Part shown: positions 1 through 64,000 of the stretch, piece after piece
How positions within the stretch are numbered: position 1 is the first letter of the stretch
Layout of the letters: the number at the start of each line of letters is the position of its first letter
DNA from: Aphrocallistes beatrix
Lineage: Eukaryota > Porifera > Hexactinellida > Sceptrulophora > Aphrocallistidae
NCBI GenBank assembly: GCA_963281255.1
Contig: OY725498.1
Span: 1,364,001-1,428,000 of the forward strand
Length of the DNA: 64,000 nt
Direction of reading: 5' to 3'
Translations under genes and position numbers: made by a program
The notes under the pieces: generated by a model
What the model was told of the DNA's origin: nothing
What the model saw: only the letters and a program-made list of their open reading frames with translations
Database searches by the model: none

Positions 1-594
1 AAAAAATGACTGGAGTGCGTTACGGAGTGAACAAGATCAAGCAGTGATAATTTGATTAAAAAACCAAATTTCCTATAATGTGGCATTCATTCTCCAACCC
101 CCACGTCAAATGAACTCCTATATTATTCCCGTATTGCCAAAAACGATAGGTCGGGGAACCAATGAGAGTTGCAAACATTATAAAATGGATTGAATGTGTA
201 GCGTCATTGAGTATTTTACTGTGAGTGTAATAGAATTATTTTTCAAAAGAAATGGTAAAACATCTATATCTAAGAAGCAGACCTTTAAAGGAGTCGTACT
301 AATGCAGGAAGTTAATTATATTTAGGAATATTTTCTAAATATCCTTTGATCGATATCAGCACTGAGTAAAGCCAGGACATGGTTGATTGGGAAATGATTT
401 CTGTTCTCCACATGACTCTAACCAAACGTTGACTTGGAATAATGAGAAAATCAATTAGAAGAATTGATAGCAGAAATAATGCTTTGCTGGAGCGAAAAGC
501 ACATAATGTATGACGAAGATATTGCACTTTGATATGGTCAATTGCACAAGTGCAAATATGCCACCACACAATTTTTCATGACATTTGCCTTACG

Positions 595-1718
595 TTGAAG
601 TCAGTATTTTATAAATGGTAAAGTTATCCCAAATGAATTACATTCTAATTGCAAAGCATGGTCGACATTAAGTTATCAGCTGTTGGTGAGACAATGGTAT
701 GTGATTTGCTCCAAATGTTAAACCACAAATAAAATGGTCGAAACCTTGCAGATTACACGAATTGAATAACTTCCTAATTTGAGTCCATTAAATCAAAGTG
801 GCGGGACTATACTATTGCCTCATAGGCTGACCAAATAGTCACTATGAGTGGACACGTGCTCCCCAATCCCAAATGGCGCTTATCACACTATGATTATAAG
901 TAAAAGATGGGTTTTTATTGACCCTTAAAAAGACCCAAAATAATTTATTAAAATTATATACTTGAGACATAAATTTGGATACAATGATGTTATTCTATTT
1001 AATGACTTTAGTGATATAATTAAAACGAGCTTTTTAAAACTGAGTATCTCGAATATAGGAAAGTGTTGGCGCAGCCGCGCTACGCAAGTGCTCGAAGCGC
1101 GCATGTATACAGTCTGGTTCGCTTATTATGAAACCGCTTAATATGAACATTTGTTTATTATGAACTAAGTCTCTGGTCCCAATTCAACAGGTTCCATATG
1201 ATTTGTATTAGGTCGGGTTCGCGTAATATGAAGTCTCTGTATTATGAACAGACTTTTTGGTCCCCAAGGTGTTCATAATAAGCGACCCAGACTGTATATG
1301 CTATGACAAAAAATATAGATAGAAATCTTGATAAAACACAAGGTGCACAAAAGCAATGGGGAACTAAGAATCAGATCACAGATAGAACTAATCCTGTATG
1401 TTGGTAGAGTAGCAATGCTGCAAGTTCCCTAATAAACTGGTGATATCGAGCTAAAGTGGCGTTGTTTTTATTATAAAAATGCAATTGTATAGTCTCCGCC
1501 GCATTGGTTTAATGGACTCAAATTAGGAAGTTATTCAATTCGTGTAATCTGCACGTTTTTGGTCCAAGGTTTCGACCATTTTATTTGTGGTTTAACATTT
1601 GGAGCAAATCACATACTATTGTCTCACCAACAGCTGATAACTTACTGTCGACCATGCTTTCAAATTAGAATGTAATTCATTTGGGATAACTTTACTATTT
1701 ATAAAACACTGACTTCAA
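595..1718. repeat. Foldback element with ~230 bp inverted arms
   Basis: Bases 595-819 and 1481-1718 are imperfect reverse complements of each other over their whole length (for example TTGAAGTCAG at 595 and CTGACTTCAA ending at 1718). The spacer of about 660 bp holds a smaller inverted-repeat element (1110-1294) and a GC-rich hairpin block near 1066-1104. No transposase is seen. This looks like a non-autonomous foldback transposon or two inverted copies of one repeat. Nothing else in 1-2198 looks coding. Confidence 0.75.
1110..1294. mobile_element. Short inverted-repeat MITE, CAGTC(T/A)GG family
   Basis: The ends are inverted repeats: CAGTCTGGTTCGCTTATTAT on the left and its near reverse complement ending at 1294. 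A TA dinucleotide lies on each side, as expected for Tc1/mariner/pogo-type insertion. A second copy of the same family lies at 25790-25960. It is non-coding and sits inside the 595-1718 foldback. Confidence 0.75.
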
Positions 1719-2198
1719 TGGACAATGACGTCATGATTCTGTAATCAGATGTATTTTTTGTCTTAGACACGAACACAAGCCACTCAAAAATTACTCCGGT
1801 CTGTAAAATCTGCTTTCCATGTCAGAGATAGAAATATACATATATAAACATAGAAAAATAAAGTTTTGATTGTATCCTACAATACATACATCGATTTACT
1901 GTAAATAATCGCCTGTATCCCGTTCCCTTAGAATCCTAGATTGTATATGAATATGCACATAAATACCTGCTTAATGATAGAGATGATAGTAATTAAACGT
2001 ATAATATAGTACTAGGATTTGAAAATAATGTAAGTTATAATCATCAATCAAAGTATGTGAGTGTTAATTCAAAATTAAGGAATTTGTTCATTCGATTCAG
2101 AATGCTAATTAATTAATATAAGTCTGCCCACGGAGTAGAAAATGATATGCATAAGAAAACCAAAGCAATTAAATAGGAAATCTATTTAAAAAATTCAA

Positions 2199-4566
2199 AT
2201 GTGCGGAATATTTTTGAAATACTTGAGGGAACCCTCGAACCTCGAGGAAACAAAGAAGAGATTAGAGTCAATCAGACACAGAGGACCAGATGATATCAGG
2301 CATATCGTGCATAGAAATTGGTTCTTAGGATTCACAAGACTGGCAATCGTTAGTCTGAATGAGCAAGCAAACCAACCCATATCCAACCCAAACATTCCTG
2401 TCACTAACTATCTGATATGCAATGGAGAAATCTACAACTATCAATACTTAAAGTCGACTTTGAAGCATGATACCTTTTCACAGAGTGATTGCGAGGTAGG
2501 TTATGTGCGAAGTATATCGGTTTTTAATCATTTTAGGTTTTATTATCCGTCTGTTTCCTCTCATAGAACATCATGTAGCATATTTGCGAACATAACTAAT
2601 TGCATTCTTCACTTCTCTGCTGCGCTGCTTGTGAGAGAGACTTATCTACGTTAAATTTATTTGTACATAGAAACTGCAATTAATAGCTTTCGCTTTTTGG
2701 ATTTGAATAGTATACAATTCGTATCCTTCTACGTATAGCAGGAATAAATAACTACAATATATCATTATGGTCATTCAAACTTGAAACATAACTTACAAGT
2801 ACACCCGCATTTACTAACGGTCTACAGATTAACGTTATCTGCTAAAATGATAAAAATACATTTGGAACTTGCCAGTAGTCGATTAAAAGAACTAGAAACA
2901 CATCTTCGTATTTTAAAAATATAATTTAACCCTGCTCATCAAAATAAATATTATTATTAATTTTATCAACTGAACAGGTGGTACTACACCTGCTTCTGCA
3001 GCAAGACATCCACACAGTGTGCAACTCACTAGATGGAGTGTTTGCATTCGCCTGCATCATAGAGAACAAACTCTACCTAGCGAGAGATCCGATAGGGGTA
3101 CGGCCGCTATTCTACGGGAAGGATGAGTTAGGATTCATCACGGTAGCTTCGGAGGCTAAAGTTCTGCTGGGAACATGTGATCAGGTTAAAGCATTTCCTC
3201 CAGGCTGTTACGCCTCTCTCCAGCTGGATACCCCGAATCAGAGCATTGATATCAAGAGCTACCTCCCTGATAGTTTGTACCATCCTCCGATCCTCTACCC
3301 AGATACTGAGCTACCGTGCACAGAAGCACTGACTCTTGTGAGGAACCGATTGGTTGATGCAGTGGTGAAGAGGACGATGGCAGACCGGCCGGTAGGGATG
3401 TGTCTTAGTGGCGGATTAGACAGCAGCCTGATTGCAGCTATCCTGGCGAAACATACGAAATTAAGCTTCACTGCTTTCACTATTGGGATGGAAGGAGGAG
3501 ATAGTCCAGACGTGAAGGCAGCGGAATGTGTAGCAGATTATTTGGGTAAGCGAATGGATGGAGTTATTAAGCTGGGACCTGGGATCATAGACCATAAAAA
3601 TTTCCTGAGACGTATTTTAGTTTGTTAGTCGTTCTATCTCAATGTATAATAAATCATCATGATTACGCAGCATTTGATTCATTATCAAGTTTTCATAACA
3701 GCACTCAGATTGTCGCACATAAAACGCAGCGTTATTCTAAACTTTGTTTCCAGACGATGTTTTAAAATTAAATTTTGTATCCAGGTATACCTCTAGTGAA
3801 GATACTTTTCACAGCAGAGGAAGGTTCTGGACTGATAGAAGAGATAATCTATCAACTAGAGACCTACGACACGACTACAATAAGAGCTAGCATCCCTAAC
3901 TACCTCCTGTGTAAACATATACGGAGTCGGGAGAAAGAGAAAGTGGTCTATATGGGGGAAGGATCAGATGAAGTTGCTCAGGGATATCAGTATTTCAAGA
4001 GAGCTCCAGACTCCGAGAAAGGCTACCAAGAGTCAGTGCGGCTAGTGAAGAACCTCTACAAGTATGATGTACTCAGGACGGATAGGAGTAGCGCCTCCCA
4101 TGGGCTGGAGGTGAGAGTGCCATATCTGGACAAAGCGTTTATTCAGGCGATATACTCTCTCCCGAGGAAATGGGTGAGTGCACAGGAAGGAAATACGAAG
4201 AGTTTATTGCGCAGTGCGTTTGACCCCAAAATAGCTGGTTGCGAGGCCTACCTCCCTGACAAAATCCTCTGGAGACAGAAGGAAGCATTCAGTGACGCAG
4301 TTGGATACAACTGGAGGAAAAGCCTGATTGAGAAGGCGGAAGGAATAGTGAGTGAAGAAAACTTCCAAAAAGCAAGCAAGTTATATCCATGCAACGCACC
4401 TAGTTCCAAAGAAGCAATGCTATATAGGCAAGTTTATGACCGATGGTACAAGGAGGTGGACTATGTGAACCAATATTGGATGCCTGACCAGAGTTGGTTC
4501 GATACAGCCATCACTGATCCCTCTGCCTTAGTTCTGGACTGTTACAAAAACTCGAATGACAAGTGA
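2199..4566 (+). CDS. ASNS: Asparagine synthetase (glutamine-hydrolysing)
   Basis: Three exons join in frame: 2199-2495, 2978-3545 and 3785-4566, with introns of 482 and 239 nt and GT/AG borders; the product is 548 residues, close to E. coli AsnB (about 554). The enzyme makes asparagine from aspartate, glutamine and ATP in the cytosol. The protein starts MCGIF, so Cys2 is exposed as the class II amidotransferase nucleophile; RHRGPDD and NGEIYNY follow, as in the family. The synthetase half has the ATP-binding PP-loop SGGLDSS (exon 2) and GEGSDE (exon 3). The phase-1 join at 3545/3785 restores DYLGIPLVKIL. The ATG at 2199 is fixed by the need for Cys2. AATAAA at 4585-4590, just after the stop, is a likely polyadenylation signal. 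No key residue is missing. The exon model is inferred from reading frame and splice consensus only. Confidence 0.95.
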
Positions 4567-4738
4567 ACAGTGTGTGAAACAAGAAATAAAGAATTTGATT
4601 TATCATTATTTAGAGTTAGTTAGTGTATCTGAATGCAAACAACTCTTATTACCTGACAAGTGTGTTAGATTCAAAGCCTCATCAATAGGATGGGAATTGA
4701 CAATGATTAAACATCGTACACGACGTGTCACTGTAGTA

Positions 4739-4914
4739 CAGGTGTGTCAAACTCGAATCGGATAGTGGGCCAATTTCATAACCCCAGCTCTTCCCCGGGC
4801 CATGATAGAAACGAATTAATTTTAACCACTGATTCATTCAATTATAATATTTTTTCGCAACTGGCTGGAGGGCCACCTCTGAGCAACCTACGGGCCACCA
4901 GTTTGACACGCCTG
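4739..4914. mobile_element. hAT-like MITE
   Basis: Terminal inverted repeats CAGGTGTGTCAAAC (left) and GTTTGACACGCCTG (right) bound a 176 bp non-coding element whose internal GTGGGCC/GGGCCAC pieces resemble hAT-Charlie-type non-autonomous elements. Flanking octamers CTGTAGTA and CTGTAAGC match only partly, so the target-site duplication is decayed or mis-set. Confidence 0.65.
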
Positions 4915-5116
4915 CTGTAAGCTATAAATATGAATTTCAAAACTAAGTGTACACAATCAAGTATTCGGAACTCAGAAATAAGCCACAACCTTTCAACGAT
5001 TGATCTGGGATTTTTAAGGGTGTAGATTCCGAATATCGTATTTTCGAAACTGTATGACTAATTAGTTTTTTATTTTTGTATACAGTAAGAACACTAATTT
5101 CAGAGGTTAACCACTA

Positions 5117-5475
5117 CAGGGTGTAACAAAAGTGTTGTCACCCTAGATTATTCATCATTATGCTTGATTGATATCGAACCAATAGTAATCAAATACAAAA
5201 CTCTTAGCCTGTCGTTAGCTATCACGCATTACTATATTTTGTGACGTCACACAATTTGCGAAATACACTTTCCCTTTCCCATTATCAAATTTTTGTTCAC
5301 CTATTAAAACCCTCGCCTGGCTAGGTCTCAAAAGTATAAATAGAGAAAACCCCACTTTCATTTTCACTTTCAGTTCACTTTCAATGTACTTTCATTTTCA
5401 CTTTCAACATTCCTAGCCAGCCGCGGGTTAAATAGAGCTTGTATTCAAAGGTGACAACACTTTTGTTACACCCTG
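5117..5475. mobile_element. MITE with CAGGGTGTAACAAAAGTG ends
   Basis: The first 27 bases and last 27 bases are near-perfect inverted repeats (CAGGGTGTAACAAAAGTG / CACTTTTGTTACACCCTG), flanked by TA on both sides. The interior (about 5356-5408) has several CTTTCA repeats. It has no coding capacity. The TA flank suggests a Tc1/mariner-type origin. It separates the asparagine synthetase gene from the orphan exon at 5982-6229. Confidence 0.75.
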
Positions 5476-5981
5476 TATACATAATAGTATAGTCGGAAAA
5501 CTAAAAAGAAATCACAATACGTATCTCTCACAGAATCAATTTCTACTAAATATACTTGTATGTTTCAGGTGAATCTTAAACAGTTATACTCTTTGCAGGG
5601 GAGAGGATAGGAGGGTTGGCCACAATTCCAAAGTATGGTCGGCTAAAAAACTAACTAGATTCATTTTTTAGAAGGATCTTCCAGGGAAATGACACGAGCA
5701 AAGTCTTCAAAATGCTCTGGATTTTTTATGAAGGTAACAAGTGAGGAAGTGGGTGTAACATTTAGTTGTTATGAACAAATCAATGTAATTGAGACTGAAG
5801 CTTCTGTATTACTAGTATCATCCATGGGCAAATAAAAAAATAAGAAATACAGTTAATAGAGGAGCTAGAAATATTTTCTCTGGATAAAGTTATTCATACT
5901 AATACCACTACAGCTGGAACAAATTTATTATATCTGACTTGTAAAACATTTTAACTGTAATTAAATTAAAATTAATCTTAC

Positions 5982-6229
5982 CGGTCACACTTGATATGCT
6001 TGACAAACGGTTTTATCCTCGTCTCACTATCATGGTACCAGTTCCCTCTGTTGAGAATGTGTACCTGGTGTCCAGCCTCAACTAGCAACTTAGCAGTCTC
6101 TCCTCCCAACATTCCATTCCCTCCAAGCAGCAGCACTCTCAGTGGCATCGCGCCTTGGCAAACGACTATAAAGAAGCTCAATAGAAGTTCTAACTGCACC
6201 AGGAATTGCAAGGTTAATGGCTGAGTCAT
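5982..6229 (-). CDS. First exon of a secreted or membrane NAD(P)-binding (SDR/epimerase-like) protein, partial
   Basis: The exon encodes about 82 residues from the ATG at 6229. Residues 1-27 form a hydrophobic signal-peptide-like segment (LVQLELLLSFFIVVCQG). Next comes a beta-strand plus glycine-rich Rossmann motif, LLLGGNGMLGGETAKLL, then GHQVHILNRG, typical of extended short-chain dehydrogenase/NAD-dependent epimerase N-termini. The exon stops at a clean donor (CCG|GTAAGATT) with two bases of the next codon. I tested the acceptors in the ~300 bp downstream on the minus strand and none joined in frame to a convincing second exon; further left are MITEs. It may be a gene with distant exons or a decayed remnant. 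The substrate cannot be named. Confidence 0.55.
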
Positions 6230-6350
6230 TTCTATTGTTGATTTAGTTGCTATAAGATAGTATGTATGAGTATTTTATGGATGTACAAATTTATACATTT
6301 GTCAAAAAAGTATTTCAGTCATGTATTAATTCACCACCTCCTATCGCGCC

Positions 6351-6558
6351 CAGGGGTTTATCTAGGTGCTCGGTCGGCACTTATAAGTGCCAGCCTGGTA
6401 TCGTCCGAGGAGCCAAGGTGCTTGAAGGGTGATTCGATTTTGGTGCTGGGTTGCTACCACCCCTGGAATTTCAAGATAAGCCCCTGATTGGGTGCCATGT
6501 AACCTTTATCACATTTTTAAAAAAAGTGCCGGACTGGAAAATCCTTGGTAAACCCATG
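6351..6558. mobile_element. hAT MITE with perfect 8-bp target duplication
   Basis: Ends CAGGGGTTTA and TAAACCCATG are inverted repeats with one mismatch. The flanks are an identical octamer, ATCGCGCC, at 6343-6350 and 6559-6566, the hallmark of hAT transposition. The 208 bp interior has no credible coding capacity. Confidence 0.85.
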
Positions 6559-6607
6559 ATCGCGCCTCTGGTCTAAAATCTAAGTTAATTCCCATTAGCT
6601 CTTAGAC

Positions 6608-6773
6608 CAGCGGTTTTGAACCTGGGGTAAATCTTTAAGTTATTGTTTGTTTATTTTTTCAGGATAATCGTAGCATTATTATCAATGACTAAGTTCGACA
6701 ACATTGAGAGGGTACGTGAAACCTCATGTTGACACCAAGGGGTAGCACTGACTGAAAAGGTTCAGAACCACTG
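6608..6773. mobile_element. hAT MITE with perfect 8-bp target duplication
   Basis: Ends CAGCGGTTTTGAACCT and AGGTTCAGAACCACTG are inverted repeats. Identical octamers TCTTAGAC flank the element at 6600-6607 and 6774-6781. It is 166 bp and non-coding. Together with the element at 6351 it fills the space where upstream SIDT exons would be expected. Confidence 0.85.
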
Positions 6774-7100
6774 TCTTAGACGTTATCTATAGTGCGCTAT
6801 CTATCATTCAGTTTAAGATACGTTATTTACAATAATATATTAGTGCATTCCATTTAAGTGAGCCAAACAAAAATCAAAGCTTGTAAGTACCTAGTTTAGA
6901 GAAAAAGTTGCTGACCTTTCCCTATAGGGTATACGCTAAAAATATTAATCATATTTGGAGTAGCAAAATCTCTTAAAAAACTTAAAGTCCTATATCAAGA
7001 TTAAGCGAGCCTTAGACTATCAATTTAATATTAAGCGCCTGGGAGTTTGGGTAGGAAATCCATGCGCCTAGATTATCTACACTGAATGATTAGTCTGAAG

Positions 7101-8014
7101 CGTACCTCATACGGGTTGGGTGATGACGTTCAGTTTATACTATGCCGTTGCTTTAGCGCTTTTTTTCGAGAGTATTTTGAGCAGCATCTACCATTTATGT
7201 CCATCAATGACAAATTTCCAGTTCGATTCAACTTTTCAATACGTTTTCTTAGTATTACTATCTATAAGAATGTATCAAAACCGACACCCGGATGCGAATC
7301 TAAAGCCATCTCATGTGTTTTATTTGCTCTCCATATGCGTTATTTTCACTAGCATATCACTCTTCCGAGAAAACTCATCAGATTATCCAGCTCGCATCAT
7401 TCTTACATTAGGATTCACTGTCATTACAGGAATTCTCCTCTTCCTCGTTTACAATCTCTATCTTCCACAATTGCCGCTATATTACTACAGAGCTTGGAAG
7501 GAGGAGAAGAGTATGGTTAGAACTCTCCAGCAAGTATTCTGCCCCAAATACAACAAGACGAGGATATTTCAGATGATAGGCCTCGCCGCTGCAGTAGTCA
7601 TGATCATCATCGTGATATGGACGCCTGGTATCTTAACAACAGTCGCCACTGGCATTCTACTGGGCATCACGTTAAACGTCATGTTCTACTATCTCTACTA
7701 TTGGATCATGAAGCTAGTCCATAAGGAATTCCTACACAGACCTTTCGTTTTCACGATCGCTCTAGCGTTGTTGATTGTCAGTGTTATCTGTTGGGGGTTC
7801 GCTTTCTACTTCTGGTATACCCTTCGAGGGAGCTGGAGTGTGAGTCCTGCTCTGGCGAGGGAGAGGCTTACATTGCATTTTCCTTGACTATTTCGATGAT
7901 CATGATATGTGGCACGTCATGTCATCATTTGGGATATTCACTCTCTACCTGTCGACTTTGTTAGTAGATGAGAACTTGAGTTTAGTCCCTCAAGAGAAGA
8001 TAAGAGTCTTTTAG
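7101..8014 (+). pseudogene. SID1 transmembrane family (SIDT) C-terminal fragment with frameshift
   Basis: SIDT proteins are multi-pass membrane proteins linked to double-stranded RNA and sterol transport. From about 7101 one frame reads ALFFESILSSIYHLCPS, then NFQFDSTFQY and RMYQNRHPDAN, the conserved SIDT C-terminal half, through seven or so hydrophobic segments to WGFAFYFWY and SPALARER (about 7860). The conserved end continues in the next frame: CIFLDYFDDHDMWHVMSS ... PQEKIRVF, stop at 8012-8014. A one-base frame change therefore lies near 7857-7875; no normal-sized intron fits. An acceptor-like AG precedes 7101, but about 500 N-terminal residues have no exons upstream in the window. It is either a 5'-truncated pseudogene or a gene with a sequencing indel and distant exons. 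Family assignment is firm; functionality is doubtful. Confidence 0.85.
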
Positions 8015-10652
8015 AGTCCATATATTACAGATATATACCAGGCAAACAGTATACAAATGTAATTAGTGTGATATACTATCTAGCTATATGATATATCCCT
8101 ATATCCTACACTAGTCACTAAGTATTGTATGTAATGTACCCATTCACGTTCTCGTAAATATTCTAATTCAAATTTGTTTCATAGCTTTCAAATGGAATAT
8201 TGTCTATTAATAGCATTCTTCAGTCCACGCAATAAAATGATTGGAAATTTCCTAATTTTGGCCCAGGATATTTGTCTCAAAATGTCAAAAATGAAATTTC
8301 ACGTGCTGATTAATTTCATTACATGTAATAGATTTTAAATATGTATAAATATCTGAATGGAAAATATTAGGGCGTACGAATACTTTTTGGAGGGGAGTGT
8401 GTATTCAGAAGTTGCTTGTAACCTTGTATTTACAATGTACGGTAGTATCAAATCCTATTCATTTCGTTATATTTTTCTTAAAGATACCTAAAGATAGCAG
8501 AGTATTTCAGAAGTTGGTCACTATATTATACGTAGTAGGAACTAGGAAGGGTAATTACTTATTTGTCTGCCGCAGATATTTTTAAAACGTCTTGAATTAG
8601 CATTATCGGAAATATTTTATTTATATCGACTAAAAAGCCTCTCATTCCATTAAATAAGTATTATCGGCAGTCGACATACATATATGATGGTAATTCAGTA
8701 TTATTCAATTGTAGCATAGACATAGACGCATCCGAGTTACAAGAACACAGACATTTAATCATTTAGATATTTTGGAAAAAAAGTATTGAATAGAAGTTAA
8801 TCTGCATTACTAATCTAATAGAATTCCACACAGATGTCCGTTTTGATTTAGGCATAATTTTTAAAACTCTTCCCTCAAATATTTTAATGTACCACCTTCC
8901 GGCGAATAAGAATTGGATAAATTAGGGATCATCACTTCAAAACCTGTAGAAATTATAATATAATTTTGCAATATCATTGTGCATTGCGCAATTGTACAAT
9001 TACGAGAAATATATCTATCGTCCTTTATTCAAATAAATATAGAATCTGTGGCCAGATGTACATAGTAGCGTTGGAGGTTTACATAGAAAATCCGATATCT
9101 AATGCTCTTATCCGTAATCATTATGAAATGAATTTTTTAAAAGCAGAAAACAACAATGATTCAATATTGTGTCAGCTTTACTGGTTGCGCAAGGTATACT
9201 TCCTCTAAGTAGTTATTCTAAAATTCCTGGCGTATTCTTACCTGGGAATTTAATGAATTAATAATAGACAATATAAATAATGCAAACTAAGCATATTTAA
9301 AAAGGGATCAAAAGAATTATCTAACTACGAAAAATTATAAAAAGTTATTTTACCTACGGAGATGAAAAAGCTTATATAGTAGGATTTTTTAGATTGTTTA
9401 TCTGTAATGAATTGAGGACCTGGCAACCGGTAGGAATGTAGACATTAGCTAATAAGTATCGTCACATGTCGAGTCTAGAAACAAATTTCAAGCGAAACTT
9501 CTTGCACTCCACCACCTGAAAAAATAGACAGCAAACTTTACACTATACACAATAATCATATATTAGAAAATATCATTTATCATAGATAATTGCATTTCTA
9601 TGCTTCACTCTTGTTAATACAAGAATCATGCAAGTCCAATTGCCCATCTTAAAATGGAGTAAATTCGAGTATAAGTCGGGTTTTTGTCTAATTGATTTCA
9701 TAGCCTAGGCGTCAAAAAACGATTTGAAATGGTGATACTGCAAATAATAAAACAATGTTACAGAAGCCTAGCGACAAAAAAAAACAGATGGTGAAAAAAA
9801 GTAATCGCCAATTCTAGAACAATTTTCGTTCGTGATCCAGAAAATTTTCCTGGATTTCTGAAGACTTTCTAAATAATGAGGAACATAAAATTACTCAATA
9901 AATTCTATACACTATATTACAATCATGGAAATGGATTATAGGCTAGTTAAAAGCTCAAAATCCCTGGATCCCTGGATCATAAGTCATTTCCCTGGAGGGT
10001 TGGTAAGTATGCTCAAGGGTACAGACAGAACCAGAGTCTAGACAATACATATTGCTCTTCTTTAATAAAAAAATATGTGCGATAAAATGTCCCTGCAAGG
10101 CAACTCTAGAAACGATGTCCGCAACCCTCAGTGCGAGCAAATTTTCTTTGTGCATACTATATTCCTAACTTATTAATACGAATTCTGGATAAGACATACG
10201 ATAGCACTAATTTAAATCGTCTCCAGGTGCGTACTATTCATGCTAGCATTGACTGCTGCTGGAAGAGTGGTAGTGACGGGATCTTCAAATAAATTTAACA
10301 TCAGAGTCATGTGAAGAAATATGCTCTTGGATACAAGAACGTGAATGTGTTTACACCAGTTCACTGTATCCATTAATCAATGGCTTTCTACTTGAAGAAA
10401 TAATTAAAGTGCACACAATATTTTCATCATACAACCAGTAGAAAACAAGCTATTTTGGGGAATGATGATTAAATTTAATACATAAATTTAGAATCATCAA
10501 TTTGCTTGCAGCTGCAGAAATGTTGAAAGTCTTAGGTAGGAAGTTTGCAAATTTATAATGAAAATGCTTCCCTATATCATAAGCATCTAAGACTCAGCTA
10601 CTATTTAAAACCCTAGTTTTCCACATTAATATAGATAAATTCATCATCACAA
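8015..10652. other. AT-rich intergenic region, no supported gene
   Basis: About 2.6 kb of low-complexity AT-rich sequence with only short unsupported reading frames. A 53-codon minus-strand frame at 10212-10373 (ATG to TAA) has a protein-like composition near its end (DPVTTTLPAAVNAS) but no recognised relatives and no flanking exons I can confirm. No clear transposon ends were found here. Confidence 0.6.
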
Positions 10653-11888
10653 ATGGCCAAAGCAACAGTCTCAGAACTCTCTCAGCTACAAAAAGATATC
10701 TCGATGCCCACACACACGAGTAAAGCCAATACAGTTCCACCTTCATCTAAACCAAACAACCCTTTCTCTATTGAAAGCATTTTAAAATCAGAGCCGACAA
10801 CATCGACACCACCCTCCACTAACGAAGCAGAAGCCTCAGCCACTAATAACCCCATTCTCCTCCAACAGATGAACGCACAAACTGCATTTCTGCTCTATCA
10901 ACAAACACAACTCCAATGGCGCTTACTAATCAACAGATTTCTGATGCAGAATCAAATTAAATTTAGTCCAACCCTAATCAACACGGTTCACCCGATGAGT
11001 TCATTGCAAGGAAATGGAAACATCATTAAGAATAAAATGGAGGCGAAACCTGTCCAATCCCCAGCTCCACAAAAACGAAAGATTTCAACCCCCAATACCA
11101 CTCATATTATTCCAAAAGGTGAGTTATACGTAATATAAAAAATATTTTTTTAATAATTTTTACATTCATAAATCTCGCAAGGAAAAACAATCCCAACTGT
11201 AAGTAACATAAATATTTTCCAGGGAAGATGAGTCAGCTTAAACATCCGTCGGCTGAGAAGAAGATCAAGTTACAACGTAAGTAGATAGGCGTCTATGCAT
11301 ATTATCAGTTAAATAAATAAAATTGTTAAAATGGACTGTCCCAATTTCTCACTGTGTCAACTTTGGTGGAAATGTCTTTTATGATACTTAAGATGCTTGA
11401 TAGATCATATTTTAGTTACGAAAAATATAAATAATTATTTTCCATAAAAGACAAATCCATCAAAGTTGAACAAGAGATTGGATCAGGAGATTTACTTATC
11501 CTCGTATCCTCTAGTGGAAGATGAAGATTCGATGTCTAGCAAGGAAACGCGTTTGCTTACAGAGATCGAATGTAATCCAGAGTTCCAAGCCGATAACACC
11601 AGAATCTTCTCAGCTTCTGACCCCTCTTCTAACAGAGTTTCAAAAGTGTCGGGTGTTAATAAGCAACTGGCATCAACCAGCAATGATCCCTATATCCACG
11701 AGCTAAGAAAAATAGCGATGATTAAAAAAGTCCCTGAACGATGTCGAATTCGTAAAAATAACGAGGAACAGACGTTAGATGCAGCGGTCTCGTCACTAAA
11801 TCGGCAGAAGAGCAGATTGGTTAGTGAGAAGGAGTCCTTAACAAATGAGATTTCGCGATTTCAGTCGGCAGTAGGAATCCTGCCTTGA
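10653..11888 (+). CDS. Putative leucine-zipper (bZIP-like) protein, spliced
   Basis: Three coding blocks are visible: 10653-11118 (ATG start, donor AAAG|GTGAGT), 11223-11276 (acceptor CCAG, donor CAAC|GTAAGT) and about 11451-11888 (stop at 11886-11888). Block 1 (155 residues) is rich in Ser/Thr/Pro/Gln/Asn and looks disordered. Block 2 is lysine-rich (SAEKKIKL), like a nuclear localisation signal. Block 3 ends with a basic stretch, VPERCRIRKNN, then leucines every seven residues: L-DAAVSS-L-NRQKSR-L-VSEKES-L, then F. This is the layout of a bZIP dimerisation helix, although the canonical Asn-x7-Arg of the basic region is not present. Blocks 1 and 2 join in phase, but block 2 to block 3 does not with the acceptors I see, so a micro-exon, another acceptor or a frameshift is needed. 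A transcription-factor role is inference. Confidence 0.55.
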
Positions 11889-12525
11889 GCATCTCAATAG
11901 CAAAATGCCAAACAGAATAAATTGTTTCCTCTAATTATCTGCGCTTTTAATGCCTTAAATATTCTATACAAATGCTATGTTCCAATTTTAGTGGTTTAGC
12001 TCAGCAGTCAAGTGCGGTTATAGTGAACACCCATATGGGAATAGAAATGTTCTCTATAAGCGGACTCAATTGCTTAAGAACTAAACAAGCTATTTACCGG
12101 TCGTTTCGCATATTAATACGAGGAGTATGCCTATAGATGGCGACCACTAGGATAATTGATGCGAGTTACGTGGTTTGGTATTACTCCATTAATGATTACA
12201 TAGATAAGTTAGACGGTCTAACGACAGATGCTTAGACATAACATGGATAAGATATACCACACGTCTGCTAATTTCGAGTCTATTCCATCCTGGATGGTTT
12301 TAAGCGTTTTTGCCATTACTCTTACTCATCTCTGTCGCATGCAAATGCAAATATGAACACATTAGTTAACTAAATAAAAACATCCTAAATTGTCATTAAA
12401 CATATGTACAGCAATTCCTAGCTTAATAAAATAACATACTTAATTATACAATGAGTATGTAAATAAAATTGAACCTTAAAATTAACATGATAACACACCA
12501 GCCAGGAATAGATCTTCTTATTAAA
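11889..12525. other. Intergenic region, no feature recognised
   Basis: AT-rich spacer between the leucine-zipper gene (+) and the SLC6 gene (-), which converge here, so it should hold both 3' ends. No repeat ends, RNA gene or further exon was recognised. Confidence 0.5.
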
Positions 12526-14424
12526 TCACACCTCACAATCTGTACCGTACTTTTCTTCATTTGGAACCAACTTAATAGAATCAGAATCACCCGTAATTCC
12601 GTTATTCTGGGTTTCTTTGACTGCGAATGTTTCCGCCCGTTTACCTTGTAGGAAGTCACTCACGCGTCTAAACCATCTCACCCACTTGAACTTGAAGAGG
12701 AACACGATAGGTATTGGCAGAATGGCACTGATAACGATCATAGCTCCGATGAATGAGCCCCATGAAGGGTAATCGACAGGAGTATCCTGGAACAGTTTGT
12801 ACACTGTGTACTTCAGTGGGTATAGGATGTCATACACGAGACTGCCTATGAAGATAATCACCATGGTAACCGGTGCGATCACTATCCACACGATGCGCCA
12901 AAACCAAACCCAACGTTTCTGAATTTTCTCCCGTTCTAAAAACCGGGTGAGTCTGTTGGATTTTCCCCCGTCTCCTGTCTTGTAAGTGAGGATATTGCGG
13001 ACGCCGTACACCCAAGCTACACCCACCACTTCAAAGAACACGACCAGGAAGATAGCGAAGGAGCCGGAGAATTGGTCTAGCAGCTGGAATACGTAGCCAC
13101 CATTCCCGAACGCAAAGAAAAGACTGAGTACCAGGAACCCCAGACAGATTATAAGCGTCATGACGGGGGTGGGGATCTTGTCAGATTTCGGGATGACGTA
13201 TGCGGCCTGTACCACTGATTCTACGGCGGAGAATTGGGAATCCAGCCCCAGTGAGATGAGCATCAGGAAGAACAAAATGCTCCAGAGAGGACTCAGAGGC
13301 ATTTCCAGGAGGGCAGAAGCGAACGCTATAAATATGAGGCCAGGACCTGCGACAATATCTGCTACAGAAGTACCCAACACCTGAGATTGGTAGCCCAGAA
13401 TACTGAACACGATTATGCTGGCGAAAATAGAAGTGCCTGAGTTTACAAACGCTACGAAAATGGCGTCCCCTATCACGTTGGTGTTCGGGTCCAGATGGGA
13501 GGCCAGGATGATGTTGCAACCCAGCCCCAGTCCCAGACTGTAGAATATCTGCGTGCCCGCCTCTAGCCACACCTGCGGATTGTAAGCTTTTTCGAGGTCA
13601 GGTGTGAACAGGTGTTGCAGACCCAGCCCCGCTCCAGGGAGTGAGACTGCGCGGAAGAAGAGGATGATGAGCACGACGTATGGGAAGAGGACTGTGAAGT
13701 AGACCACCTTACCCGAGCTCTTGATTCCGCGGAATGTGCACAAGTACAGGAGCACCCATGACCCGATGATGCATAGGAATAAGCGCCAGTTGAACTGACC
13801 CATTTCCGCTAGGCTGTCGCTGGCTAGTGTGACGCTGTTGTAGTAGTAGAAGTTGGAGGAGTAGTTTCTGCAGGCCTGCTGGACTAGGGTGAGGTTTCTT
13901 ATGGCAGTGGACATGTTCACACCACAGTAGGATGAAGCCCATGCTAGGGGGGACTGGAAGGAAGCGAACAGGTAATAGAAGGAGTAGGAGATCAGCATGT
14001 TGTAGTAGTAGATTATAAACGTCAGTGTGATGATGATGCTGATGCCCACTCCCCCCAGGCTCGGTACAAGTTTGTACATGGCTTGAAACGGTCCGATCTG
14101 AGCGACCTTTCCCATCTGTAGCTCCATGAAGTAGAGCGGGACTCCCAGCCAGAACAACATGATCAGGTAAGGGAAGAGGAAAGCTCCACCCCCGTTCTTC
14201 TGACAGTAGTAAGAGAAACGCCAGACGTTCCCTACTCCCACCGCATACCCGACTAGCGAGAGAATGAACTCGGCTCTGTTGCCCCAGCGCTGGTCCTTTG
14301 GTTTCTCTTCCATGATGGAATTAGATAGACTCCTAGATCGAGACAGCAGGGCGTCGGAAGGACTTTTAGTCGATTTATTGGATTGATTCAGCTCCGTGGA
14401 AGACGAGAGATTTTTTGGAATCAT
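12526..14424 (-). CDS. Sodium:neurotransmitter symporter, SLC6 family
   Basis: This intronless 632-residue plasma-membrane transporter would couple Na+ (and usually Cl-) gradients to uptake of an amino acid or related solute. After a Ser-rich cytosolic N-terminus, RWGNRAEFILSLVGYAVG and GNVWRF begin TM1, with KNGGGAFLFPY after it; GNVWRFS has Ser where most members have Pro. The TM1 position that is Asp in monoamine transporters is Gly here (YAVGVGN), which points to amino-acid, glycine or GABA-type substrates. Extracellular loop 2 keeps the conserved Cys pair (CGVNMST ... QQAC) and three N-glycosylation sequons (NMS, NLT, NYS). TM6 has EAGTQIFYSLGLGLG. Twelve hydrophobic segments are present and the length is typical. 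The ATG at 14424 is the first in frame. The exact substrate cannot be read from sequence. Lack of introns is unusual for animal SLC6 genes but common among genes in this window. Confidence 0.93.
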   Translation of the reverse strand: MIPKNLSSSTELNQSNKSTKSPSDALLSRSRSLSNSIMEEKPKDQRWGNRAEFILSLVGYAVGVGNVWRFSYYCQKNGGGAFLFPYLIMLFWLGVPLYFMELQMGKVAQIGPFQAMYKLVPSLGGVGISIIITLTFIIYYYNMLISYSFYYLFASFQSPLAWASSYCGVNMSTAIRNLTLVQQACRNYSSNFYYYNSVTLASDSLAEMGQFNWRLFLCIIGSWVLLYLCTFRGIKSSGKVVYFTVLFPYVVLIILFFRAVSLPGAGLGLQHLFTPDLEKAYNPQVWLEAGTQIFYSLGLGLGCNIILASHLDPNTNVIGDAIFVAFVNSGTSIFASIIVFSILGYQSQVLGTSVADIVAGPGLIFIAFASALLEMPLSPLWSILFFLMLISLGLDSQFSAVESVVQAAYVIPKSDKIPTPVMTLIICLGFLVLSLFFAFGNGGYVFQLLDQFSGSFAIFLVVFFEVVGVAWVYGVRNILTYKTGDGGKSNRLTRFLEREKIQKRWVWFWRIVWIVIAPVTMVIIFIGSLVYDILYPLKYTVYKLFQDTPVDYPSWGSFIGAMIVISAILPIPIVFLFKFKWVRWFRRVSDFLQGKRAETFAVKETQNNGITGDSDSIKLVPNEEKYGTDCEV

Positions 14425-15580
14425 GGCTCTTTATAAAGAATATCAATCCTGAATAGAAAGAAACCTAATGGTGAGCGCGTGATGACTTACCTATTGCTTT
14501 AGCGTATATAATATAATATAGAGATTATGTATTATGATGAAGCTTACAGCTAAACAAATTTTAAAATGAACACTGCAATAAAAGTACTTTATATAAGTCA
14601 AAGTATAATCAGAGGAACTCAGATAATTATTAGAATTCAGTTCGGATGAACGTCATTCACTTTGAAATGATCTTGTCGTATAAATTATCAGGTAAAAGTA
14701 CAAGTATAGCTTTCTTGAAATCGAAACCTGAAAACTTCAATGAAGTAACGTGTCGCATGAAATGAAAGTGATCTTGAAACTACGTATGTAATTGTTTCGA
14801 AGTTAAAAGGAAAATACGTAATTATAAATTCGTAAATCAATCCAAATAAGTAGCTGCAACATTGTTTCACTAAGACAACATCTTGTCACATCATCTATCT
14901 AACAAAGGTTGTAGGTTCACATCTTTACAATAGAATTGTCAATAACCGAGTATTTTAAATTCAAACTTTCGTCTAATTTTTCTTCTAATTTTTAATAACC
15001 TAATTTACTTTCATCTAAATTCCAAAAATATTTTAATTCAGACAATATACGCACATTATTTTGAATTTGAGTTGATTAATACGATAGTATTCAATATTAG
15101 TCAAGTATTAGATTTACATTATATTTGATCGAAAAATAATTGGTATACTGTACTCAGATTCGCGTTCGTTTGTTGAGTAAAGTAATGAAACTTTGCAAAT
15201 CTCCCCCACTCTGTCCAGAGAAGATGGATGAATCCGATTAACAAAACGAATGCTCGCTAATTACACACAAAACTATATAAATAAATTACTCCAGTCACCA
15301 CTACAATGATAGCACCAAGTAAACAGAATCAATAACTAGCTGCTTATTAACTCAAATCAAATACGTTAATCAAGAAATTGATGAAAAACGAGAAGATTTG
15401 AGTCCAGCATTGACAAAAGCAACTTGTAAACTAAAAAGATGATGAAATGTAGTAGAATGATTTATATGAAACCCAAATGCTTAGAAACGTACGAGGCTCC
15501 AGTTGTGTAATACTAGCGGTCTGGCCGTAAATGCGAGAAACAGAGTGTCCTCCCCCTCGACAACAATAATTACAAAGCGA
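14425..15580. other. Shared 5' region of two divergent genes
   Basis: The spacer of about 1.15 kb lies between the SLC6 gene (-) and the TAF6-like gene (+), which diverge from it, so it should carry both promoters. It is AT-rich. The TAF6-like reading frame is open for 26 codons before its first ATG. I recognised no specific promoter motif, repeat or RNA gene. Confidence 0.4.
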
Positions 15581-17236
15581 ATGGAGACGAAAAACACACA
15601 GCAAAGCAGTGAAAAGAGCGAGAATAATCTCAAAAGTAAGAATACTCCAAAAGCAACCAAAACAAGCCAATCTCAATCTTATACTAATCGGAAGAAAACT
15701 GAGAAACAGGTTTCGACTACACTCAAATCTCTGACCACAACAGATGCAGTGAAGAGGTGCTGTGAACGAGTAGGGATTCAGCCTCTCGAAGCAGAAGTAG
15801 CGTTGCAGCTCGGTGAAGACGTAGAGCATCGTGTCCGGGAGCTAATTGAACTGGCTAAGCAATACATGCTACACTCGAACCGCACCAAACTGATGGTAGC
15901 GGATATCACAAGCGCGCGTGCTCACAGTAACGCAGAACTGGACACGATTCCTCTGAGTGTCTCTTTCTTGGAATCCACACAGGATGTGGACGTGGACTTA
16001 GAAGCTGTTGTGGAGAAGGACGAGCGCCTCAGCACAACTAAAGACGGAGGCATCGCCTGCACCTGGCTTGTGTTAGAAGGAAGCATCATGGACAGCAAGA
16101 AAAACCGAGGAATGCAAGTATCCACGACTCTAACAAGCAAGTCAGGAAAGCAGAAGGATAACTTGAATGCGTTCATATCCGCCATATTCTCAGAGGATAT
16201 CGAGACACGAGAGTTCACCTTGTCACAGCTTGCAACAAGTGGCTGGGTCTGCTCCATGCTGGTCGAACTCGTGCACACTGTGTGTGACGTCATCAGGAAG
16301 GATAATGCTGGGAAGTATAGACTGCTTGCATTGGAAGCTGTGAAGAGTATTTCATTGAACAAACATATTTTCATTGACGCCCACCTCCTCATGCTAACAG
16401 CAACACTGAAGTCAGTCATATTTATAGAAAAACCTTCCCACTACAAACCAGCGAGGGAACTGCTGCAAAGGAATGCACTGGTTATTCTTATAAGATTGTT
16501 GAACGAGCACGCCTCGCCTTATAACGGTCTCGAGGGACAGTTAGAAAGGGAAACGTCCCGATTAATTAACAGCAGCAAAACACATCCGGTGAATCTATAC
16601 GCGGCATTACTTGTAGCCAGTAATTCTAGTACAGACATGATAGAACAGTGCGTAATGCCGAAGGTCAATGTGATCTTTAGCAACTGTATGCGCGCTCTAA
16701 CTGAGAAGCACACCCACTTATCCCTGTACCTTCCTCTGCTCATAGTGTACAAGCTGTCTGACACTGTCGCTCTCTACATTTCTCTGAAAAAAACTAACAT
16801 TTCTCAAACTTACCTCGATCATCTAGAGATGTTTGGAGAAATGTTCCTATTTCAATGCATCTCTTTCGGACTGAGAGAACCATATACGAGACAAGTAGCA
16901 AAAAAGAAGTCGACTCAGGTTTTTACTGGAGTCGGTAAAATGGATGAGAAGGACTTGGAGAAACTTATGTATCTCACGAACCTCCCAACACCTGAAGAAA
17001 CCTCAGAAACCCCGAAGAACTTCCCTCATCCAACACCTGACATCAAACTGACAAGGTATCATTTCAGAGAAGGGGAGAAGATACAATTCAGAATACACAA
17101 CAGAAAGAACCAAGTTATTGGGAAAGTGGACTGGGAAAACGTGAGAGAAAATAAAGCAGTTGTGAAGAATCTCAAAACGAGATCCATTTCTCAGTCTCAG
17201 TTGTGTATTTCCAATGATTTGAGGATAGTTTTCTAA
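15581..17236 (+). CDS. TAF6/TAF6L-like histone-fold transcription factor subunit
   Basis: Intronless; 551 residues from the first ATG at 15581 (the open frame begins at 15503 but without an ATG). TAF6 and TAF6L are nuclear subunits of TFIID and SAGA-type complexes and pair with TAF9 through histone folds. After a basic, Ser/Thr/Gln-rich N-terminus, residues about 49-116 form the histone fold: DAVKRCCERVGI, then LGEDVEHRVRELI and MLHSNRTKLMVADI, matching the family pattern of LAEDV..RLRE and H..R.KLT..DI. Residues about 195-430 are helical and repetitive, consistent with the TAF6 C-terminal HEAT-like domain. The rest is Lys/Pro-rich. The sequence is divergent, so TAF6 versus TAF6L cannot be decided. 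It converges on the HMG-CoA synthase gene with 233 bp between stop codons; AATAAA occurs at about 17276. Confidence 0.8.
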   Translation: METKNTQQSSEKSENNLKSKNTPKATKTSQSQSYTNRKKTEKQVSTTLKSLTTTDAVKRCCERVGIQPLEAEVALQLGEDVEHRVRELIELAKQYMLHSNRTKLMVADITSARAHSNAELDTIPLSVSFLESTQDVDVDLEAVVEKDERLSTTKDGGIACTWLVLEGSIMDSKKNRGMQVSTTLTSKSGKQKDNLNAFISAIFSEDIETREFTLSQLATSGWVCSMLVELVHTVCDVIRKDNAGKYRLLALEAVKSISLNKHIFIDAHLLMLTATLKSVIFIEKPSHYKPARELLQRNALVILIRLLNEHASPYNGLEGQLERETSRLINSSKTHPVNLYAALLVASNSSTDMIEQCVMPKVNVIFSNCMRALTEKHTHLSLYLPLLIVYKLSDTVALYISLKKTNISQTYLDHLEMFGEMFLFQCISFGLREPYTRQVAKKKSTQVFTGVGKMDEKDLEKLMYLTNLPTPEETSETPKNFPHPTPDIKLTRYHFREGEKIQFRIHNRKNQVIGKVDWENVRENKAVVKNLKTRSISQSQLCISNDLRIVF

Positions 17237-17469
17237 TTTGGTAAGTTATTCAATTGATGTATGATGTGAGGAATTAATAAAGACAAGATATACTCTTATT
17301 TAGGTAAATCAGTCAAAATGACCAATTTGAGAATGAAGCTGTGAATCCTTGGTATATATTAAATATAATTCAAAGTAGAGAGTGCGGAAAATAAAAACTA
17401 TAAAGTCGAGCTATCGAGAGAAGGAATTATAGCTGAACAGAGCTAGAGGGAGTACGGATCTAATACAGA

Positions 17470-20400
17470 TCAGGTCGTGGGGGTTCTTGAGTAGTATCTT
17501 CTGTGCTTCTCGTCACAGTTCTGTAGGTAGTAGGTGCCCGGGTAGAGGGAGGAGAGGTCGGAGACAGGGGTGTAGGAGGGGAGGTGGTGTGTCGTCTCTC
17601 TCAGCTTGAGCACACCCTCAAAGTCGGCCGGGAGCAGCTGAGTCCTGGCCTGTAGTTTCTCAGGAAGTGTCTTGTGGCGATTGATCATTTTCTCGAGAGT
17701 GAATGTCTCGCCTTGATTTAGACAGCAGCGAATTCCATACATGGAAGCGGCTAGGCCAGAACCGTACGAGAACAGAACGAGGTATTTCCCATCAAGCTCT
17801 TCTGGCGTCACACTAAATAACAACAAATAAAAATGTCTTTATACAGTCAACTCCGCTTAATCGGGACAACAGGTTAATTGGGACAAGTCTCCAGGAACGG
17901 AATGGTTCCCATACATAGAAGCTAATACTAAATTTCATCGGCTATTTGGGAACTCCGCTTAATCGGGTCAAAATATCCGGGACCAAAGTGTCCCGATTAA
18001 GCGGAGTCACCTGTATTTCAAACTGTTCATCATTAATGAAATTAATATGCTTGGAAGTAGAGAGTTCCTTAAATCTGTACTCAATAATCGTTAACATTGC
18101 TATCAGTGTCAGTATATCAATGTTGAGATGCAAATTTATTGAACTTCGTCCCAATCAAACTGAGTATGTTTGTTGTTATTAACTAGGTTGCCATGGTATA
18201 TCCATAGTACACCCTAGTACCCATAATGCATGCCATGATGTTATCTAGGATCCTCAGTAGCAGTTAAATAATAGGACATAAGAGTTGACAGAACAAGGCC
18301 GAATAATATGCAAAACTTAGTGACTAACAAGTTAGATATTATGTGTTCTTAAAAAAAGTCTCAATTGGCCAATTTTTAAAATATTCCTGACCAAAAGCAA
18401 GGGAGATTCTAGGGAGAATCTCCCTTGCTTCCTAACAAACCCAAACAAACGCCTCCAACCGACTCCTCTTCTTGATTTCACAACATAAACACTATTCTCC
18501 ATCTAGATACAAACCAATCATTCGGCATCTGATTCCAGCTTTGACAATTGTTTTTCCGTACATGTTATGTAAACGTACATGCTTAGAGAGTAGAAATAAG
18601 CACTCACACAGCCAGGAGAGAAGCAATGCCTCCGTACAGAGATCCCGTGTAGATGTTGCCTACCTCTCTAGCCACCAGCAGAGTAGGGTCGGTCTTGGAG
18701 GTGAATGTGCTCTTACTCACCGCTTTGAAACTCTCCATCAGCTCTCTGTTCTCATAGGTCTCCGACAGTTTCAAGCTCCTGAGGATACAATAGAACCCAC
18801 TCAAGTAAATACAACAAATTATAGACAGTGATAAGCTGCATAGGAAAATAATATCTCTAAGAATAAAAGAGAGCTATTAAATAAAGCTTAGACAATTCTA
18901 TCTCGACTAGTCCTACAGTTGAAATCGGGGGTTTTTTTGGCACTGAGTTTTTTTGTTTCTTCGTTTTTTTTGTCATCAAATCTTTGTAGTATAAATTGTT
19001 TTATTCAAGTCATTTAATTATAAAATATTCGGATTTTTGTACATCGTTTTTTTGTCGCCTAGAAAGTGCAATCAAATGGACAAAAAAACAATTTCGACTG
19101 TACCTGTATTTGTCACAGCCCGCATACGTCCCCGTGTCACTGGTGTCAGGCTCCGCTGCTGCTAGGAAGTCGTTGAACATGAGTCTAGCCACGGACTTCT
19201 GGACCAGCTTAGTGAAGGGGGAATGGAACATGTAGAAGTCCCCCGTGTCCAGGGAGAAGTCAGATTTATGCTTGGCTTTGTATCTAGCTCTGAAGCCGGC
19301 GTAACAGGTGTCAAGAGAGCGCAGGAAGCACTGAATGGAGAGCTTACCGTCTACTATCGGGTACTCCGAGCTCAGGTTAGGCTTATAAAAGTCATACACG
19401 TGCTCCATGTGAGAGTAGCGTACACCTGTATAGTGCGGAACTAGCATAAGAGGTAGTCAGACCTTGCACAAGGAAGGGAATAGTTAAGTGACAGAGTTAT
19501 GCATAGAGATAGAGAACAAGCATTACATAGGGAAAGGGATCATATATATTTTCATTATGTGCCACTTAATTGTCGTTTGAAAGGCTTTTAACACCTAACA
19601 ACGGTCCAGTCCACCCTGACAATGAGCCTATAAGGTGTGTCTAACAATCTTTTTGAAGAAGTATCTTGGGAAGCCGTTTAAGATAAGTCACTGTCTTACA
19701 TAACATAAAATCTCACCACATAGTACAAGACTCACCTCTATCCAGCACGAGGGGAGCATGCGGACCTATCAGCATGGCTACAGCGCCAGCGCCTCCAGTG
19801 GGTCTAGCATTGCCCTCTGCGTACACCGCGATGTCTCCAGCTACCACGAGTGCGTAGCGACCTGTGCAAGAGAGGAGTATACTATTATTGAAACTTGGAA
19901 TAGAGAAAATGAAACAGATGTTGGAGGTATTGAAAAGTCGAGAGAGCATGCTCGTTAAGTCCAGAGAGCATGCTCATTAGGTCGAGAGAGCATGCTCGTT
20001 AGGTCGAGAGAGCATGCTCCTTACATTTCTATCTTTATATTAAAAAAAGGTATTTACTGATTTGAATCTACTACATGCGCCCTAGATACTGTACTTCCCG
20101 TACGGAGTGCCACTAAAAATCCTGATGTAAAATTGGTTTAAATTAGTTCGAGAAGTTTCATATATGTAATAACTTCCTACTATTATAAGTAGGTATGATG
20201 CTGGTAACCAATGGAGGAATGGCGGAACTTTCGTCCCCTGAAATGCCCTTTTCGCACCTACTGATTTCTCAATCAAAATGCCTCATTTTCACCCTTTTTT
20301 TCAAACATACTCCACTCCAAAAGCCTCAATTTCCGTTCCTTACATATTAGTGCCCGTTTATTTTAGTCTCTAGTGAGACAAAAATTCCGGGGACGAAAGT

Positions 20401-21434
20401 TCCGCTTACCCCAATGGAGTATACCAAGGGCTATTAGCTAATAGAAAACCTATCAATTATGCTGTGGTTTATAGAAGCCTTTTAAAAGTTTGTTACTCAT
20501 ATATGGCAGGAGTAATTTACAATTGAGCAATGGATGCCTCCTACCACAATATATTGCATGTATTATTGACCGCCCTGGGAACGGTAATAACATTAGGAAT
20601 TGAATAAATGTGATGAATTTGTAGAACATCCTATTTAGATCTAACGAGCATGCTCTCTCGACTTAACGAGCATGCTCTCTCGACCTAATGAGCATGCTCT
20701 CTCGACCTAACGAGCATGCTCTCTCGACTTTTTATTATAAGGAAGAGATGTTGACATCAGTTCTTACTTATCTTGATTCGTAAACTTCGTCTCAACACCG
20801 AAATATATTGATCCTGACTAAATAGGAGATTGTCAGTGAACTGCAGACTTACTTTTTTTGGAAAAATTTTGATTTCGCAGGGCCCAAAAATTGTTTGGGA
20901 GGTGAGAGCAAGTCAAGATCGATCAATTCCTACATTCCAGCCTTAAAACGTTTCGTAAGCCTACTTACCATCCCAAGCACTGCTCTCCACCCAGGCTAGA
21001 GCATTGAAGAGCGCCTGCGTCCCTCCGAAACAAGCGTTCGTCGTGTCTAGTCCCTCTACGTTGGTGTTGCCCGCCTCAGAGAAGAGCTGCATGAGGACGC
21101 TCTTGGTGGACTTGGACTTGTCTACAATGGTCTCAGTGCCCACTTCCAGCCAGCCGACATCGCCAGGAGACACGCCATACCTCTCCAACAAGTTCTGCAC
21201 CACCGTCAGGGAGAGGCTGTTGATGTCCTCCAGGTCGTTACAGAACCCCATGTGTGTCTGTCCTAGCCCGATAGTGTACTTCCCCTTGTCCACCCCGTCA
21301 TGCTTCTCCAGAGCTTCCTGGCAGACCGAGAGCTTAGGAATGTACACTTCCAATGCTAGGATGCCGACATTGTCTGGCCAGGAGCCGGAGGAGCCTGTGT
21401 TGTTCAGTGCGTCGGTAGGATGAGTTTGAGCCAT
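17470..21434 (-). CDS. HMGCS1: Hydroxymethylglutaryl-CoA synthase, cytosolic type
   Basis: Five exons (20969-21434, 19736-19861, 19104-19425, 18608-18778, 17470-17812) join in phase to 475 residues. The enzyme condenses acetyl-CoA with acetoacetyl-CoA to HMG-CoA at the head of the mevalonate pathway. Exon 1 has YTIGLGQ, then the catalytic Glu in [14 protein letters not shown] and the acylated Cys in TTNACFGGT. Exon 2 has [12 protein letters not shown]. Exon 3 carries [17 protein letters not shown] and the catalytic His in [12 protein letters not shown]. Exon 5 has [14 protein letters not shown] and ends [14 protein letters not shown]. No mitochondrial presequence precedes the core, so it is the cytosolic form; it lacks the longer C-terminal extension of vertebrate HMGCS1. 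All donors and acceptors are GT/AG. Intron 1 (1107 bp) contains an 800 bp foldback element and intron 4 (795 bp) a pogo-like MITE and a perfect hairpin. Confidence 0.96.
17844..18013. mobile_element. pogo/Tigger-like MITE (CAGTC..CTCCGCTTAAT family)
   Basis: Inverted ends CAGTCAACTCCGCTTAATCG and their reverse complement (...AAGCGGAGTCACCTG) with TA on each side. It lies in intron 4 of the HMG-CoA synthase gene. Relatives with almost the same ends are at 24243-24412, 37616-37808 and 53468-53626. Confidence 0.75.
18395..18430. repeat. Perfect 16-bp stem hairpin
   Basis: AAGCAAGGGAGATTCT is followed after a four-base loop (AGGG) by its exact reverse complement. It lies inside intron 4 of the HMG-CoA synthase gene. 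It could be a short MITE core or an intronic RNA hairpin. Confidence 0.7.
19933..20732. mobile_element. 800-bp foldback element bounded by inverted tandem repeats
   Basis: Each end carries four tandem copies of a ~22-bp unit built on GTCGAGAGAGCATGCTCGTT; the right cluster (about 20640-20732) is the inverse of the left one (19933-20025). The outermost bases are AAAAGTCGAGAGAGCATGCTC and the inverse. A second inverted-repeat element lies inside (20221-20405). No coding capacity. It occupies intron 1 of the HMG-CoA synthase gene. Confidence 0.8.
20221..20405. mobile_element. MITE nested in the 800-bp foldback
   Basis: GGCGGAACTTTCGTCCCC at the left end is mirrored by GGGGACGAAAGTTCCGC at the right end. 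It has no reading frame of note. Its position inside 19933-20732 shows a nested insertion or an internal part of that element. Confidence 0.6.
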
Positions 21435-22507
21435 GTTCAGGAGAGTGAGTTATTGGTGTAGCATAGGATTGGAGTTTTGCAAAATGCAGAATTTGAACGA
21501 TATAACAAATGTTGTACGTAGTATATATTACAGTATATGGTTAGCATGCATCAGATCACATGATGTGGGGAGAGCGCATGATACTAGCTATCAAGCTGTT
21601 CATAGCGAGATATTTTAGCTTGGAATACGCGTGTTCCTCAGTAGTGAAAACAATTGAGCTTGCTTGCATGAATTATTAAGGTTTGCATTATAATTATATC
21701 GACACGGTGTGCACTTGTGCGCCAAGTAAGAATATTCCAATATTTTTAGACAATGGATGAAATGGTTTGGTTAGGAGAATTCACATCATTAAAAAAAAAA
21801 TTGCTTCCTGGTACGATAGACCAGGGTTCCTCAACCTATTTTGGCTCATGACCACAGTTGACAACAACACTTGATCAGAATTGACTCTACACTTTTGGAT
21901 CAACTGATATTAATTACAGCTATGAACTATATTCTAGTTAAAATCGTATTTAGATAATTTGCTCAATCATGCATGTCTCTCTTACTAATCCCCTAACAAC
22001 GTTACAGCACTGCGGAGTTATGGTTTTTTTTAGTTCAAAAAAATTTCAAACGTAGTAGGAAATTCTTAGAATTTATTACCAACATATAAAACCGCATACA
22101 GTAGAACCTCTATATGTGAGGCAGTATTGGGCCATCTTTATTCGATTCCATACAAATGAACCTCTATAAGTGGAGAAGTGGGAATGGGGGTGTTATTTCA
22201 ATTATTTCCCATTCAAATTAACCTTTTTAATTGGAAAGCAGTGGTAAGAGAGCGGTTTTCTGGACACATTTTGCAGCTTGTCACAAGGTAGGTTCTTGAC
22301 TTGAACTAGAAGGTAATTTTCAGATCATCTGTGTTGACATTTTAATCTGATTTATACAACTTTAATTGCATAGGAAATGCCACTTGGACCATTTCTTGAA
22401 AAGTGATAAAATTTTCTGATTTTACAAACAACAACCTCCAGAATATGGTAACAAACAAAATGAAAACAAAAACATCGCTAAACAGTATAGAAATAACTCT
22501 CAGCCTA
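21435..22507. other. Intergenic region with one pogo-like repeat end
   Basis: This spacer holds the 5' flank of the HMG-CoA synthase gene and the 3' flank of the PAQR gene. At about 22099 CAGTAGAACCTCTATATGTG resembles the terminal repeat of pogo/Tigger elements; I could not find a matching right end. At about 21830 a fragment resembles a hAT terminus. No exon was recognised. Confidence 0.45.
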
Positions 22508-23461
22508 CTACGGACAAGTCTCCATTGTGAATCTGTAATAGAACTCAGTTCTCACGATGTGGTGCATCCATACGAGCGACAGAAGTACGCCCACGTGCCA
22601 CAACTGATGGCTAGCCCCGAAATAGTCAAACTTGCCAGGCCATAAGCGTTCAGGAAACTTCGACGCATAGAAAACGCCGCCAGATAAACCAATAATATAC
22701 ATGATAATACCATTAGGGATCAGGAAAACATATACAATCTCACTGCCAAACCCTCCCTGCATGACCACCCACTGAGTGATAGGCACCCCGCCCACCATGA
22801 TGAGACCAAAGTAGAAGAGCAGCCGTCTGATGTTCCACCTGCGCGTGAGGAAGTCAGGGTGCAGCGGCAGAATCAGAGATACGAACACAGCCAGGAGCAT
22901 GGCCACCAGGTAGACCCCCCTCCACGTGTACTCCACCCCGGGGCAGTAGAAGGCGTAGAAGCAGGAGGGGAGGTAGCAGCCACACAGGGCCAGTCCTATC
23001 CCGGCGCTGTCCATGCGTAGCCAGAGATCGCACTGATTCTCCGAATGACAGAGGAACAGGTGGAAGAGAGCGGAGAGCGTCAACGACAAGATAGATAGCA
23101 TGATGAATGCGGAGAATATGAGGTAGTGTGAGTACGGAACTTCTAGAGTGTCGAGGTAGACCATGTCTATTGGGAAGTAAACGAGGAAGAAGAGGACTCC
23201 GACCAAATGCGACCAAATGTTGATTGTCTCGTTATGAAGCGCGAAGAGACTTCTGAAACACAGCTTGAAGTTCAGCCCCAATCGGTACCCAGATCGGATA
23301 TGCGGGTTGCCTTGTAGGTAGAAAGGAATGCAGTCGTACGTGTATAGGGGGATGCCGCATGAGCTGCTTGGTTCGCTGGTTTTGGACATGTCTTTACTAG
23401 AGATCACTTCTGGAGCTGGACTATCTAACAGACTGGAGTCTTCTGTTACATCTTTCTGCAT
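22508..23461 (-). CDS. PAQR3: PAQR family seven-pass membrane receptor, PAQR3-like
   Basis: Intronless; 317 residues from the ATG at 23461 (the frame is open two codons further without an ATG). PAQR proteins are seven-transmembrane proteins with the N-terminus in the cytosol; PAQR3 (RKTG) is a Golgi protein that restrains RAF kinase. The order of motifs follows PAQR3: YTYDCIPFYLQGNPHI, NETINIWSHLVG, FHLFLCHSE, DSAGIGLALCGCYLPS, FYAFYC, FPERLWPGKFDYFG, then SHQLWHVGVL and WMHH near the end. The conserved Glu/Asp and the His residues in FH, SHQLWH and MHH are the expected metal-site ligands of the family. Assignment to the PAQR3 subgroup rests on these motifs and the short ...CP end; function in this organism is inferred. 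Confidence 0.9.
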   Translation of the reverse strand: MQKDVTEDSSLLDSPAPEVISSKDMSKTSEPSSSCGIPLYTYDCIPFYLQGNPHIRSGYRLGLNFKLCFRSLFALHNETINIWSHLVGVLFFLVYFPIDMVYLDTLEVPYSHYLIFSAFIMLSILSLTLSALFHLFLCHSENQCDLWLRMDSAGIGLALCGCYLPSCFYAFYCPGVEYTWRGVYLVAMLLAVFVSLILPLHPDFLTRRWNIRRLLFYFGLIMVGGVPITQWVVMQGGFGSEIVYVFLIPNGIIMYIIGLSGGVFYASKFPERLWPGKFDYFGASHQLWHVGVLLSLVWMHHIVRTEFYYRFTMETCP

Positions 23462-24242
23462 CGTCAACTAATAAGGATATTATGGGCTGGGAGAAAGTGT
23501 TCAATATAACAAAATGTTGATTATTAATAATAAAATAATCTGGTGTATTACAAGTTTTGCTAGGATGATAATTGTAAAACAGCTGTGACGTATGAAAGCC
23601 ATGAACTGAAAATATAAATGCACAAAACTTCTCTCATAACTTTAAACTGATATTTAATAGCTTTTAATTAAACAGTACTAATTTGTAAAAACATCAGCTA
23701 CTGATATTTAGTCCCGCCTCTATAGGGAGATCCCCTTCTGGCATGGAAGTTGTACCACGTACGTGCGGCCTTGCAAAATCTAACAGTCCGATTTCTACCA
23801 AATTTCGCATGTATGATAGGTTTGGATTAGAATAAAATGCGAAACACAAAATTCAAGAAAAATGTTCACCAAAATAATTTATTACCAATTGAAACATACA
23901 ATGAAACATACACAATGAATATGAATACGTATAAAGAAGTACTCATCACAACACTGGTGATAATCGAGCAGACCATATGCATCCTACTGCATTATGTTTT
24001 CAGTTAAACTGCCTCAATGTTAGAATCTATCGATCAATTAACATAATCCTATCAGGCGTGAATACTTACGCTTATGTCCATTCAAGGAGTCCGACAATTC
24101 GCAAAAGAGAACTTGTAACGTGAAAACTTATATTTTGGGTTCATGAGATGAATTTTAATCTTTTGGTAGAGCAAATACGCATAACTGAAAAGTGCTCTGT
24201 GTTTAGATGGACGACCAAAGGAACATGTTGTCAACCTATATA

Positions 24243-24412
24243 CAGTCGACTCCGCTTAATAGGATCACATCGGTCAGAGGACATTTTGCCCCGATTAAGC
24301 GAAGAACCCTATTAACCGAAAATATTTTTGTATTAGTTTCTGTGTGAGAGCTATTCCGGTCCTGCCAAAAGTTACCAGTTTAAACAGTGACCCTATTAAG
24401 CGGAGTCGACTG
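24243..24412. mobile_element. pogo/Tigger-like MITE
   Basis: Inverted ends CAGTCGACTCCGCTTAATAG / TTAAGCGGAGTCGACTG with TA flanks. Its interior matches the copies at 37616-37808 and 53468-53626 closely, including ACATCGGTCAGAGGACATTT. Confidence 0.8.
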
Positions 24413-24429
24413 TATACGTAATTACTATA

Positions 24430-24605
24430 CAGTCGAACCTCGATAATTCGACACTTGTAAAAATTCCGGAACGCATCTATAACCGACATTGTTTCTTATC
24501 CCAATGAGCTTTATACCATTCAATTTGTCCTGCATAATCCGACAATTTGGTAGTCCGACACTTTTTTTGTTTCCCAACGAGTGTCGGATTATGCAGGTTC
24601 TACTG
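24430..24605. mobile_element. pogo/Tigger-like MITE, second subfamily
   Basis: Ends CAGTCGAACCTCGATAATTC and the reverse complement of CAGTAGAACCTGCATAATCC bound 176 bp, with TA flanks. The CAGT.GAACCT..ATAAT..GA pattern is typical of pogo-derived elements. It sits 17 bp from the preceding MITE. Confidence 0.75.
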
Positions 24606-24713
24606 TATATTGACGATACTTTGAATAAATTAGGTTCACTAAATAGAAATATCGATTGAAAATACATAGATATTAGAGCATGATTGCAGTTATCATATAA
24701 AAGTAGAAGTTTG

Positions 24714-25472
24714 TTATTTTTTGGAGTACTTTTTTTTGGGTCCTTCGAAGTGAAAATCTTGGGAACTTCTTTTTGCCATAGACATAGGTTCCACTTCGGC
24801 CTGGGAATCAAAGTATGCAGGAGTATATGCAGGAGATCTGTCATCTGGGAAGTCTTGAGAGTTCATTGGTCCTTCAGCAGAGGATTCTAGACGAAAATTA
24901 AATTTATTCAGACGTGGATTTAGATTATCAATCCACTTATCACCTTTATTGGGCGTTGATTTAAAACGCAGTAAAGGAGCTTCTACCAAACTATTTTCTG
25001 CAGTCGATTCATCATACAATGTGTCATCTGGATAAGATGGAATGTCATTCTCTGATGACACATGCAGTATTCCTATCTTGCTAGCTTCTCGAACATATTT
25101 CGGATTCCATTCGAATCTGATCGTTTTCTTCGCTTTGTGATTTGAAACTTCAGACAATTCATTTCGTATTCGACTGAGGAAACTATCTTGTAATTCTCTC
25201 ACATTAGGAGAGAAACTTCTGTCTTCATGATATCTCAACATCTCTTCCAGTTCCTGTCTCCTCTCTTCTATCTTCCTCTTCTCCTCTAAGAACTCAGTTA
25301 GAACCTCATCTAACTCTGACAGGAGATCGTTCCGTCTTTTCGCGATGAGATCAATCAAACTAGAGAAATACGTCTCAATCTTATATCCAATGATTGCTAG
25401 GTCAGTCTCGAAGTCTGAGTCCACAGTGCTATTGTCCTGACTGGCGTCTGCATCAGTATAACTCGCCATCAT
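24714..25472 (-). CDS. Coiled-coil protein with a tail motif shared with the NADAR genes
   Basis: Single exon, 252 residues, ATG at 25472. Residues about 25-95 are a long charged coiled coil (KIETYFSSLIDLIAKRR, LSELDEVLTEFLEEKRKIEE). The middle is acidic and Ser/Pro-rich. The C-terminal third contains KWIDNLNPRL, FNFRLESSAEG and SPAYTPAYF, which line up with EWIDEVKPQL, INFRLEATAKG and PPAYNPAF in the tail of the NADAR gene at 27203-29530, although the N-terminal parts are unrelated. It ends in a lysine-rich stretch. No known domain name can be given; the coiled coil suggests oligomerisation. The next gene on the same strand is the first of the NADAR array, so the shared tail may reflect exchange between neighbours or a common binding partner. 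Both ideas are inference. Confidence 0.8.
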   Translation of the reverse strand: MMASYTDADASQDNSTVDSDFETDLAIIGYKIETYFSSLIDLIAKRRNDLLSELDEVLTEFLEEKRKIEERRQELEEMLRYHEDRSFSPNVRELQDSFLSRIRNELSEVSNHKAKKTIRFEWNPKYVREASKIGILHVSSENDIPSYPDDTLYDESTAENSLVEAPLLRFKSTPNKGDKWIDNLNPRLNKFNFRLESSAEGPMNSQDFPDDRSPAYTPAYFDSQAEVEPMSMAKRSSQDFHFEGPKKKYSKK

Positions 25473-25789
25473 TGAATATTATGAAATCCAGCAGCACTAA
25501 GTATGGTAACGTTTTAGTAAATGCGTCTGTTCCTAATTGCTCAGATACATTGCATACACCTTACAATCTCCCAATTAACATTATGATATAGGAGAATATT
25601 CATTTTAAAATATTTTGGTAATCCATTAAAAATCGTTCTCACATAATTTACATTCCATCCCCACGGCCCACGCCCACCATGAATTATATCCAGTAAATCA
25701 AGCATCCATCTAGCTGCAAGAGACGCTCCTATAAAAGGCTTTGGAGTCCGATTACGTTTAGGAGCGTGAAAATTAGGAAAATAGTAATA

Positions 25790-25960
25790 CAGTCAGGGTC
25801 GCTTATTGTGAACCACCAGGGGACCAAAAAATATGTTCATAATATAGATACTTCATATTAAGCGAACTTGATTCAATACAAATCCTATCTAAAAAATGAA
25901 ATTGGGACCAGGAGGTTAGTTCATAATAAACGAATGTTCATAATAAGCGACCCTGACTGT
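25790..25960. mobile_element. MITE, second copy of the 1110-1294 family
   Basis: Ends CAGTCAGGGTCGCTTATTGT and ATAATAAGCGACCCTGACTG are inverted repeats with TA flanks. The internal GGACCA and TTCATAATA blocks match the copy at 1110-1294. Confidence 0.8.
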
Positions 25961-26187
25961 ACAGTATATTTTTAATGGAACATGTATGACAAACATGAAA
26001 ACAGATGTGAATTAAGTGTGAGCTAGGTCACTAGGAATATAGTTACACCGTACTAGATAGACCTAGATTCTAGATATTGCAATTTCTGCTTTGCTATAAC
26101 AACTCTTGATTTAAACTCTAAACAAATTCCAATATCTAAGCGAAATTTTCAAACCCAATTTCTGCTCTCATGAAAACCATGATATAA

Positions 26188-26769
26188 CTTTACTACATAC
26201 ATATATTGTCTACTACAAGTTTCTACAAGGATTATCTGAAATCCCAATATTCCTGGAACGAACAAATTAATAGCCTAGCCACAGTATTAGAAGCACAATA
26301 CTTCGAAGAAGACTTATTAAGTACAACAACAGCTAGTGCATATCTGACTTCAGATTCGTCATCTAAACATTTGGAACCTAATAGCCCCAGGTTAAACTCT
26401 GGGATTATATTATATACTTGTATACTAGCGCGCTTCGCTTGCTAGCGCCGCGCGGTTTGTGGACACTTTGTGTCCGCCTGAACGAAGTCTGACACAAAAT
26501 TTCATTTCTTTGCTTTCCCCGTAGGGTAATATCCCCTTGGTAAGACAACAAGAAATAAAGTCATCTTGTAATCAATCCATGAGAGAATAAAGTTTTTAGG
26601 TAGTAATCTCCGAGAAGCTATCTTACCATCAGGAAGTAGGCATGCGATAAATATTCCATTTGGTGAAGGTAAATTACAAAAAGGATACTTCGTAGATTAT
26701 TGTTCTGAATTTAAGAGTAAAATGGTGTCGATAGATCAGCCAGAAATGGCTAGACTGATACGAAAATGA
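26188..26769 (+). pseudogene. Coding-like sequence split by a hairpin-rich insertion
   Basis: Two blocks look coding and share one genomic frame. Block 1 (about 26188-26400) includes FYKDYLKSQYSWNEQINSL and LEAQYFEEDL but has no ATG at its start. Block 2 (about 26593-26769) reads FLGSNLREAILPSGSRH, INIPFGEGKLQKGYFVDYC and MARLIRK, then a stop. Between them, 26421-26495 is a GC-rich triple-hairpin repeat that also occurs elsewhere in the window, and the intervening sequence has stops. Splice sites that would remove it in phase were not found. It is probably an interrupted gene remnant, or two exons of an unrecognised gene. No family was recognised. Confidence 0.4.
26421..26495 (+). repeat. GC-rich triple-hairpin repeat unit
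   Basis: AGCGCGCTTCGCTTGC, then GGACACTTTGTGTCC (a perfect 6-bp stem with a TTT loop), form consecutive small hairpins in otherwise AT-rich DNA. Related blocks occur at about 1066-1104, 36261-36346, 36811-36990, 38238-38323 and 60722-60800. Confidence 0.65.
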
Positions 26770-27202
26770 AATACCTGACATTTTATTGTCGAGAAATATT
26801 CTTATTTAGAGATTTCTATGTGTGAAGTATACATAGTAGATCTCGTAATAGAAGTAAGTTATTACGCGGCAGAACTACTTGGTACTCGTATTACTTTTGG
26901 AGTTGGCTTGGAGTGCCCCAGGTCGAGAACTCCTACATTAGTAGTACTATTTCATATTTCCTGGTGTTCCATATTCCTGCCAGCACTTAATGAGCTAAAT
27001 TTTTACAAATAAATTTTTAAAAAAAAATTTTTTACAAAGACATGACATGAAATGGGATTTGAAAGTAAATAATTGTATAAACATCGTTCATAGAATAAGC
27101 AATCCCATAATAGCTTAGAACAGCATGATAAGCCACAAACTCAGCCTGTATGGCACAAAATAAAACAAAAACAAGAACATCCATTATATTATAATTCAAA
27201 TA

Positions 27203-29530
27203 TTATGTATCCATGGTGTCGTCTGCAATTGGTTCGTTCTCCACACAGTCCATTACAGCACTGCCTGGAGATGGCTGATTTGCAAATGCGGGATTATAGG
27301 CAGGCGGTCTCACGTCTCTCGAAGAGGACATGTCATGATGACTTATCTGTGATTTCATAAAAGTACCTTTAGCAGTGGCTTCTAAACGGAAATTAATCGT
27401 GTTCAAACTTTGGTTTTGATTATCTGGCAACTGAGGCTTAACTTCATCGATCCATTCGCCACTGCCGTCAGCTGTTGGGAAGTTATTCTGTAGAATCTGG
27501 TTTGAGTTGTTATTATTCTGATAAAGAAAAGTGTGGTGCTGTAATGTAGTAGGAAAGTAAAGGAATTGAGACTGTAACTCACTCCGAAGCTTCATCAAGA
27601 GCTTCCCTAACTTGTTCTGTCCCATCCGATTTCCTCCATCTCCCCAAAAGGAATCATTGCTGGTGTGTTCATACAGTGTAGCATTGCACGTGTTAATCAA
27701 TAACTCTCCGAGCTCATGATTTTGTGTAAATTTCTCCTTCAGCACTGTGTACATCACATGCTCCCTCATTGCATCCCAGTCTGGTCTCATCCATCGAGTA
27801 ACTTCCTTTTTGCGACCAAAATCAAGTGCATCTCTAGGAGCACTCAGCTGAGACATGAATTTCGTGTAGGGAGTTCCAACGAACTTCTGTGACTGGAAGT
27901 AATGCTCTGAAGTAGGAAAATAGACTCCATCTATAGTCAGAGAATTACAAGGGAAAAAGTTTGTGAATTCATAGAAAGGTTCTTCTCTGTTATAAAAGTT
28001 TATCATTTCCAGCGAATGATTGTTGTACCATTTGGGACCTAAAATGAACTGAGTGCTTGTTAGTAGTTGAGAGAACTTGTCAAACTCGCTAGCGTAAAGT
28101 GTATAGTGAAGATTACAACAGCTAGATGATGAATGTGTCGTGTTTTCGCAAGATAAGTACTTACAGCAAGATCCACCAGCTATCTGCCTGTATTTATTGT
28201 GACACCATTCATTGAAAAGGTAGAAGCATTGAGGAGAACAGAATAGCTGATTATAAGGATTGATAAGACTGTTACAACACCAATAACAACCAGGGATTAC
28301 AATGTTCCAATTGGAAGGTGATTGTAATACTTGTGGGCGTATATGTATTTCTCCGGCGTACTGAATTAACCCTCTGGGAATCGGACCAATATCTGTTTGG
28401 AATATTAGGAATTCACTCAGAACTCTGCTGAGAAGAAATGGAATTTGAGGCTGCTGTAAGGAAGGAACGTTCGTACAAGATTCACTTTGAGGAATTAAAG
28501 AAGTTGCGCTTGATTTATTATACCAGGGAGGATCTTTACTCAGACCAGAAACTAGAGTGTTATAGATTGTCTTGTAGTCAGCTTCAAGCTTCTGCAAATG
28601 TTCCTCTGAACAAAATTCATTTTTATCGATGAACTGATCACACCCCGGATATAAACAAATAAGGTTTCCAGTCGCATGCTGGTACTTCCTACGACACCAT
28701 TCATGTAGTAATGAATAACATTTCTTGTCACACACGTACAAATACTTGCTATAATCCTTGGTTAACTGTTTCCCGCACCAATAACATCCCTCTATAGTCA
28801 CGCACCAGTTTCTGTACGTAGCGAATTGAGAGGAGAGGTGTGATTGACACTTACTATCTCGTGGTATGGGACCTACATCAGTACGGAATATCAACCCTTC
28901 ATACAGACGAGGAGAAAATATGAAAAGACTAGCTTCTGTTCCCTGCATCATCACATCGCTACATTCTGATTTCACTTGATCGCTAGAATAAGAAGTGCTG
29001 GTTCTTTTCTTCGAGAATTGAACAGAATTGAACTGAGGATCAATATCATACCATTTCGGTCCTATCCTGATAAGATTGAAATCAGTGGAAGGATCTAATA
29101 ATCCGCTTGAACCTTTCTGGAACGCCGAAGCATGTTCATCTGTACAGAAAGAATTCTTTTCAATGTGATCTTGATCACATCCAGGATATCTACAAATAAA
29201 TTCATTCCTTTTTAAGTCATTAACTTTGAAAACACACCACTCGTGTAGATACATGAGACATTTCGTGGAGCAGCATATTGTTTGATGAGAGACGTTATCT
29301 GTGCAACACCAGTAACAACCTTGAATAGATCGTCTCCAGTTAGGAGAACTGTAGAAGGTAGGAGCAGGTGTTTCGCCTGGTTTAAAACTGCGAGGAATAG
29401 GACCTACGTCTGTCATGTAGTAGAGGGAACTGATGAGTCTTCCTGAGAAAGGAATTTCCATCTCAAGTTTATCCCTTGACTGTGAGCCCCAATACTGCTC
29501 GAATCCTTTGAAATCGGAGCAGGATTGCAT
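27203..29530 (-). CDS. Three-module Cys/His-rich NADAR protein (array gene 1)
   Basis: Single exon, 775 residues, ATG at 29530. Three modules occupy about 31-161, 204-337 and 368-502. Each starts near a (T/S)D(V/I)GPIPR motif, contains GCYWC, and ends GPKWY or PPWY. In module 1 the candidate metal ligands are C72-x2-C75, C87-x3-C91, H96-x2-C99 (HEWC), C113-x4-C118 and C129-x3-H133; module 3 has N in place of the His of HEWC. Residues about 511-652 are a NADAR (YbiA/DUF1768) domain: FYEFTNF, PTSEHYFQSQKF, RPDW, EHTSNDSFWGDGG, LGKLLMKLR. The usual GGD is GGN here. NADAR enzymes hydrolyse N-glycosidic bonds, reported for riboflavin intermediates and ADP-ribosylated guanine. The tail (653-775) carries EWIDEVKPQL and INFRLEATAKG, shared with the coiled-coil gene upstream in coordinate order. 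Target and location are unknown; there is no signal peptide, so it is probably intracellular. Confidence 0.9.
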   Translation of the reverse strand: MQSCSDFKGFEQYWGSQSRDKLEMEIPFSGRLISSLYYMTDVGPIPRSFKPGETPAPTFYSSPNWRRSIQGCYWCCTDNVSHQTICCSTKCLMYLHEWCVFKVNDLKRNEFICRYPGCDQDHIEKNSFCTDEHASAFQKGSSGLLDPSTDFNLIRIGPKWYDIDPQFNSVQFSKKRTSTSYSSDQVKSECSDVMMQGTEASLFIFSPRLYEGLIFRTDVGPIPRDSKCQSHLSSQFATYRNWCVTIEGCYWCGKQLTKDYSKYLYVCDKKCYSLLHEWCRRKYQHATGNLICLYPGCDQFIDKNEFCSEEHLQKLEADYKTIYNTLVSGLSKDPPWYNKSSATSLIPQSESCTNVPSLQQPQIPFLLSRVLSEFLIFQTDIGPIPRGLIQYAGEIHIRPQVLQSPSNWNIVIPGCYWCCNSLINPYNQLFCSPQCFYLFNEWCHNKYRQIAGGSCCKYLSCENTTHSSSSCCNLHYTLYASEFDKFSQLLTSTQFILGPKWYNNHSLEMINFYNREEPFYEFTNFFPCNSLTIDGVYFPTSEHYFQSQKFVGTPYTKFMSQLSAPRDALDFGRKKEVTRWMRPDWDAMREHVMYTVLKEKFTQNHELGELLINTCNATLYEHTSNDSFWGDGGNRMGQNKLGKLLMKLRSELQSQFLYFPTTLQHHTFLYQNNNNSNQILQNNFPTADGSGEWIDEVKPQLPDNQNQSLNTINFRLEATAKGTFMKSQISHHDMSSSRDVRPPAYNPAFANQPSPGSAVMDCVENEPIADDTMDT

Positions 29531-29781
29531 TGGGTTGAGCGAATAAATTATGATGTAATAGTTATCAACTAATTCAAAGTCAAACTATGGTTAAATGTAT
29601 AAGACGATAAATGGTTCAATCATACTATCTTTACAAGTATTATTACTACAAGTGAAAGTGTATCATAAACTACAGATAGGAATGTACATACAAACATACG
29701 TAACTAATTACTTCAATCATTCAGTAATCAGAGCAATGTTTGAGTAAGGTCTTAACTAAGTTCTACCATGGCATAGCCATG

Positions 29782-29990
29782 GTTAATTGGGCATGCCTAA
29801 TTTCCGGGACGGGACGAGTCAAGATGCCTAATCTCCGGGACGGGACAGAAAAGGTACCTAATTTCCGGGACGGGACGGGTTAAGATGTCTAATTTCCGGG
29901 ATGGGACGGGTTAAGATACCTAATTTCCGGGACGGGATCCCGTCCCGTCCCGGAAATTAGGCATACCCGATTAATTGGGCCAGTATTTTC
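29782..29990. repeat. Foldback with five ~31-bp tandem units
   Basis: Five tandem copies of CCTAATTTCCGGGACGGGAC-type units start at about 29795, 29826, 29856, 29887 and 29918, then one inverted copy follows (CCCGTCCCGGAAATTAGGC). The outer flanks TTAATTGGGCATGCC and its inverse make terminal inverted repeats. It is non-coding and lies between array genes 1 and 2. Confidence 0.75.
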
Positions 29991-30462
29991 CGTCCACTAT
30001 GTCCAGGAGTTAGTACACGTGGTGGACATATGTTCAACAGTCGAGGACACGTGTGTTAGTCGATGTTCCCTAAATACCATAGGAGATGTTGGAGATGGAA
30101 TGTCATGAGTTGTCACATGCTAACCAAGTTAGCAACCAAATATCAGAATAACAATTTAGTAAAGTAGAAACAATAAAATACTAGTCTCACATACTCGTAG
30201 TACAAAGAAAATTTATTTATATCAAAATAATAACTGAGGTTTGAATAATTAAATAAGGTTTGAATAATTTCTGAAAAGATTCCCACCACCTTCAGCTATT
30301 GGCTGCTTATTGAATTCTGAAGCAGCGCTATCGGAGAAACTTGTGTGAAACTAGACTGAACTCAGGAGGTGCATCGTGTAAGACGTACAACAAGTAGGAA
30401 TATACAGAGTAATAAATTCACAATTTAATAAACTTCCTTCCGTAGTAGATTCTAAACGAGAA

Positions 30463-31797
30463 TCAATTTTCTGCTTTGATATTAGGCTTAGGATCGTCAA
30501 TCCATTCACCAATGACATTGGTTGCTGGAGGCTTGTTTAGTAAATTCTGATTTTCAGCTGTCAATTGAGGTTTAGGATCGTCAATCCATTCATCAATGGC
30601 ATTGGTTGCTGGAGGCTTGTTTAGTAAATTCTGATTTTCAGCTGTCAATTGAGGTTTAGGATCGTCAATCCATTCACCAATGACATTGGTTGCTGGAGGC
30701 TTGTTTAGTAAATTCTGATTTTCAGCTGTCAATTGAGGTTTAGGATCGTCAATCCATTCACCAATGACATTGGTTGCTAGAGGCTTGTTTAGTAAATTCT
30801 GATTTTCAGCTGTCAATTGAGGTTTAGGATCGTCAATCCATTCATCAATGACATTGGTTGCTGGAGGCTTGTTTAGTAAATTCTGATTTTCAGCTGTCAA
30901 TTGAGGTTTAGGATCGTCAATCCATTCATCAATGGCATTGGTTGCTGGAGGCTTGTTTAGTAAATTCTGATTTTCAGCTGTCAATTGAGGTTTAGGATCG
31001 TCAATCCATTCATCAATGGCATTGGTTGCTAGAGGCTTGTTTAGTAAATTATGATTTTCAGCTGTCAATTGAGACTTAGGATCGTCAATCCATTCATCAA
31101 TGACATTGGTTGCTGGAGGCTTGTTTAGTAAATTATGATTTTCAGCTTTGATCTGAGGCTTAGCATCGTCAATCCATTCGTCCCAATGAGATATATTCTG
31201 GCTAGAGTCTCGAGTTTGTGTGTTATGGATCGTCTTACGGTCAGTTACAAGCTCCCAATTATTACCTTGATTGATTGCGCAGGGAGTACTGGTTCTTTTC
31301 TTTGAGGATTTCAAGTACCATTTTGGTCCTATCTTAATTAGATCAAATGCAGTGGGATTATTCAATAATTCGTTCCAATCTTTTTGAAACGCCGAAAAAT
31401 GCTCCTTTGTACAGAAAGAACTATTTTCACTGCTATCCTGATTACATCCAGGATGTCTGCACATAAATTCATTCCTTTTTAAGTCATTAACTTTGAAAAC
31501 ACACCACTCGTGTAGATACATGAGACATTCCGTGGAGCAGCAGATTGCTTGATGAGAGACGTTATCTGTGCAACACCAGTAACAACCTTGAATAGATCGT
31601 CTCCAGTTAGGAGAGCTGTAGAATGAAGGAGCAGGTGTTGCACCTGGTTTGAACCCGCGAGGAATAGGACCTACGTCTGTCATGTAGTAGAGGGAACTGA
31701 GGAGTCTTCCTGAGAAAGGAATTTCCATCACAAGTTTCTCTCTTGACTGTGAGCCCCAATACTGCTCGAATACTTCGCAAGGTGAGTAGGATTTCAT
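30463..31797 (-). CDS. NADAR-less family member with 28-residue repeats (array gene 2)
   Basis: Single exon, 444 residues, ATG at 31797. Residues 1-161 are almost the same as module 1 of the gene at 27203-29530 (for example SSLYYMTDVGPIPR, GCYWCCTDNVSHQ, LHEWCVFKVNDLKRNE). A short stretch (DRKTIHNT) resembles the end of module 2 of that gene, so modules 2-3 and NADAR appear deleted. Residues 206-444 are eight full and one partial copies of a 28-residue repeat, DEWIDDPKPQLTAENQNLLN plus KPPATNVI. The repeat core EWIDDPKPQL is the tail motif of array gene 1. The stop follows directly after the last EWIDD repeat; the next bases, read in another frame, still encode IDSRLESTTEGS, the family tail. 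It therefore probably lost its original C-terminus by frameshift. No enzyme activity is expected. Confidence 0.85.
   Translation of the reverse strand: MKSYSPCEVFEQYWGSQSREKLVMEIPFSGRLLSSLYYMTDVGPIPRGFKPGATPAPSFYSSPNWRRSIQGCYWCCTDNVSHQAICCSTECLMYLHEWCVFKVNDLKRNEFMCRHPGCNQDSSENSSFCTKEHFSAFQKDWNELLNNPTAFDLIKIGPKWYLKSSKKRTSTPCAINQGNNWELVTDRKTIHNTQTRDSSQNISHWDEWIDDAKPQIKAENHNLLNKPPATNVIDEWIDDPKSQLTAENHNLLNKPLATNAIDEWIDDPKPQLTAENQNLLNKPPATNAIDEWIDDPKPQLTAENQNLLNKPPATNVIDEWIDDPKPQLTAENQNLLNKPLATNVIGEWIDDPKPQLTAENQNLLNKPPATNVIGEWIDDPKPQLTAENQNLLNKPPATNAIDEWIDDPKPQLTAENQNLLNKPPATNVIGEWIDDPKPNIKAEN
30466..31182 (-). repeat. 84-bp coding tandem repeat, ~8.5 copies
   Basis: The GGATCGTCAATCCATTCA block recurs every 84 bp (for example 30490 and 30574). 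Units differ by a few substitutions, mainly D/G before EWIDD, P/L in KPPATN or KPLATN, and V/A before the last Ile. The period is a multiple of three, so the frame is kept through the array. Confidence 0.95.
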
Positions 31798-31989
31798 AAG
31801 CTTTAGAAATTAGTAAAATTAGATCAAAAAACTTTGTTCATAAAATAGTTTACTGTGTTAGTAGAAGATATCACAGAATAGAATTAAGGTTGTTGAAACT
31901 GCCTGGCTATAAGTATTTTTTTCCTGAAACTAAATGCATGGGTGAACTTAATAAGCTATTTCAGATCCCCAATAAGTCAACAGAAAAAT

Positions 31990-32097
31990 ATCCCACAGAC
32001 GGGATGGGAGTGTTTCCACGTTGGTTACACAAGTTACACAACGTAACATCCAACCCAAGAATGTGGAAACACACTCCCACCCTGTCTGCGGTGGGAT
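31990..32097. mobile_element. Short inverted-repeat element
   Basis: ATCCCACAGACGGGATGGGA near 31990 is mirrored by a matching inverse ending near 32097; GAGTGTTTCCAC and GTGGAAACAC are part of the stem. One arm of a related element is at about 39631-39690. Non-coding. It lies in the spacer between array genes 2 and 3. Confidence 0.65.
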
Positions 32098-32348
32098 TTC
32101 TTTCTTCACTAATTAATTAGGTGACAATAGGTGACAAAATTACGATCAAACGTGGATTAATCTTTTATGTCCTCATAGTAACATTAGCTTTATGTTAGGT
32201 AGGGACAACCATACTAAATATTCCGTAATCATACAACTAATTCTATCTTTTACTTACCATTCGTAAGACCTTTTAAATATTAATTAATTAGCTGATGAAT
32301 AACACATCCAAATAGTTACCGCAAATAAGTTAGCATGGGTAAGTCCTG

Positions 32349-32387
32349 TTTTGTCAGAAATGGTCCCCCGGACCATTTCTGTCAAAA
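32349..32387. repeat. 18-bp stem hairpin
   Basis: TTTTGTCAGAAATGGTCC is followed after three bases by its reverse complement with one mismatch. A sequence of similar design (GGTCC...GGACC in multiple copies) occurs at 60850-60960. Confidence 0.6.
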
Positions 32388-32977
32388 CTCCTCCTACCCA
32401 CTTTAGTATGGGAAACCCCATGGACATAGAATCATAATTTTCATTGCTCGAATCTGAAAAAAATGTGGCTGGTTAACTCTTTACGTAGAATCCTAATTTC
32501 GGGGTTATTCTTATGCTCGAGAAATTTTTCATCGGAATAGTATAGTTTTGTGACCTTAGAATTTCCGAAAATCGCTAAAACTGGAGCAAAAAACTTTGCT
32601 TTGAAATGTTAGCATAGTCCATAAGATAAGTCGTAAGTAGTCATGATAATTGTCAATATTTAGACCCTTAAACGGCGAAGTTTTTAAAAAAATGCTGAAT
32701 TAAATAATAATCTGAGCAATTAGTAGATAGAAAGAGGAATCAAGTGACAGAAATATTTAGTATCCTTTAGAAAATTGTGAAGGAGAGTTAATTTTCGAGG
32801 GAATGCAGGATATCAAAAAAAAGAAAAATAATAGTTGAGATACACTTCCACTTAAAATGAGATTTCAACAACGGAAGCTCAACAGATTAAAATCTAAAAT
32901 AAAATACATTGATTCATTTATCAAAAGGGAATAATAATTTTTTTCAAGCGTTTCACTTAAAAAATATTTTCTAATCA

Positions 32978-35641
32978 TCAAACATAAAATTCCTTAGCTG
33001 GATCAGATTTATGATTTTGTGGAGTTGAAGTTGGGCTTCTCACAGGAATAATCGTTTTAACAACTGTTGGGTGAGGACTATTCCAAGATTGGGCACGAGT
33101 AGATTCTGTTTCCTTCAAATATCCACTATTTATAGTGATATTGACACCCTGGTGGGGTCTCATAATTGAGCCATGCGGCTTCGACGGAATATTTTGATGA
33201 GTAGGATCTGGAAGCTTTAATTCCATTGAAAATTGACCGCTGTGCCTCTTACTTGGAGTTGCACAACCTTTTGGATCTGCAGTAGAAGTAGGCTGTGAAG
33301 TCACAACTTCACTGGTTTCATACGATTCGTCAGGAGCTGAGGAACGATTCGTTCTTGAAACATTATGAGCATCTGAACTTTCATGAGTGGACAAAGAACG
33401 TGGAGTGATGATTTTGGCAATAGTTTGGGGTGCAGGTGATTTAGGTGGAGGAGTTTCTGGTACACTAGCTTTAAGGTGTTCTAACCTTGAAGGAAGGAAT
33501 GGACACTTGCTATACAAATCAAATCTTACCTGCTTCAAGAGTTTCCCGAGCACATTCTTCCCCCTCCTGTCCCCACCATCTCCCCAGAAGTTGTCATTCC
33601 GCGTATGTTCATAGAGATCAGCGTCTCCAGTCTGTATCAGAATGTGAGCTAGATCTTGATTCTGGTTGAATTTCTCCTCAAGAGCCTTCAGCATGACGCC
33701 TTCTTTCACCTTCTGCCAGTCAGGTCGAATCCATTTCAGAATTTCAGAGCGACGAGTGTAGTCGAAAGCTTCTCTGGGAGTTTTCAACCTACGTACAATC
33801 TCTACGTGGGGTGTGCCGATGAACTTTTGAGCTTGGAAGTAATGTTCAGTGGTAGACCAGTCACAGCCATGAATCTTCAACTTGTCACATGGATAGAAGT
33901 TTGTGAACTCGTAAAACGGATCTTCTCTGTTATAGAAGTCGATACTACGTACTGACTTATCCCAGTACCACTTCGGTCCCAGACAATATTCAGTGCTCTT
34001 GAGGAGGTAGAAGAACTTTGTACTATATTTATGTTCATATGAAGTTCTGTGATAAACTTTTGAACAATAATCACTCAAAAAAGTGATATAGTTACACGAT
34101 GGATATTTACAAAGTTTTTTATGATATTTATTATACTTGTACTTCTTATGACACCACTCATTGAATAAGAAGAAACATTTGTCGGAGCAAGTAATGGAAT
34201 GGACTTCAGGATCCCTGGTACAGCACCAGTAACACTTGGGGATGTCTGTGTCCCAGTTGCTTGGGGAGTTGTGTTTATTGAATGAGTGAAGGTGAGGGAA
34301 TTTTGACAGTAGACTTCTAGGTATAGGCCCGATGTCACTCTTCTCATACATCCACTCTGTAAGGGTAGGAGAAAAAATGTAGAAATTACAGAGTGATTCA
34401 ATTTTAGAGGGAACCGATGTAGGAGCACCTGTTACCTTAAAATTAGCTTCAGTTTTAAAGAGATCAGATGTAGAAACATCTGGAACTTTAGAAGTTTCAG
34501 TTTTAGATGGATCAAATCTAAGAGCACCTGTGGCTTTAGAAGGAGTTACAATTTTAGAGTGAACAGATGTAGGAACGTCTGAAGTTTTAGGATATTCCGT
34601 TTTAGAGGAATCAGAGGTGACATTAGTATTATTAGATGTTTCTGAGTTGTCATACCAATAAGGACCTTGAGCTACAAGTAGCGTGAACTCACTTAATGCT
34701 AGATTATATTTTTCATATTTGTCTCGTAGGAGTTTTAAATGAGCATCACTACATGTGGAAACATCAGGTCGAGACTTGTGTTTACATCCAGGTTGTTTGC
34801 AATAGTAATTTTTAGTATGTTTATGTACCTTCAATCTACACCACTCGTGGAATATCAGATAGCATCTTCCTGAACACAGATATTCATTGTCACTTGTACG
34901 TTGCTTACAAAGATAACAGCCTTCAATCTGTCTATTCCAGTTTGCATGTGTAGAGTATTGGGAACTAGAATCACCACTTAACCTGTAACTTCTCGGGATA
35001 GGACCTACGTCTGTGTAGAACAAGAGGGCAGTAACCAACTCGTCTGATAAACGCATTTTTGCTTTACCGAAGTCAGGTTGAACTGTGCTAGAACTTGTTT
35101 GTACCTGATTATGAGATGAATCTGACTTGTGAGTGATATTATCATACCATGAAGGTCCTAGGGATAATTGCTTCTTTAGTTTTTTTCCATCACGAACTGT
35201 TAAAAAATCGCGTATATAATTATCTCGGTGTATAGCAGAACAACACTCATCTTTACTTTGAGAAGAATAAACACTTTCACAACCTGGTAGTTTACAAAAA
35301 CGCCGTTGGTTAAGCATTCCTGCTTTCTCCACACACCACTCATGGAAATAGAAAATACAATCATTACCACAACAAATACCCTGAACATCTGTCGATTCAT
35401 TACCACACCAGTAACATCCGGTTATATTTTTCTCCTTATTACTATTCTCGTAGATTGGCACAGTTTTACCTTCTGAATCGATGCTGCGAGGAATGTAACC
35501 AATGTCTGTTCCGTAATTAAGAGTGGTAAGAAGAATCTCTGAGAAAGGAACTATCATGTAGGATTTTGCCTTCCCAAATCTTCTTTTCAAAATATTTTCC
35601 CATCGAGTTTTAAACGTAGCAGAGGAACCATACCCAGCCAT
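32978..35641 (-). CDS. Three-module Cys/His-rich NADAR protein (array gene 3)
   Basis: Single exon, 887 residues, ATG at 35641. Modules lie at about 34-166 (TDIGYIPR, GCYWCG, FHEWC), 198-330 (TDVGPIPR, GCYLC, FHEWC) and 422-559 (KSDIGPIPR, KCYWCC, FNEWCH), then NADAR at about 568-710 with FYEFTNF, STTEHYFQAQKF and NDNFWGDGGDRRG, all family landmarks intact. The linker before module 3 (about 345-415) contains two degenerate copies of a ~34-residue Ser/Thr/Lys repeat (KTSDVPTS / KVPDVSTS; SKATGA / FKVTGA). The tail of about 175 residues is Pro/Ser/Thr-rich and unlike that of genes 1 and 2. It is the most diverged member of the array. The palindrome at 35722-38862 begins only 80 bp upstream of its start, so the promoter must lie in or next to one palindrome arm. 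Confidence 0.9.
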   Translation of the reverse strand: MAGYGSSATFKTRWENILKRRFGKAKSYMIVPFSEILLTTLNYGTDIGYIPRSIDSEGKTVPIYENSNKEKNITGCYWCGNESTDVQGICCGNDCIFYFHEWCVEKAGMLNQRRFCKLPGCESVYSSQSKDECCSAIHRDNYIRDFLTVRDGKKLKKQLSLGPSWYDNITHKSDSSHNQVQTSSSTVQPDFGKAKMRLSDELVTALLFYTDVGPIPRSYRLSGDSSSQYSTHANWNRQIEGCYLCKQRTSDNEYLCSGRCYLIFHEWCRLKVHKHTKNYYCKQPGCKHKSRPDVSTCSDAHLKLLRDKYEKYNLALSEFTLLVAQGPYWYDNSETSNNTNVTSDSSKTEYPKTSDVPTSVHSKIVTPSKATGALRFDPSKTETSKVPDVSTSDLFKTEANFKVTGAPTSVPSKIESLCNFYIFSPTLTEWMYEKSDIGPIPRSLLSKFPHLHSFNKHNSPSNWDTDIPKCYWCCTRDPEVHSITCSDKCFFLFNEWCHKKYKYNKYHKKLCKYPSCNYITFLSDYCSKVYHRTSYEHKYSTKFFYLLKSTEYCLGPKWYWDKSVRSIDFYNREDPFYEFTNFYPCDKLKIHGCDWSTTEHYFQAQKFIGTPHVEIVRRLKTPREAFDYTRRSEILKWIRPDWQKVKEGVMLKALEEKFNQNQDLAHILIQTGDADLYEHTRNDNFWGDGGDRRGKNVLGKLLKQVRFDLYSKCPFLPSRLEHLKASVPETPPPKSPAPQTIAKIITPRSLSTHESSDAHNVSRTNRSSAPDESYETSEVVTSQPTSTADPKGCATPSKRHSGQFSMELKLPDPTHQNIPSKPHGSIMRPHQGVNITINSGYLKETESTRAQSWNSPHPTVVKTIIPVRSPTSTPQNHKSDPAKEFYV

Positions 35642-36260
35642 GTGTAGAGTATATAATTAACCTATCTAAATATATATATACGTTGTACGATGAGTAGCAA
35701 TAATATGCAGTGGTAGATATACACAGAGTGATTTATTGATAAAAATACTCGAAATAATTGCGCGCAAAAGTTATTACCATCAATATATTATATATACCTA
35801 AGTAAATTAATATTACTATATAAAAGCTTTCCAACGGTGGGAATTCTTGAAATATGACACCTAACGTCCGGACGCGTCCGGAACCCTTTGGACAAAAATG
35901 ACCGTCTTGAATTTTTTGTAACTCCTTGATTTTTCGCTTCTTTTGGGTATACTAAATGCATTCTAATCGAGATATATATGCATTGCTAACTCTAATTGTC
36001 TTAAATACGAATATATCGATAATGGAGTATACCCGGTGTGTCATTGTATTTTCTCATAAGATTGGAGTTCACTCGACTGTTTTTTTTGTTAATTGAATTT
36101 ATGCACTAGTTGTATGCTATCAATCGTGTTAAATATTAATTAAACCGTAGTATTTCATGGCATTCTTGAGTAAATTCGAATTGAAATAAGAGTTGTGGTA
36201 CAGTGTGAGTTGTTACAAAAGTGATTAACTTCATATCTTGTTTAAAATATCATCCATAAT

Positions 36261-36346
36261 AGTATACAAGTGCGCTTCGCTTGCTTGAGCTGCGGGGCTG
36301 GCGAACACTTTGTGTCCCCCAGAGGCGCACTTTGTGCGCCTGGGGT
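36261..36346 (+). repeat. GC-rich triple-hairpin repeat unit (palindrome left arm)
   Basis: Consecutive hairpins: CGCTTCGCTTG-type, GAACACTTTGTGTCC, then AGGCGCACTTTGTGCGCCT, a perfect 8-bp stem with a TTT loop at 36323-36341. The mirror copy is at about 38238-38323. In the third copy (36870-36888) the last hairpin is AGGCGCCCTTTGGGCGCCT, so paired bases have changed together. Confidence 0.7.
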
Positions 36347-37615
36347 CATATTGATTAATTATTAGGGAGATAGCATCTCTAGATACGTCTGTCCTACTGC
36401 TATAATCGATATCGCACAAAACATCACCAAATTTGTCAATTTTAAAAATTTAATGCGGAATGATGACGTCATGACAGAGTAATGAGTCATCATTTTTGGA
36501 TGATAGTTGTATTACTTGTGAGGTATATTAATATAAACATTCTATTAAAATTTCAGCTTTCTATCCCCTAAAATGGATGAGTTATGATAAAAAAATTGTA
36601 ATTTCTAGTTATTAAAAAGGTGACAATGATGTCATAATTCCATGATGAGTTGATATTTCCATCAGAGGTATGAACTTAGTGGATCCATAGCCAAAAGACT
36701 CCCACATGCCAAAATCAGCTTTCTGTGTCTGGAAATTTCTTCAATCAATTAATTACAGATACATATACTTGTATATATATGGTGTATTTACATTATTCGA
36801 GTTTTAATAGTAACAAGCGCGCTTCGCTTGCTTGCGCTGCGCGGCTGGCGAACACTTCGTGTCCGCATGAGGCGCCCTTTGGGCGCCTGAGGTCTCATTG
36901 GTTAATTATTTGGGAGATTCGCTTTTTTGCGCTCCGCGCGCGGCGAACACTTCGTGTCCGCATGATGCGCCCTTCGGTCGCCTGTGGTCACCATTGATTA
37001 ATCATAAGGGAGAAAACATCTCTAAATACGTCTGTCCTACTATTATAATCGATATCGCACGAAAAATCACCAAATTTGTCAATTTTTATAATTTTGACGC
37101 GTAATGATGACGTCATAACAAAGTGATGAGTCATCATTTTTTGATGAAAGTCGCATCATATGTGAGATATGTTAGTATACAGATTCTATTAAAATTTCAG
37201 CCTTCTATCTCCTATAATGGCTGAGTTATGCCCGAATAACTGTGTTGCTTAACTTTTAAAAATGTGACAATGACGTCATAATTCCATGATGAGTCGACAT
37301 TTTACTCTGAGCTCAGAACTTACTGGAGCCATAGCCAAAAGACTCGCACATGCCAAAAATCAGCCTTCTGCGCCCAGCAGTTTTTTCAATCAATTCGTTA
37401 CAGATATATATATATATACAATAATCGAGTTTTAATAGTAAGGATGTCACGATAAGCTATGTAACAAGTCAAGTGAATGATTACAAGGTATAATGTTTAG
37501 AAATAACAACTAGCTAAACGTTGTAATACATTATGTAGATTCCATTAGTGACTAAGTAAACCAGTCAGCTTGTTATGGTTGACTGTGAATACTACCTATT
37601 CTACTACAGTAAAGA

Positions 37616-37808
37616 CAGTCGACTCCGCTTAATAGGGTCACATCGGTCAGAAGACATTTTGACATTTTAACAATTAAGCGGAAAACCCTATACCAAAAAT
37701 ATTCTGCATTAGCTTCTATGCGTGAGAGCTATTTCGGTCCTGCCACAAGTGGCCCGATTAAGCGGTTGACCCGATTAAACAGTGGCTCCTATTAAGCGGA
37801 GTCGACTG
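37616..37808. mobile_element. pogo/Tigger-like MITE inside the palindrome spacer
   Basis: Ends CAGTCGACTCCGCTTAATAG and TTAAGCGGAGTCGACTG bound 193 bp, with the same interior as the copies at 24243 and 53468. It lies at the inner edge of the right palindrome arm, a possible seed for the rearrangement. Confidence 0.8.
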
Positions 37809-39324
37809 TATATATAGATATATATCTGTAACGAATTGGTTGAATAAACTGCCGGGCACAGAAAGCTGATTTTGGCATGTGGGAGTCTTTTGGCTATGGA
37901 TCCACTAAGTTCATACCTCTGATGGAAATGTCAACTCATCATGGAATTATGGCATCATTGTCACCTTTTTAATAATTAGAAATTTTAGTTTTTCAATCAT
38001 AACTCATCCATTTTAGGGGATAGAAAGCTGAAATTTTAATAGAATGTTTATATTAATATACCTCACAAGTAATACAACTATCATCCAAAAATGATGACTC
38101 ATTACTCTGTCATGACGTCATCATTCCGCATTAAATTTTTAAAATTGACAAATTTGGTGATGTTTTGTGCGATATCGATTATAGCAGTTGGACAGACGTA
38201 TCTAGAGATGCTATCTCCCTAATAATTAATCAATATGACCCCAGGCGCACAAAGTGCGCCTCTGGGGGACACAAAGTGTTCGCCAGCCCCGCAGCTCAAG
38301 CAAGCGAAGCGCACTTGTATACTATTATGGATGATATTTTAAACAAGATATGAAGTTAATCACTTTTGTAACAACTCACACTGTACCACAACTCTTATTT
38401 CAATTCGAATTTACTCAAGAATGCCATGAAATACTACGGTTTAATTAATATTTAACACGATTGATAGCATACAACTAGTGCATAAATTCAATTAACAAAA
38501 AAAACAGTCGAGTGAACTCCAATCTTATGAGAAAATACAATGACACACCGGGTATACTCCATTATCGATATATTCGTATTTAAGACAATTAGAGTTAGCA
38601 ATGCATATATATCTCGATTAGAATGCATTTAGTATACCCAAAAGAAGCGAAAAATCAAGGAGTTACAAAAAATTCAAGACGGTCATTTTTGTCCAAAGGG
38701 TTCCGGACGCGTCCGGACGTTAGGTGTCATATTTCAAGAATTCCCACCGTTGGAAAGCTTTTATATAGTAATATTAATTTACTTAGGTATATATAATATA
38801 TTGATGGTAATAACTTTTGCGCGCAATTATTTCGAGTATTTTTATCAATAAATCATTCTGTGAGATAGTTATTTAATAGTAGTTATCTCGATGCAGGGGC
38901 GTAGGAAGGGGGATCTAACATTGGAGATGCCAAATTCGTGACATATTTATAGATAACTAGTTATATTAGAATACGACCCCTTTAGGCTCGGTCGCTTCGC
39001 GAAATACCCTTGTATAAATATTTTCATTTATCTCAGGTGTATGGTCTTTTAAATTAATAAACTCGTTAGAAATAAACACAATAAATCGTGCTTTTAGTGT
39101 GCATCCTACACTACACTAATATATTGGCACTATGATCCAAAATAAGCATACTGTTAAAATGGTTTTGATATCCAGACAGCCATAATTCCGCTCTTAGCAG
39201 CAAGAATTAAAAGATACGTAATGGCTTAATTTTTAAGAAGGTACATCTACAGTATGTCTCGAAAGTATTTACATATTGTCATTTTTTCTTAATATGAGCT
39301 CTAATTACTCTATATATGTCAAAA

Positions 39325-39356
39325 CATAGCCTACTGCATATATACAGTAGGCTATG
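39325..39356. repeat. 12-bp stem hairpin
   Basis: CATAGCCTACTG and CAGTAGGCTATG are exact inverse copies around CATATATA. It is the only structured element I see in the AT-rich 38863-40014 stretch, apart from a diverged repeat arm at about 39631-39690. Confidence 0.6.
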
Positions 39357-40014
39357 GCCAAAATAAGATGAGTAATTGCGATTTATCTTTAAACCTGATG
39401 TTCCTATTAATTGAAATAAAGTAAACGCTAATACGCTCACTTGACTAAAGTCTAAAACCACCACTTTCAGTTGCTTACACCGGACCTGTATATCGTCGAT
39501 TCCACTCTTGATTCAATCGGACCCTCCCACGCTAACTTATCTGCGATTAAAAATGTAAACGCGTAATCATCACCTTACTTAATATTAATTAAAGATTCGA
39601 GAATGATGAGAGGTAATAAATTAGCGAAAAAATCCCCCATAGACAAGATGGGAGTGTTTCTACATTTTTGGGTTGATAGTCTGTAAGGGACTTTTTATGA
39701 GCTGTCAATGACACTGAGTATGCACAAATCAATTCTAACAAGTTACAGTATCAGTGATGTGTAGCAACAACTGCTATCGCTTCAAATAACCAACCTAGAT
39801 ATCATAAATAGGATTCAACATGATTATGAACTAACTAAACTATCAGTATTCGGGGAACATTAAAAATACAGTCACAGTTTTACAACAATAGTAGGATGTA
39901 TAAAGCATATTCAAGTATCTACAGGCTATAGAATAGATTGCCAAAGAGTCTAGAAATATAGAAAATACATAAAAATAAAATATTAATCAGATATAGTACG
40001 TTAGCCAATTATAA

Positions 40015-43000
40015 TCACTGCACATTATCTGTATTGCCAGGGGGAGAGAAGGCAACATCTGTAGGGCCGTGTAATCCTTCGTTAGTATCGCCTGAAGGTG
40101 CTTGTACAACCTCAGGAATATCAGGAGAAGCCTGATCAGGAAGCGAGACTATAACTGCTTCGAACTTGGTGGAAACATCAGTCAAATGACTAGAAATAGG
40201 ATTTGGTTGAGGATTTAAACTATTCGATACAGTGAAGTTGTAAGGATCTGGCTTATAGAAACCAAAATCAAGAGGAAGAGTAGCCTGGTTAGGGGGTGTG
40301 TAGGTCTGAGACTTGTTCTCGCTACCAGTTCCAGTATTCACATTGCCTGGCCTAGAAATACCGGAATCGAGAGGAAGAGTAGCCTGGTTAGGGGGTGTGT
40401 AGGTCTGAGACTTGTTCTCGTTACCAGTTCCAGTATTCACATTCCCTGGCCTAGAAATACCGGAATCGAGAGGAAGAGTAGCCTGGTTAGGGAGTGTGTA
40501 GGTCTGAGACTTGTTCTCGTTACCAGTTCCAGTATTCACATTCCCTGGCCTAGAAATACCGGAATCGAGAGGAAGAGTAGCCTGGTTAGGGAGTGTGTAG
40601 GTCTGAGACTTGTTCTCGTTACCAGTTCCAGTATTCACATTCCCTGGCCTAGAAATACCGGAATCGAGAGGAAGAGTAGCCTGGTTAGAGGGTGTGTAGG
40701 TCTGAGACTTGTTCTCGTTACCAGTTCCAGTATTCACATTCCCTGGCCTAGAAATACCGGAATCGAGAGGAAGAGTAGCCTGGTTAGGGAGTGTGTAGGT
40801 CTGAGACTTGTTCTCGTTACCAGTTCCAGTATTCACATTGCCTGGCCTAGAAATACCGGAATCGAGAGGAAGAGTAGCCTGGTTAGAGGGTGTGTAGGTC
40901 TGAGACTTGTTCTCGTTACCAGTTCCAGTATTCACATTCCCTGGCCTAGAAATACCGGAATCGAGAGGAAGAGTAGCCTGGTTAGAGGGTGTGTAGGTCT
41001 GAGACTTGTTCTCGTTACCAGTTCCAGTATTCACATTCCCTGGCCTAGAAATACCGGAATCGAGAGGAAGAGTAGCCTGGTTAGGGGGTGTGTAGGTCTG
41101 AGACTTGTTCTCGTTACCAGTTCCAGTATTCACATTCCCTGGCCTAGAAATACCGGAATCGAGAGGAAGAGTAGCCTGGTTAGGGAGTGTGTAGGTCTGA
41201 GACTTGTTCTCGTTACCAGTTCCAGTATTCACATTCCCTGGCCTAGAAATACCGGAATCGAGAGGAAGAGTAGCCTGGTTAGGGAGTGTGTAGGTCTGAG
41301 ACTTGTTCTCGTTACCAGTTCCAGTATTCACATTCCCTGGCCTAGAAATACCGGAATCGAGAGGAAGAGTAGCCTGGTTAGGGAGTGTGTAGGTCTGAGA
41401 CTTGTTCTCGTTACCAGTTCCAGTATTCACATTGCCTGGCCTAGAAATACCGGAATCGAGAGGAAGAGTAGCCTGGTTAGAGGGTGTGTAGGTCTGAGAC
41501 TTGTTCTCGTTACCAGTTCCAGTATTCACATTCCCTGGCCTAGAAATACCGGAATCGAGAGGAAGAGTAGCCTGGTTAGGGGGTGTGTAGGTCTGAGACT
41601 TGTTCTCGTTACCAGTTCCAGTATTCACATTCCCTGGCCTAGAAATACCGGAATCGAGAGGAAGAGTAGCCTGGTTAGGGGGTGTGTAGGTCTGAGACTT
41701 GTTCTCGTTACCAGTTCCAGTATTCACATTCCCTGGCCTAGAAATACCGGAATCGAGAGGAAGAGTAGCCTGGTTAGGGAGTGTGTAGGTCTGAGACTTG
41801 TTCTCGTTACCAGTTCCAGTATTCACATTCCCTGGCCTAGAAATACCGGAATCGAGAGGAAGAGTAGCCTGGTTAGGGAGTGTGTAGGTCTGAGACTTGT
41901 TCTCGTTACCAGTTCCAGTATTCACATTCCCTGGCCTAGAAATACCGGAATCGAGAGGAAGAGTAGCCTGGTTAGAGGGTGTGTAGGTCTGAGACTTGTT
42001 CTCGTTACCAGTTCCAGTATTCACATTCCCTGGCCTAGAAATACCGGAATCGAGAGGAAGAGTAGCCTGGTTAGGGAGTGTGTAGGTCTGAGACTTGTTC
42101 TCGTTACCAGTTCCAGTATTCACATTGCCTGGCCTAGAAATACCGGAATCGAGAGGAAGAGTAGCCTGGTTAGAGGGTGTGTAGGTCTGAGACTTGTTCT
42201 CGTTACCAGTTCCAGTATTCACATTCCCTGGCCTAGAAATACCGGAATCGAGAGGAAGAGTAGCCTGGTTAGAGGGTGTGTAGGTCTGAGACTTGTTCTC
42301 GTTACCAGTTCCAGTATTCACATTCCCTGGCCTAGAAATACCGGAATCGAGAGGAAGAGTAGCCTGGTTAGGGGGTGTGTAGGTCTGAGACTTGTTCTCG
42401 TTACCAGTTCCAGTATTCACATTCCCTGGCCTAGAAATACCGGAATCGAGAGGAAGAGTAGCCTGGTTAGGGAGTGTGTAGGTCTGAGACTTGTTCTCGT
42501 TACCAGTTCCAGTATTCACATTCCCTGGCCTAGAAATACCGGAATCGAGAGGAAGAGTAGCCTGGTTAGGGAGTGTGTAGGTCTGAGACTTGTTCTCGTT
42601 ACCAGTTCCAGTATTCACATTCCCTGGCCTAGAAATACCGGAATCGAGAGGAAGAGTAGCCTGGTTAGGGAGTGTGTAGGTCTGAGACTTGTTCTCGTTA
42701 CCAGTTCCAGTATTCACATTGCCTGGCCTAGAAATACCGGAATCGAGAGGAAGAGTAGCCTGGTTAGAGGGTGTGTAGGTCTGAGACTTGTTCTCGTTAC
42801 CAGTTCCAGTATTCACATTCCCTGGCCTAGAAATACCGGAATCGAGAGGAAGAGTAGCCTGGTTAGGGGGTGTGTAGGTCTGAGACTTGTTCTCGTTACC
42901 AGTTCCAGTATTCACATTCCCTGGCCTAGAAATACCGGAATCGAGAGGAAGAGTAGCCTGGTTAGGGGGTGTGTAGGTCTGAGACTTGTTCTCGTTACCA

Positions 43001-46000
43001 GTTCCAGTATTCACATTCCCTGGCCTAGAAATACCGGAATCGAGAGGAAGAGTAGCCTGGTTAGGGAGTGTGTAGGTCTGAGACTTGTTCTCGTTACCAG
43101 TTCCAGTATTCACATTCCCTGGCCTAGAAATACCGGAATCGAGAGGAAGAGTAGCCTGGTTAGGGGGTGTGTAGGTCTGAGACTTGTTCTCGTTACCAGT
43201 TCCAGTATTCACATTCCCTGGCCTAGAAATACCGGAATCGAGAGGAAGAGTAGCCTGGTTAGGGTGTGTGTAGGTCTGAGACTTGTTCTCGTTACCAGTT
43301 CCAGTATTCACATTCCCTGGCCTAGAAATACCGGAATCGAGAGGAAGAGTAGCCTGGTTAGGGTGTGTGTAGGTCTGAGACTTGTTCTCGTTACCAGTTC
43401 CAGTATTCACATTGCCTGGCCTAGAAATACCGGAATCGAGAGGAAGAGTAGCCTGGTTAGAGGGTGTGTAGGTCTGAGACTTGTTCTCGTTACCAGTTCC
43501 AGTATTCACATTCCCTGGCCTAGAAATACCGGAATCGAGAGGAAGAGTAGCCTGGTTAGGGGGTGTGTAGGTCTGAGACTTGTTCTCGTTACCAGTTCCA
43601 GTATTCACATTCCCTGGCCTAGAAATACCGGAATCGAGAGGAAGAGTAGCCTGGTTAGGGAGTGTGTAGGTCTGAGACTTGTTCTCGTTACCAGTTCCAG
43701 TATTCACATTGCCTGGCCTAGAAATACCGGAATCGAGAGGAAGAGTAGCCTGGTTAGGGGGGGTGTAGGTCTGAGACTTGTTCTCGTTACCAGTTCCAGT
43801 ATTCACATTCCCTGGCCTAGAAATACCGGAATCGAGAGGAAGAGTAGCCTGGTTAGGGTGTGTGTAGGTCTGAGACTTGTTCTCGTTACCAGTTCCAGTA
43901 TTCACATTGCCTGGCCTAGAAATACCGGAATCGAGAGGAAGAGTAGCCTGGTTAGAGGGTGTGTAGGTCTGAGACTTGTTCTCGTTACCAGTTCCAGTAT
44001 TCACATTCCCTGGCCTAGAAATACCGGAATCGAGAGGAAGAGTAGCCTGGTTAGGGGGTGTGTAGGTCTGAGACTTGTTCTCGTTACCAGTTCCAGTATT
44101 CACATTCCCTGGCCTAGAAATACCGGAATCGAGAGGAAGAGTAGCCTGGTTAGGGGGTGTGTAGGTCTGAGACTTGTTCTCGTTACCAGTTCCAGTATTC
44201 ACATTCCCTGGCCTAGAAATACCGGAATCGAGAGGAAGAGTAGCCTGGTTAGGGGGTGTGTAGGTCTGAGACTTGTTCTCGTTACCAGTTCCAGTATTCA
44301 CATTCCCTGGCCTAGAAATACCGGAATCGAGAGGAAGAGTAGCCTGGTTAGGGGGTGTGTAGGTCTGAGACTTGTTCTCGTTACCAGTTCCAGTATTCAC
44401 ATTCCCTGGCCTAGAAATACCGGAATCGAGAGGAAGAGTAGCCTGGTTAGGGGGTGTGTAGGTCTGAGACTTGTTCTCGTTACCAGTTCCAGTATTCACA
44501 TTCCCTGGCCTAGAAATACCGGAATCGAGAGGAAAAGTAGCCTGGTTAGGGGGTGTGTAGGTCTGAGACTTGTTCTCGTTACCAGTTCCAGTATTCACAT
44601 TGCCTGGCCTAGAAATACCGGAATCGAGAGGAAGAGTAGCCTGGTTAGGGGGTTTGTAGGTCTGAGACTTGTTCTCGTTACCAGTTCCAGTATTCACATT
44701 GCCTGGCCTAGAAATACCGGAATCGAGAGGAAGAGTAGCCTGGTTAGAGGGTGTGTAGGTCTGAGACTTGTTCTCGTTACCAGTTCCAGTATTCACATTC
44801 CCTGGCCTAGAAATACCGGAATCGAGAGGAAGAGTAGCCTGGTTAGGGGGTGTGTAGGTCTGAGACTTGTTCTCGTTACCAGTTCCAGTATTCACATTCC
44901 CTGGCCTAGAAATACCGGAATCGAGAGGAAGAGTAGCCTGGTTAGGGGGTGTGTAGGTCTGAGACTTGTTCTCGTTACCAGTTCCAGTATTCACATTCCC
45001 TGGCCTAGAAATACCGGAATCGAGAGGAAGAGTAGCCTGGTTAGGGAGTGTGTAGGTCTGAGACTTGTTCTCGTTACCAGTTCCAGTATTCACATTCCCT
45101 GGCCTAGAAATACCGGAATCGAGAGGAAGAGTAGCCTGGTTAGGGGGTGTGTAGGTCTGAGACTTGTTCTCGTTACCAGTTCCAGTATTCACATTCCCTG
45201 GCCTAGAAATACCGGAATCGAGAGGAAGAGTAGCCTGGTTAGGGGGTGTGTAGGTCTGAGACTTGTTCTCGTTACCAGTTCCAGTATTCACATTGCCTGG
45301 CCTAGAAATACCGGAATCGAGAGGAAGAGTAGCCTGGTTAGGGTGTGTGTAGGTCTGAGACTTGTTCTCGTTACCAGTTCCAGTATTCACATTCCCTGGC
45401 CTAGAAATACCGGAATCGAGAGGAAGAGTAGCCTGGTTAGAGGGTGTGTAGGTCTGAGACTTGTTCTCGTTACCAGTTCCAGTATTCACATTGCCTGGCC
45501 TAGAAATACCGGAATCGAGAGGAAGAGTAGCCTGGTTAGGGTGTGTGTAGGTCTGAGACTTGTTCTCGTTACCAGTTCCAGTATTCACATTCCCTGGCCT
45601 AGAAATACCGGAATCGAGAGGAAGAGTAGCCTGGTTAGGGTGTGTGTAGGTCTGAGACTTGTTCTCGTTACCAGTTCCAGTATTCACATTGCCTGGCCTA
45701 GAAATACCGGAATCGAGAGGAAGAGTAGCCTGGTTAGAGGGTGTGTAGGTCTGAGACTTGTTCTCGTTACCAGTTCCAGTATTCACATTCCCTGGCCTAG
45801 AAATACCGGAATCGAGAGGAAGAGTAGCCTGGTTAGGGGGTGTGTAGGTCTGAGACTTGTTCTCGTTACCAGTTCCAGTATTCACATTCCCTGGCCTAGA
45901 AATACCGGAATCGAGAGGAAGAGTAGCCTGGTTAGGGAGTGTGTAGGTCTGAGACTTGTTCTCGTTACCAGTTCCAGTATTCACATTGCCTGGCCTAGAA

Positions 46001-49000
46001 ATACCGGAATCGAGAGGAAGAGTAGCCTGGTTAGGGGGGGTGTAGGTCTGAGACTTGTTCTCGTTACCAGTTCCAGTATTCACATTCCCTGGCCTAGAAA
46101 TACCGGAATCGAGAGGAAGAGTAGCCTGGTTAGGGTGTGTGTAGGTCTGAGACTTGTTCTCGTTACCAGTTCCAGTATTCACATTGCCTGGCCTAGAAAT
46201 ACCGGAATCGAGAGGAAGAGTAGCCTGGTTAGAGGGTGTGTAGGTCTGAGACTTGTTCTCGTTACCAGTTCCAGTATTCACATTCCCTGGCCTAGAAATA
46301 CCGGAATCGAGAGGAAGAGTAGCCTGGTTAGGGGGTGTGTAGGTCTGAGACTTGTTCTCGTTACCAGTTCCAGTATTCACATTCCCTGGCCTAGAAATAC
46401 CGGAATCGAGAGGAAGAGTAGCCTGGTTAGGGGGTGTGTAGGTCTGAGACTTGTTCTCGTTACCAGTTCCAGTATTCACATTCCCTGGCCTAGAAATACC
46501 GGAATCGAGAGGAAGAGTAGCCTGGTTAGGGGGTGTGTAGGTCTGAGACTTGTTCTCGTTACCAGTTCCAGTATTCACATTCCCTGGCCTAGAAATACCG
46601 GAATCGAGAGGAAGAGTAGCCTGGTTAGGGGGTGTGTAGGTCTGAGACTTGTTCTCGTTACCAGTTCCAGTATTCACATTCCCTGGCCTAGAAATACCGG
46701 AATCGAGAGGAAAAGTAGCCTGGTTAGGGGGTGTGTAGGTCTGAGACTTGTTCTCGTTACCAGTTCCAGTATTCACATTGCCTGGCCTAGAAATACCGGA
46801 ATCGAGAGGAAGAGTAGCCTGGTTAGGGGGTGTGTAGGTCTGAGACTTGTTCTCGTTACCAGTTCCAGTATTCACATTCCCTGGCCTAGAAATACCGGAA
46901 TCGAGAGGAAGAGTAGCCTGGTTAGGGGGAGTGTAGGTCTGAGACTTGTTCTCGTTACCAGTTCCAGTATTCACATTCCCTGGCCTAGAAATACCGGAAT
47001 CGAGAGGAAGAGTAGCCTGGTTAGAGGGTGTGTAGGTCTTAGACTTGTTCTCGTTACCAGTTCCAGTATTCACATTCCCTGGCCTAGAAATACCGGAATC
47101 GAGAGGAAGAGTAGTCTGATCAGGAGGTATATCTATCTTATCCGGTATCGGAAAATGATTCAGTGTATTTGGAAGGTAAGGAGTGCTCATGCGTAGTTCG
47201 CTTCTGACTTTCATCAACAATTCTCCTAGTTTATTAGCTCCTTTCCTGTCTCCACCATCTCCCCAGAATTTATCATTTCTCGTATGTTCAAAGATTCGCT
47301 TCTCACCAGTTCTGTTCAGAATATCAGCGAGATCTGGATTCTGTACAAACTTGTGTCTCAACACATTGAGCATTACCTGTGTCTTAATGCTATGCCAGTC
47401 AGGGCGGATCCATCGTTGAACCATTGGTATTCTTGCGAACTCAAAAGCCTTTCTAGGAGTGTCCAGCTTGCTAACATAAGTCATTAGTGGAGTTCCAACA
47501 AACTTATTTCCCTGAAAAGCGTGTTCTGATGTCGTCCAGTGAATAGGATCGATAAAAAGTTTGTCACATTTATAAAAATTGGTAAATTCGTAGAAAGGTT
47601 CATCACTGTTGTAGAAGTCAATGTGAGTAGTTTCTACATCATCGTACCATTTGGGACCAAGTGCGAATTCAGTACTCTTTAACAGGGGACGGAATTCTTT
47701 CAATTTGTCATAACGTAAAGAGTGAGTTTGCGTACAACATTCGAAATTTGGAGATGAATAAGAGTCACAGCCTGAATATCTGCATAATTTCCTTTTTGAT
47801 AACTTTGTGTATTTTCTATGGAGCCATTCATTGAAGAGAAAGTAACACTTTTTAGAACAGACAACACTGTTCTTCTTAGGAAGTGTACAGCACCAGTAAC
47901 ATTCAGGAATCTCTGCATTCCAGTTAGAATCGACCTTCTTGTGCGGAGGAGGCATGAGAGGAAATATTTCTCTGGGAATTGGTCCAACATCAGTGCGGTA
48001 GTATAAAAACTGTGTCAATTCCCAAGCAAATGCTAAGTTAGGCGATATATGGTGAGGAATATACCAGTCAGGATCTCGTTCTACCATTTTTTCAATGTTT
48101 TTCAGCTTTTTAACTCTGGCGTATTCGTCTTCGATCTTTTGAGCATGCTCGTTGTTACAATAGTCAAAGTCAGTTTGTACAGGTTTCATGCATCCGGGAA
48201 ACTTACACAGAGTAAATCCAGTGAAAGACTTGATCTTCCTTCTGCACCACTCATAGAATATTAAGTAACAACTGTAACTGCAGACATAAGAATTCCCAGT
48301 AGAAGCACTCAACTTGTCACCACAACAGTAACACCCACGTATCTCCTTCTTCCAGTTAGGATAGATGGAATACGGAGAAGCTAATTGCTGCTCACTAGGT
48401 TTCTCTCTAGGAATGATGCCAACGTCAGTTTGGAATATCAGATAATCTCTAAATTCCATTGGAATGTATTTATCAGGATTTTCGCTTACCTTAATCTCAC
48501 CTGGGAATTTATTTTGTGAATACTCCGATGTTTTGGATTTATCATTTAGAAAGATTTTAGTGTTTGGATCAGGTTGAGATTCAGGACAATTAATCGTTGG
48601 CTGATAGTCGAGGGATTTAGAATCATACCAATTTGGGCCATTCCGTAAAACTTTTTTTGAAAGAGATTCTTGATCTACCCATTGAGGGAAGGACTTTCCA
48701 AATTCATCTTTATGTGTGGTGTCACAATAAGAATTAATGGTACATGCCTTGTCACATCCAGGAAATCGACAAAACTTCCTCTGTGTTAGGAACTCTACTC
48801 TCCCAATGCACCAATCATGAAAGTAGAAGAGACAATCTTTCGAACAATAAATTCCAAACGAATATTTCTTAGTATCAGAACACCAGTAACATCCTTGAAT
48901 ATGGAAATTCCAATTCGTTGAATCCATATATTTAGGTTTATGCATGATAACATCAAGGTCAATTCCTCGTGGAATTGGGCCGATATCAGTTTCATAGCAA

Positions 49001-49110
49001 AGTGTTCGGAGGAGTCCTTCTGAAAACTCTACTTTTTTGCTACTTCCCCCAAAGAATGGTTGAATGTTCTTGATATAGTAAGAATAAAAATATCCAGATT
49101 GAGCAGCCAT
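40015..49110 (-). CDS. Giant NADAR protein with 69 tandem 33-residue repeats (array gene 4)
   Basis: Single open frame of 3031 residues from the ATG at 49110. Modules: about 29-165 (TDIGPIPR, GCYWCS, FHDWC), 225-350 (TDVGIIPR, GCYCCG, FYEWC) and 360-495 (TDVGPIPR, ECYWCC, FNEWLH, in which the usual Cys of EWC is Leu). NADAR spans about 498-641, with FYEFTNF and NDKFWGDGGDRKG intact but SEHAFQGNKF in place of SEHYFQxxKF. From residue about 664 to 2941 the protein is 69 copies of a 33-residue Asn/Gly/Thr/Ser/Pro-rich repeat (core LPLDSGISRPGNVNTGTG), followed by a partial 70th copy and a unique tail of about 80 residues. The repeat should be disordered and hydrophilic, like a long spacer or scaffold. 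The array keeps frame throughout. True copy number may differ because such arrays collapse or expand in assembly. Confidence 0.88.
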   Translation of the reverse strand: MAAQSGYFYSYYIKNIQPFFGGSSKKVEFSEGLLRTLCYETDIGPIPRGIDLDVIMHKPKYMDSTNWNFHIQGCYWCSDTKKYSFGIYCSKDCLFYFHDWCIGRVEFLTQRKFCRFPGCDKACTINSYCDTTHKDEFGKSFPQWVDQESLSKKVLRNGPNWYDSKSLDYQPTINCPESQPDPNTKIFLNDKSKTSEYSQNKFPGEIKVSENPDKYIPMEFRDYLIFQTDVGIIPREKPSEQQLASPYSIYPNWKKEIRGCYCCGDKLSASTGNSYVCSYSCYLIFYEWCRRKIKSFTGFTLCKFPGCMKPVQTDFDYCNNEHAQKIEDEYARVKKLKNIEKMVERDPDWYIPHHISPNLAFAWELTQFLYYRTDVGPIPREIFPLMPPPHKKVDSNWNAEIPECYWCCTLPKKNSVVCSKKCYFLFNEWLHRKYTKLSKRKLCRYSGCDSYSSPNFECCTQTHSLRYDKLKEFRPLLKSTEFALGPKWYDDVETTHIDFYNSDEPFYEFTNFYKCDKLFIDPIHWTTSEHAFQGNKFVGTPLMTYVSKLDTPRKAFEFARIPMVQRWIRPDWHSIKTQVMLNVLRHKFVQNPDLADILNRTGEKRIFEHTRNDKFWGDGGDRKGANKLGELLMKVRSELRMSTPYLPNTLNHFPIPDKIDIPPDQTTLPLDSGISRPGNVNTGTGNENKSKTYTPSNQATLPLDSGISRPGNVNTGTGNENKSQTYTPPNQATLPLDSGISRPGNVNTGTGNENKSQTYTPPNQATLPLDSGISRPGNVNTGTGNENKSQTYTPPNQATFPLDSGISRPGNVNTGTGNENKSQTYTPPNQATLPLDSGISRPGNVNTGTGNENKSQTYTPPNQATLPLDSGISRPGNVNTGTGNENKSQTYTPPNQATLPLDSGISRPGNVNTGTGNENKSQTYTPPNQATLPLDSGISRPGNVNTGTGNENKSQTYTPSNQATLPLDSGISRPGNVNTGTGNENKSQTYTHPNQATLPLDSGISRPGNVNTGTGNENKSQTYTPPNQATLPLDSGISRPGNVNTGTGNENKSQTYTLPNQATLPLDSGISRPGNVNTGTGNENKSQTYTPPNQATLPLDSGISRPGNVNTGTGNENKSQTYTPSNQATLPLDSGISRPGNVNTGTGNENKSQTYTHPNQATLPLDSGISRPGNVNTGTGNENKSQTYTHPNQATLPLDSGISRPGNVNTGTGNENKSQTYTPSNQATLPLDSGISRPGNVNTGTGNENKSQTYTHPNQATLPLDSGISRPGNVNTGTGNENKSQTYTPPNQATLPLDSGISRPGNVNTGTGNENKSQTYTPPNQATLPLDSGISRPGNVNTGTGNENKSQTYTLPNQATLPLDSGISRPGNVNTGTGNENKSQTYTPPNQATLPLDSGISRPGNVNTGTGNENKSQTYTPPNQATLPLDSGISRPGNVNTGTGNENKSQTYTPSNQATLPLDSGISRPGNVNTGTGNENKSQTYKPPNQATLPLDSGISRPGNVNTGTGNENKSQTYTPPNQATFPLDSGISRPGNVNTGTGNENKSQTYTPPNQATLPLDSGISRPGNVNTGTGNENKSQTYTPPNQATLPLDSGISRPGNVNTGTGNENKSQTYTPPNQATLPLDSGISRPGNVNTGTGNENKSQTYTPPNQATLPLDSGISRPGNVNTGTGNENKSQTYTPPNQATLPLDSGISRPGNVNTGTGNENKSQTYTPSNQATLPLDSGISRPGNVNTGTGNENKSQTYTHPNQATLPLDSGISRPGNVNTGTGNENKSQTYTPPNQATLPLDSGISRPGNVNTGTGNENKSQTYTLPNQATLPLDSGISRPGNVNTGTGNENKSQTYTPPNQATLPLDSGISRPGNVNTGTGNENKSQTYTPSNQATLPLDSGISRPGNVNTGTGNENKSQTYTHPNQATLPLDSGISRPGNVNTGTGNENKSQTYTHPNQATLPLDSGISRPGNVNTGTGNENKSQTYTPPNQATLPLDSGISRPGNVNTGTGNENKSQTYTLPNQATLPLDSGISRPGNVNTGTGNENKSQTYTPPNQATLPLDSGISRPGNVNTGTGNENKSQTYTPPNQATLPLDSGISRPGNVNTGTGNENKSQTYTPSNQATLPLDSGISRPGNVNTGTGNENKSQTYTLPNQATLPLDSGISRPGNVNTGTGNENKSQTYTLPNQATLPLDSGISRPGNVNTGTGNENKSQTYTLPNQATLPLDSGISRPGNVNTGTGNENKSQTYTPPNQATLPLDSGISRPGNVNTGTGNENKSQTYTPSNQATLPLDSGISRPGNVNTGTGNENKSQTYTPSNQATLPLDSGISRPGNVNTGTGNENKSQTYTLPNQATLPLDSGISRPGNVNTGTGNENKSQTYTPSNQATLPLDSGISRPGNVNTGTGNENKSQTYTLPNQATLPLDSGISRPGNVNTGTGNENKSQTYTLPNQATLPLDSGISRPGNVNTGTGNENKSQTYTPPNQATLPLDSGISRPGNVNTGTGNENKSQTYTPPNQATLPLDSGISRPGNVNTGTGNENKSQTYTPSNQATLPLDSGISRPGNVNTGTGNENKSQTYTLPNQATLPLDSGISRPGNVNTGTGNENKSQTYTLPNQATLPLDSGISRPGNVNTGTGNENKSQTYTLPNQATLPLDSGISRPGNVNTGTGNENKSQTYTPPNQATLPLDSGISRPGNVNTGTGNENKSQTYTPSNQATLPLDSGISRPGNVNTGTGNENKSQTYTPSNQATLPLDSGISRPGNVNTGTGNENKSQTYTLPNQATLPLDSGISRPGNVNTGTGNENKSQTYTPSNQATLPLDSGISRPGNVNTGTGNENKSQTYTLPNQATLPLDSGISRPGNVNTGTGNENKSQTYTLPNQATLPLDSGISRPGNVNTGTGNENKSQTYTPPNQATLPLDSGISRPGNVNTGTGSENKSQTYTPPNQATLPLDFGFYKPDPYNFTVSNSLNPQPNPISSHLTDVSTKFEAVIVSLPDQASPDIPEVVQAPSGDTNEGLHGPTDVAFSPPGNTDNVQ
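40291..47121 (-). repeat. 99-bp coding minisatellite, exactly 69 units
   Basis: From the Asp codon ending at 47121 to the equivalent Asn codon ending at 40290 is 6831 bp, which is 69 times 99. Units are nearly identical; differences are confined to a few sites, chiefly the two codons after TYT (PP, PS, LP, HP, once KPP), a silent G/C change (GCCTGG versus CCCTGG) and rare L-to-F changes. Blocks of the variant order are themselves repeated (see findings). The antisense frame is also open over 43264-47196, purely because the period is a multiple of three. Confidence 0.97.
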
Positions 49111-49851
49111 CACATAACTCTAATTAACAGTGAGGTTCTAATCAGCTAAATAACAAATTTAACAAATATATCTTCTTAAACCACTGATACCTAAAGTCCA
49201 GTGAATACATAGGAATACCTATAGGATCAAATTTTTTATTATAGTTAAGGAGGTACTCAGAATGTGGAATTCTTATAGCATATCTACGGGCAAGAATGGT
49301 CAAAACCGCTATCCTAATCCATCAATGAGTGCCCATATTTCTGTAAAGAAAATATATTTGATGCTTCTAAAACGGGAGCAGATTTGAGATTTAGGATTAT
49401 AAATTATCTTGTAAGAATATACATACTACTTGTACTGATGTTAGAGTCAGTCTCTCGCTAAATTGACCTAATTAAGCAGGTGTATTTGTACCTAATTGAT
49501 TTCGAAGTAATCTGACACTATATTATATTAATTAATCACAATGAACTCACAAGAGATAGTAATAAATCCAAATGGCCTATACAATTACTCAAATTAGAAG
49601 TTGGAAACCAGATCTGCTCTCATCAATTAATCAATTTAAACGTAAAGAATAAATTTAGAAATAGAGCAGACAATGCCTTATACGGAAATAGCATATAAAG
49701 ATAGAAGTAAATCTTTTTATAGGGTTAATAATTTTACAGAAGTTTGATTTAGACTGGGGAAGATTCATGACTATTCAATTACTTAACTGTTCACTCTTTA
49801 CTAACCATCCCAGTGGAAAAATGGGAACGGTCAACCTCAGACATCCTAGGA
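49111..49851. other. Spacer between array genes 4 and 5
   Basis: AT-rich and without recognised genes or repeats. The bases just upstream of the gene 4 start (CACATAACTCTAATT) resemble those upstream of array gene 7 (CACAGACTCTAATT at 59000), so the two 5' ends share ancestry. Confidence 0.5.
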
Positions 49852-52389
49852 TTAAATATCACCTTCACCAATAAGAGACTCTGTGTTGTTAAATGGACAC
49901 ACATAGTCATCTCGGAGTTGATGTTTTGCTTCACCAGGAACGATTGAAGTATTTGTGCCTTGATTAGGATCAGAACCAGTTGCTTGAATTGAATTTCGAT
50001 TAGATTCAAGTTCTTGTTCGGTAGTTGAAGACACACCATAAGAATAATCTTGTTTACTATGTCCACTGTTAGATTCTAAATGAGATGTATCTGCATTAAG
50101 AGTCTGATCTGATTCAGGAATATAATCTTTTTCAGCTTTAGTTTGAGCTAAATTTAACGAATGTTTTTCTTTCAAATTAGTAGATTCATTGTAGCCAACC
50201 TCCATCGGTTCAGAAATAGCATTCGTTTTAGCGATAGTACTATCCGGTTCCCAGGAAGGAGCACTTAATTGCATTGGCAGACATTCAGGATTTAAAGGAA
50301 CATTATAAACGTTAAAAGGGCTGGAACTCGTGGAGTTATTTATACTACTTGATTGATCGAGGTAAGGAGTATGAACTGAGGTTTGCTGTGGATTATATTG
50401 AGGTGTGATATTTGGAAATATGTCTCGGAGTTGATCCCTCACGAGCACAAGTAGCCGTCCCAAATGATTCTCACCACTTCCATCACCTCCATCACCCCAG
50501 AATCTGTCATTCTTCGTGTGCTCCACTAACTGAGCATTACCAGTTTTTAACAGAATTTTAAGTAAAGTTTCATCTTGAGAGAACTTCTCCACTAATACAC
50601 GTCGCATTACTGTTAACTTAATGCTTTGCCAATTTGGATGTATCCATCTCTGAACATTTCGTTCTCGAGAGAATTTAAATGCATCTCGAGGAGATGGGAG
50701 AGTGCTGACGCAATTGAAGTATGGAGTTCCAGCAAATTTGCTAGCTTGAAAATAGTGCTCCGAAGTCTTCCACTTAATATTGCCAATAAAGAGATTTCTA
50801 CAAGGATAGAAATTCGTGAATTCGTAAAAGGGAGCTTCTAGATTATAAAATTCAATCCGATTACGTGAGTAGTCGGCATACCAGGAAGGTCCCAGAACGA
50901 AGTCAGTCTCCTTTAGAAGGGAGAAGTACTTCTTGAAAGAAGACTCGAACTGAACTGAATGGTCACGGTTACAGCATTTGAAACTACCAGATGCATTCCT
51001 TTCACAACTCAGCACTCGACAGAGTCGTTTGTTAGAGATATCAGTGAACTTGTTATGCAACCACTCGTTGAATAAGAAAAAACATTCGTTTGAACAAGCA
51101 ATGTTATAGACAGTTCGAGGTCTAGTACAGCACCAGTAGCATTGAGTGATGGGAACTGTCCAGTTCTGGTTAACTGGAGGAGGAGGAGAAGTCATGAACG
51201 GCTGTATTTCTCTTGGAATAGGTCCAACATCTGTTTGGAAGTAGAGAAATTCTGTCAGCTGTCTTGAGAATATGAAGCAACTACTGGAGGACTGAAATTG
51301 TGGATTAATTTCAGTAGATAGTTGTATAGGAGGATGTGAATGGGATATTTGAGTATTGGTAGTTGATGGTTGTTGGTTCATTGGCGGGATTGATTCGAAA
51401 GGAGTGACTGATCTGTTGTACCAAGTAGGAGACATACTACTACTCAACCTCTTAATATCTATCTTAGCTTCTGTGTACTTCTGTTCAATCTGATTAGAAT
51501 GTTCTCTGTTACAACATTCAAATCCTTCAGAAGCAAGTTTAGGACATCCTGGTAACTGACAGAATCTGATGGTAGTTTCACGCTCTATCTTCTTTCTGCA
51601 CCATTCATAGAACACTAACTGACAACGCTCCTTACAAAACATTTCATTATAGAACTTCGATACATTTCTATTATCACAGTTGTAACATCCTTTTATCTCT
51701 GCTGACCAATTAGAAGAATTATAATACTTGGAAGTGAGATGTTTCTGAATAATCCTTCCCCGTGGAATAACTCCAACATCTGTGTTGTAGATTAGTTCTG
51801 TTGTGAACTGTTCAGGAAATTCCAAGTTATACTTTGCCCTGTTATACTTCATGTCAATGCTGATTGCCTTGTCATACCAATTAGGACCACTTCGAATAAC
51901 ACTTTTAAATAATTTCTGATAGTCAGAAAACTGTGAAAATGCTGCATCGAATTTACCCTCATCACTTCCACTGCAATATGGCTTATCTCGATTATGAAGG
52001 ATCTTATCACAGCCTAGTAACCTACAGAATCTTTTGTTGGTAAAGAACTCGACTCTCTCAATACACCAGTCATGGAAATAGACGAGACATTCCCTAGAAC
52101 AGAAGATTCCTAGAAAATCAGCTGTCTTTACCTTTTCAACACACCAGTAACAATCATGAATAGGATATTTCCAATTTTTTGAATCTGCATATTGAGGTGT
52201 AGAAGTAGTTTTGTGGAAATTTATTCCACGAGGAATGCTGCCTACATCAGTTTCATAATAAAGCGATTTTAGGAGTCCTTCTGAAAACTGGAATTTAATT
52301 CCCACTGCACCGATAGCTTGACCGAATGCGTCTTTACAATAGTGTCCCCAGTAATTGAGAAAGGGACCCCACTCAGAGTGAGAAGCCAT
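49852..52389 (-). CDS. Three-module Cys/His-rich NADAR protein (array gene 5)
   Basis: Single exon, 845 residues, ATG at 52389. It begins MASHSEWGPFLNYWG. Modules: about 34-172 (TDVGSIPR, DCYWCV, FHDWC), 192-325 (TDVGVIPR, GCYNC, FYEWC) and 365-505 (TDVGPIPR, QCYWCC, FNEWLH, again with Leu replacing the Cys of EWC). NADAR spans about 511-653 with FYEFTNF, KTSEHYFQASKF and NDRFWGDGGDGSG, intact. The tail of about 190 residues is Ser/Asn/Glu-rich and contains two recognisable segments: PMEVGYN ... LAQTKAE, then YIPES ... ESNRNSIQATG ... YVCPFN. Both recur, in swapped order, in the middle of array gene 7. Its module 1 is the closest relative of module 1 of array gene 8 at 61663-63771. Confidence 0.9.
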   Translation of the reverse strand: MASHSEWGPFLNYWGHYCKDAFGQAIGAVGIKFQFSEGLLKSLYYETDVGSIPRGINFHKTTSTPQYADSKNWKYPIHDCYWCVEKVKTADFLGIFCSRECLVYFHDWCIERVEFFTNKRFCRLLGCDKILHNRDKPYCSGSDEGKFDAAFSQFSDYQKLFKSVIRSGPNWYDKAISIDMKYNRAKYNLEFPEQFTTELIYNTDVGVIPRGRIIQKHLTSKYYNSSNWSAEIKGCYNCDNRNVSKFYNEMFCKERCQLVFYEWCRKKIERETTIRFCQLPGCPKLASEGFECCNREHSNQIEQKYTEAKIDIKRLSSSMSPTWYNRSVTPFESIPPMNQQPSTTNTQISHSHPPIQLSTEINPQFQSSSSCFIFSRQLTEFLYFQTDVGPIPREIQPFMTSPPPPVNQNWTVPITQCYWCCTRPRTVYNIACSNECFFLFNEWLHNKFTDISNKRLCRVLSCERNASGSFKCCNRDHSVQFESSFKKYFSLLKETDFVLGPSWYADYSRNRIEFYNLEAPFYEFTNFYPCRNLFIGNIKWKTSEHYFQASKFAGTPYFNCVSTLPSPRDAFKFSRERNVQRWIHPNWQSIKLTVMRRVLVEKFSQDETLLKILLKTGNAQLVEHTKNDRFWGDGGDGSGENHLGRLLVLVRDQLRDIFPNITPQYNPQQTSVHTPYLDQSSSINNSTSSSPFNVYNVPLNPECLPMQLSAPSWEPDSTIAKTNAISEPMEVGYNESTNLKEKHSLNLAQTKAEKDYIPESDQTLNADTSHLESNSGHSKQDYSYGVSSTTEQELESNRNSIQATGSDPNQGTNTSIVPGEAKHQLRDDYVCPFNNTESLIGEGDI

Positions 52390-53871
52390 GCTAAAGGGAT
52401 TATATAATGTGATAATAGAATGTGTGAGATTTCTCTATTGTTGTGTCTAGTCTGGGACTATAAATTAAACGGATTTAGAGCGTGGTTATTTATCTTCAGG
52501 TGCTAATTAGCCAGTTTCAGTGCATTGATAATATGAATCACTAATTGACTCTGAATAAATGAGAAACAAAAGGAATTCCATAGGTCTCAAGTGACCCGCC
52601 TCAGGCGAGTCAGACCCGCATTAGGAATAGTAAAACCCGCATTCGGGCTGAAATATAAATCCTACAAATACGTAAATCTGATAGTCATAAGTTGATAGAT
52701 TTCATTATAATCAGATATAATTATCTACTATATGGATATTGAATGCCATTTGTAAACAAGAACCATTTGATTTGCCTCGAAATACTTTCAGAATTCAAGG
52801 AAGCGTTTTAGTGGGAATAATATTGAAGATTTTACTTGGGACATGGCAGGGATCCCCTAGTCCTAGTAACTCACATCTCCAACGCAAATAATTCTTAATG
52901 TAGAAGCCAAGATTTGGAAAATATTAATACCAAACCTGGGGCAGGACCAACCCGGTGTGAAAGTGCCAGCGGTACTATGGACAGTATGACACTAGCTCCC
53001 AGAATCATAAACTTGGAGGTTATGTTACCTAGTGGTTGAGGTGACCCACATTGGGATCACTCAAACTTGGGACCTATGGTATTACTAGTTTTAGGAACAT
53101 TAGTAATTAACTTTTGATTGGTATAGAGCAGTGGTTCCCAACGGGGGCTCTACCACCCTCCAGGGGGCGTTTGCTTGCCTCAGGGGGGCGCTGAGAAGGG
53201 GGAACTGGATGAGATTTAATGTAAACTGGGGCCTTCTGAAAGTTTCAAGTACTTTAGGGGGCGTTGCAAAGGGAAAGGATGGGAAAGTGGTATAGAGGTT
53301 TGCTGTGACAAAATAATTATTGCGGCACATGCACTCGATTCATACACCCTTGTCTAGGAGACTTGGTCGAAAACACTGGGTGAAAAATAAATAATGTTGC
53401 ATTTTTTAATTGTCTAAAGTCTAAATTGGTTTATAGTTAACGTTTTGAAAGAATGATAATCTTGATACAGTCGACTCCGCTTAATAGAGTCACATCGGTC
53501 AGAGGACATTTTGCCCCGATTAAGCGGAGAACCCTAACCGAAAACCGAAAATATTTTGCATTGGCTTCTATGTGTGAGAGCTATTCCGGGCCTGCCAAAA
53601 GTGGTCCGATTAAGCGGAGTCGACTGTATATGCATAGTCAAATAACTAATAAATGGTAAATGACTAATTGGTAAAGAGAATACAAAATAATAGAACATAT
53701 AAATTTAAGGAGTAAAGTATCTTATTTCCTTATCAAAAAGTTCATTTGATTAGATGAATGGCATAATTAGAACAAGAATCAATGTTAAAATCGAGAAATT
53801 AGGGTATCAGTTCGCAATTGAGACCTGAGCTATAATCCCAATTAATAGAGATGGGAAGACTCTTCCGTTAA
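52390..53871. other. Spacer between array genes 5 and 6
   Basis: AT-rich spacer. About 53133 a hAT-type terminus (CAGTGGTTCCCAACGGGGG) starts; a clear right end was not found. A pogo-like MITE is at 53468-53626. The last ~130 bp (53740-53871) closely match the 3' flank of array gene 8 (about 61530-61662), including CAATTGAGACCTGAGCTATA. Confidence 0.6.
53468..53626. mobile_element. pogo/Tigger-like MITE
   Basis: CAGTCGACTCCGCTTAATAG and its inverse end AAGCGGAGTCGACTG, TA on both sides, and the same interior as the copies at 24243 and 37616. Confidence 0.8.
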
Positions 53872-55950
53872 TTAATTGGGAGAGGCTCCAGGAGGACAAG
53901 TGGAGGTGTTCTGTATTCCCATTGTTGAGAAAGATCTGCCATCAACTGGATTCAATCCTTGAGACGGTAAAGTATTCCGATTGGAAAATACTTCGTGTGT
54001 GAGATGATTCAATGTTGAAGGTAAATATGGAATGTGTCTCTGTAAATCAAACCTGACCTGCATCAACAACTGTCCCAACTTGTTCTGACCTCTCCTGTCT
54101 CCTCCATCTCCCCAGAACTTATCGTTATGTGTGTGTTCAAACAGCTTTCTATCTCCTGTACGGATAAGCAAGTCACCAAGATCTGGATTTTGAGCAAACT
54201 TCTCCTCCAACGCTTTTAACATTACAGAAACTTTCACTTTCTCCCAGTCGATACGGATCCATTTCTGTACGTTTGGAATGCGCGGGAAATCAAAAGCATC
54301 TCTTGGAGTCTGCATTGCACGAATACATTCGATGTATGGAGTTCCGACAAACTTCTGAGATTGGAAATAGTGCTCTGTAGTTGGCCATGAAACATTGTCA
54401 AAATAGAGGAGTGTGCAGGGGGAAAAGTTTGTGAATTCATAGAAGGGTTCATCTTTTTGATAAAAGTCGATGTGATCATCATTTGGATGATACCACTTGG
54501 GTCCTAGTGCAAAGTTAGTACTCTTCAACTCTCCACCAAATTTAGATGTGAATCTATTCTGGTATCTGTCGAAGTGTTCTCTCTTGCAGCAATCCCTCTC
54601 AGAGGTAGCACTAGAGTCACAGAGTGGAAACTTACACAGTCTCTTGTTCGTATTACTGACAGATTTCTCATACTTTCTGTGACACCATTCATTGAGAAGA
54701 AAGAAACATTTGTCAGAACACGCGACACCATGGATACTCTGGTTATTCTCACAGCACCAGCAACAACCTGGAATGATGGCATTGGAGTTTCCAGGAGTCG
54801 TCTTGATGCAAGAATCCGGGAGTGTCTCAAACAGTTTCCTAGGAATAGGACCGACATCAGACTTCTCATAAAGAAATCTCGTCAAAATCTCACAAAAGAC
54901 AAGTTCACCTTTCTGAAATTGAATTGGCTTAGTTTGTGTAGATGATTTTTTCTTTGAAATTGAGGCTGCTGATTGTGGAGTTTGTAAAGCAGAGTTGCAC
55001 TGATACCAAGTTGGTCCCTTATCAACTTGGTCTGGGTTTGGATTTTTAGTTCCTTTTTCATGTTCTTTATTGCAATACACAATCCCACTTTTTGCTAGGT
55101 TACCACAACCAGGAAATTTGCAAAATGTGACTCTACTCAAAACCTTCCGTCTACACCACTCATTAAATGCGAGGTAGCATTTCTTCGAACAGAGATATTC
55201 AGCAGTATCAGATACCTTCTTACCACACATGTAACACCCTGATATCTCTCTATTCCAGTTAGGAGAACTGGAGAACTCAGATGTGAGGTGTTCTTCCTTT
55301 TTGAAGCTTCTAGGAATGGGCCCCACATCTGTGACAAATATTAATCGCTCTTTCAATTCAGATGCAATATCCATCTTACATTCATTAGTATCAGGTTTGT
55401 TCTGTTGTAGCGGCTTTGAAGATTTTTTTTTACTTTTACTTTTAGTTTGTTTCACTTGGTCATTGTTTAACTGTTTATCATACCATTTTGGGCCCTTTTT
55501 TAGTTCAGAATCTAATTTATCCTTGGTCATCCCACAATCCTCAATAAGCGGATTGTAATTTTCTTTATGTTCTTTGCTGCAACAGATGAAGGACTCTTTA
55601 GGAGACTGATCACATCCTGGTAATCTACAGAACTTCTCTCCGGAATCGTTCTCAACTTTCTCAATACACCATTCATGAAACGTAAATAAGCATCTTATTG
55701 AACAACAAATTCCTTGGTATTCGACTTTTTTTGTACCACACCAGTAACAGCCAACGATTTTCTTTTTCCAATTGGGATTATTCATAAATGCAGGGGCAGG
55801 CAATTGATTCACATTACCTCCTCGAGGAATTATTCCAACATCAGTTTCGTAACAAAGAGCGGATAATAATCCTTCAGAGAAGTTGATTTTGAATTCAGAT
55901 TTTGCTACATTCTTTTCCCATTGAGGGAGAAATTGGGATTTTGAAGCCAT
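53872..55950 (-). CDS. Three-module Cys/His-rich NADAR protein (array gene 6)
   Basis: Single exon, 692 residues, ATG at 55950. Modules: about 24-157 (TDVGIIPR, GCYWCG, FHEWC, ending GPKWY), 196-316 (TDVGPIPR, GCYMCG, FNEWC, ending GPTWY) and 347-487 (KSDVGPIPR, GCCWCC, LNEWCH, ending GPKWY). Module 3 has GCCWCC where its close relatives have GCYWCC. A Lys/Ser-rich linker (SKSKKKSSK) separates modules 1 and 2. NADAR lies at about 494-640 with FYEFTNF, PTTEHYFQSQKF and NDKFWGDGGDRRG, intact. The tail is short, about 50 residues. Modules 2-3 and NADAR are nearly identical to those of array gene 8, and module 3 to that of array gene 7. This gene looks like the donor type for both mosaics. Confidence 0.9.
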   Translation of the reverse strand: MASKSQFLPQWEKNVAKSEFKINFSEGLLSALCYETDVGIIPRGGNVNQLPAPAFMNNPNWKKKIVGCYWCGTKKVEYQGICCSIRCLFTFHEWCIEKVENDSGEKFCRLPGCDQSPKESFICCSKEHKENYNPLIEDCGMTKDKLDSELKKGPKWYDKQLNNDQVKQTKSKSKKKSSKPLQQNKPDTNECKMDIASELKERLIFVTDVGPIPRSFKKEEHLTSEFSSSPNWNREISGCYMCGKKVSDTAEYLCSKKCYLAFNEWCRRKVLSRVTFCKFPGCGNLAKSGIVYCNKEHEKGTKNPNPDQVDKGPTWYQCNSALQTPQSAASISKKKSSTQTKPIQFQKGELVFCEILTRFLYEKSDVGPIPRKLFETLPDSCIKTTPGNSNAIIPGCCWCCENNQSIHGVACSDKCFFLLNEWCHRKYEKSVSNTNKRLCKFPLCDSSATSERDCCKREHFDRYQNRFTSKFGGELKSTNFALGPKWYHPNDDHIDFYQKDEPFYEFTNFSPCTLLYFDNVSWPTTEHYFQSQKFVGTPYIECIRAMQTPRDAFDFPRIPNVQKWIRIDWEKVKVSVMLKALEEKFAQNPDLGDLLIRTGDRKLFEHTHNDKFWGDGGDRRGQNKLGQLLMQVRFDLQRHIPYLPSTLNHLTHEVFSNRNTLPSQGLNPVDGRSFSTMGIQNTSTCPPGASPN

Positions 55951-56998
55951 AACTTAGTTTCTAATAATAAAAATAAACAGAAATTAAATGAAGTATAAAG
56001 AAGCTAATAGACTAAATGGTACATGATTGATAAAAAGCTCAACAGACAAAAGTGCGGTATAACACCAACCAGAGTGTTAAATAGGAATGTTGTAGTTTAT
56101 GGATATTGACGTGCCTGGTGTGCATGCATGCACATCAGGGAAATCCTTACAAGAGACATGTGATATACCGTGAGTGCGAAGTGGTACATATGTTTAGTAC
56201 AGATATTTATAATCAGGAGAGAGCTTCTAGCAATTTGATGGGGGTCACATGGTCATATTTGGTACGCCTTAGCTCCTGTTTGCACCCTATCAAGTGACCC
56301 CTCTTACGACGTATAATTGAATGTTGAGCACGAATCTGACAAAAAAAGTTATCTAGAAATCATTTGAAAACACTAACATGGATTCATAAAACTTCTTTTC
56401 CTGATTTAATCAATTTAACAATATTAAGTGGGCTAATTGGATGCCTATTTTAAGCATTTAGTGGAAATGCTTCGAACTATACTGACTTGAATTGTGGTAA
56501 ATACCAGCCAGGAAATCGTATCAATGTTGACTAAGCAAACAGTAATCACGATAAGGCTATATTTGAAATTTGTATGAAAGCACATTTTTGCACAAAGAAT
56601 TGGAAATTAGTAATTTTGTACTAAAGCATCAACAAGGCCCTTGGAGAGGAATTTAAAACCAAAAAGTTAAATCTTAAAGAATAGCAATCAAAAATAATTA
56701 TTAAATATACACAATAAAATAGATGCATATTGTTCTGAAAAAAAAAAATAACTACGACAATAACAGAAGGCAGAAGGTAAGAGTCTATTTCTGTTATTAT
56801 ACAAAGTCCTACTTGTATATATTAACTTTGAATGATTTTAAATAATAAAATAAAAATAAAATATCAACAAGAAGTGCTAACCATGCATTTGAGGTGAACT
56901 GGAGAGAGCTAGGACATGGCAGAGGGTTGAAGATCTTTCTATAGTTCTACTGATGCCTCACACATGCATTATTTAAATTAAAGTTATGACAACTTATC
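55951..56998. other. Spacer between array genes 6 and 7
   Basis: AT-rich, no gene seen. Small features only: TGCATGCATGCA at about 56121 and a loose inverted pair TGATGGGGGTCAC / GTGACCCC around 56236-56310. Confidence 0.5.
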
Positions 56999-58999
56999 TT
57001 ATTTGAAAGAGATCCCATGAGTAAAATGCTCCAACTTTGTGGGTAAATATGGAATGCGTCTCTGCAAACCCAACCTCACTTGCACTAACAACTGTCCTAA
57101 CATGTTCTGACCTCTCCCGTCTCCTCCATCTCCCCAGAACTTATCGCTATGTGTGTGTTCAAACAGCTTTCTATCTCCTGTACGGATAAGCAAGTCGCCA
57201 AGATCTGGATTTTGACTGAATTTCTCTCTCAAAGCCTTTAGCATAACAGAGACTTGCACTTTCTCCCAGTCGTTACGTACCCATTTCCTTACATTGGGAG
57301 TGCGCGCGTAATTTAAAACGTCGTTTGGTGTATGCTTTCTACGTACAGTCTCGACGTGTGGGGTCCCAGCAAACTTCTGAGATTGAAAATAGTGCTCTGT
57401 AGTTGGCCATGAAACATTGTCAATATAGAGGTGTGTGCATTGGAAAAAGTTTGTGAATTCATAGAAGGGTTCATCTTTTTGATAAAAGTCGATGTGATCA
57501 TCATTTGGACGATACCATTTGGGTCCTAATGCAAAGTTAGTACTCTTCAACTCTCCACCAAATTTAGATGTGAATCTATTCTGGTATCTGTCGAAGTGTT
57601 CTCTCTTGCAGCAATCCCTCTCAGAGGTAGCACTAGAGTCACAGAGTGGAAACTTACACAGTCTCTTGTTCGTATTACTGACAGATTTCTCATACTTTCT
57701 GTGACACCATTCATTGAGAAGAAAGAAACATTTGTCAGAACACGCGACACCATGGATACTCTGGTTATTCTCACAGCACCAGTAACAACCTGGAATGATG
57801 GCATTGGAGTTTCCAGGAGTCGTCTTGATGCAAGAATCCGGGAGTGTCTCAAACAGTTTCCTAGGAATAGGACCGACATCACACTTCTCATAAAGGAATC
57901 TCGTCAGGATCTCACAAAAGACAAGTTCACCTTTCTGAGAATTAATTGAATTTTCCACTTCCCAGGATTTAGAACTAATATTTTGCTGCTCTGCTTTAGT
58001 TTGAGCTAAACTGAATGAACGTTTCCCATCCAAATTAGTAGAAGATTTATTGTAGCCAAATTCCATCGGCTGATTTTCACTCGTAGGGGAGGATGTGATA
58101 TTAAATGGAGACACATAGCCATTCGGGAGTTCATGCTTTGCTTCACCACGAACTGTGCTCAAGGTGCATGTTCCCTGAATAGGATTATAACCAGTTGTTT
58201 GAATTGAATTCCTATTAGATTCTCGTTCTGGTGCGACAGTTGAAGACACAGCGTAAGAATCATATTGTCTATACTCACTGTTAAATTCTGTATTAGGAGA
58301 GTGAGTAACTGTGTCAGGAATCCTACTTGATTCAGGAATGTAAGAAGTCTTCATAGGAGTGATAATATTCGATACCTGATAGGAAGCATAGAATCGCTTT
58401 GACTGATCTGAAGTGTATTCAGTGTCTGTTGGCTCTCGAGTAGGGTTCAAGGTTTGTGTAAGGAGAGGTTTGTTTGAAGACTGTTGTTTGTTGAGATGAG
58501 ATTCATCCTCGTAGTAGTTAGTGGTAGGTTGATCGATTTTTGAATTATACCAACTTGGGCCATTCCGTAGAACTTTTTTATAGAGAGATTCTTGATCCAC
58601 CCATTTAGGAAATGCCTTTCCAAATTCATCTTTATGCGAGGTGTCACAATAATAATTATTCGTAGATACCTTGCCACATCCAGGAAATCGACAAAACTTC
58701 CTCTGTGTTAGGACCTTTACTCTCTCAATGCACCAATCATGAAAATAGAAGAGACACTCTTTCGAACAACAAATTCCAAACCATTCTTTCTGAATATCAT
58801 CAGAACACCAGTAACATCCTTGAATAGAGAAATTCCAATTCGTGGAATACATATGTTTAGGTTTATTCATACTGACATCAAGGTCAATTTCTCGTGGAAT
58901 TGGGCCGACATCAGTTTCATAGCAGAGTGTTTGGAGGAGTCCTTCTGAAAACTCGATTTTCTTCTCATTTCGCCGAAAAAATGTCAAAATTCCAGCCAT
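56999..58999 (-). CDS. Mosaic two-module NADAR protein (array gene 7)
   Basis: Single exon, 666 residues, ATG at 58999. Module 1 (about 14-151; TDVGPIPR, GCYWCS, FHDWC, LRNGPSWY) is nearly the same as module 1 of the giant gene at 40015-49110. A disordered linker (about 165-350) is built from the two tail segments of array gene 5 in reversed order. There is no module 2. Module 3 (about 356-496; KCDVGPIPR, GCYWCC, LNEWCH) is almost identical to that of array gene 6. NADAR (about 502-645) has FYEFTNF, PTTEHYFQSQKF and SDKFWGDGGDGRG; a short patch, HVETVRRKHTPNDVLNYART, differs sharply from gene 6 and resembles gene 3 (HVEIVRRLKTPREAFDYTRR). It ends soon after NADAR. All active-site landmarks remain, so it is likely functional if expressed. 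Confidence 0.9.
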   Translation of the reverse strand: MAGILTFFRRNEKKIEFSEGLLQTLCYETDVGPIPREIDLDVSMNKPKHMYSTNWNFSIQGCYWCSDDIQKEWFGICCSKECLFYFHDWCIERVKVLTQRKFCRFPGCGKVSTNNYYCDTSHKDEFGKAFPKWVDQESLYKKVLRNGPSWYNSKIDQPTTNYYEDESHLNKQQSSNKPLLTQTLNPTREPTDTEYTSDQSKRFYASYQVSNIITPMKTSYIPESSRIPDTVTHSPNTEFNSEYRQYDSYAVSSTVAPERESNRNSIQTTGYNPIQGTCTLSTVRGEAKHELPNGYVSPFNITSSPTSENQPMEFGYNKSSTNLDGKRSFSLAQTKAEQQNISSKSWEVENSINSQKGELVFCEILTRFLYEKCDVGPIPRKLFETLPDSCIKTTPGNSNAIIPGCYWCCENNQSIHGVACSDKCFFLLNEWCHRKYEKSVSNTNKRLCKFPLCDSSATSERDCCKREHFDRYQNRFTSKFGGELKSTNFALGPKWYRPNDDHIDFYQKDEPFYEFTNFFQCTHLYIDNVSWPTTEHYFQSQKFAGTPHVETVRRKHTPNDVLNYARTPNVRKWVRNDWEKVQVSVMLKALREKFSQNPDLGDLLIRTGDRKLFEHTHSDKFWGDGGDGRGQNMLGQLLVQVRLGLQRRIPYLPTKLEHFTHGISFK

Positions 59000-59271
59000 C
59001 ACAGACTCTAATTGACTAATTTGCCAAATGGGATGAATAATAATAATATTTAGATTATTCCATCAGGAGCTTTATTCCGTGGAAAAATGCCAGACGCTAT
59101 AAACTGCTGCTGGTGCTAATTCGAGGCTAGATCTCTAATTTTCGTTGAGAGTTAGCTCCGATAAATCAATTAATTATGCTTGAGTTTCAAAAGCAAAATT
59201 ATTGACCGAATTAAAAACCAGGGATTTTTACAAGCGACGAACTCGATAGATCATAATCAGCGTTCCCACGG

Positions 59272-60141
59272 GGTGCATGCATTAGTGCGAATTTCTAGAG
59301 TTGGCATTAGTGCGAATTTGGAGAGTTGGCATTAGTTCTACTCGATTTATGGAGAGTTGGCATTAGTTCTACTCGACTTTAGAGAGTTGGCATTAGTTCT
59401 ACTCGATGTATGGAGAGTTGGCATTAGTTCTACTGAGTTTTAGAGAGTTGGCATTAGTTCTACTCGACTTTGGAGAGTTGTCATTAGTTCTACTCTACTT
59501 TTGAGAGGGTTGTTATTACTTAGGGCGGTCAGAAAGTTCTAATCAGTGCTATCATATACTCTTATTGTACCTTATTGGATCGATATTGAAGCTTGAATTT
59601 ACTTCTTAACACATTCACAAGTGATACCAATTTACAGAATCAAAATCTAGAGAAAACTCTTTGTATACTACGTCCTATATATTGTGTCGCTTGAGCCACC
59701 GTGTAAAATTATGGCCACAAATCACCCGTTCACCACTCGTCCTTCCCTAAAAAGTAGGCTCCATTATCAGATATTTGAATCTGAGAGAGTATCATTCCCA
59801 TCAACTTCCTAAGATTGATTTGTATTTGAGCATTCGTATCGCTTAGTAATGCCCTTGTAATGTCGTTACTCTTGAGGGAAGGTCGGGTGGTTTGTGGCCA
59901 TAATTTTACACGGTGGCTCAAGCGACACAATATATAGGAAGTGGTATACAAAGAGTTTTCTCTAGATTTTGATTTTGTAAATTGGTATCACTTGTGAATG
60001 TGTTAAGAAGTAAATTCAAGCTTCAATATCAATCTAATAAGGTACAATAAGAGTGTATGATAACACTGATTAGAACTTTCTGACCGCCCTAAGTAGTTCT
60101 ACTCGAATTTTGGGAGAGTTGGCATTAGTTCTAAATAATCA
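59272..60141. repeat. ~30-bp minisatellite, interrupted by an insertion
   Basis: Units of the form GAGAGTTGGCATTAGTTCTA plus CTCGACTTT recur from about 59279 to 59515, with gradual decay at the edges. The last unit is split by the element at 59519-60093 and resumes (TAGTTCTACTCG) to 60141. Non-coding. Confidence 0.85.
59519..60093. mobile_element. 575-bp foldback inserted in the minisatellite
   Basis: Arms of about 220-230 bp (59519-59750 and 59873-60093) are inverted copies; the ends are CTTAGGGCGGTCAG and CTGACCGCCCTAAG. TA at 59517-59518 and 60094-60095 flanks it, and joining across one TA restores the minisatellite sequence (TTATTAGTTCTACTCG), so this is a clean insertion with a TA target duplication. 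Confidence 0.88.
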
Positions 60142-60721
60142 TTTCTTGATTTTTACTCATTGTTATGCTTCCAAACCTCACAAAATTAAAATGCCACTTT
60201 CACGGTCAATTTGACAATGCTAGGATTGTGTTTGTTTTTTGTTTGTCCGAATTGATTGAAGAATTGGGAAGTCATAGAGATGTGAAATTGGCATGTAGGT
60301 GTTAAATGATATGACTACGATTAAGTTCTAAGATCTAAGCGAAATTTTCACACCTTTTCTATACAAAATAAATGACTACACTATCACAATAGAAACATTG
60401 TACAAGTACGACACTACAATATATCGTCATTGTTATTAATAATACTTCAAAGCCACAACTTATGTTTGATATCTTAAATGTATTATAGTGTATAGCAATA
60501 AAAAGATTGTGTATATTTTCGCACCTTTATATACATATTTTACACCATTCGACGAATTTTGAAAATAATGCTAGAGACTGGCTTCCAACGGTTGACAGGT
60601 TTTTAGTGGTGTAGATATAGAACAGTATATTTTCGCATCCATATGAGAAATTATTCGTTGACTTTTGTTTACGATATTTATGTAAAGGAAAATTCTCCAA
60701 ATAAGTTAGATTGAGTAACTG

Positions 60722-60800
60722 CAGGCGCCCGCAAGGTGACTTTGCGGATACGCAGTGTCCGATAGCCGCGCAGCGGAAGCAAGCGAAGCGCGCTTGTAAT
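60722..60800 (-). repeat. GC-rich triple-hairpin repeat unit
   Basis: Read on the minus strand it has the order of the copies at 26421 and 36261: GCGCGCTTCGCTTGC, then GGACACTGCGTATCC, then a decayed third hairpin. It is the GC-rich island of the 60094-61662 spacer. Confidence 0.6.
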
Positions 60801-60849
60801 AACTAAAACACTGGTCATGCTTCGATTGGTGGGTATGTCAGGCCAAAAT

Positions 60850-60960
60850 TGGTCCCCCCTAGCTAAATTTGGTCACCCGGACCAGTTTTGGCTGCCAAAT
60901 TTGGTCCGAGGGATCAGTTTTGGCTGCCAAATCTAGTCCGGGGGACCATGTTTAGTGTAG
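60850..60960. repeat. Cluster of GGTCC/GGACC inverted repeats
   Basis: CCAAAATTGGTCCCCCC, CAAATTTGGTC, GGACCAGTTTTGGCTGCCAA and GGGGGACCATG alternate in both orientations, giving several possible stems. Similar in style to the hairpin at 32349-32387. Non-coding. Confidence 0.5.
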
Positions 60961-61662
60961 TTTCTGCAGAGAGATGCCCCTATGGCAAGGACGGTGTACC
61001 ATATCCGTCCATATGTATGTATGTATCTCCGTACGCTGCGAAATTTGAGTTTTCAAAGATTTAGTAATCCCGATGTATTACAATATTCATATCTCACGTG
61101 CCAAGTCAGCTGTACTATCGGTCTACCGACATACATTTTTTTAACATGAATAATGCCAACTTGAGCCATGATAAAAGCGGGTCGCAGCGTTGAAGTTTGC
61201 GGGACATGGCGGGACGCAATAGTAAAACTTCTACATACTTGCTGAATCAAAAAAAGTGGATAGAATAAAACTTCATATAAATGCGGGACATTCATGAAAA
61301 TTAGCTCAACAGAAGAATGCAAAAATCGGGACGTCCCGTCAAAAACGGGCAGTTAGCATGTATTGAATAGACTCCCTATTAATAGAGACCTCCTAGAGTG
61401 ATTGTAATGTCATCACATCCTATGAGGAGAGGACCTACTTTAGTGTACGTAATTAAATGACACAAAATTTAACCCGGACCATTTTTTTCGTGACAGGTAG
61501 TCCAAATTGGGGACAGAACTTAAATCGTAAAAAGAAGAATAACATAATTAGAACAATAAAATAAGAATCAAAATCTAAAATTGGTCAATTTAGGGTATCA
61601 GTTCACAATTGAGACCTGAGCTATAATCTCAATTAATAGAGAGGGGAAGACTCTTCCGCTAA

Positions 61663-63771
61663 TTAATCGATATAAGAAGTTCCAGGAGTAAAAGTGGAGA
61701 TGTTCTGTATTCCTATTGCTGGATAAGATCTCCCATCAAGTGGATTCAATCCTTGAGACGGTAAATTATTCCAACTGGAAGATACTTTATGTGTGAGATG
61801 ATTCAATGTTGGAGGTAAATATGGATTGCGTCTTTGTAAATCAAACCTGACCTGCATCAATAACTGTCCTAACTTGTTCTGACCTCTCCCGTCTCCTCCA
61901 TCTCCCCAGAACTTATCGTTATGTGTGTGTTCAAACAGCTTTCTATCTCCTGTACGGATAAGCAAGTCACCAAGATCTGGATTTAGAGTAAACTTCTCCT
62001 CCAACGCTTTTAACATTACAGAAACTTTCACTTTCTCCCAGTCGATACGGATCCATTTCTGTACGTTTGGAATGCGCGGGAAATCAAAAGCATCTCTTGG
62101 AGTCTGCCTTGAACGAATAAATTTGGTGTATGGAGTTCCGACAAACTTTTGAGATTGAAAATAGTGCTCTGTAGTTGGCCATGAAACATTGTCAATAAAG
62201 AGGTGTGTGCATTGGAAAAAGTTTGTGAATTCATAGAAGGGTGCATCTACGTCATAAAAGTTGATGTGATCATCATTTGGACGATACCACTTGGGTCCTA
62301 ATGCAAAGTTAGTACTCTTCAACTCTCCACCAAATTTAGATGTGAATCTATTCTGGTATCTGTCCAAGTGTTCTCTCTTGCAGAAATCCCTCTCAGAGGT
62401 AACACTAGAGTCACAGAGTGGAAACTTACACAGTCTCTTGTTCGTATTACTAACAGATTTCTCATACTTTCTGTGACACCATTCATTGAGAAGAAAGAAA
62501 CATTTGTCAGAACACGCGACACCATGGATACTCTGGTTATTCTCACAGCACCAGTAACAACCTGGAATGATGGCATTGGAGTTTCCAGGAGTCGTCTTGA
62601 TGCAAGAATCCGGAAGTGTCTCAAACAGTTTCCTAGGAATAGGACCGACATCAGACTTCTCATAAAGGAATCTCGTCAGGATCTCACAAAAGACAAGTTC
62701 ACCTTTCTGAAACTGAATTGGTTTAGTTTGTGTAGATGGATTTTTCTTTGAAACTGAGACTGCGAATTGAGGAGTTTCAAAAGTAGAGTGGCACTGGTAC
62801 CAAATTGGTCCTTCATCAACTTGGTCTGAGTTCAAATTTGGAAATTTTTTAATTTCTTTTTCATACTCTTTACCACAATACACAGTCCCACTTTTTGCTA
62901 GGTTCCCACAACCAGGAAATTTACAAAATGTGACTCTACTCAAAAGCTTTTGCCTACACCACTCATTAAACGCGAAGTAGCATTTCTTCGAACAGAGATA
63001 TTCAGCAGTATCAGATACTTTCTTACCACACATGTAACACCCTGATATCTCTCTATTCCAGTTAGGAGAACTGGAGAACTCAGATATGAGGTGTTCTTCC
63101 CTTTTGAAGCTTCTAGGAATGGGCCCCACATCTGTGTAAAATATCAATCCATTTTTCAATTCAGATGCAACATCCATCTTACATTCGTTAGTAGACGGTT
63201 TGTTCTGTTGTTTTAGCTTGGGAGCCCTGTTATACATGTCAATGCTGATTGCCTTGTCATACCAATTAGGACCATTTCGAACAACAGTTTTCAATAATTT
63301 CTGATAATCAGAAAACTGTGAAAATGCTGCATCGAATTTACCCTCATCACTTCCACTGCAATATAGACTATCTTGATTATGAAGGATATTATCACAGCCT
63401 AGTAACCTGCAGAATCTTTTGTTGGTAAAGAACTCGACTCTCTCAATACACCAGTCATGGAAATAGACGAGACATTCCCTAGAACAACAGATTCCTAGAA
63501 ATTCAGCTGTCTTTACCTTTTCAACACACCAGTAACAACCATGAATAGTATATTTCCAATTTTTTGAATCTGCATATTGAGGTGTAGAAGCATTTTTATG
63601 GAAATTTCTACGAGGAATGCTGCCTACATCAGTTTCATAATAGAGCGATTTTAGGAGTTCTTCTGAAAACTGTAAATTAATTCCCACTGCACCTATAGCT
63701 TGGCCGAATGCGTCTTTACAATAGTATCCCCAGTAATTGAGAAAGGGACTCCACTCAGAGTTGGATGTCAT
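61663..63771 (-). CDS. Mosaic three-module Cys/His-rich NADAR protein (array gene 8 position, last of the array)
   Basis: Single exon, 702 residues; the ATG at 63771 is chosen because MTSNSEWSPFLNYWG aligns with MASHSEWGPFLNYWG of the gene at 49852-52389 (the frame is open eight codons further without an ATG). Module 1 (about 34-171; TDVGSIPR, GCYWCV, FHDWC) is a near copy of that gene. Around residue 185 (about 63216) the sequence switches to the array gene 6 type: NECKMDVASEL, module 2 (200-325), module 3 (356-496) and NADAR (505-648), all close to 53872-55950. In NADAR the patch YTKFIRSRQ differs from gene 6 and resembles array gene 1, and INFYDVDAPFYEF replaces IDFYQKDEPFYEF. Active-site landmarks (NDKFWGDGGDGRG) are intact. 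The ~130 bp after the stop match the gene 6 3' flank. Confidence 0.9.
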   Translation of the reverse strand: MTSNSEWSPFLNYWGYYCKDAFGQAIGAVGINLQFSEELLKSLYYETDVGSIPRRNFHKNASTPQYADSKNWKYTIHGCYWCVEKVKTAEFLGICCSRECLVYFHDWCIERVEFFTNKRFCRLLGCDNILHNQDSLYCSGSDEGKFDAAFSQFSDYQKLLKTVVRNGPNWYDKAISIDMYNRAPKLKQQNKPSTNECKMDVASELKNGLIFYTDVGPIPRSFKREEHLISEFSSSPNWNREISGCYMCGKKVSDTAEYLCSKKCYFAFNEWCRQKLLSRVTFCKFPGCGNLAKSGTVYCGKEYEKEIKKFPNLNSDQVDEGPIWYQCHSTFETPQFAVSVSKKNPSTQTKPIQFQKGELVFCEILTRFLYEKSDVGPIPRKLFETLPDSCIKTTPGNSNAIIPGCYWCCENNQSIHGVACSDKCFFLLNEWCHRKYEKSVSNTNKRLCKFPLCDSSVTSERDFCKREHLDRYQNRFTSKFGGELKSTNFALGPKWYRPNDDHINFYDVDAPFYEFTNFFQCTHLFIDNVSWPTTEHYFQSQKFVGTPYTKFIRSRQTPRDAFDFPRIPNVQKWIRIDWEKVKVSVMLKALEEKFTLNPDLGDLLIRTGDRKLFEHTHNDKFWGDGGDGRGQNKLGQLLMQVRFDLQRRNPYLPPTLNHLTHKVSSSWNNLPSQGLNPLDGRSYPAIGIQNISTFTPGTSYID

Positions 63772-64000
63772 TATCCAAAAAACTCGATCTTTCAAGAACT
63801 AATTAGAATAGAATAGATCAATCAATTTTTTACCAAAAGTGCCAACAATAATTTACTCTTAAATCAGTCTACTCTTAAATGGGATATTGCATACAATGAA
63901 GTGGCTAGTTTGTCTAAACTTTAGTTCAGTTATTGCTTAGTTCCATAGGACTTTACACATCTTGTTAAAATATATGCGTCACTAATTCGTAACTGAATAC

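What the first reader, a model, noticed from the sequence alone, without database searches (positions are those of the whole stretch)
27203..63771. Tandem array joining a novel Cys/His module to NADAR hydrolase domains
Seven head-to-tail, intronless, minus-strand genes share the plan module-module-module-NADAR-tail (one lacks module 2, one lacks modules 2-3 and NADAR). The module pattern is visible in every copy: TD(V/I)GPIPR, GCYWC, a C-x3-C, HEWC or NEWC, C-x4-C with PGC, C-x3-H, then GPxWY. I recognise NADAR (FYEFTNF, SEHYFQ, FWGDGGD) but no named domain for the module; the CxxPGC...C...H portion recalls cysteine motifs in some fungal PARP/NADAR-containing proteins (from memory). NADAR relatives remove ADP-ribose from guanine, so a local expansion could be an animal defence or repair system against ADP-ribosylating toxins. 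That function is inference.
Basis: partly seen in the sequence, partly recalled or inferred. Interest (0 to 1): 0.92.

Follow-up and report, generated by a model that had tools for sequence, protein, structure and literature searches.

The report
Glass-sponge zinc-module NADAR gene array
A glass sponge carries a long row of related genes that join an unnamed, probably zinc-binding module to an enzyme domain whose relatives strip ADP-ribose from nucleic acids, some genes with an intact enzyme and some with a dead one, which offers a testable way into the unknown job of these enzymes in animals.

Summary
The window holds eight, not seven, minus-strand single-ORF genes (27203-63771). Seven end in a YbiA-type NADAR domain with six catalytic or ligand positions kept (7 of 7). 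They carry one to three copies of a ~143-residue Cys/His module without a significant match in the libraries searched; its model is confident (pLDDT 88.8) and no fold match was found. The array runs on to about C12:1458591 and a second array lies on C8. The only relatives with a named organism are from the glass sponge Oopsacas minuta.

New here: (1) modules fall mostly into positional types M1, M2, M3; (2) a second gene class has a dead NADAR, its catalytic loop cleanly deleted; (3) in 4 of 6 contig sets the dead gene shares its M1-M2 front end with at least one active gene (76-95%) but not the back end (30-41%); (4) genes are mosaics; (5) an ankyrin protein carries the module.

Most likely these are zinc-module-guided hydrolases of guanine-linked ADP-ribose, with dead partners as readers or competitors, in an ADP-ribose conflict network. 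Substrate and defence role are inferred. Verdict: new variant of a known kind.

The parts
27203..29530 (-). gene g27, 775 aa: modules at aa 18-161, 195-337, 357-502; NADAR aa 519-649 (Pfam match at window 27572-27997); tail with a PPAY motif
   Evidence: ORF; modules and NADAR; Pfam; genome match; PPxY
30463..31797 (-). gene g30, 444 aa: one module (aa 18-161), then an 84-bp repeat array (30484-31179), no NADAR
32978..35641 (-). gene g33, 887 aa: modules aa 23-166, 188-330, 413-559; NADAR aa 576-706 (Pfam match at window 33515-33937)
40015..49110 (-). gene g40, 3031 aa: modules aa 20-162, 206-350, 353-489; NADAR aa 506-636 (Pfam match at window 47191-47616); tail of about 69 copies of a 99-bp (33-aa) repeat at 40266-47118
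49852..52389 (-). gene g50, 845 aa: modules aa 26-172, 181-324, 364-504; NADAR aa 521-651 (Pfam match at window 50425-50850)
53872..55950 (-). gene g54, 692 aa: modules aa 14-157, 185-316, 343-487; NADAR aa 503-633 (Pfam match at window 54043-54465); structure predicted
56999..58999 (-). gene g57, 666 aa: an M1-type and an M3-type module (aa 7-151, 351-496), no M2; NADAR aa 512-642 (Pfam match at window 57065-57487); three-way mosaic
61663..63771 (-). gene g62, 702 aa: modules aa 26-171, 191-325, 352-496; NADAR aa 512-642 (Pfam match at window 61837-62259); two-way mosaic
55480..55920 (-). M1 module of g54 (147 aa), folded alone: pLDDT 88.8, pTM 0.85; proposed ligands C58 C61 C73 C77 and C98 C103 C114 H118
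   Evidence: ligand role inferred from conservation
24714..25472 (-). ORF of 252 aa next to the array: coiled coil resembling the C-terminal part of the module protein P0025 (29% over 136 aa) and a tail resembling that of g27 (37.5% over 64 aa); loosely associated

Best explanation
These are intracellular hydrolases built from a recognition arm of up to three zinc-binding modules (M1, M2, M3) and a YbiA-type NADAR domain. The modules are proposed to hold a nucleic-acid (or nucleoprotein) target, and the NADAR domain to cut the N-glycosidic bond between ADP-ribose and guanine. A sister class keeps the same kind of arm but carries a NADAR whose catalytic loop is deleted; it would bind the same targets without cutting, as a reader, competitor or regulator of the active enzymes. 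The array turns over by duplication, decay and recombination between modules, as expected of a gene family that follows changing targets, so its likeliest role is in an ADP-ribose conflict (immune) network of glass sponges. Shown: architecture, catalytic residues, dead class, shared front ends, mosaics. Inferred: zinc, nucleic-acid binding, intracellular location, substrate, defence.
Against: No activity, expression or infection data for these genes. Of two proteins scanned, both pass NCBIfam's riboflavin-intermediate N-glycosidase model (109 and 110 against 73.7 bits), while the NADAR anti-phage model matches far below its cut-off (66 and 61 against 240); O. minuta's copy is named PYRR-like. 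No DarT-type writer found (0 matches). No clear sign of positive selection: most pairs are below 1; one tail and one linker are near 1.2 on few sites. The shared-arm pattern is absent in 2 of 6 contig sets, and in this genome in 4 of the 6 three-module window genes compared. Zinc and the binding partner of the modules are untested; the net charge of single modules is sometimes zero or negative.
Confidence: 0.42

Rival explanations
1. Repair or turnover of the sponge's own ADP-ribosylation: the proteins reverse nucleic-acid ADP-ribosylation made by the sponge's own PARPs, with the modules giving target specificity, without a role in conflict.
For: 28 PARP-catalytic matches and 9 macrodomain matches against 37 NADAR matches in the genome, all exon-level counts, so NADAR may be a main eraser; mostly purifying selection.
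Against: Turnover, short or broken copies, mosaic genes and repeat-swollen tails are unusual for a housekeeping eraser; a dead sister class with the same arm is not needed for repair.
Confidence: 0.22
2. RNA-processing factor: like nematode SNA-3, a NADAR protein recruited to pre-mRNA or spliced-leader RNA.
For: SNA-3, with three NADAR domains, is essential and required for SL1 trans-splicing, and its first NADAR lacks the key residues (PMC9303266, abstract and passages); a trans-spliced leader motif was reported in the glass sponge A. vastus (PMC10282587, passages).
Confidence: 0.14
3. Metabolite-repair N-glycosidase in the YbiA/PYRR sense, acting on riboflavin intermediates or free ADP-ribose derivatives.
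For: Passes the TIGR02464 cut-off in 2 of 2 proteins scanned; best PDB sequence match is YbiA.
Against: No GTP cyclohydrolase II or lumazine synthase found in the genome (six-frame, exon-level search; symbionts could supply intermediates); three modules and a dead class are hard to explain for a soluble metabolite. Free ADP-ribose signals remain possible.
Confidence: 0.12
4. Remnant or captured part of a mobile element (NADAR occurs in Gypsy and Tx1 elements, PMC12477816, passages).
For: Intronless genes in tandem; a Gypsy-like fragment, named by eye, lies inside the C8 array; spacers of the window array share repeats with the C8 stretch in both orientations, above all 35642-40014.
Against: No reverse transcriptase, integrase or transposase recognised by eye among spacer ORFs of 75 aa or more right of window 24000 (no family scan); positional module types shared between contigs and purifying selection. 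The shared repeats may be insertions or parts of duplicated blocks.
Confidence: 0.04

Closest known systems
YbiA / P. nicotianae NADAR (NADAR superfamily, YbiA subfamily; PDB 2b3w, 8bau)
   Same: Fold and the E, K, W, E, D, W positions.
   Different: Here the domain follows up to three copies of a new module and, in some genes, precedes a repeat tail; animal array of many copies; a sister class is catalytically dead.
DarT1-NADAR toxin-antitoxin systems (DarTG1)
   Same: ADP-ribosyl-guanine hydrolysis is the proposed chemistry.
   Different: No DarT match in the genome; YbiA-type glutamate instead of the aspartate that PMC11543638 gives for DarT1-linked NADARs; eukaryotic multi-domain protein.
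Nematode SNA-3
   Same: Animal NADAR protein; one of its NADARs lacks the key residues (PMC9303266, passages).
   Different: Three NADARs in SNA-3 against one per window gene; the paper has 0 occurrences of 'zinc finger'; trans-splicing role untested here.
PHD / extended-PHD (zf-HC5HC2H) and ATF2-type C2H2 fingers
   Same: Weak resemblance of the first half to PHD fingers of BRPF1 and Pygopus (E 0.056 and 0.13) and of the second half to the CRE-BP1 finger (E 0.62).
   Different: No significant match; the HxxC histidine is present in 51 of 100 modules; one long helix follows the C-x3-C; second site is C-x4-C...C-x3-H, C-x2-C in some M3 copies by eye; no PDB fold match listed.
Ankyrin protein C7:1244640-1250987 (2116-aa frame)
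   Same: Carries one module at its C-terminus, grouping with the last module of the dead class (SH-aLRT 97, long branch).
   Different: Many ankyrin repeats, no NADAR match.

Membership tests
NADAR superfamily (PF08719) | Profile match over the curated cut-off | tested here: met
   Seven of eight window genes, all over 35.1 bits; g30 has none
NADAR superfamily (PF08719) | NADAR fold | tested here: met
NADAR, YbiA subfamily | E and K in the first half and a glutamate (not Asp/His) in the last strand, with D and W after it | tested here: met
   7 of 7 window NADARs; defined in PMC11543638 and PMC11125620 (passages)
NADAR, YbiA subfamily | N-glycosidase activity on ADP-ribosyl-guanine | not testable with these tools
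   Needs an enzyme assay
Active NADAR (dead-class genes) | Catalytic loop with E, D, W | tested here: not met
   Lost by the same clean deletion in P0016-P0022, 7 of 7 aligned, and absent in the second domain of C12:1429402-1431918
DarT1-NADAR toxin-antitoxin | Partner DarT ADP-ribosyltransferase | tested here: not met
   0 matches to PF14487 in the genome (six-frame, exon-level search)
SNA-3 type trans-splicing factor | Three NADAR domains in one protein | tested here: not met
   One NADAR per window gene
SNA-3 type trans-splicing factor | Association with SL snRNP and CBC-ARS2 | not testable with these tools
   Needs pull-downs
PHD / ePHD zinc finger | C4HC3 ligand pattern and significant profile match | tested here: inconclusive
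   Best zf-HC5HC2H E 0.0069, matched by 6 of 35 modules at E up to 1; His of HxxC in 51 of 100 modules; no PDB fold match listed, which does not exclude it
Riboflavin-intermediate N-glycosidase (PYRR/YbiA) | Curated model cut-off (TIGR02464) | tested here: met
   109 and 110.3 bits against 73.7 in the two proteins scanned
Riboflavin-intermediate N-glycosidase (PYRR/YbiA) | Riboflavin biosynthesis present in the organism | tested here: not met
   PF00925 and PF00885: 0 matches, controls ring

The most novel reading that the evidence does not exclude
A paired active/dead ADP-ribose system of animals: glass sponges keep, in one cluster, NADAR enzymes and catalytically dead NADAR sisters that are made to share the same zinc-module target-recognition arm by recombination or gene conversion within a species, so that a hydrolase and a non-cutting reader or decoy address the same ADP-ribosylated nucleic-acid target. 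The arm is a new zinc-binding domain that has also moved onto an ankyrin protein.
Probability: 0.25. Interest if true: 0.85.

Novelty: new variant of a known kind. Interest (0 to 1): 0.7.

Why it matters
The physiological role of NADARs in eukaryotes, animals included, is stated to be unclear (PMC11125620, passage read). Here is an animal lineage that multiplied them, joined them to a domain absent from the libraries searched, and kept a dead sister class, often with a matching recognition arm. That gives concrete proteins, predicted substrates and a clean active/dead comparison with which to test what NADARs do in animals and whether nucleic-acid ADP-ribosylation is part of animal immunity. 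The module has a confident predicted fold for which no match was found and could found a new domain family.

Tried and rejected
Known domain for the module: Pfam per protein and per module, NCBIfam on two full-length proteins, PDB sequences, PDB and viral fold libraries: nothing significant. Weak Pfam noise (for example on the repeat tail of g30) was set aside. A missing Foldseek match is weak evidence for so small a domain, and no library of predicted cellular structures was on hand.

Other organisms: the protein searches listed 30 distinct database proteins (P0001-P0026, P0028-P0031). One of them (P0026) matches by its NADAR part. 'Glass sponges only' is therefore inference. Short proteins (under about 330 aa) were outside these searches. 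A single-module scan of bacterial/archaeal and of viral contigs found no relative, with close-relative sensitivity only.

Mobile element: spacer ORFs read by eye, none recognised as a transposition enzyme, but spacers share repeats with the C8 stretch. Partner toxin: none by DarT profile. Riboflavin pathway: none by two profiles. Positive selection: not supported. PPxY motif in the tail: in g27 (P0013 is the same gene), P0024 and P0029, while the other PPxY strings lie in or next to modules, so dropped. Rows dropped before counts: 9 of 109 full modules as exact duplicates; 10 of 118 in the tree; partial modules in both.

Papers: searches (20 of 104 listed; 15 of 15; 3 of 3; 1 of 1; 15 of 160; 6 of 6) gave no listing that describes this family; beyond the papers cited I saw titles and starts of abstracts only. 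Of PMC11287256, PMC9503650 and PMC13092281 I saw passages and took nothing decisive. 'NADAR' has 0 occurrences in the main texts of the O. minuta and A. vastus genome papers. The library is open-access only.

Full report
WHERE IT IS. The window is G000:C12:1364001-1428000 of a 100.5-Mb genome in 28 contigs. The only relatives with a named organism are from the glass sponge Oopsacas minuta (P0009, P0018), so this is most likely a glass sponge; the assembly itself is unnamed.

THE GENES. Eight minus-strand ORFs, each open from ATG to one stop, lie head to tail from 27203 to 63771. Seven end in NADAR. Six have three modules, one has two (g57) and one has one module and no NADAR (g30). The 3031-aa product of g40 owes its size to about 69 copies of a 99-bp repeat.

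EXTENT. With the g54 M1 query the genome gives 56 module matches: C12 up to about 1458590, C8 from about 911645 to 935954, and one on C7. Right of the window 17 open frames carry modules or pieces, 3 of them of 800 aa or more (839, 1011 and 1137 aa), the rest 60-468 aa; on C8 it is 9 frames, one of 840 aa. I read the short ones as broken copies; introns are not excluded. NADAR matches in the genome number 37, many of them pieces in other clusters on C13 and C18 that look split by introns.

THE MODULE. A profile from 63 regex-found copies found the copies in window, genome and database proteins. In 100 distinct full copies the core is TD-G-I-PR, C-x2-C, C-x3-C, EW(C), C-x4-C, C-x3-H and P-W-Y. 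The first four cysteines are 100 of 100, the second quartet 98, 96, 98 and 93. Pfam has no model over cut-off; the best weak matches are PHD-like (best E 0.0069; 6 of 35 modules at E up to 1) and C1_2 (best E 0.0041, 3 of 35). PDB sequences give BRPF1 PHD at 0.056. The predicted fold is confident (mean pLDDT 88.8, pTM 0.85): the C-x3-C and C-x3-H pairs lie at the start of helices. No PDB or viral fold match was found. Two treble-clef-like zinc sites are my inference from ligand spacing and helix positions; I had no coordinates.

A DEAD SISTER CLASS. P0016 to P0022, and the second domain of C12:1429402-1431918, lack the catalytic loop and have Y, F or Q for the first E. The loop deletion is the same in 7 of 7 aligned proteins, so it is probably one old event. 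In the six compared, these domains are 39-72% identical between contigs, so they seem to be kept. In two copies on C12, over last module plus NADAR, pN is 0.021 and pS 0.06; a third copy holds stops.

ORDER AND EXCHANGE. In a quick tree of 108 modules, position labels need 11 changes against a shuffled mean of 50.9 (0 of 200 shuffles as low): M1, M2 and M3 are old types. Some of the 11 come from genes that lack modules, so that labels shift. The last module of the dead class groups with the ankyrin module (SH-aLRT 97, ankyrin branch long). Active and dead genes were compared in six contig sets. In O. minuta M1 and M2 are 94 and 95% identical, the last module 34%, NADAR 37%. On contig 205903 (four active genes) M1 is 76-80%, M2 86-91%, last module 34-40%, NADAR 38-41%. 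P0008/P0019 (different contigs, same species assumed) give 89, 86, 35, 33. In this genome g50 against P0016 gives 93, 92, 32, 30; P0016 also has a third module 87% like M3 of g50 before its dead unit, so it looks like a g50-type front with a broken-off active NADAR joined to a dead unit. Four other window genes (g27, g33, g40, g54) give 35-50 for M1-M2, and g62 shares M1 only (85). On 216403 and 1226633 the arms are only 36-46% alike. So 4 of 6 sets show a shared arm with different back ends and 2 of 6 do not. That contig lengths stand for contigs, and contigs for species, is inference.

MOSAIC GENES. g62 is 94% identical to g50 over about its first 550 bases and 93% to g54 over the rest. g57 is 87% to g40 at its 5' end, 75% to part of g50's tail in its middle and 91% to g54 from base 1052 on. 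These breakpoints fall at or between module borders (module positions). Within the last stretch M3 is much closer (dS 0.06) than NADAR (dS 0.41) between g54 and g57, which suggests one more exchange between them. The spacers share repeats with the C8 stretch, above all 35642-40014, which hits it in both orientations; such repeats could serve exchange.

SELECTION. Of 21 NADAR pairs, dS is saturated in 16; two old pairs give dN/dS 0.11 and 0.13, three recent pairs 0.28-0.75; modules give 0.13-0.78 in seven pairs. Three tails give 0.25, 0.35 and 1.25 and one linker 1.19, on few sites. This is purifying selection with looser tails.

WRITERS AND ERASERS. The genome has 28 PARP-catalytic and 9 macrodomain matches (exon-level counts). 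Three frames within 20 kb on C11 hold both; the one read is macro-WWE-PARP. No DarT match. No riboflavin pathway by two profiles.

EXPRESSION. P0022 is a transcriptome entry (EukProt), so a dead-class relative is transcribed in some species. Nothing is known for the window's own genes.

READING. The chemistry, ADP-ribose removal from guanine, follows from the conserved active site and published work on other NADARs (PMC11543638, PMC11125620; passages read). The recognition arm and the dead partner suggest targeting and competition. The turnover and mosaics suggest conflict. All three steps need experiments. Own-PARP repair, RNA processing as in SNA-3, and metabolite repair remain as rivals in that order.

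NOVELTY. NADAR domains are reported from porifera as a group (PMC11125620, passage). No listing describes this module, this architecture, the dead class or the shared arms. I class it as a new variant of a known kind: a known enzyme domain with a new domain and a new gene organisation.

Noticed in passing
G000:C7:1244640-1250987 (L047): Frame of 2116 aa with many ankyrin repeats and one module at the C-terminus, no NADAR; the only database match to its last 177 residues is 100% identical (P0031, 2102 aa).
   Followed up: partly
G000:C11:4342188-4361849 (L055 holds part of the first): Three frames of about 1030 aa within 20 kb with macro and PARP domains; the first is macro-WWE-PARP, like vertebrate PARP14-type proteins (name recalled).
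   Followed up: partly
G000:C13:429450-502929 and C18:1177957-1181781: Two further groups of NADAR matches, apparently split over exons and without the module in the stretches read.
   Followed up: no
G000:C14:4013634-4016300 and C20:1151336-1152790: Two NADAR proteins that score highest against Pfam NADAR and share a PCRPQK-like stretch near the C-terminus (by eye).
   Followed up: no
G000:C8:928899-930340 (L045): Frames that look like Gypsy protease and reverse-transcriptase pieces (by eye, no family scan) inside the C8 array.
   Followed up: no
window 35642-40014: Spacer rich in repeats shared with the C8 stretch, in both orientations; spacer ORFs at 36680-37101 resemble one beside the Gypsy-like pieces on C8 (by eye).
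   Followed up: partly
window 40266-47118: About 69 copies of a 99-bp repeat at 98% match inside an open frame; the 1310-aa plus-strand ORF at 43264-47196 lies antisense to it and is probably only its shadow.
   Followed up: partly
window 24714-25472: Coiled-coil ORF whose relative is fused to two modules in P0025 and whose tail resembles that of g27; a possible extra part of the family.
   Followed up: partly
window 2199-4566, 12526-14424, 15581-17236, 20961-21434, 22508-23461: Ordinary animal genes left of the array by their look (asparagine synthetase, SLC6-type transporter, TAF6-like, HMG-CoA synthase, PAQR-like receptor); names recalled, not searched.
   Followed up: no
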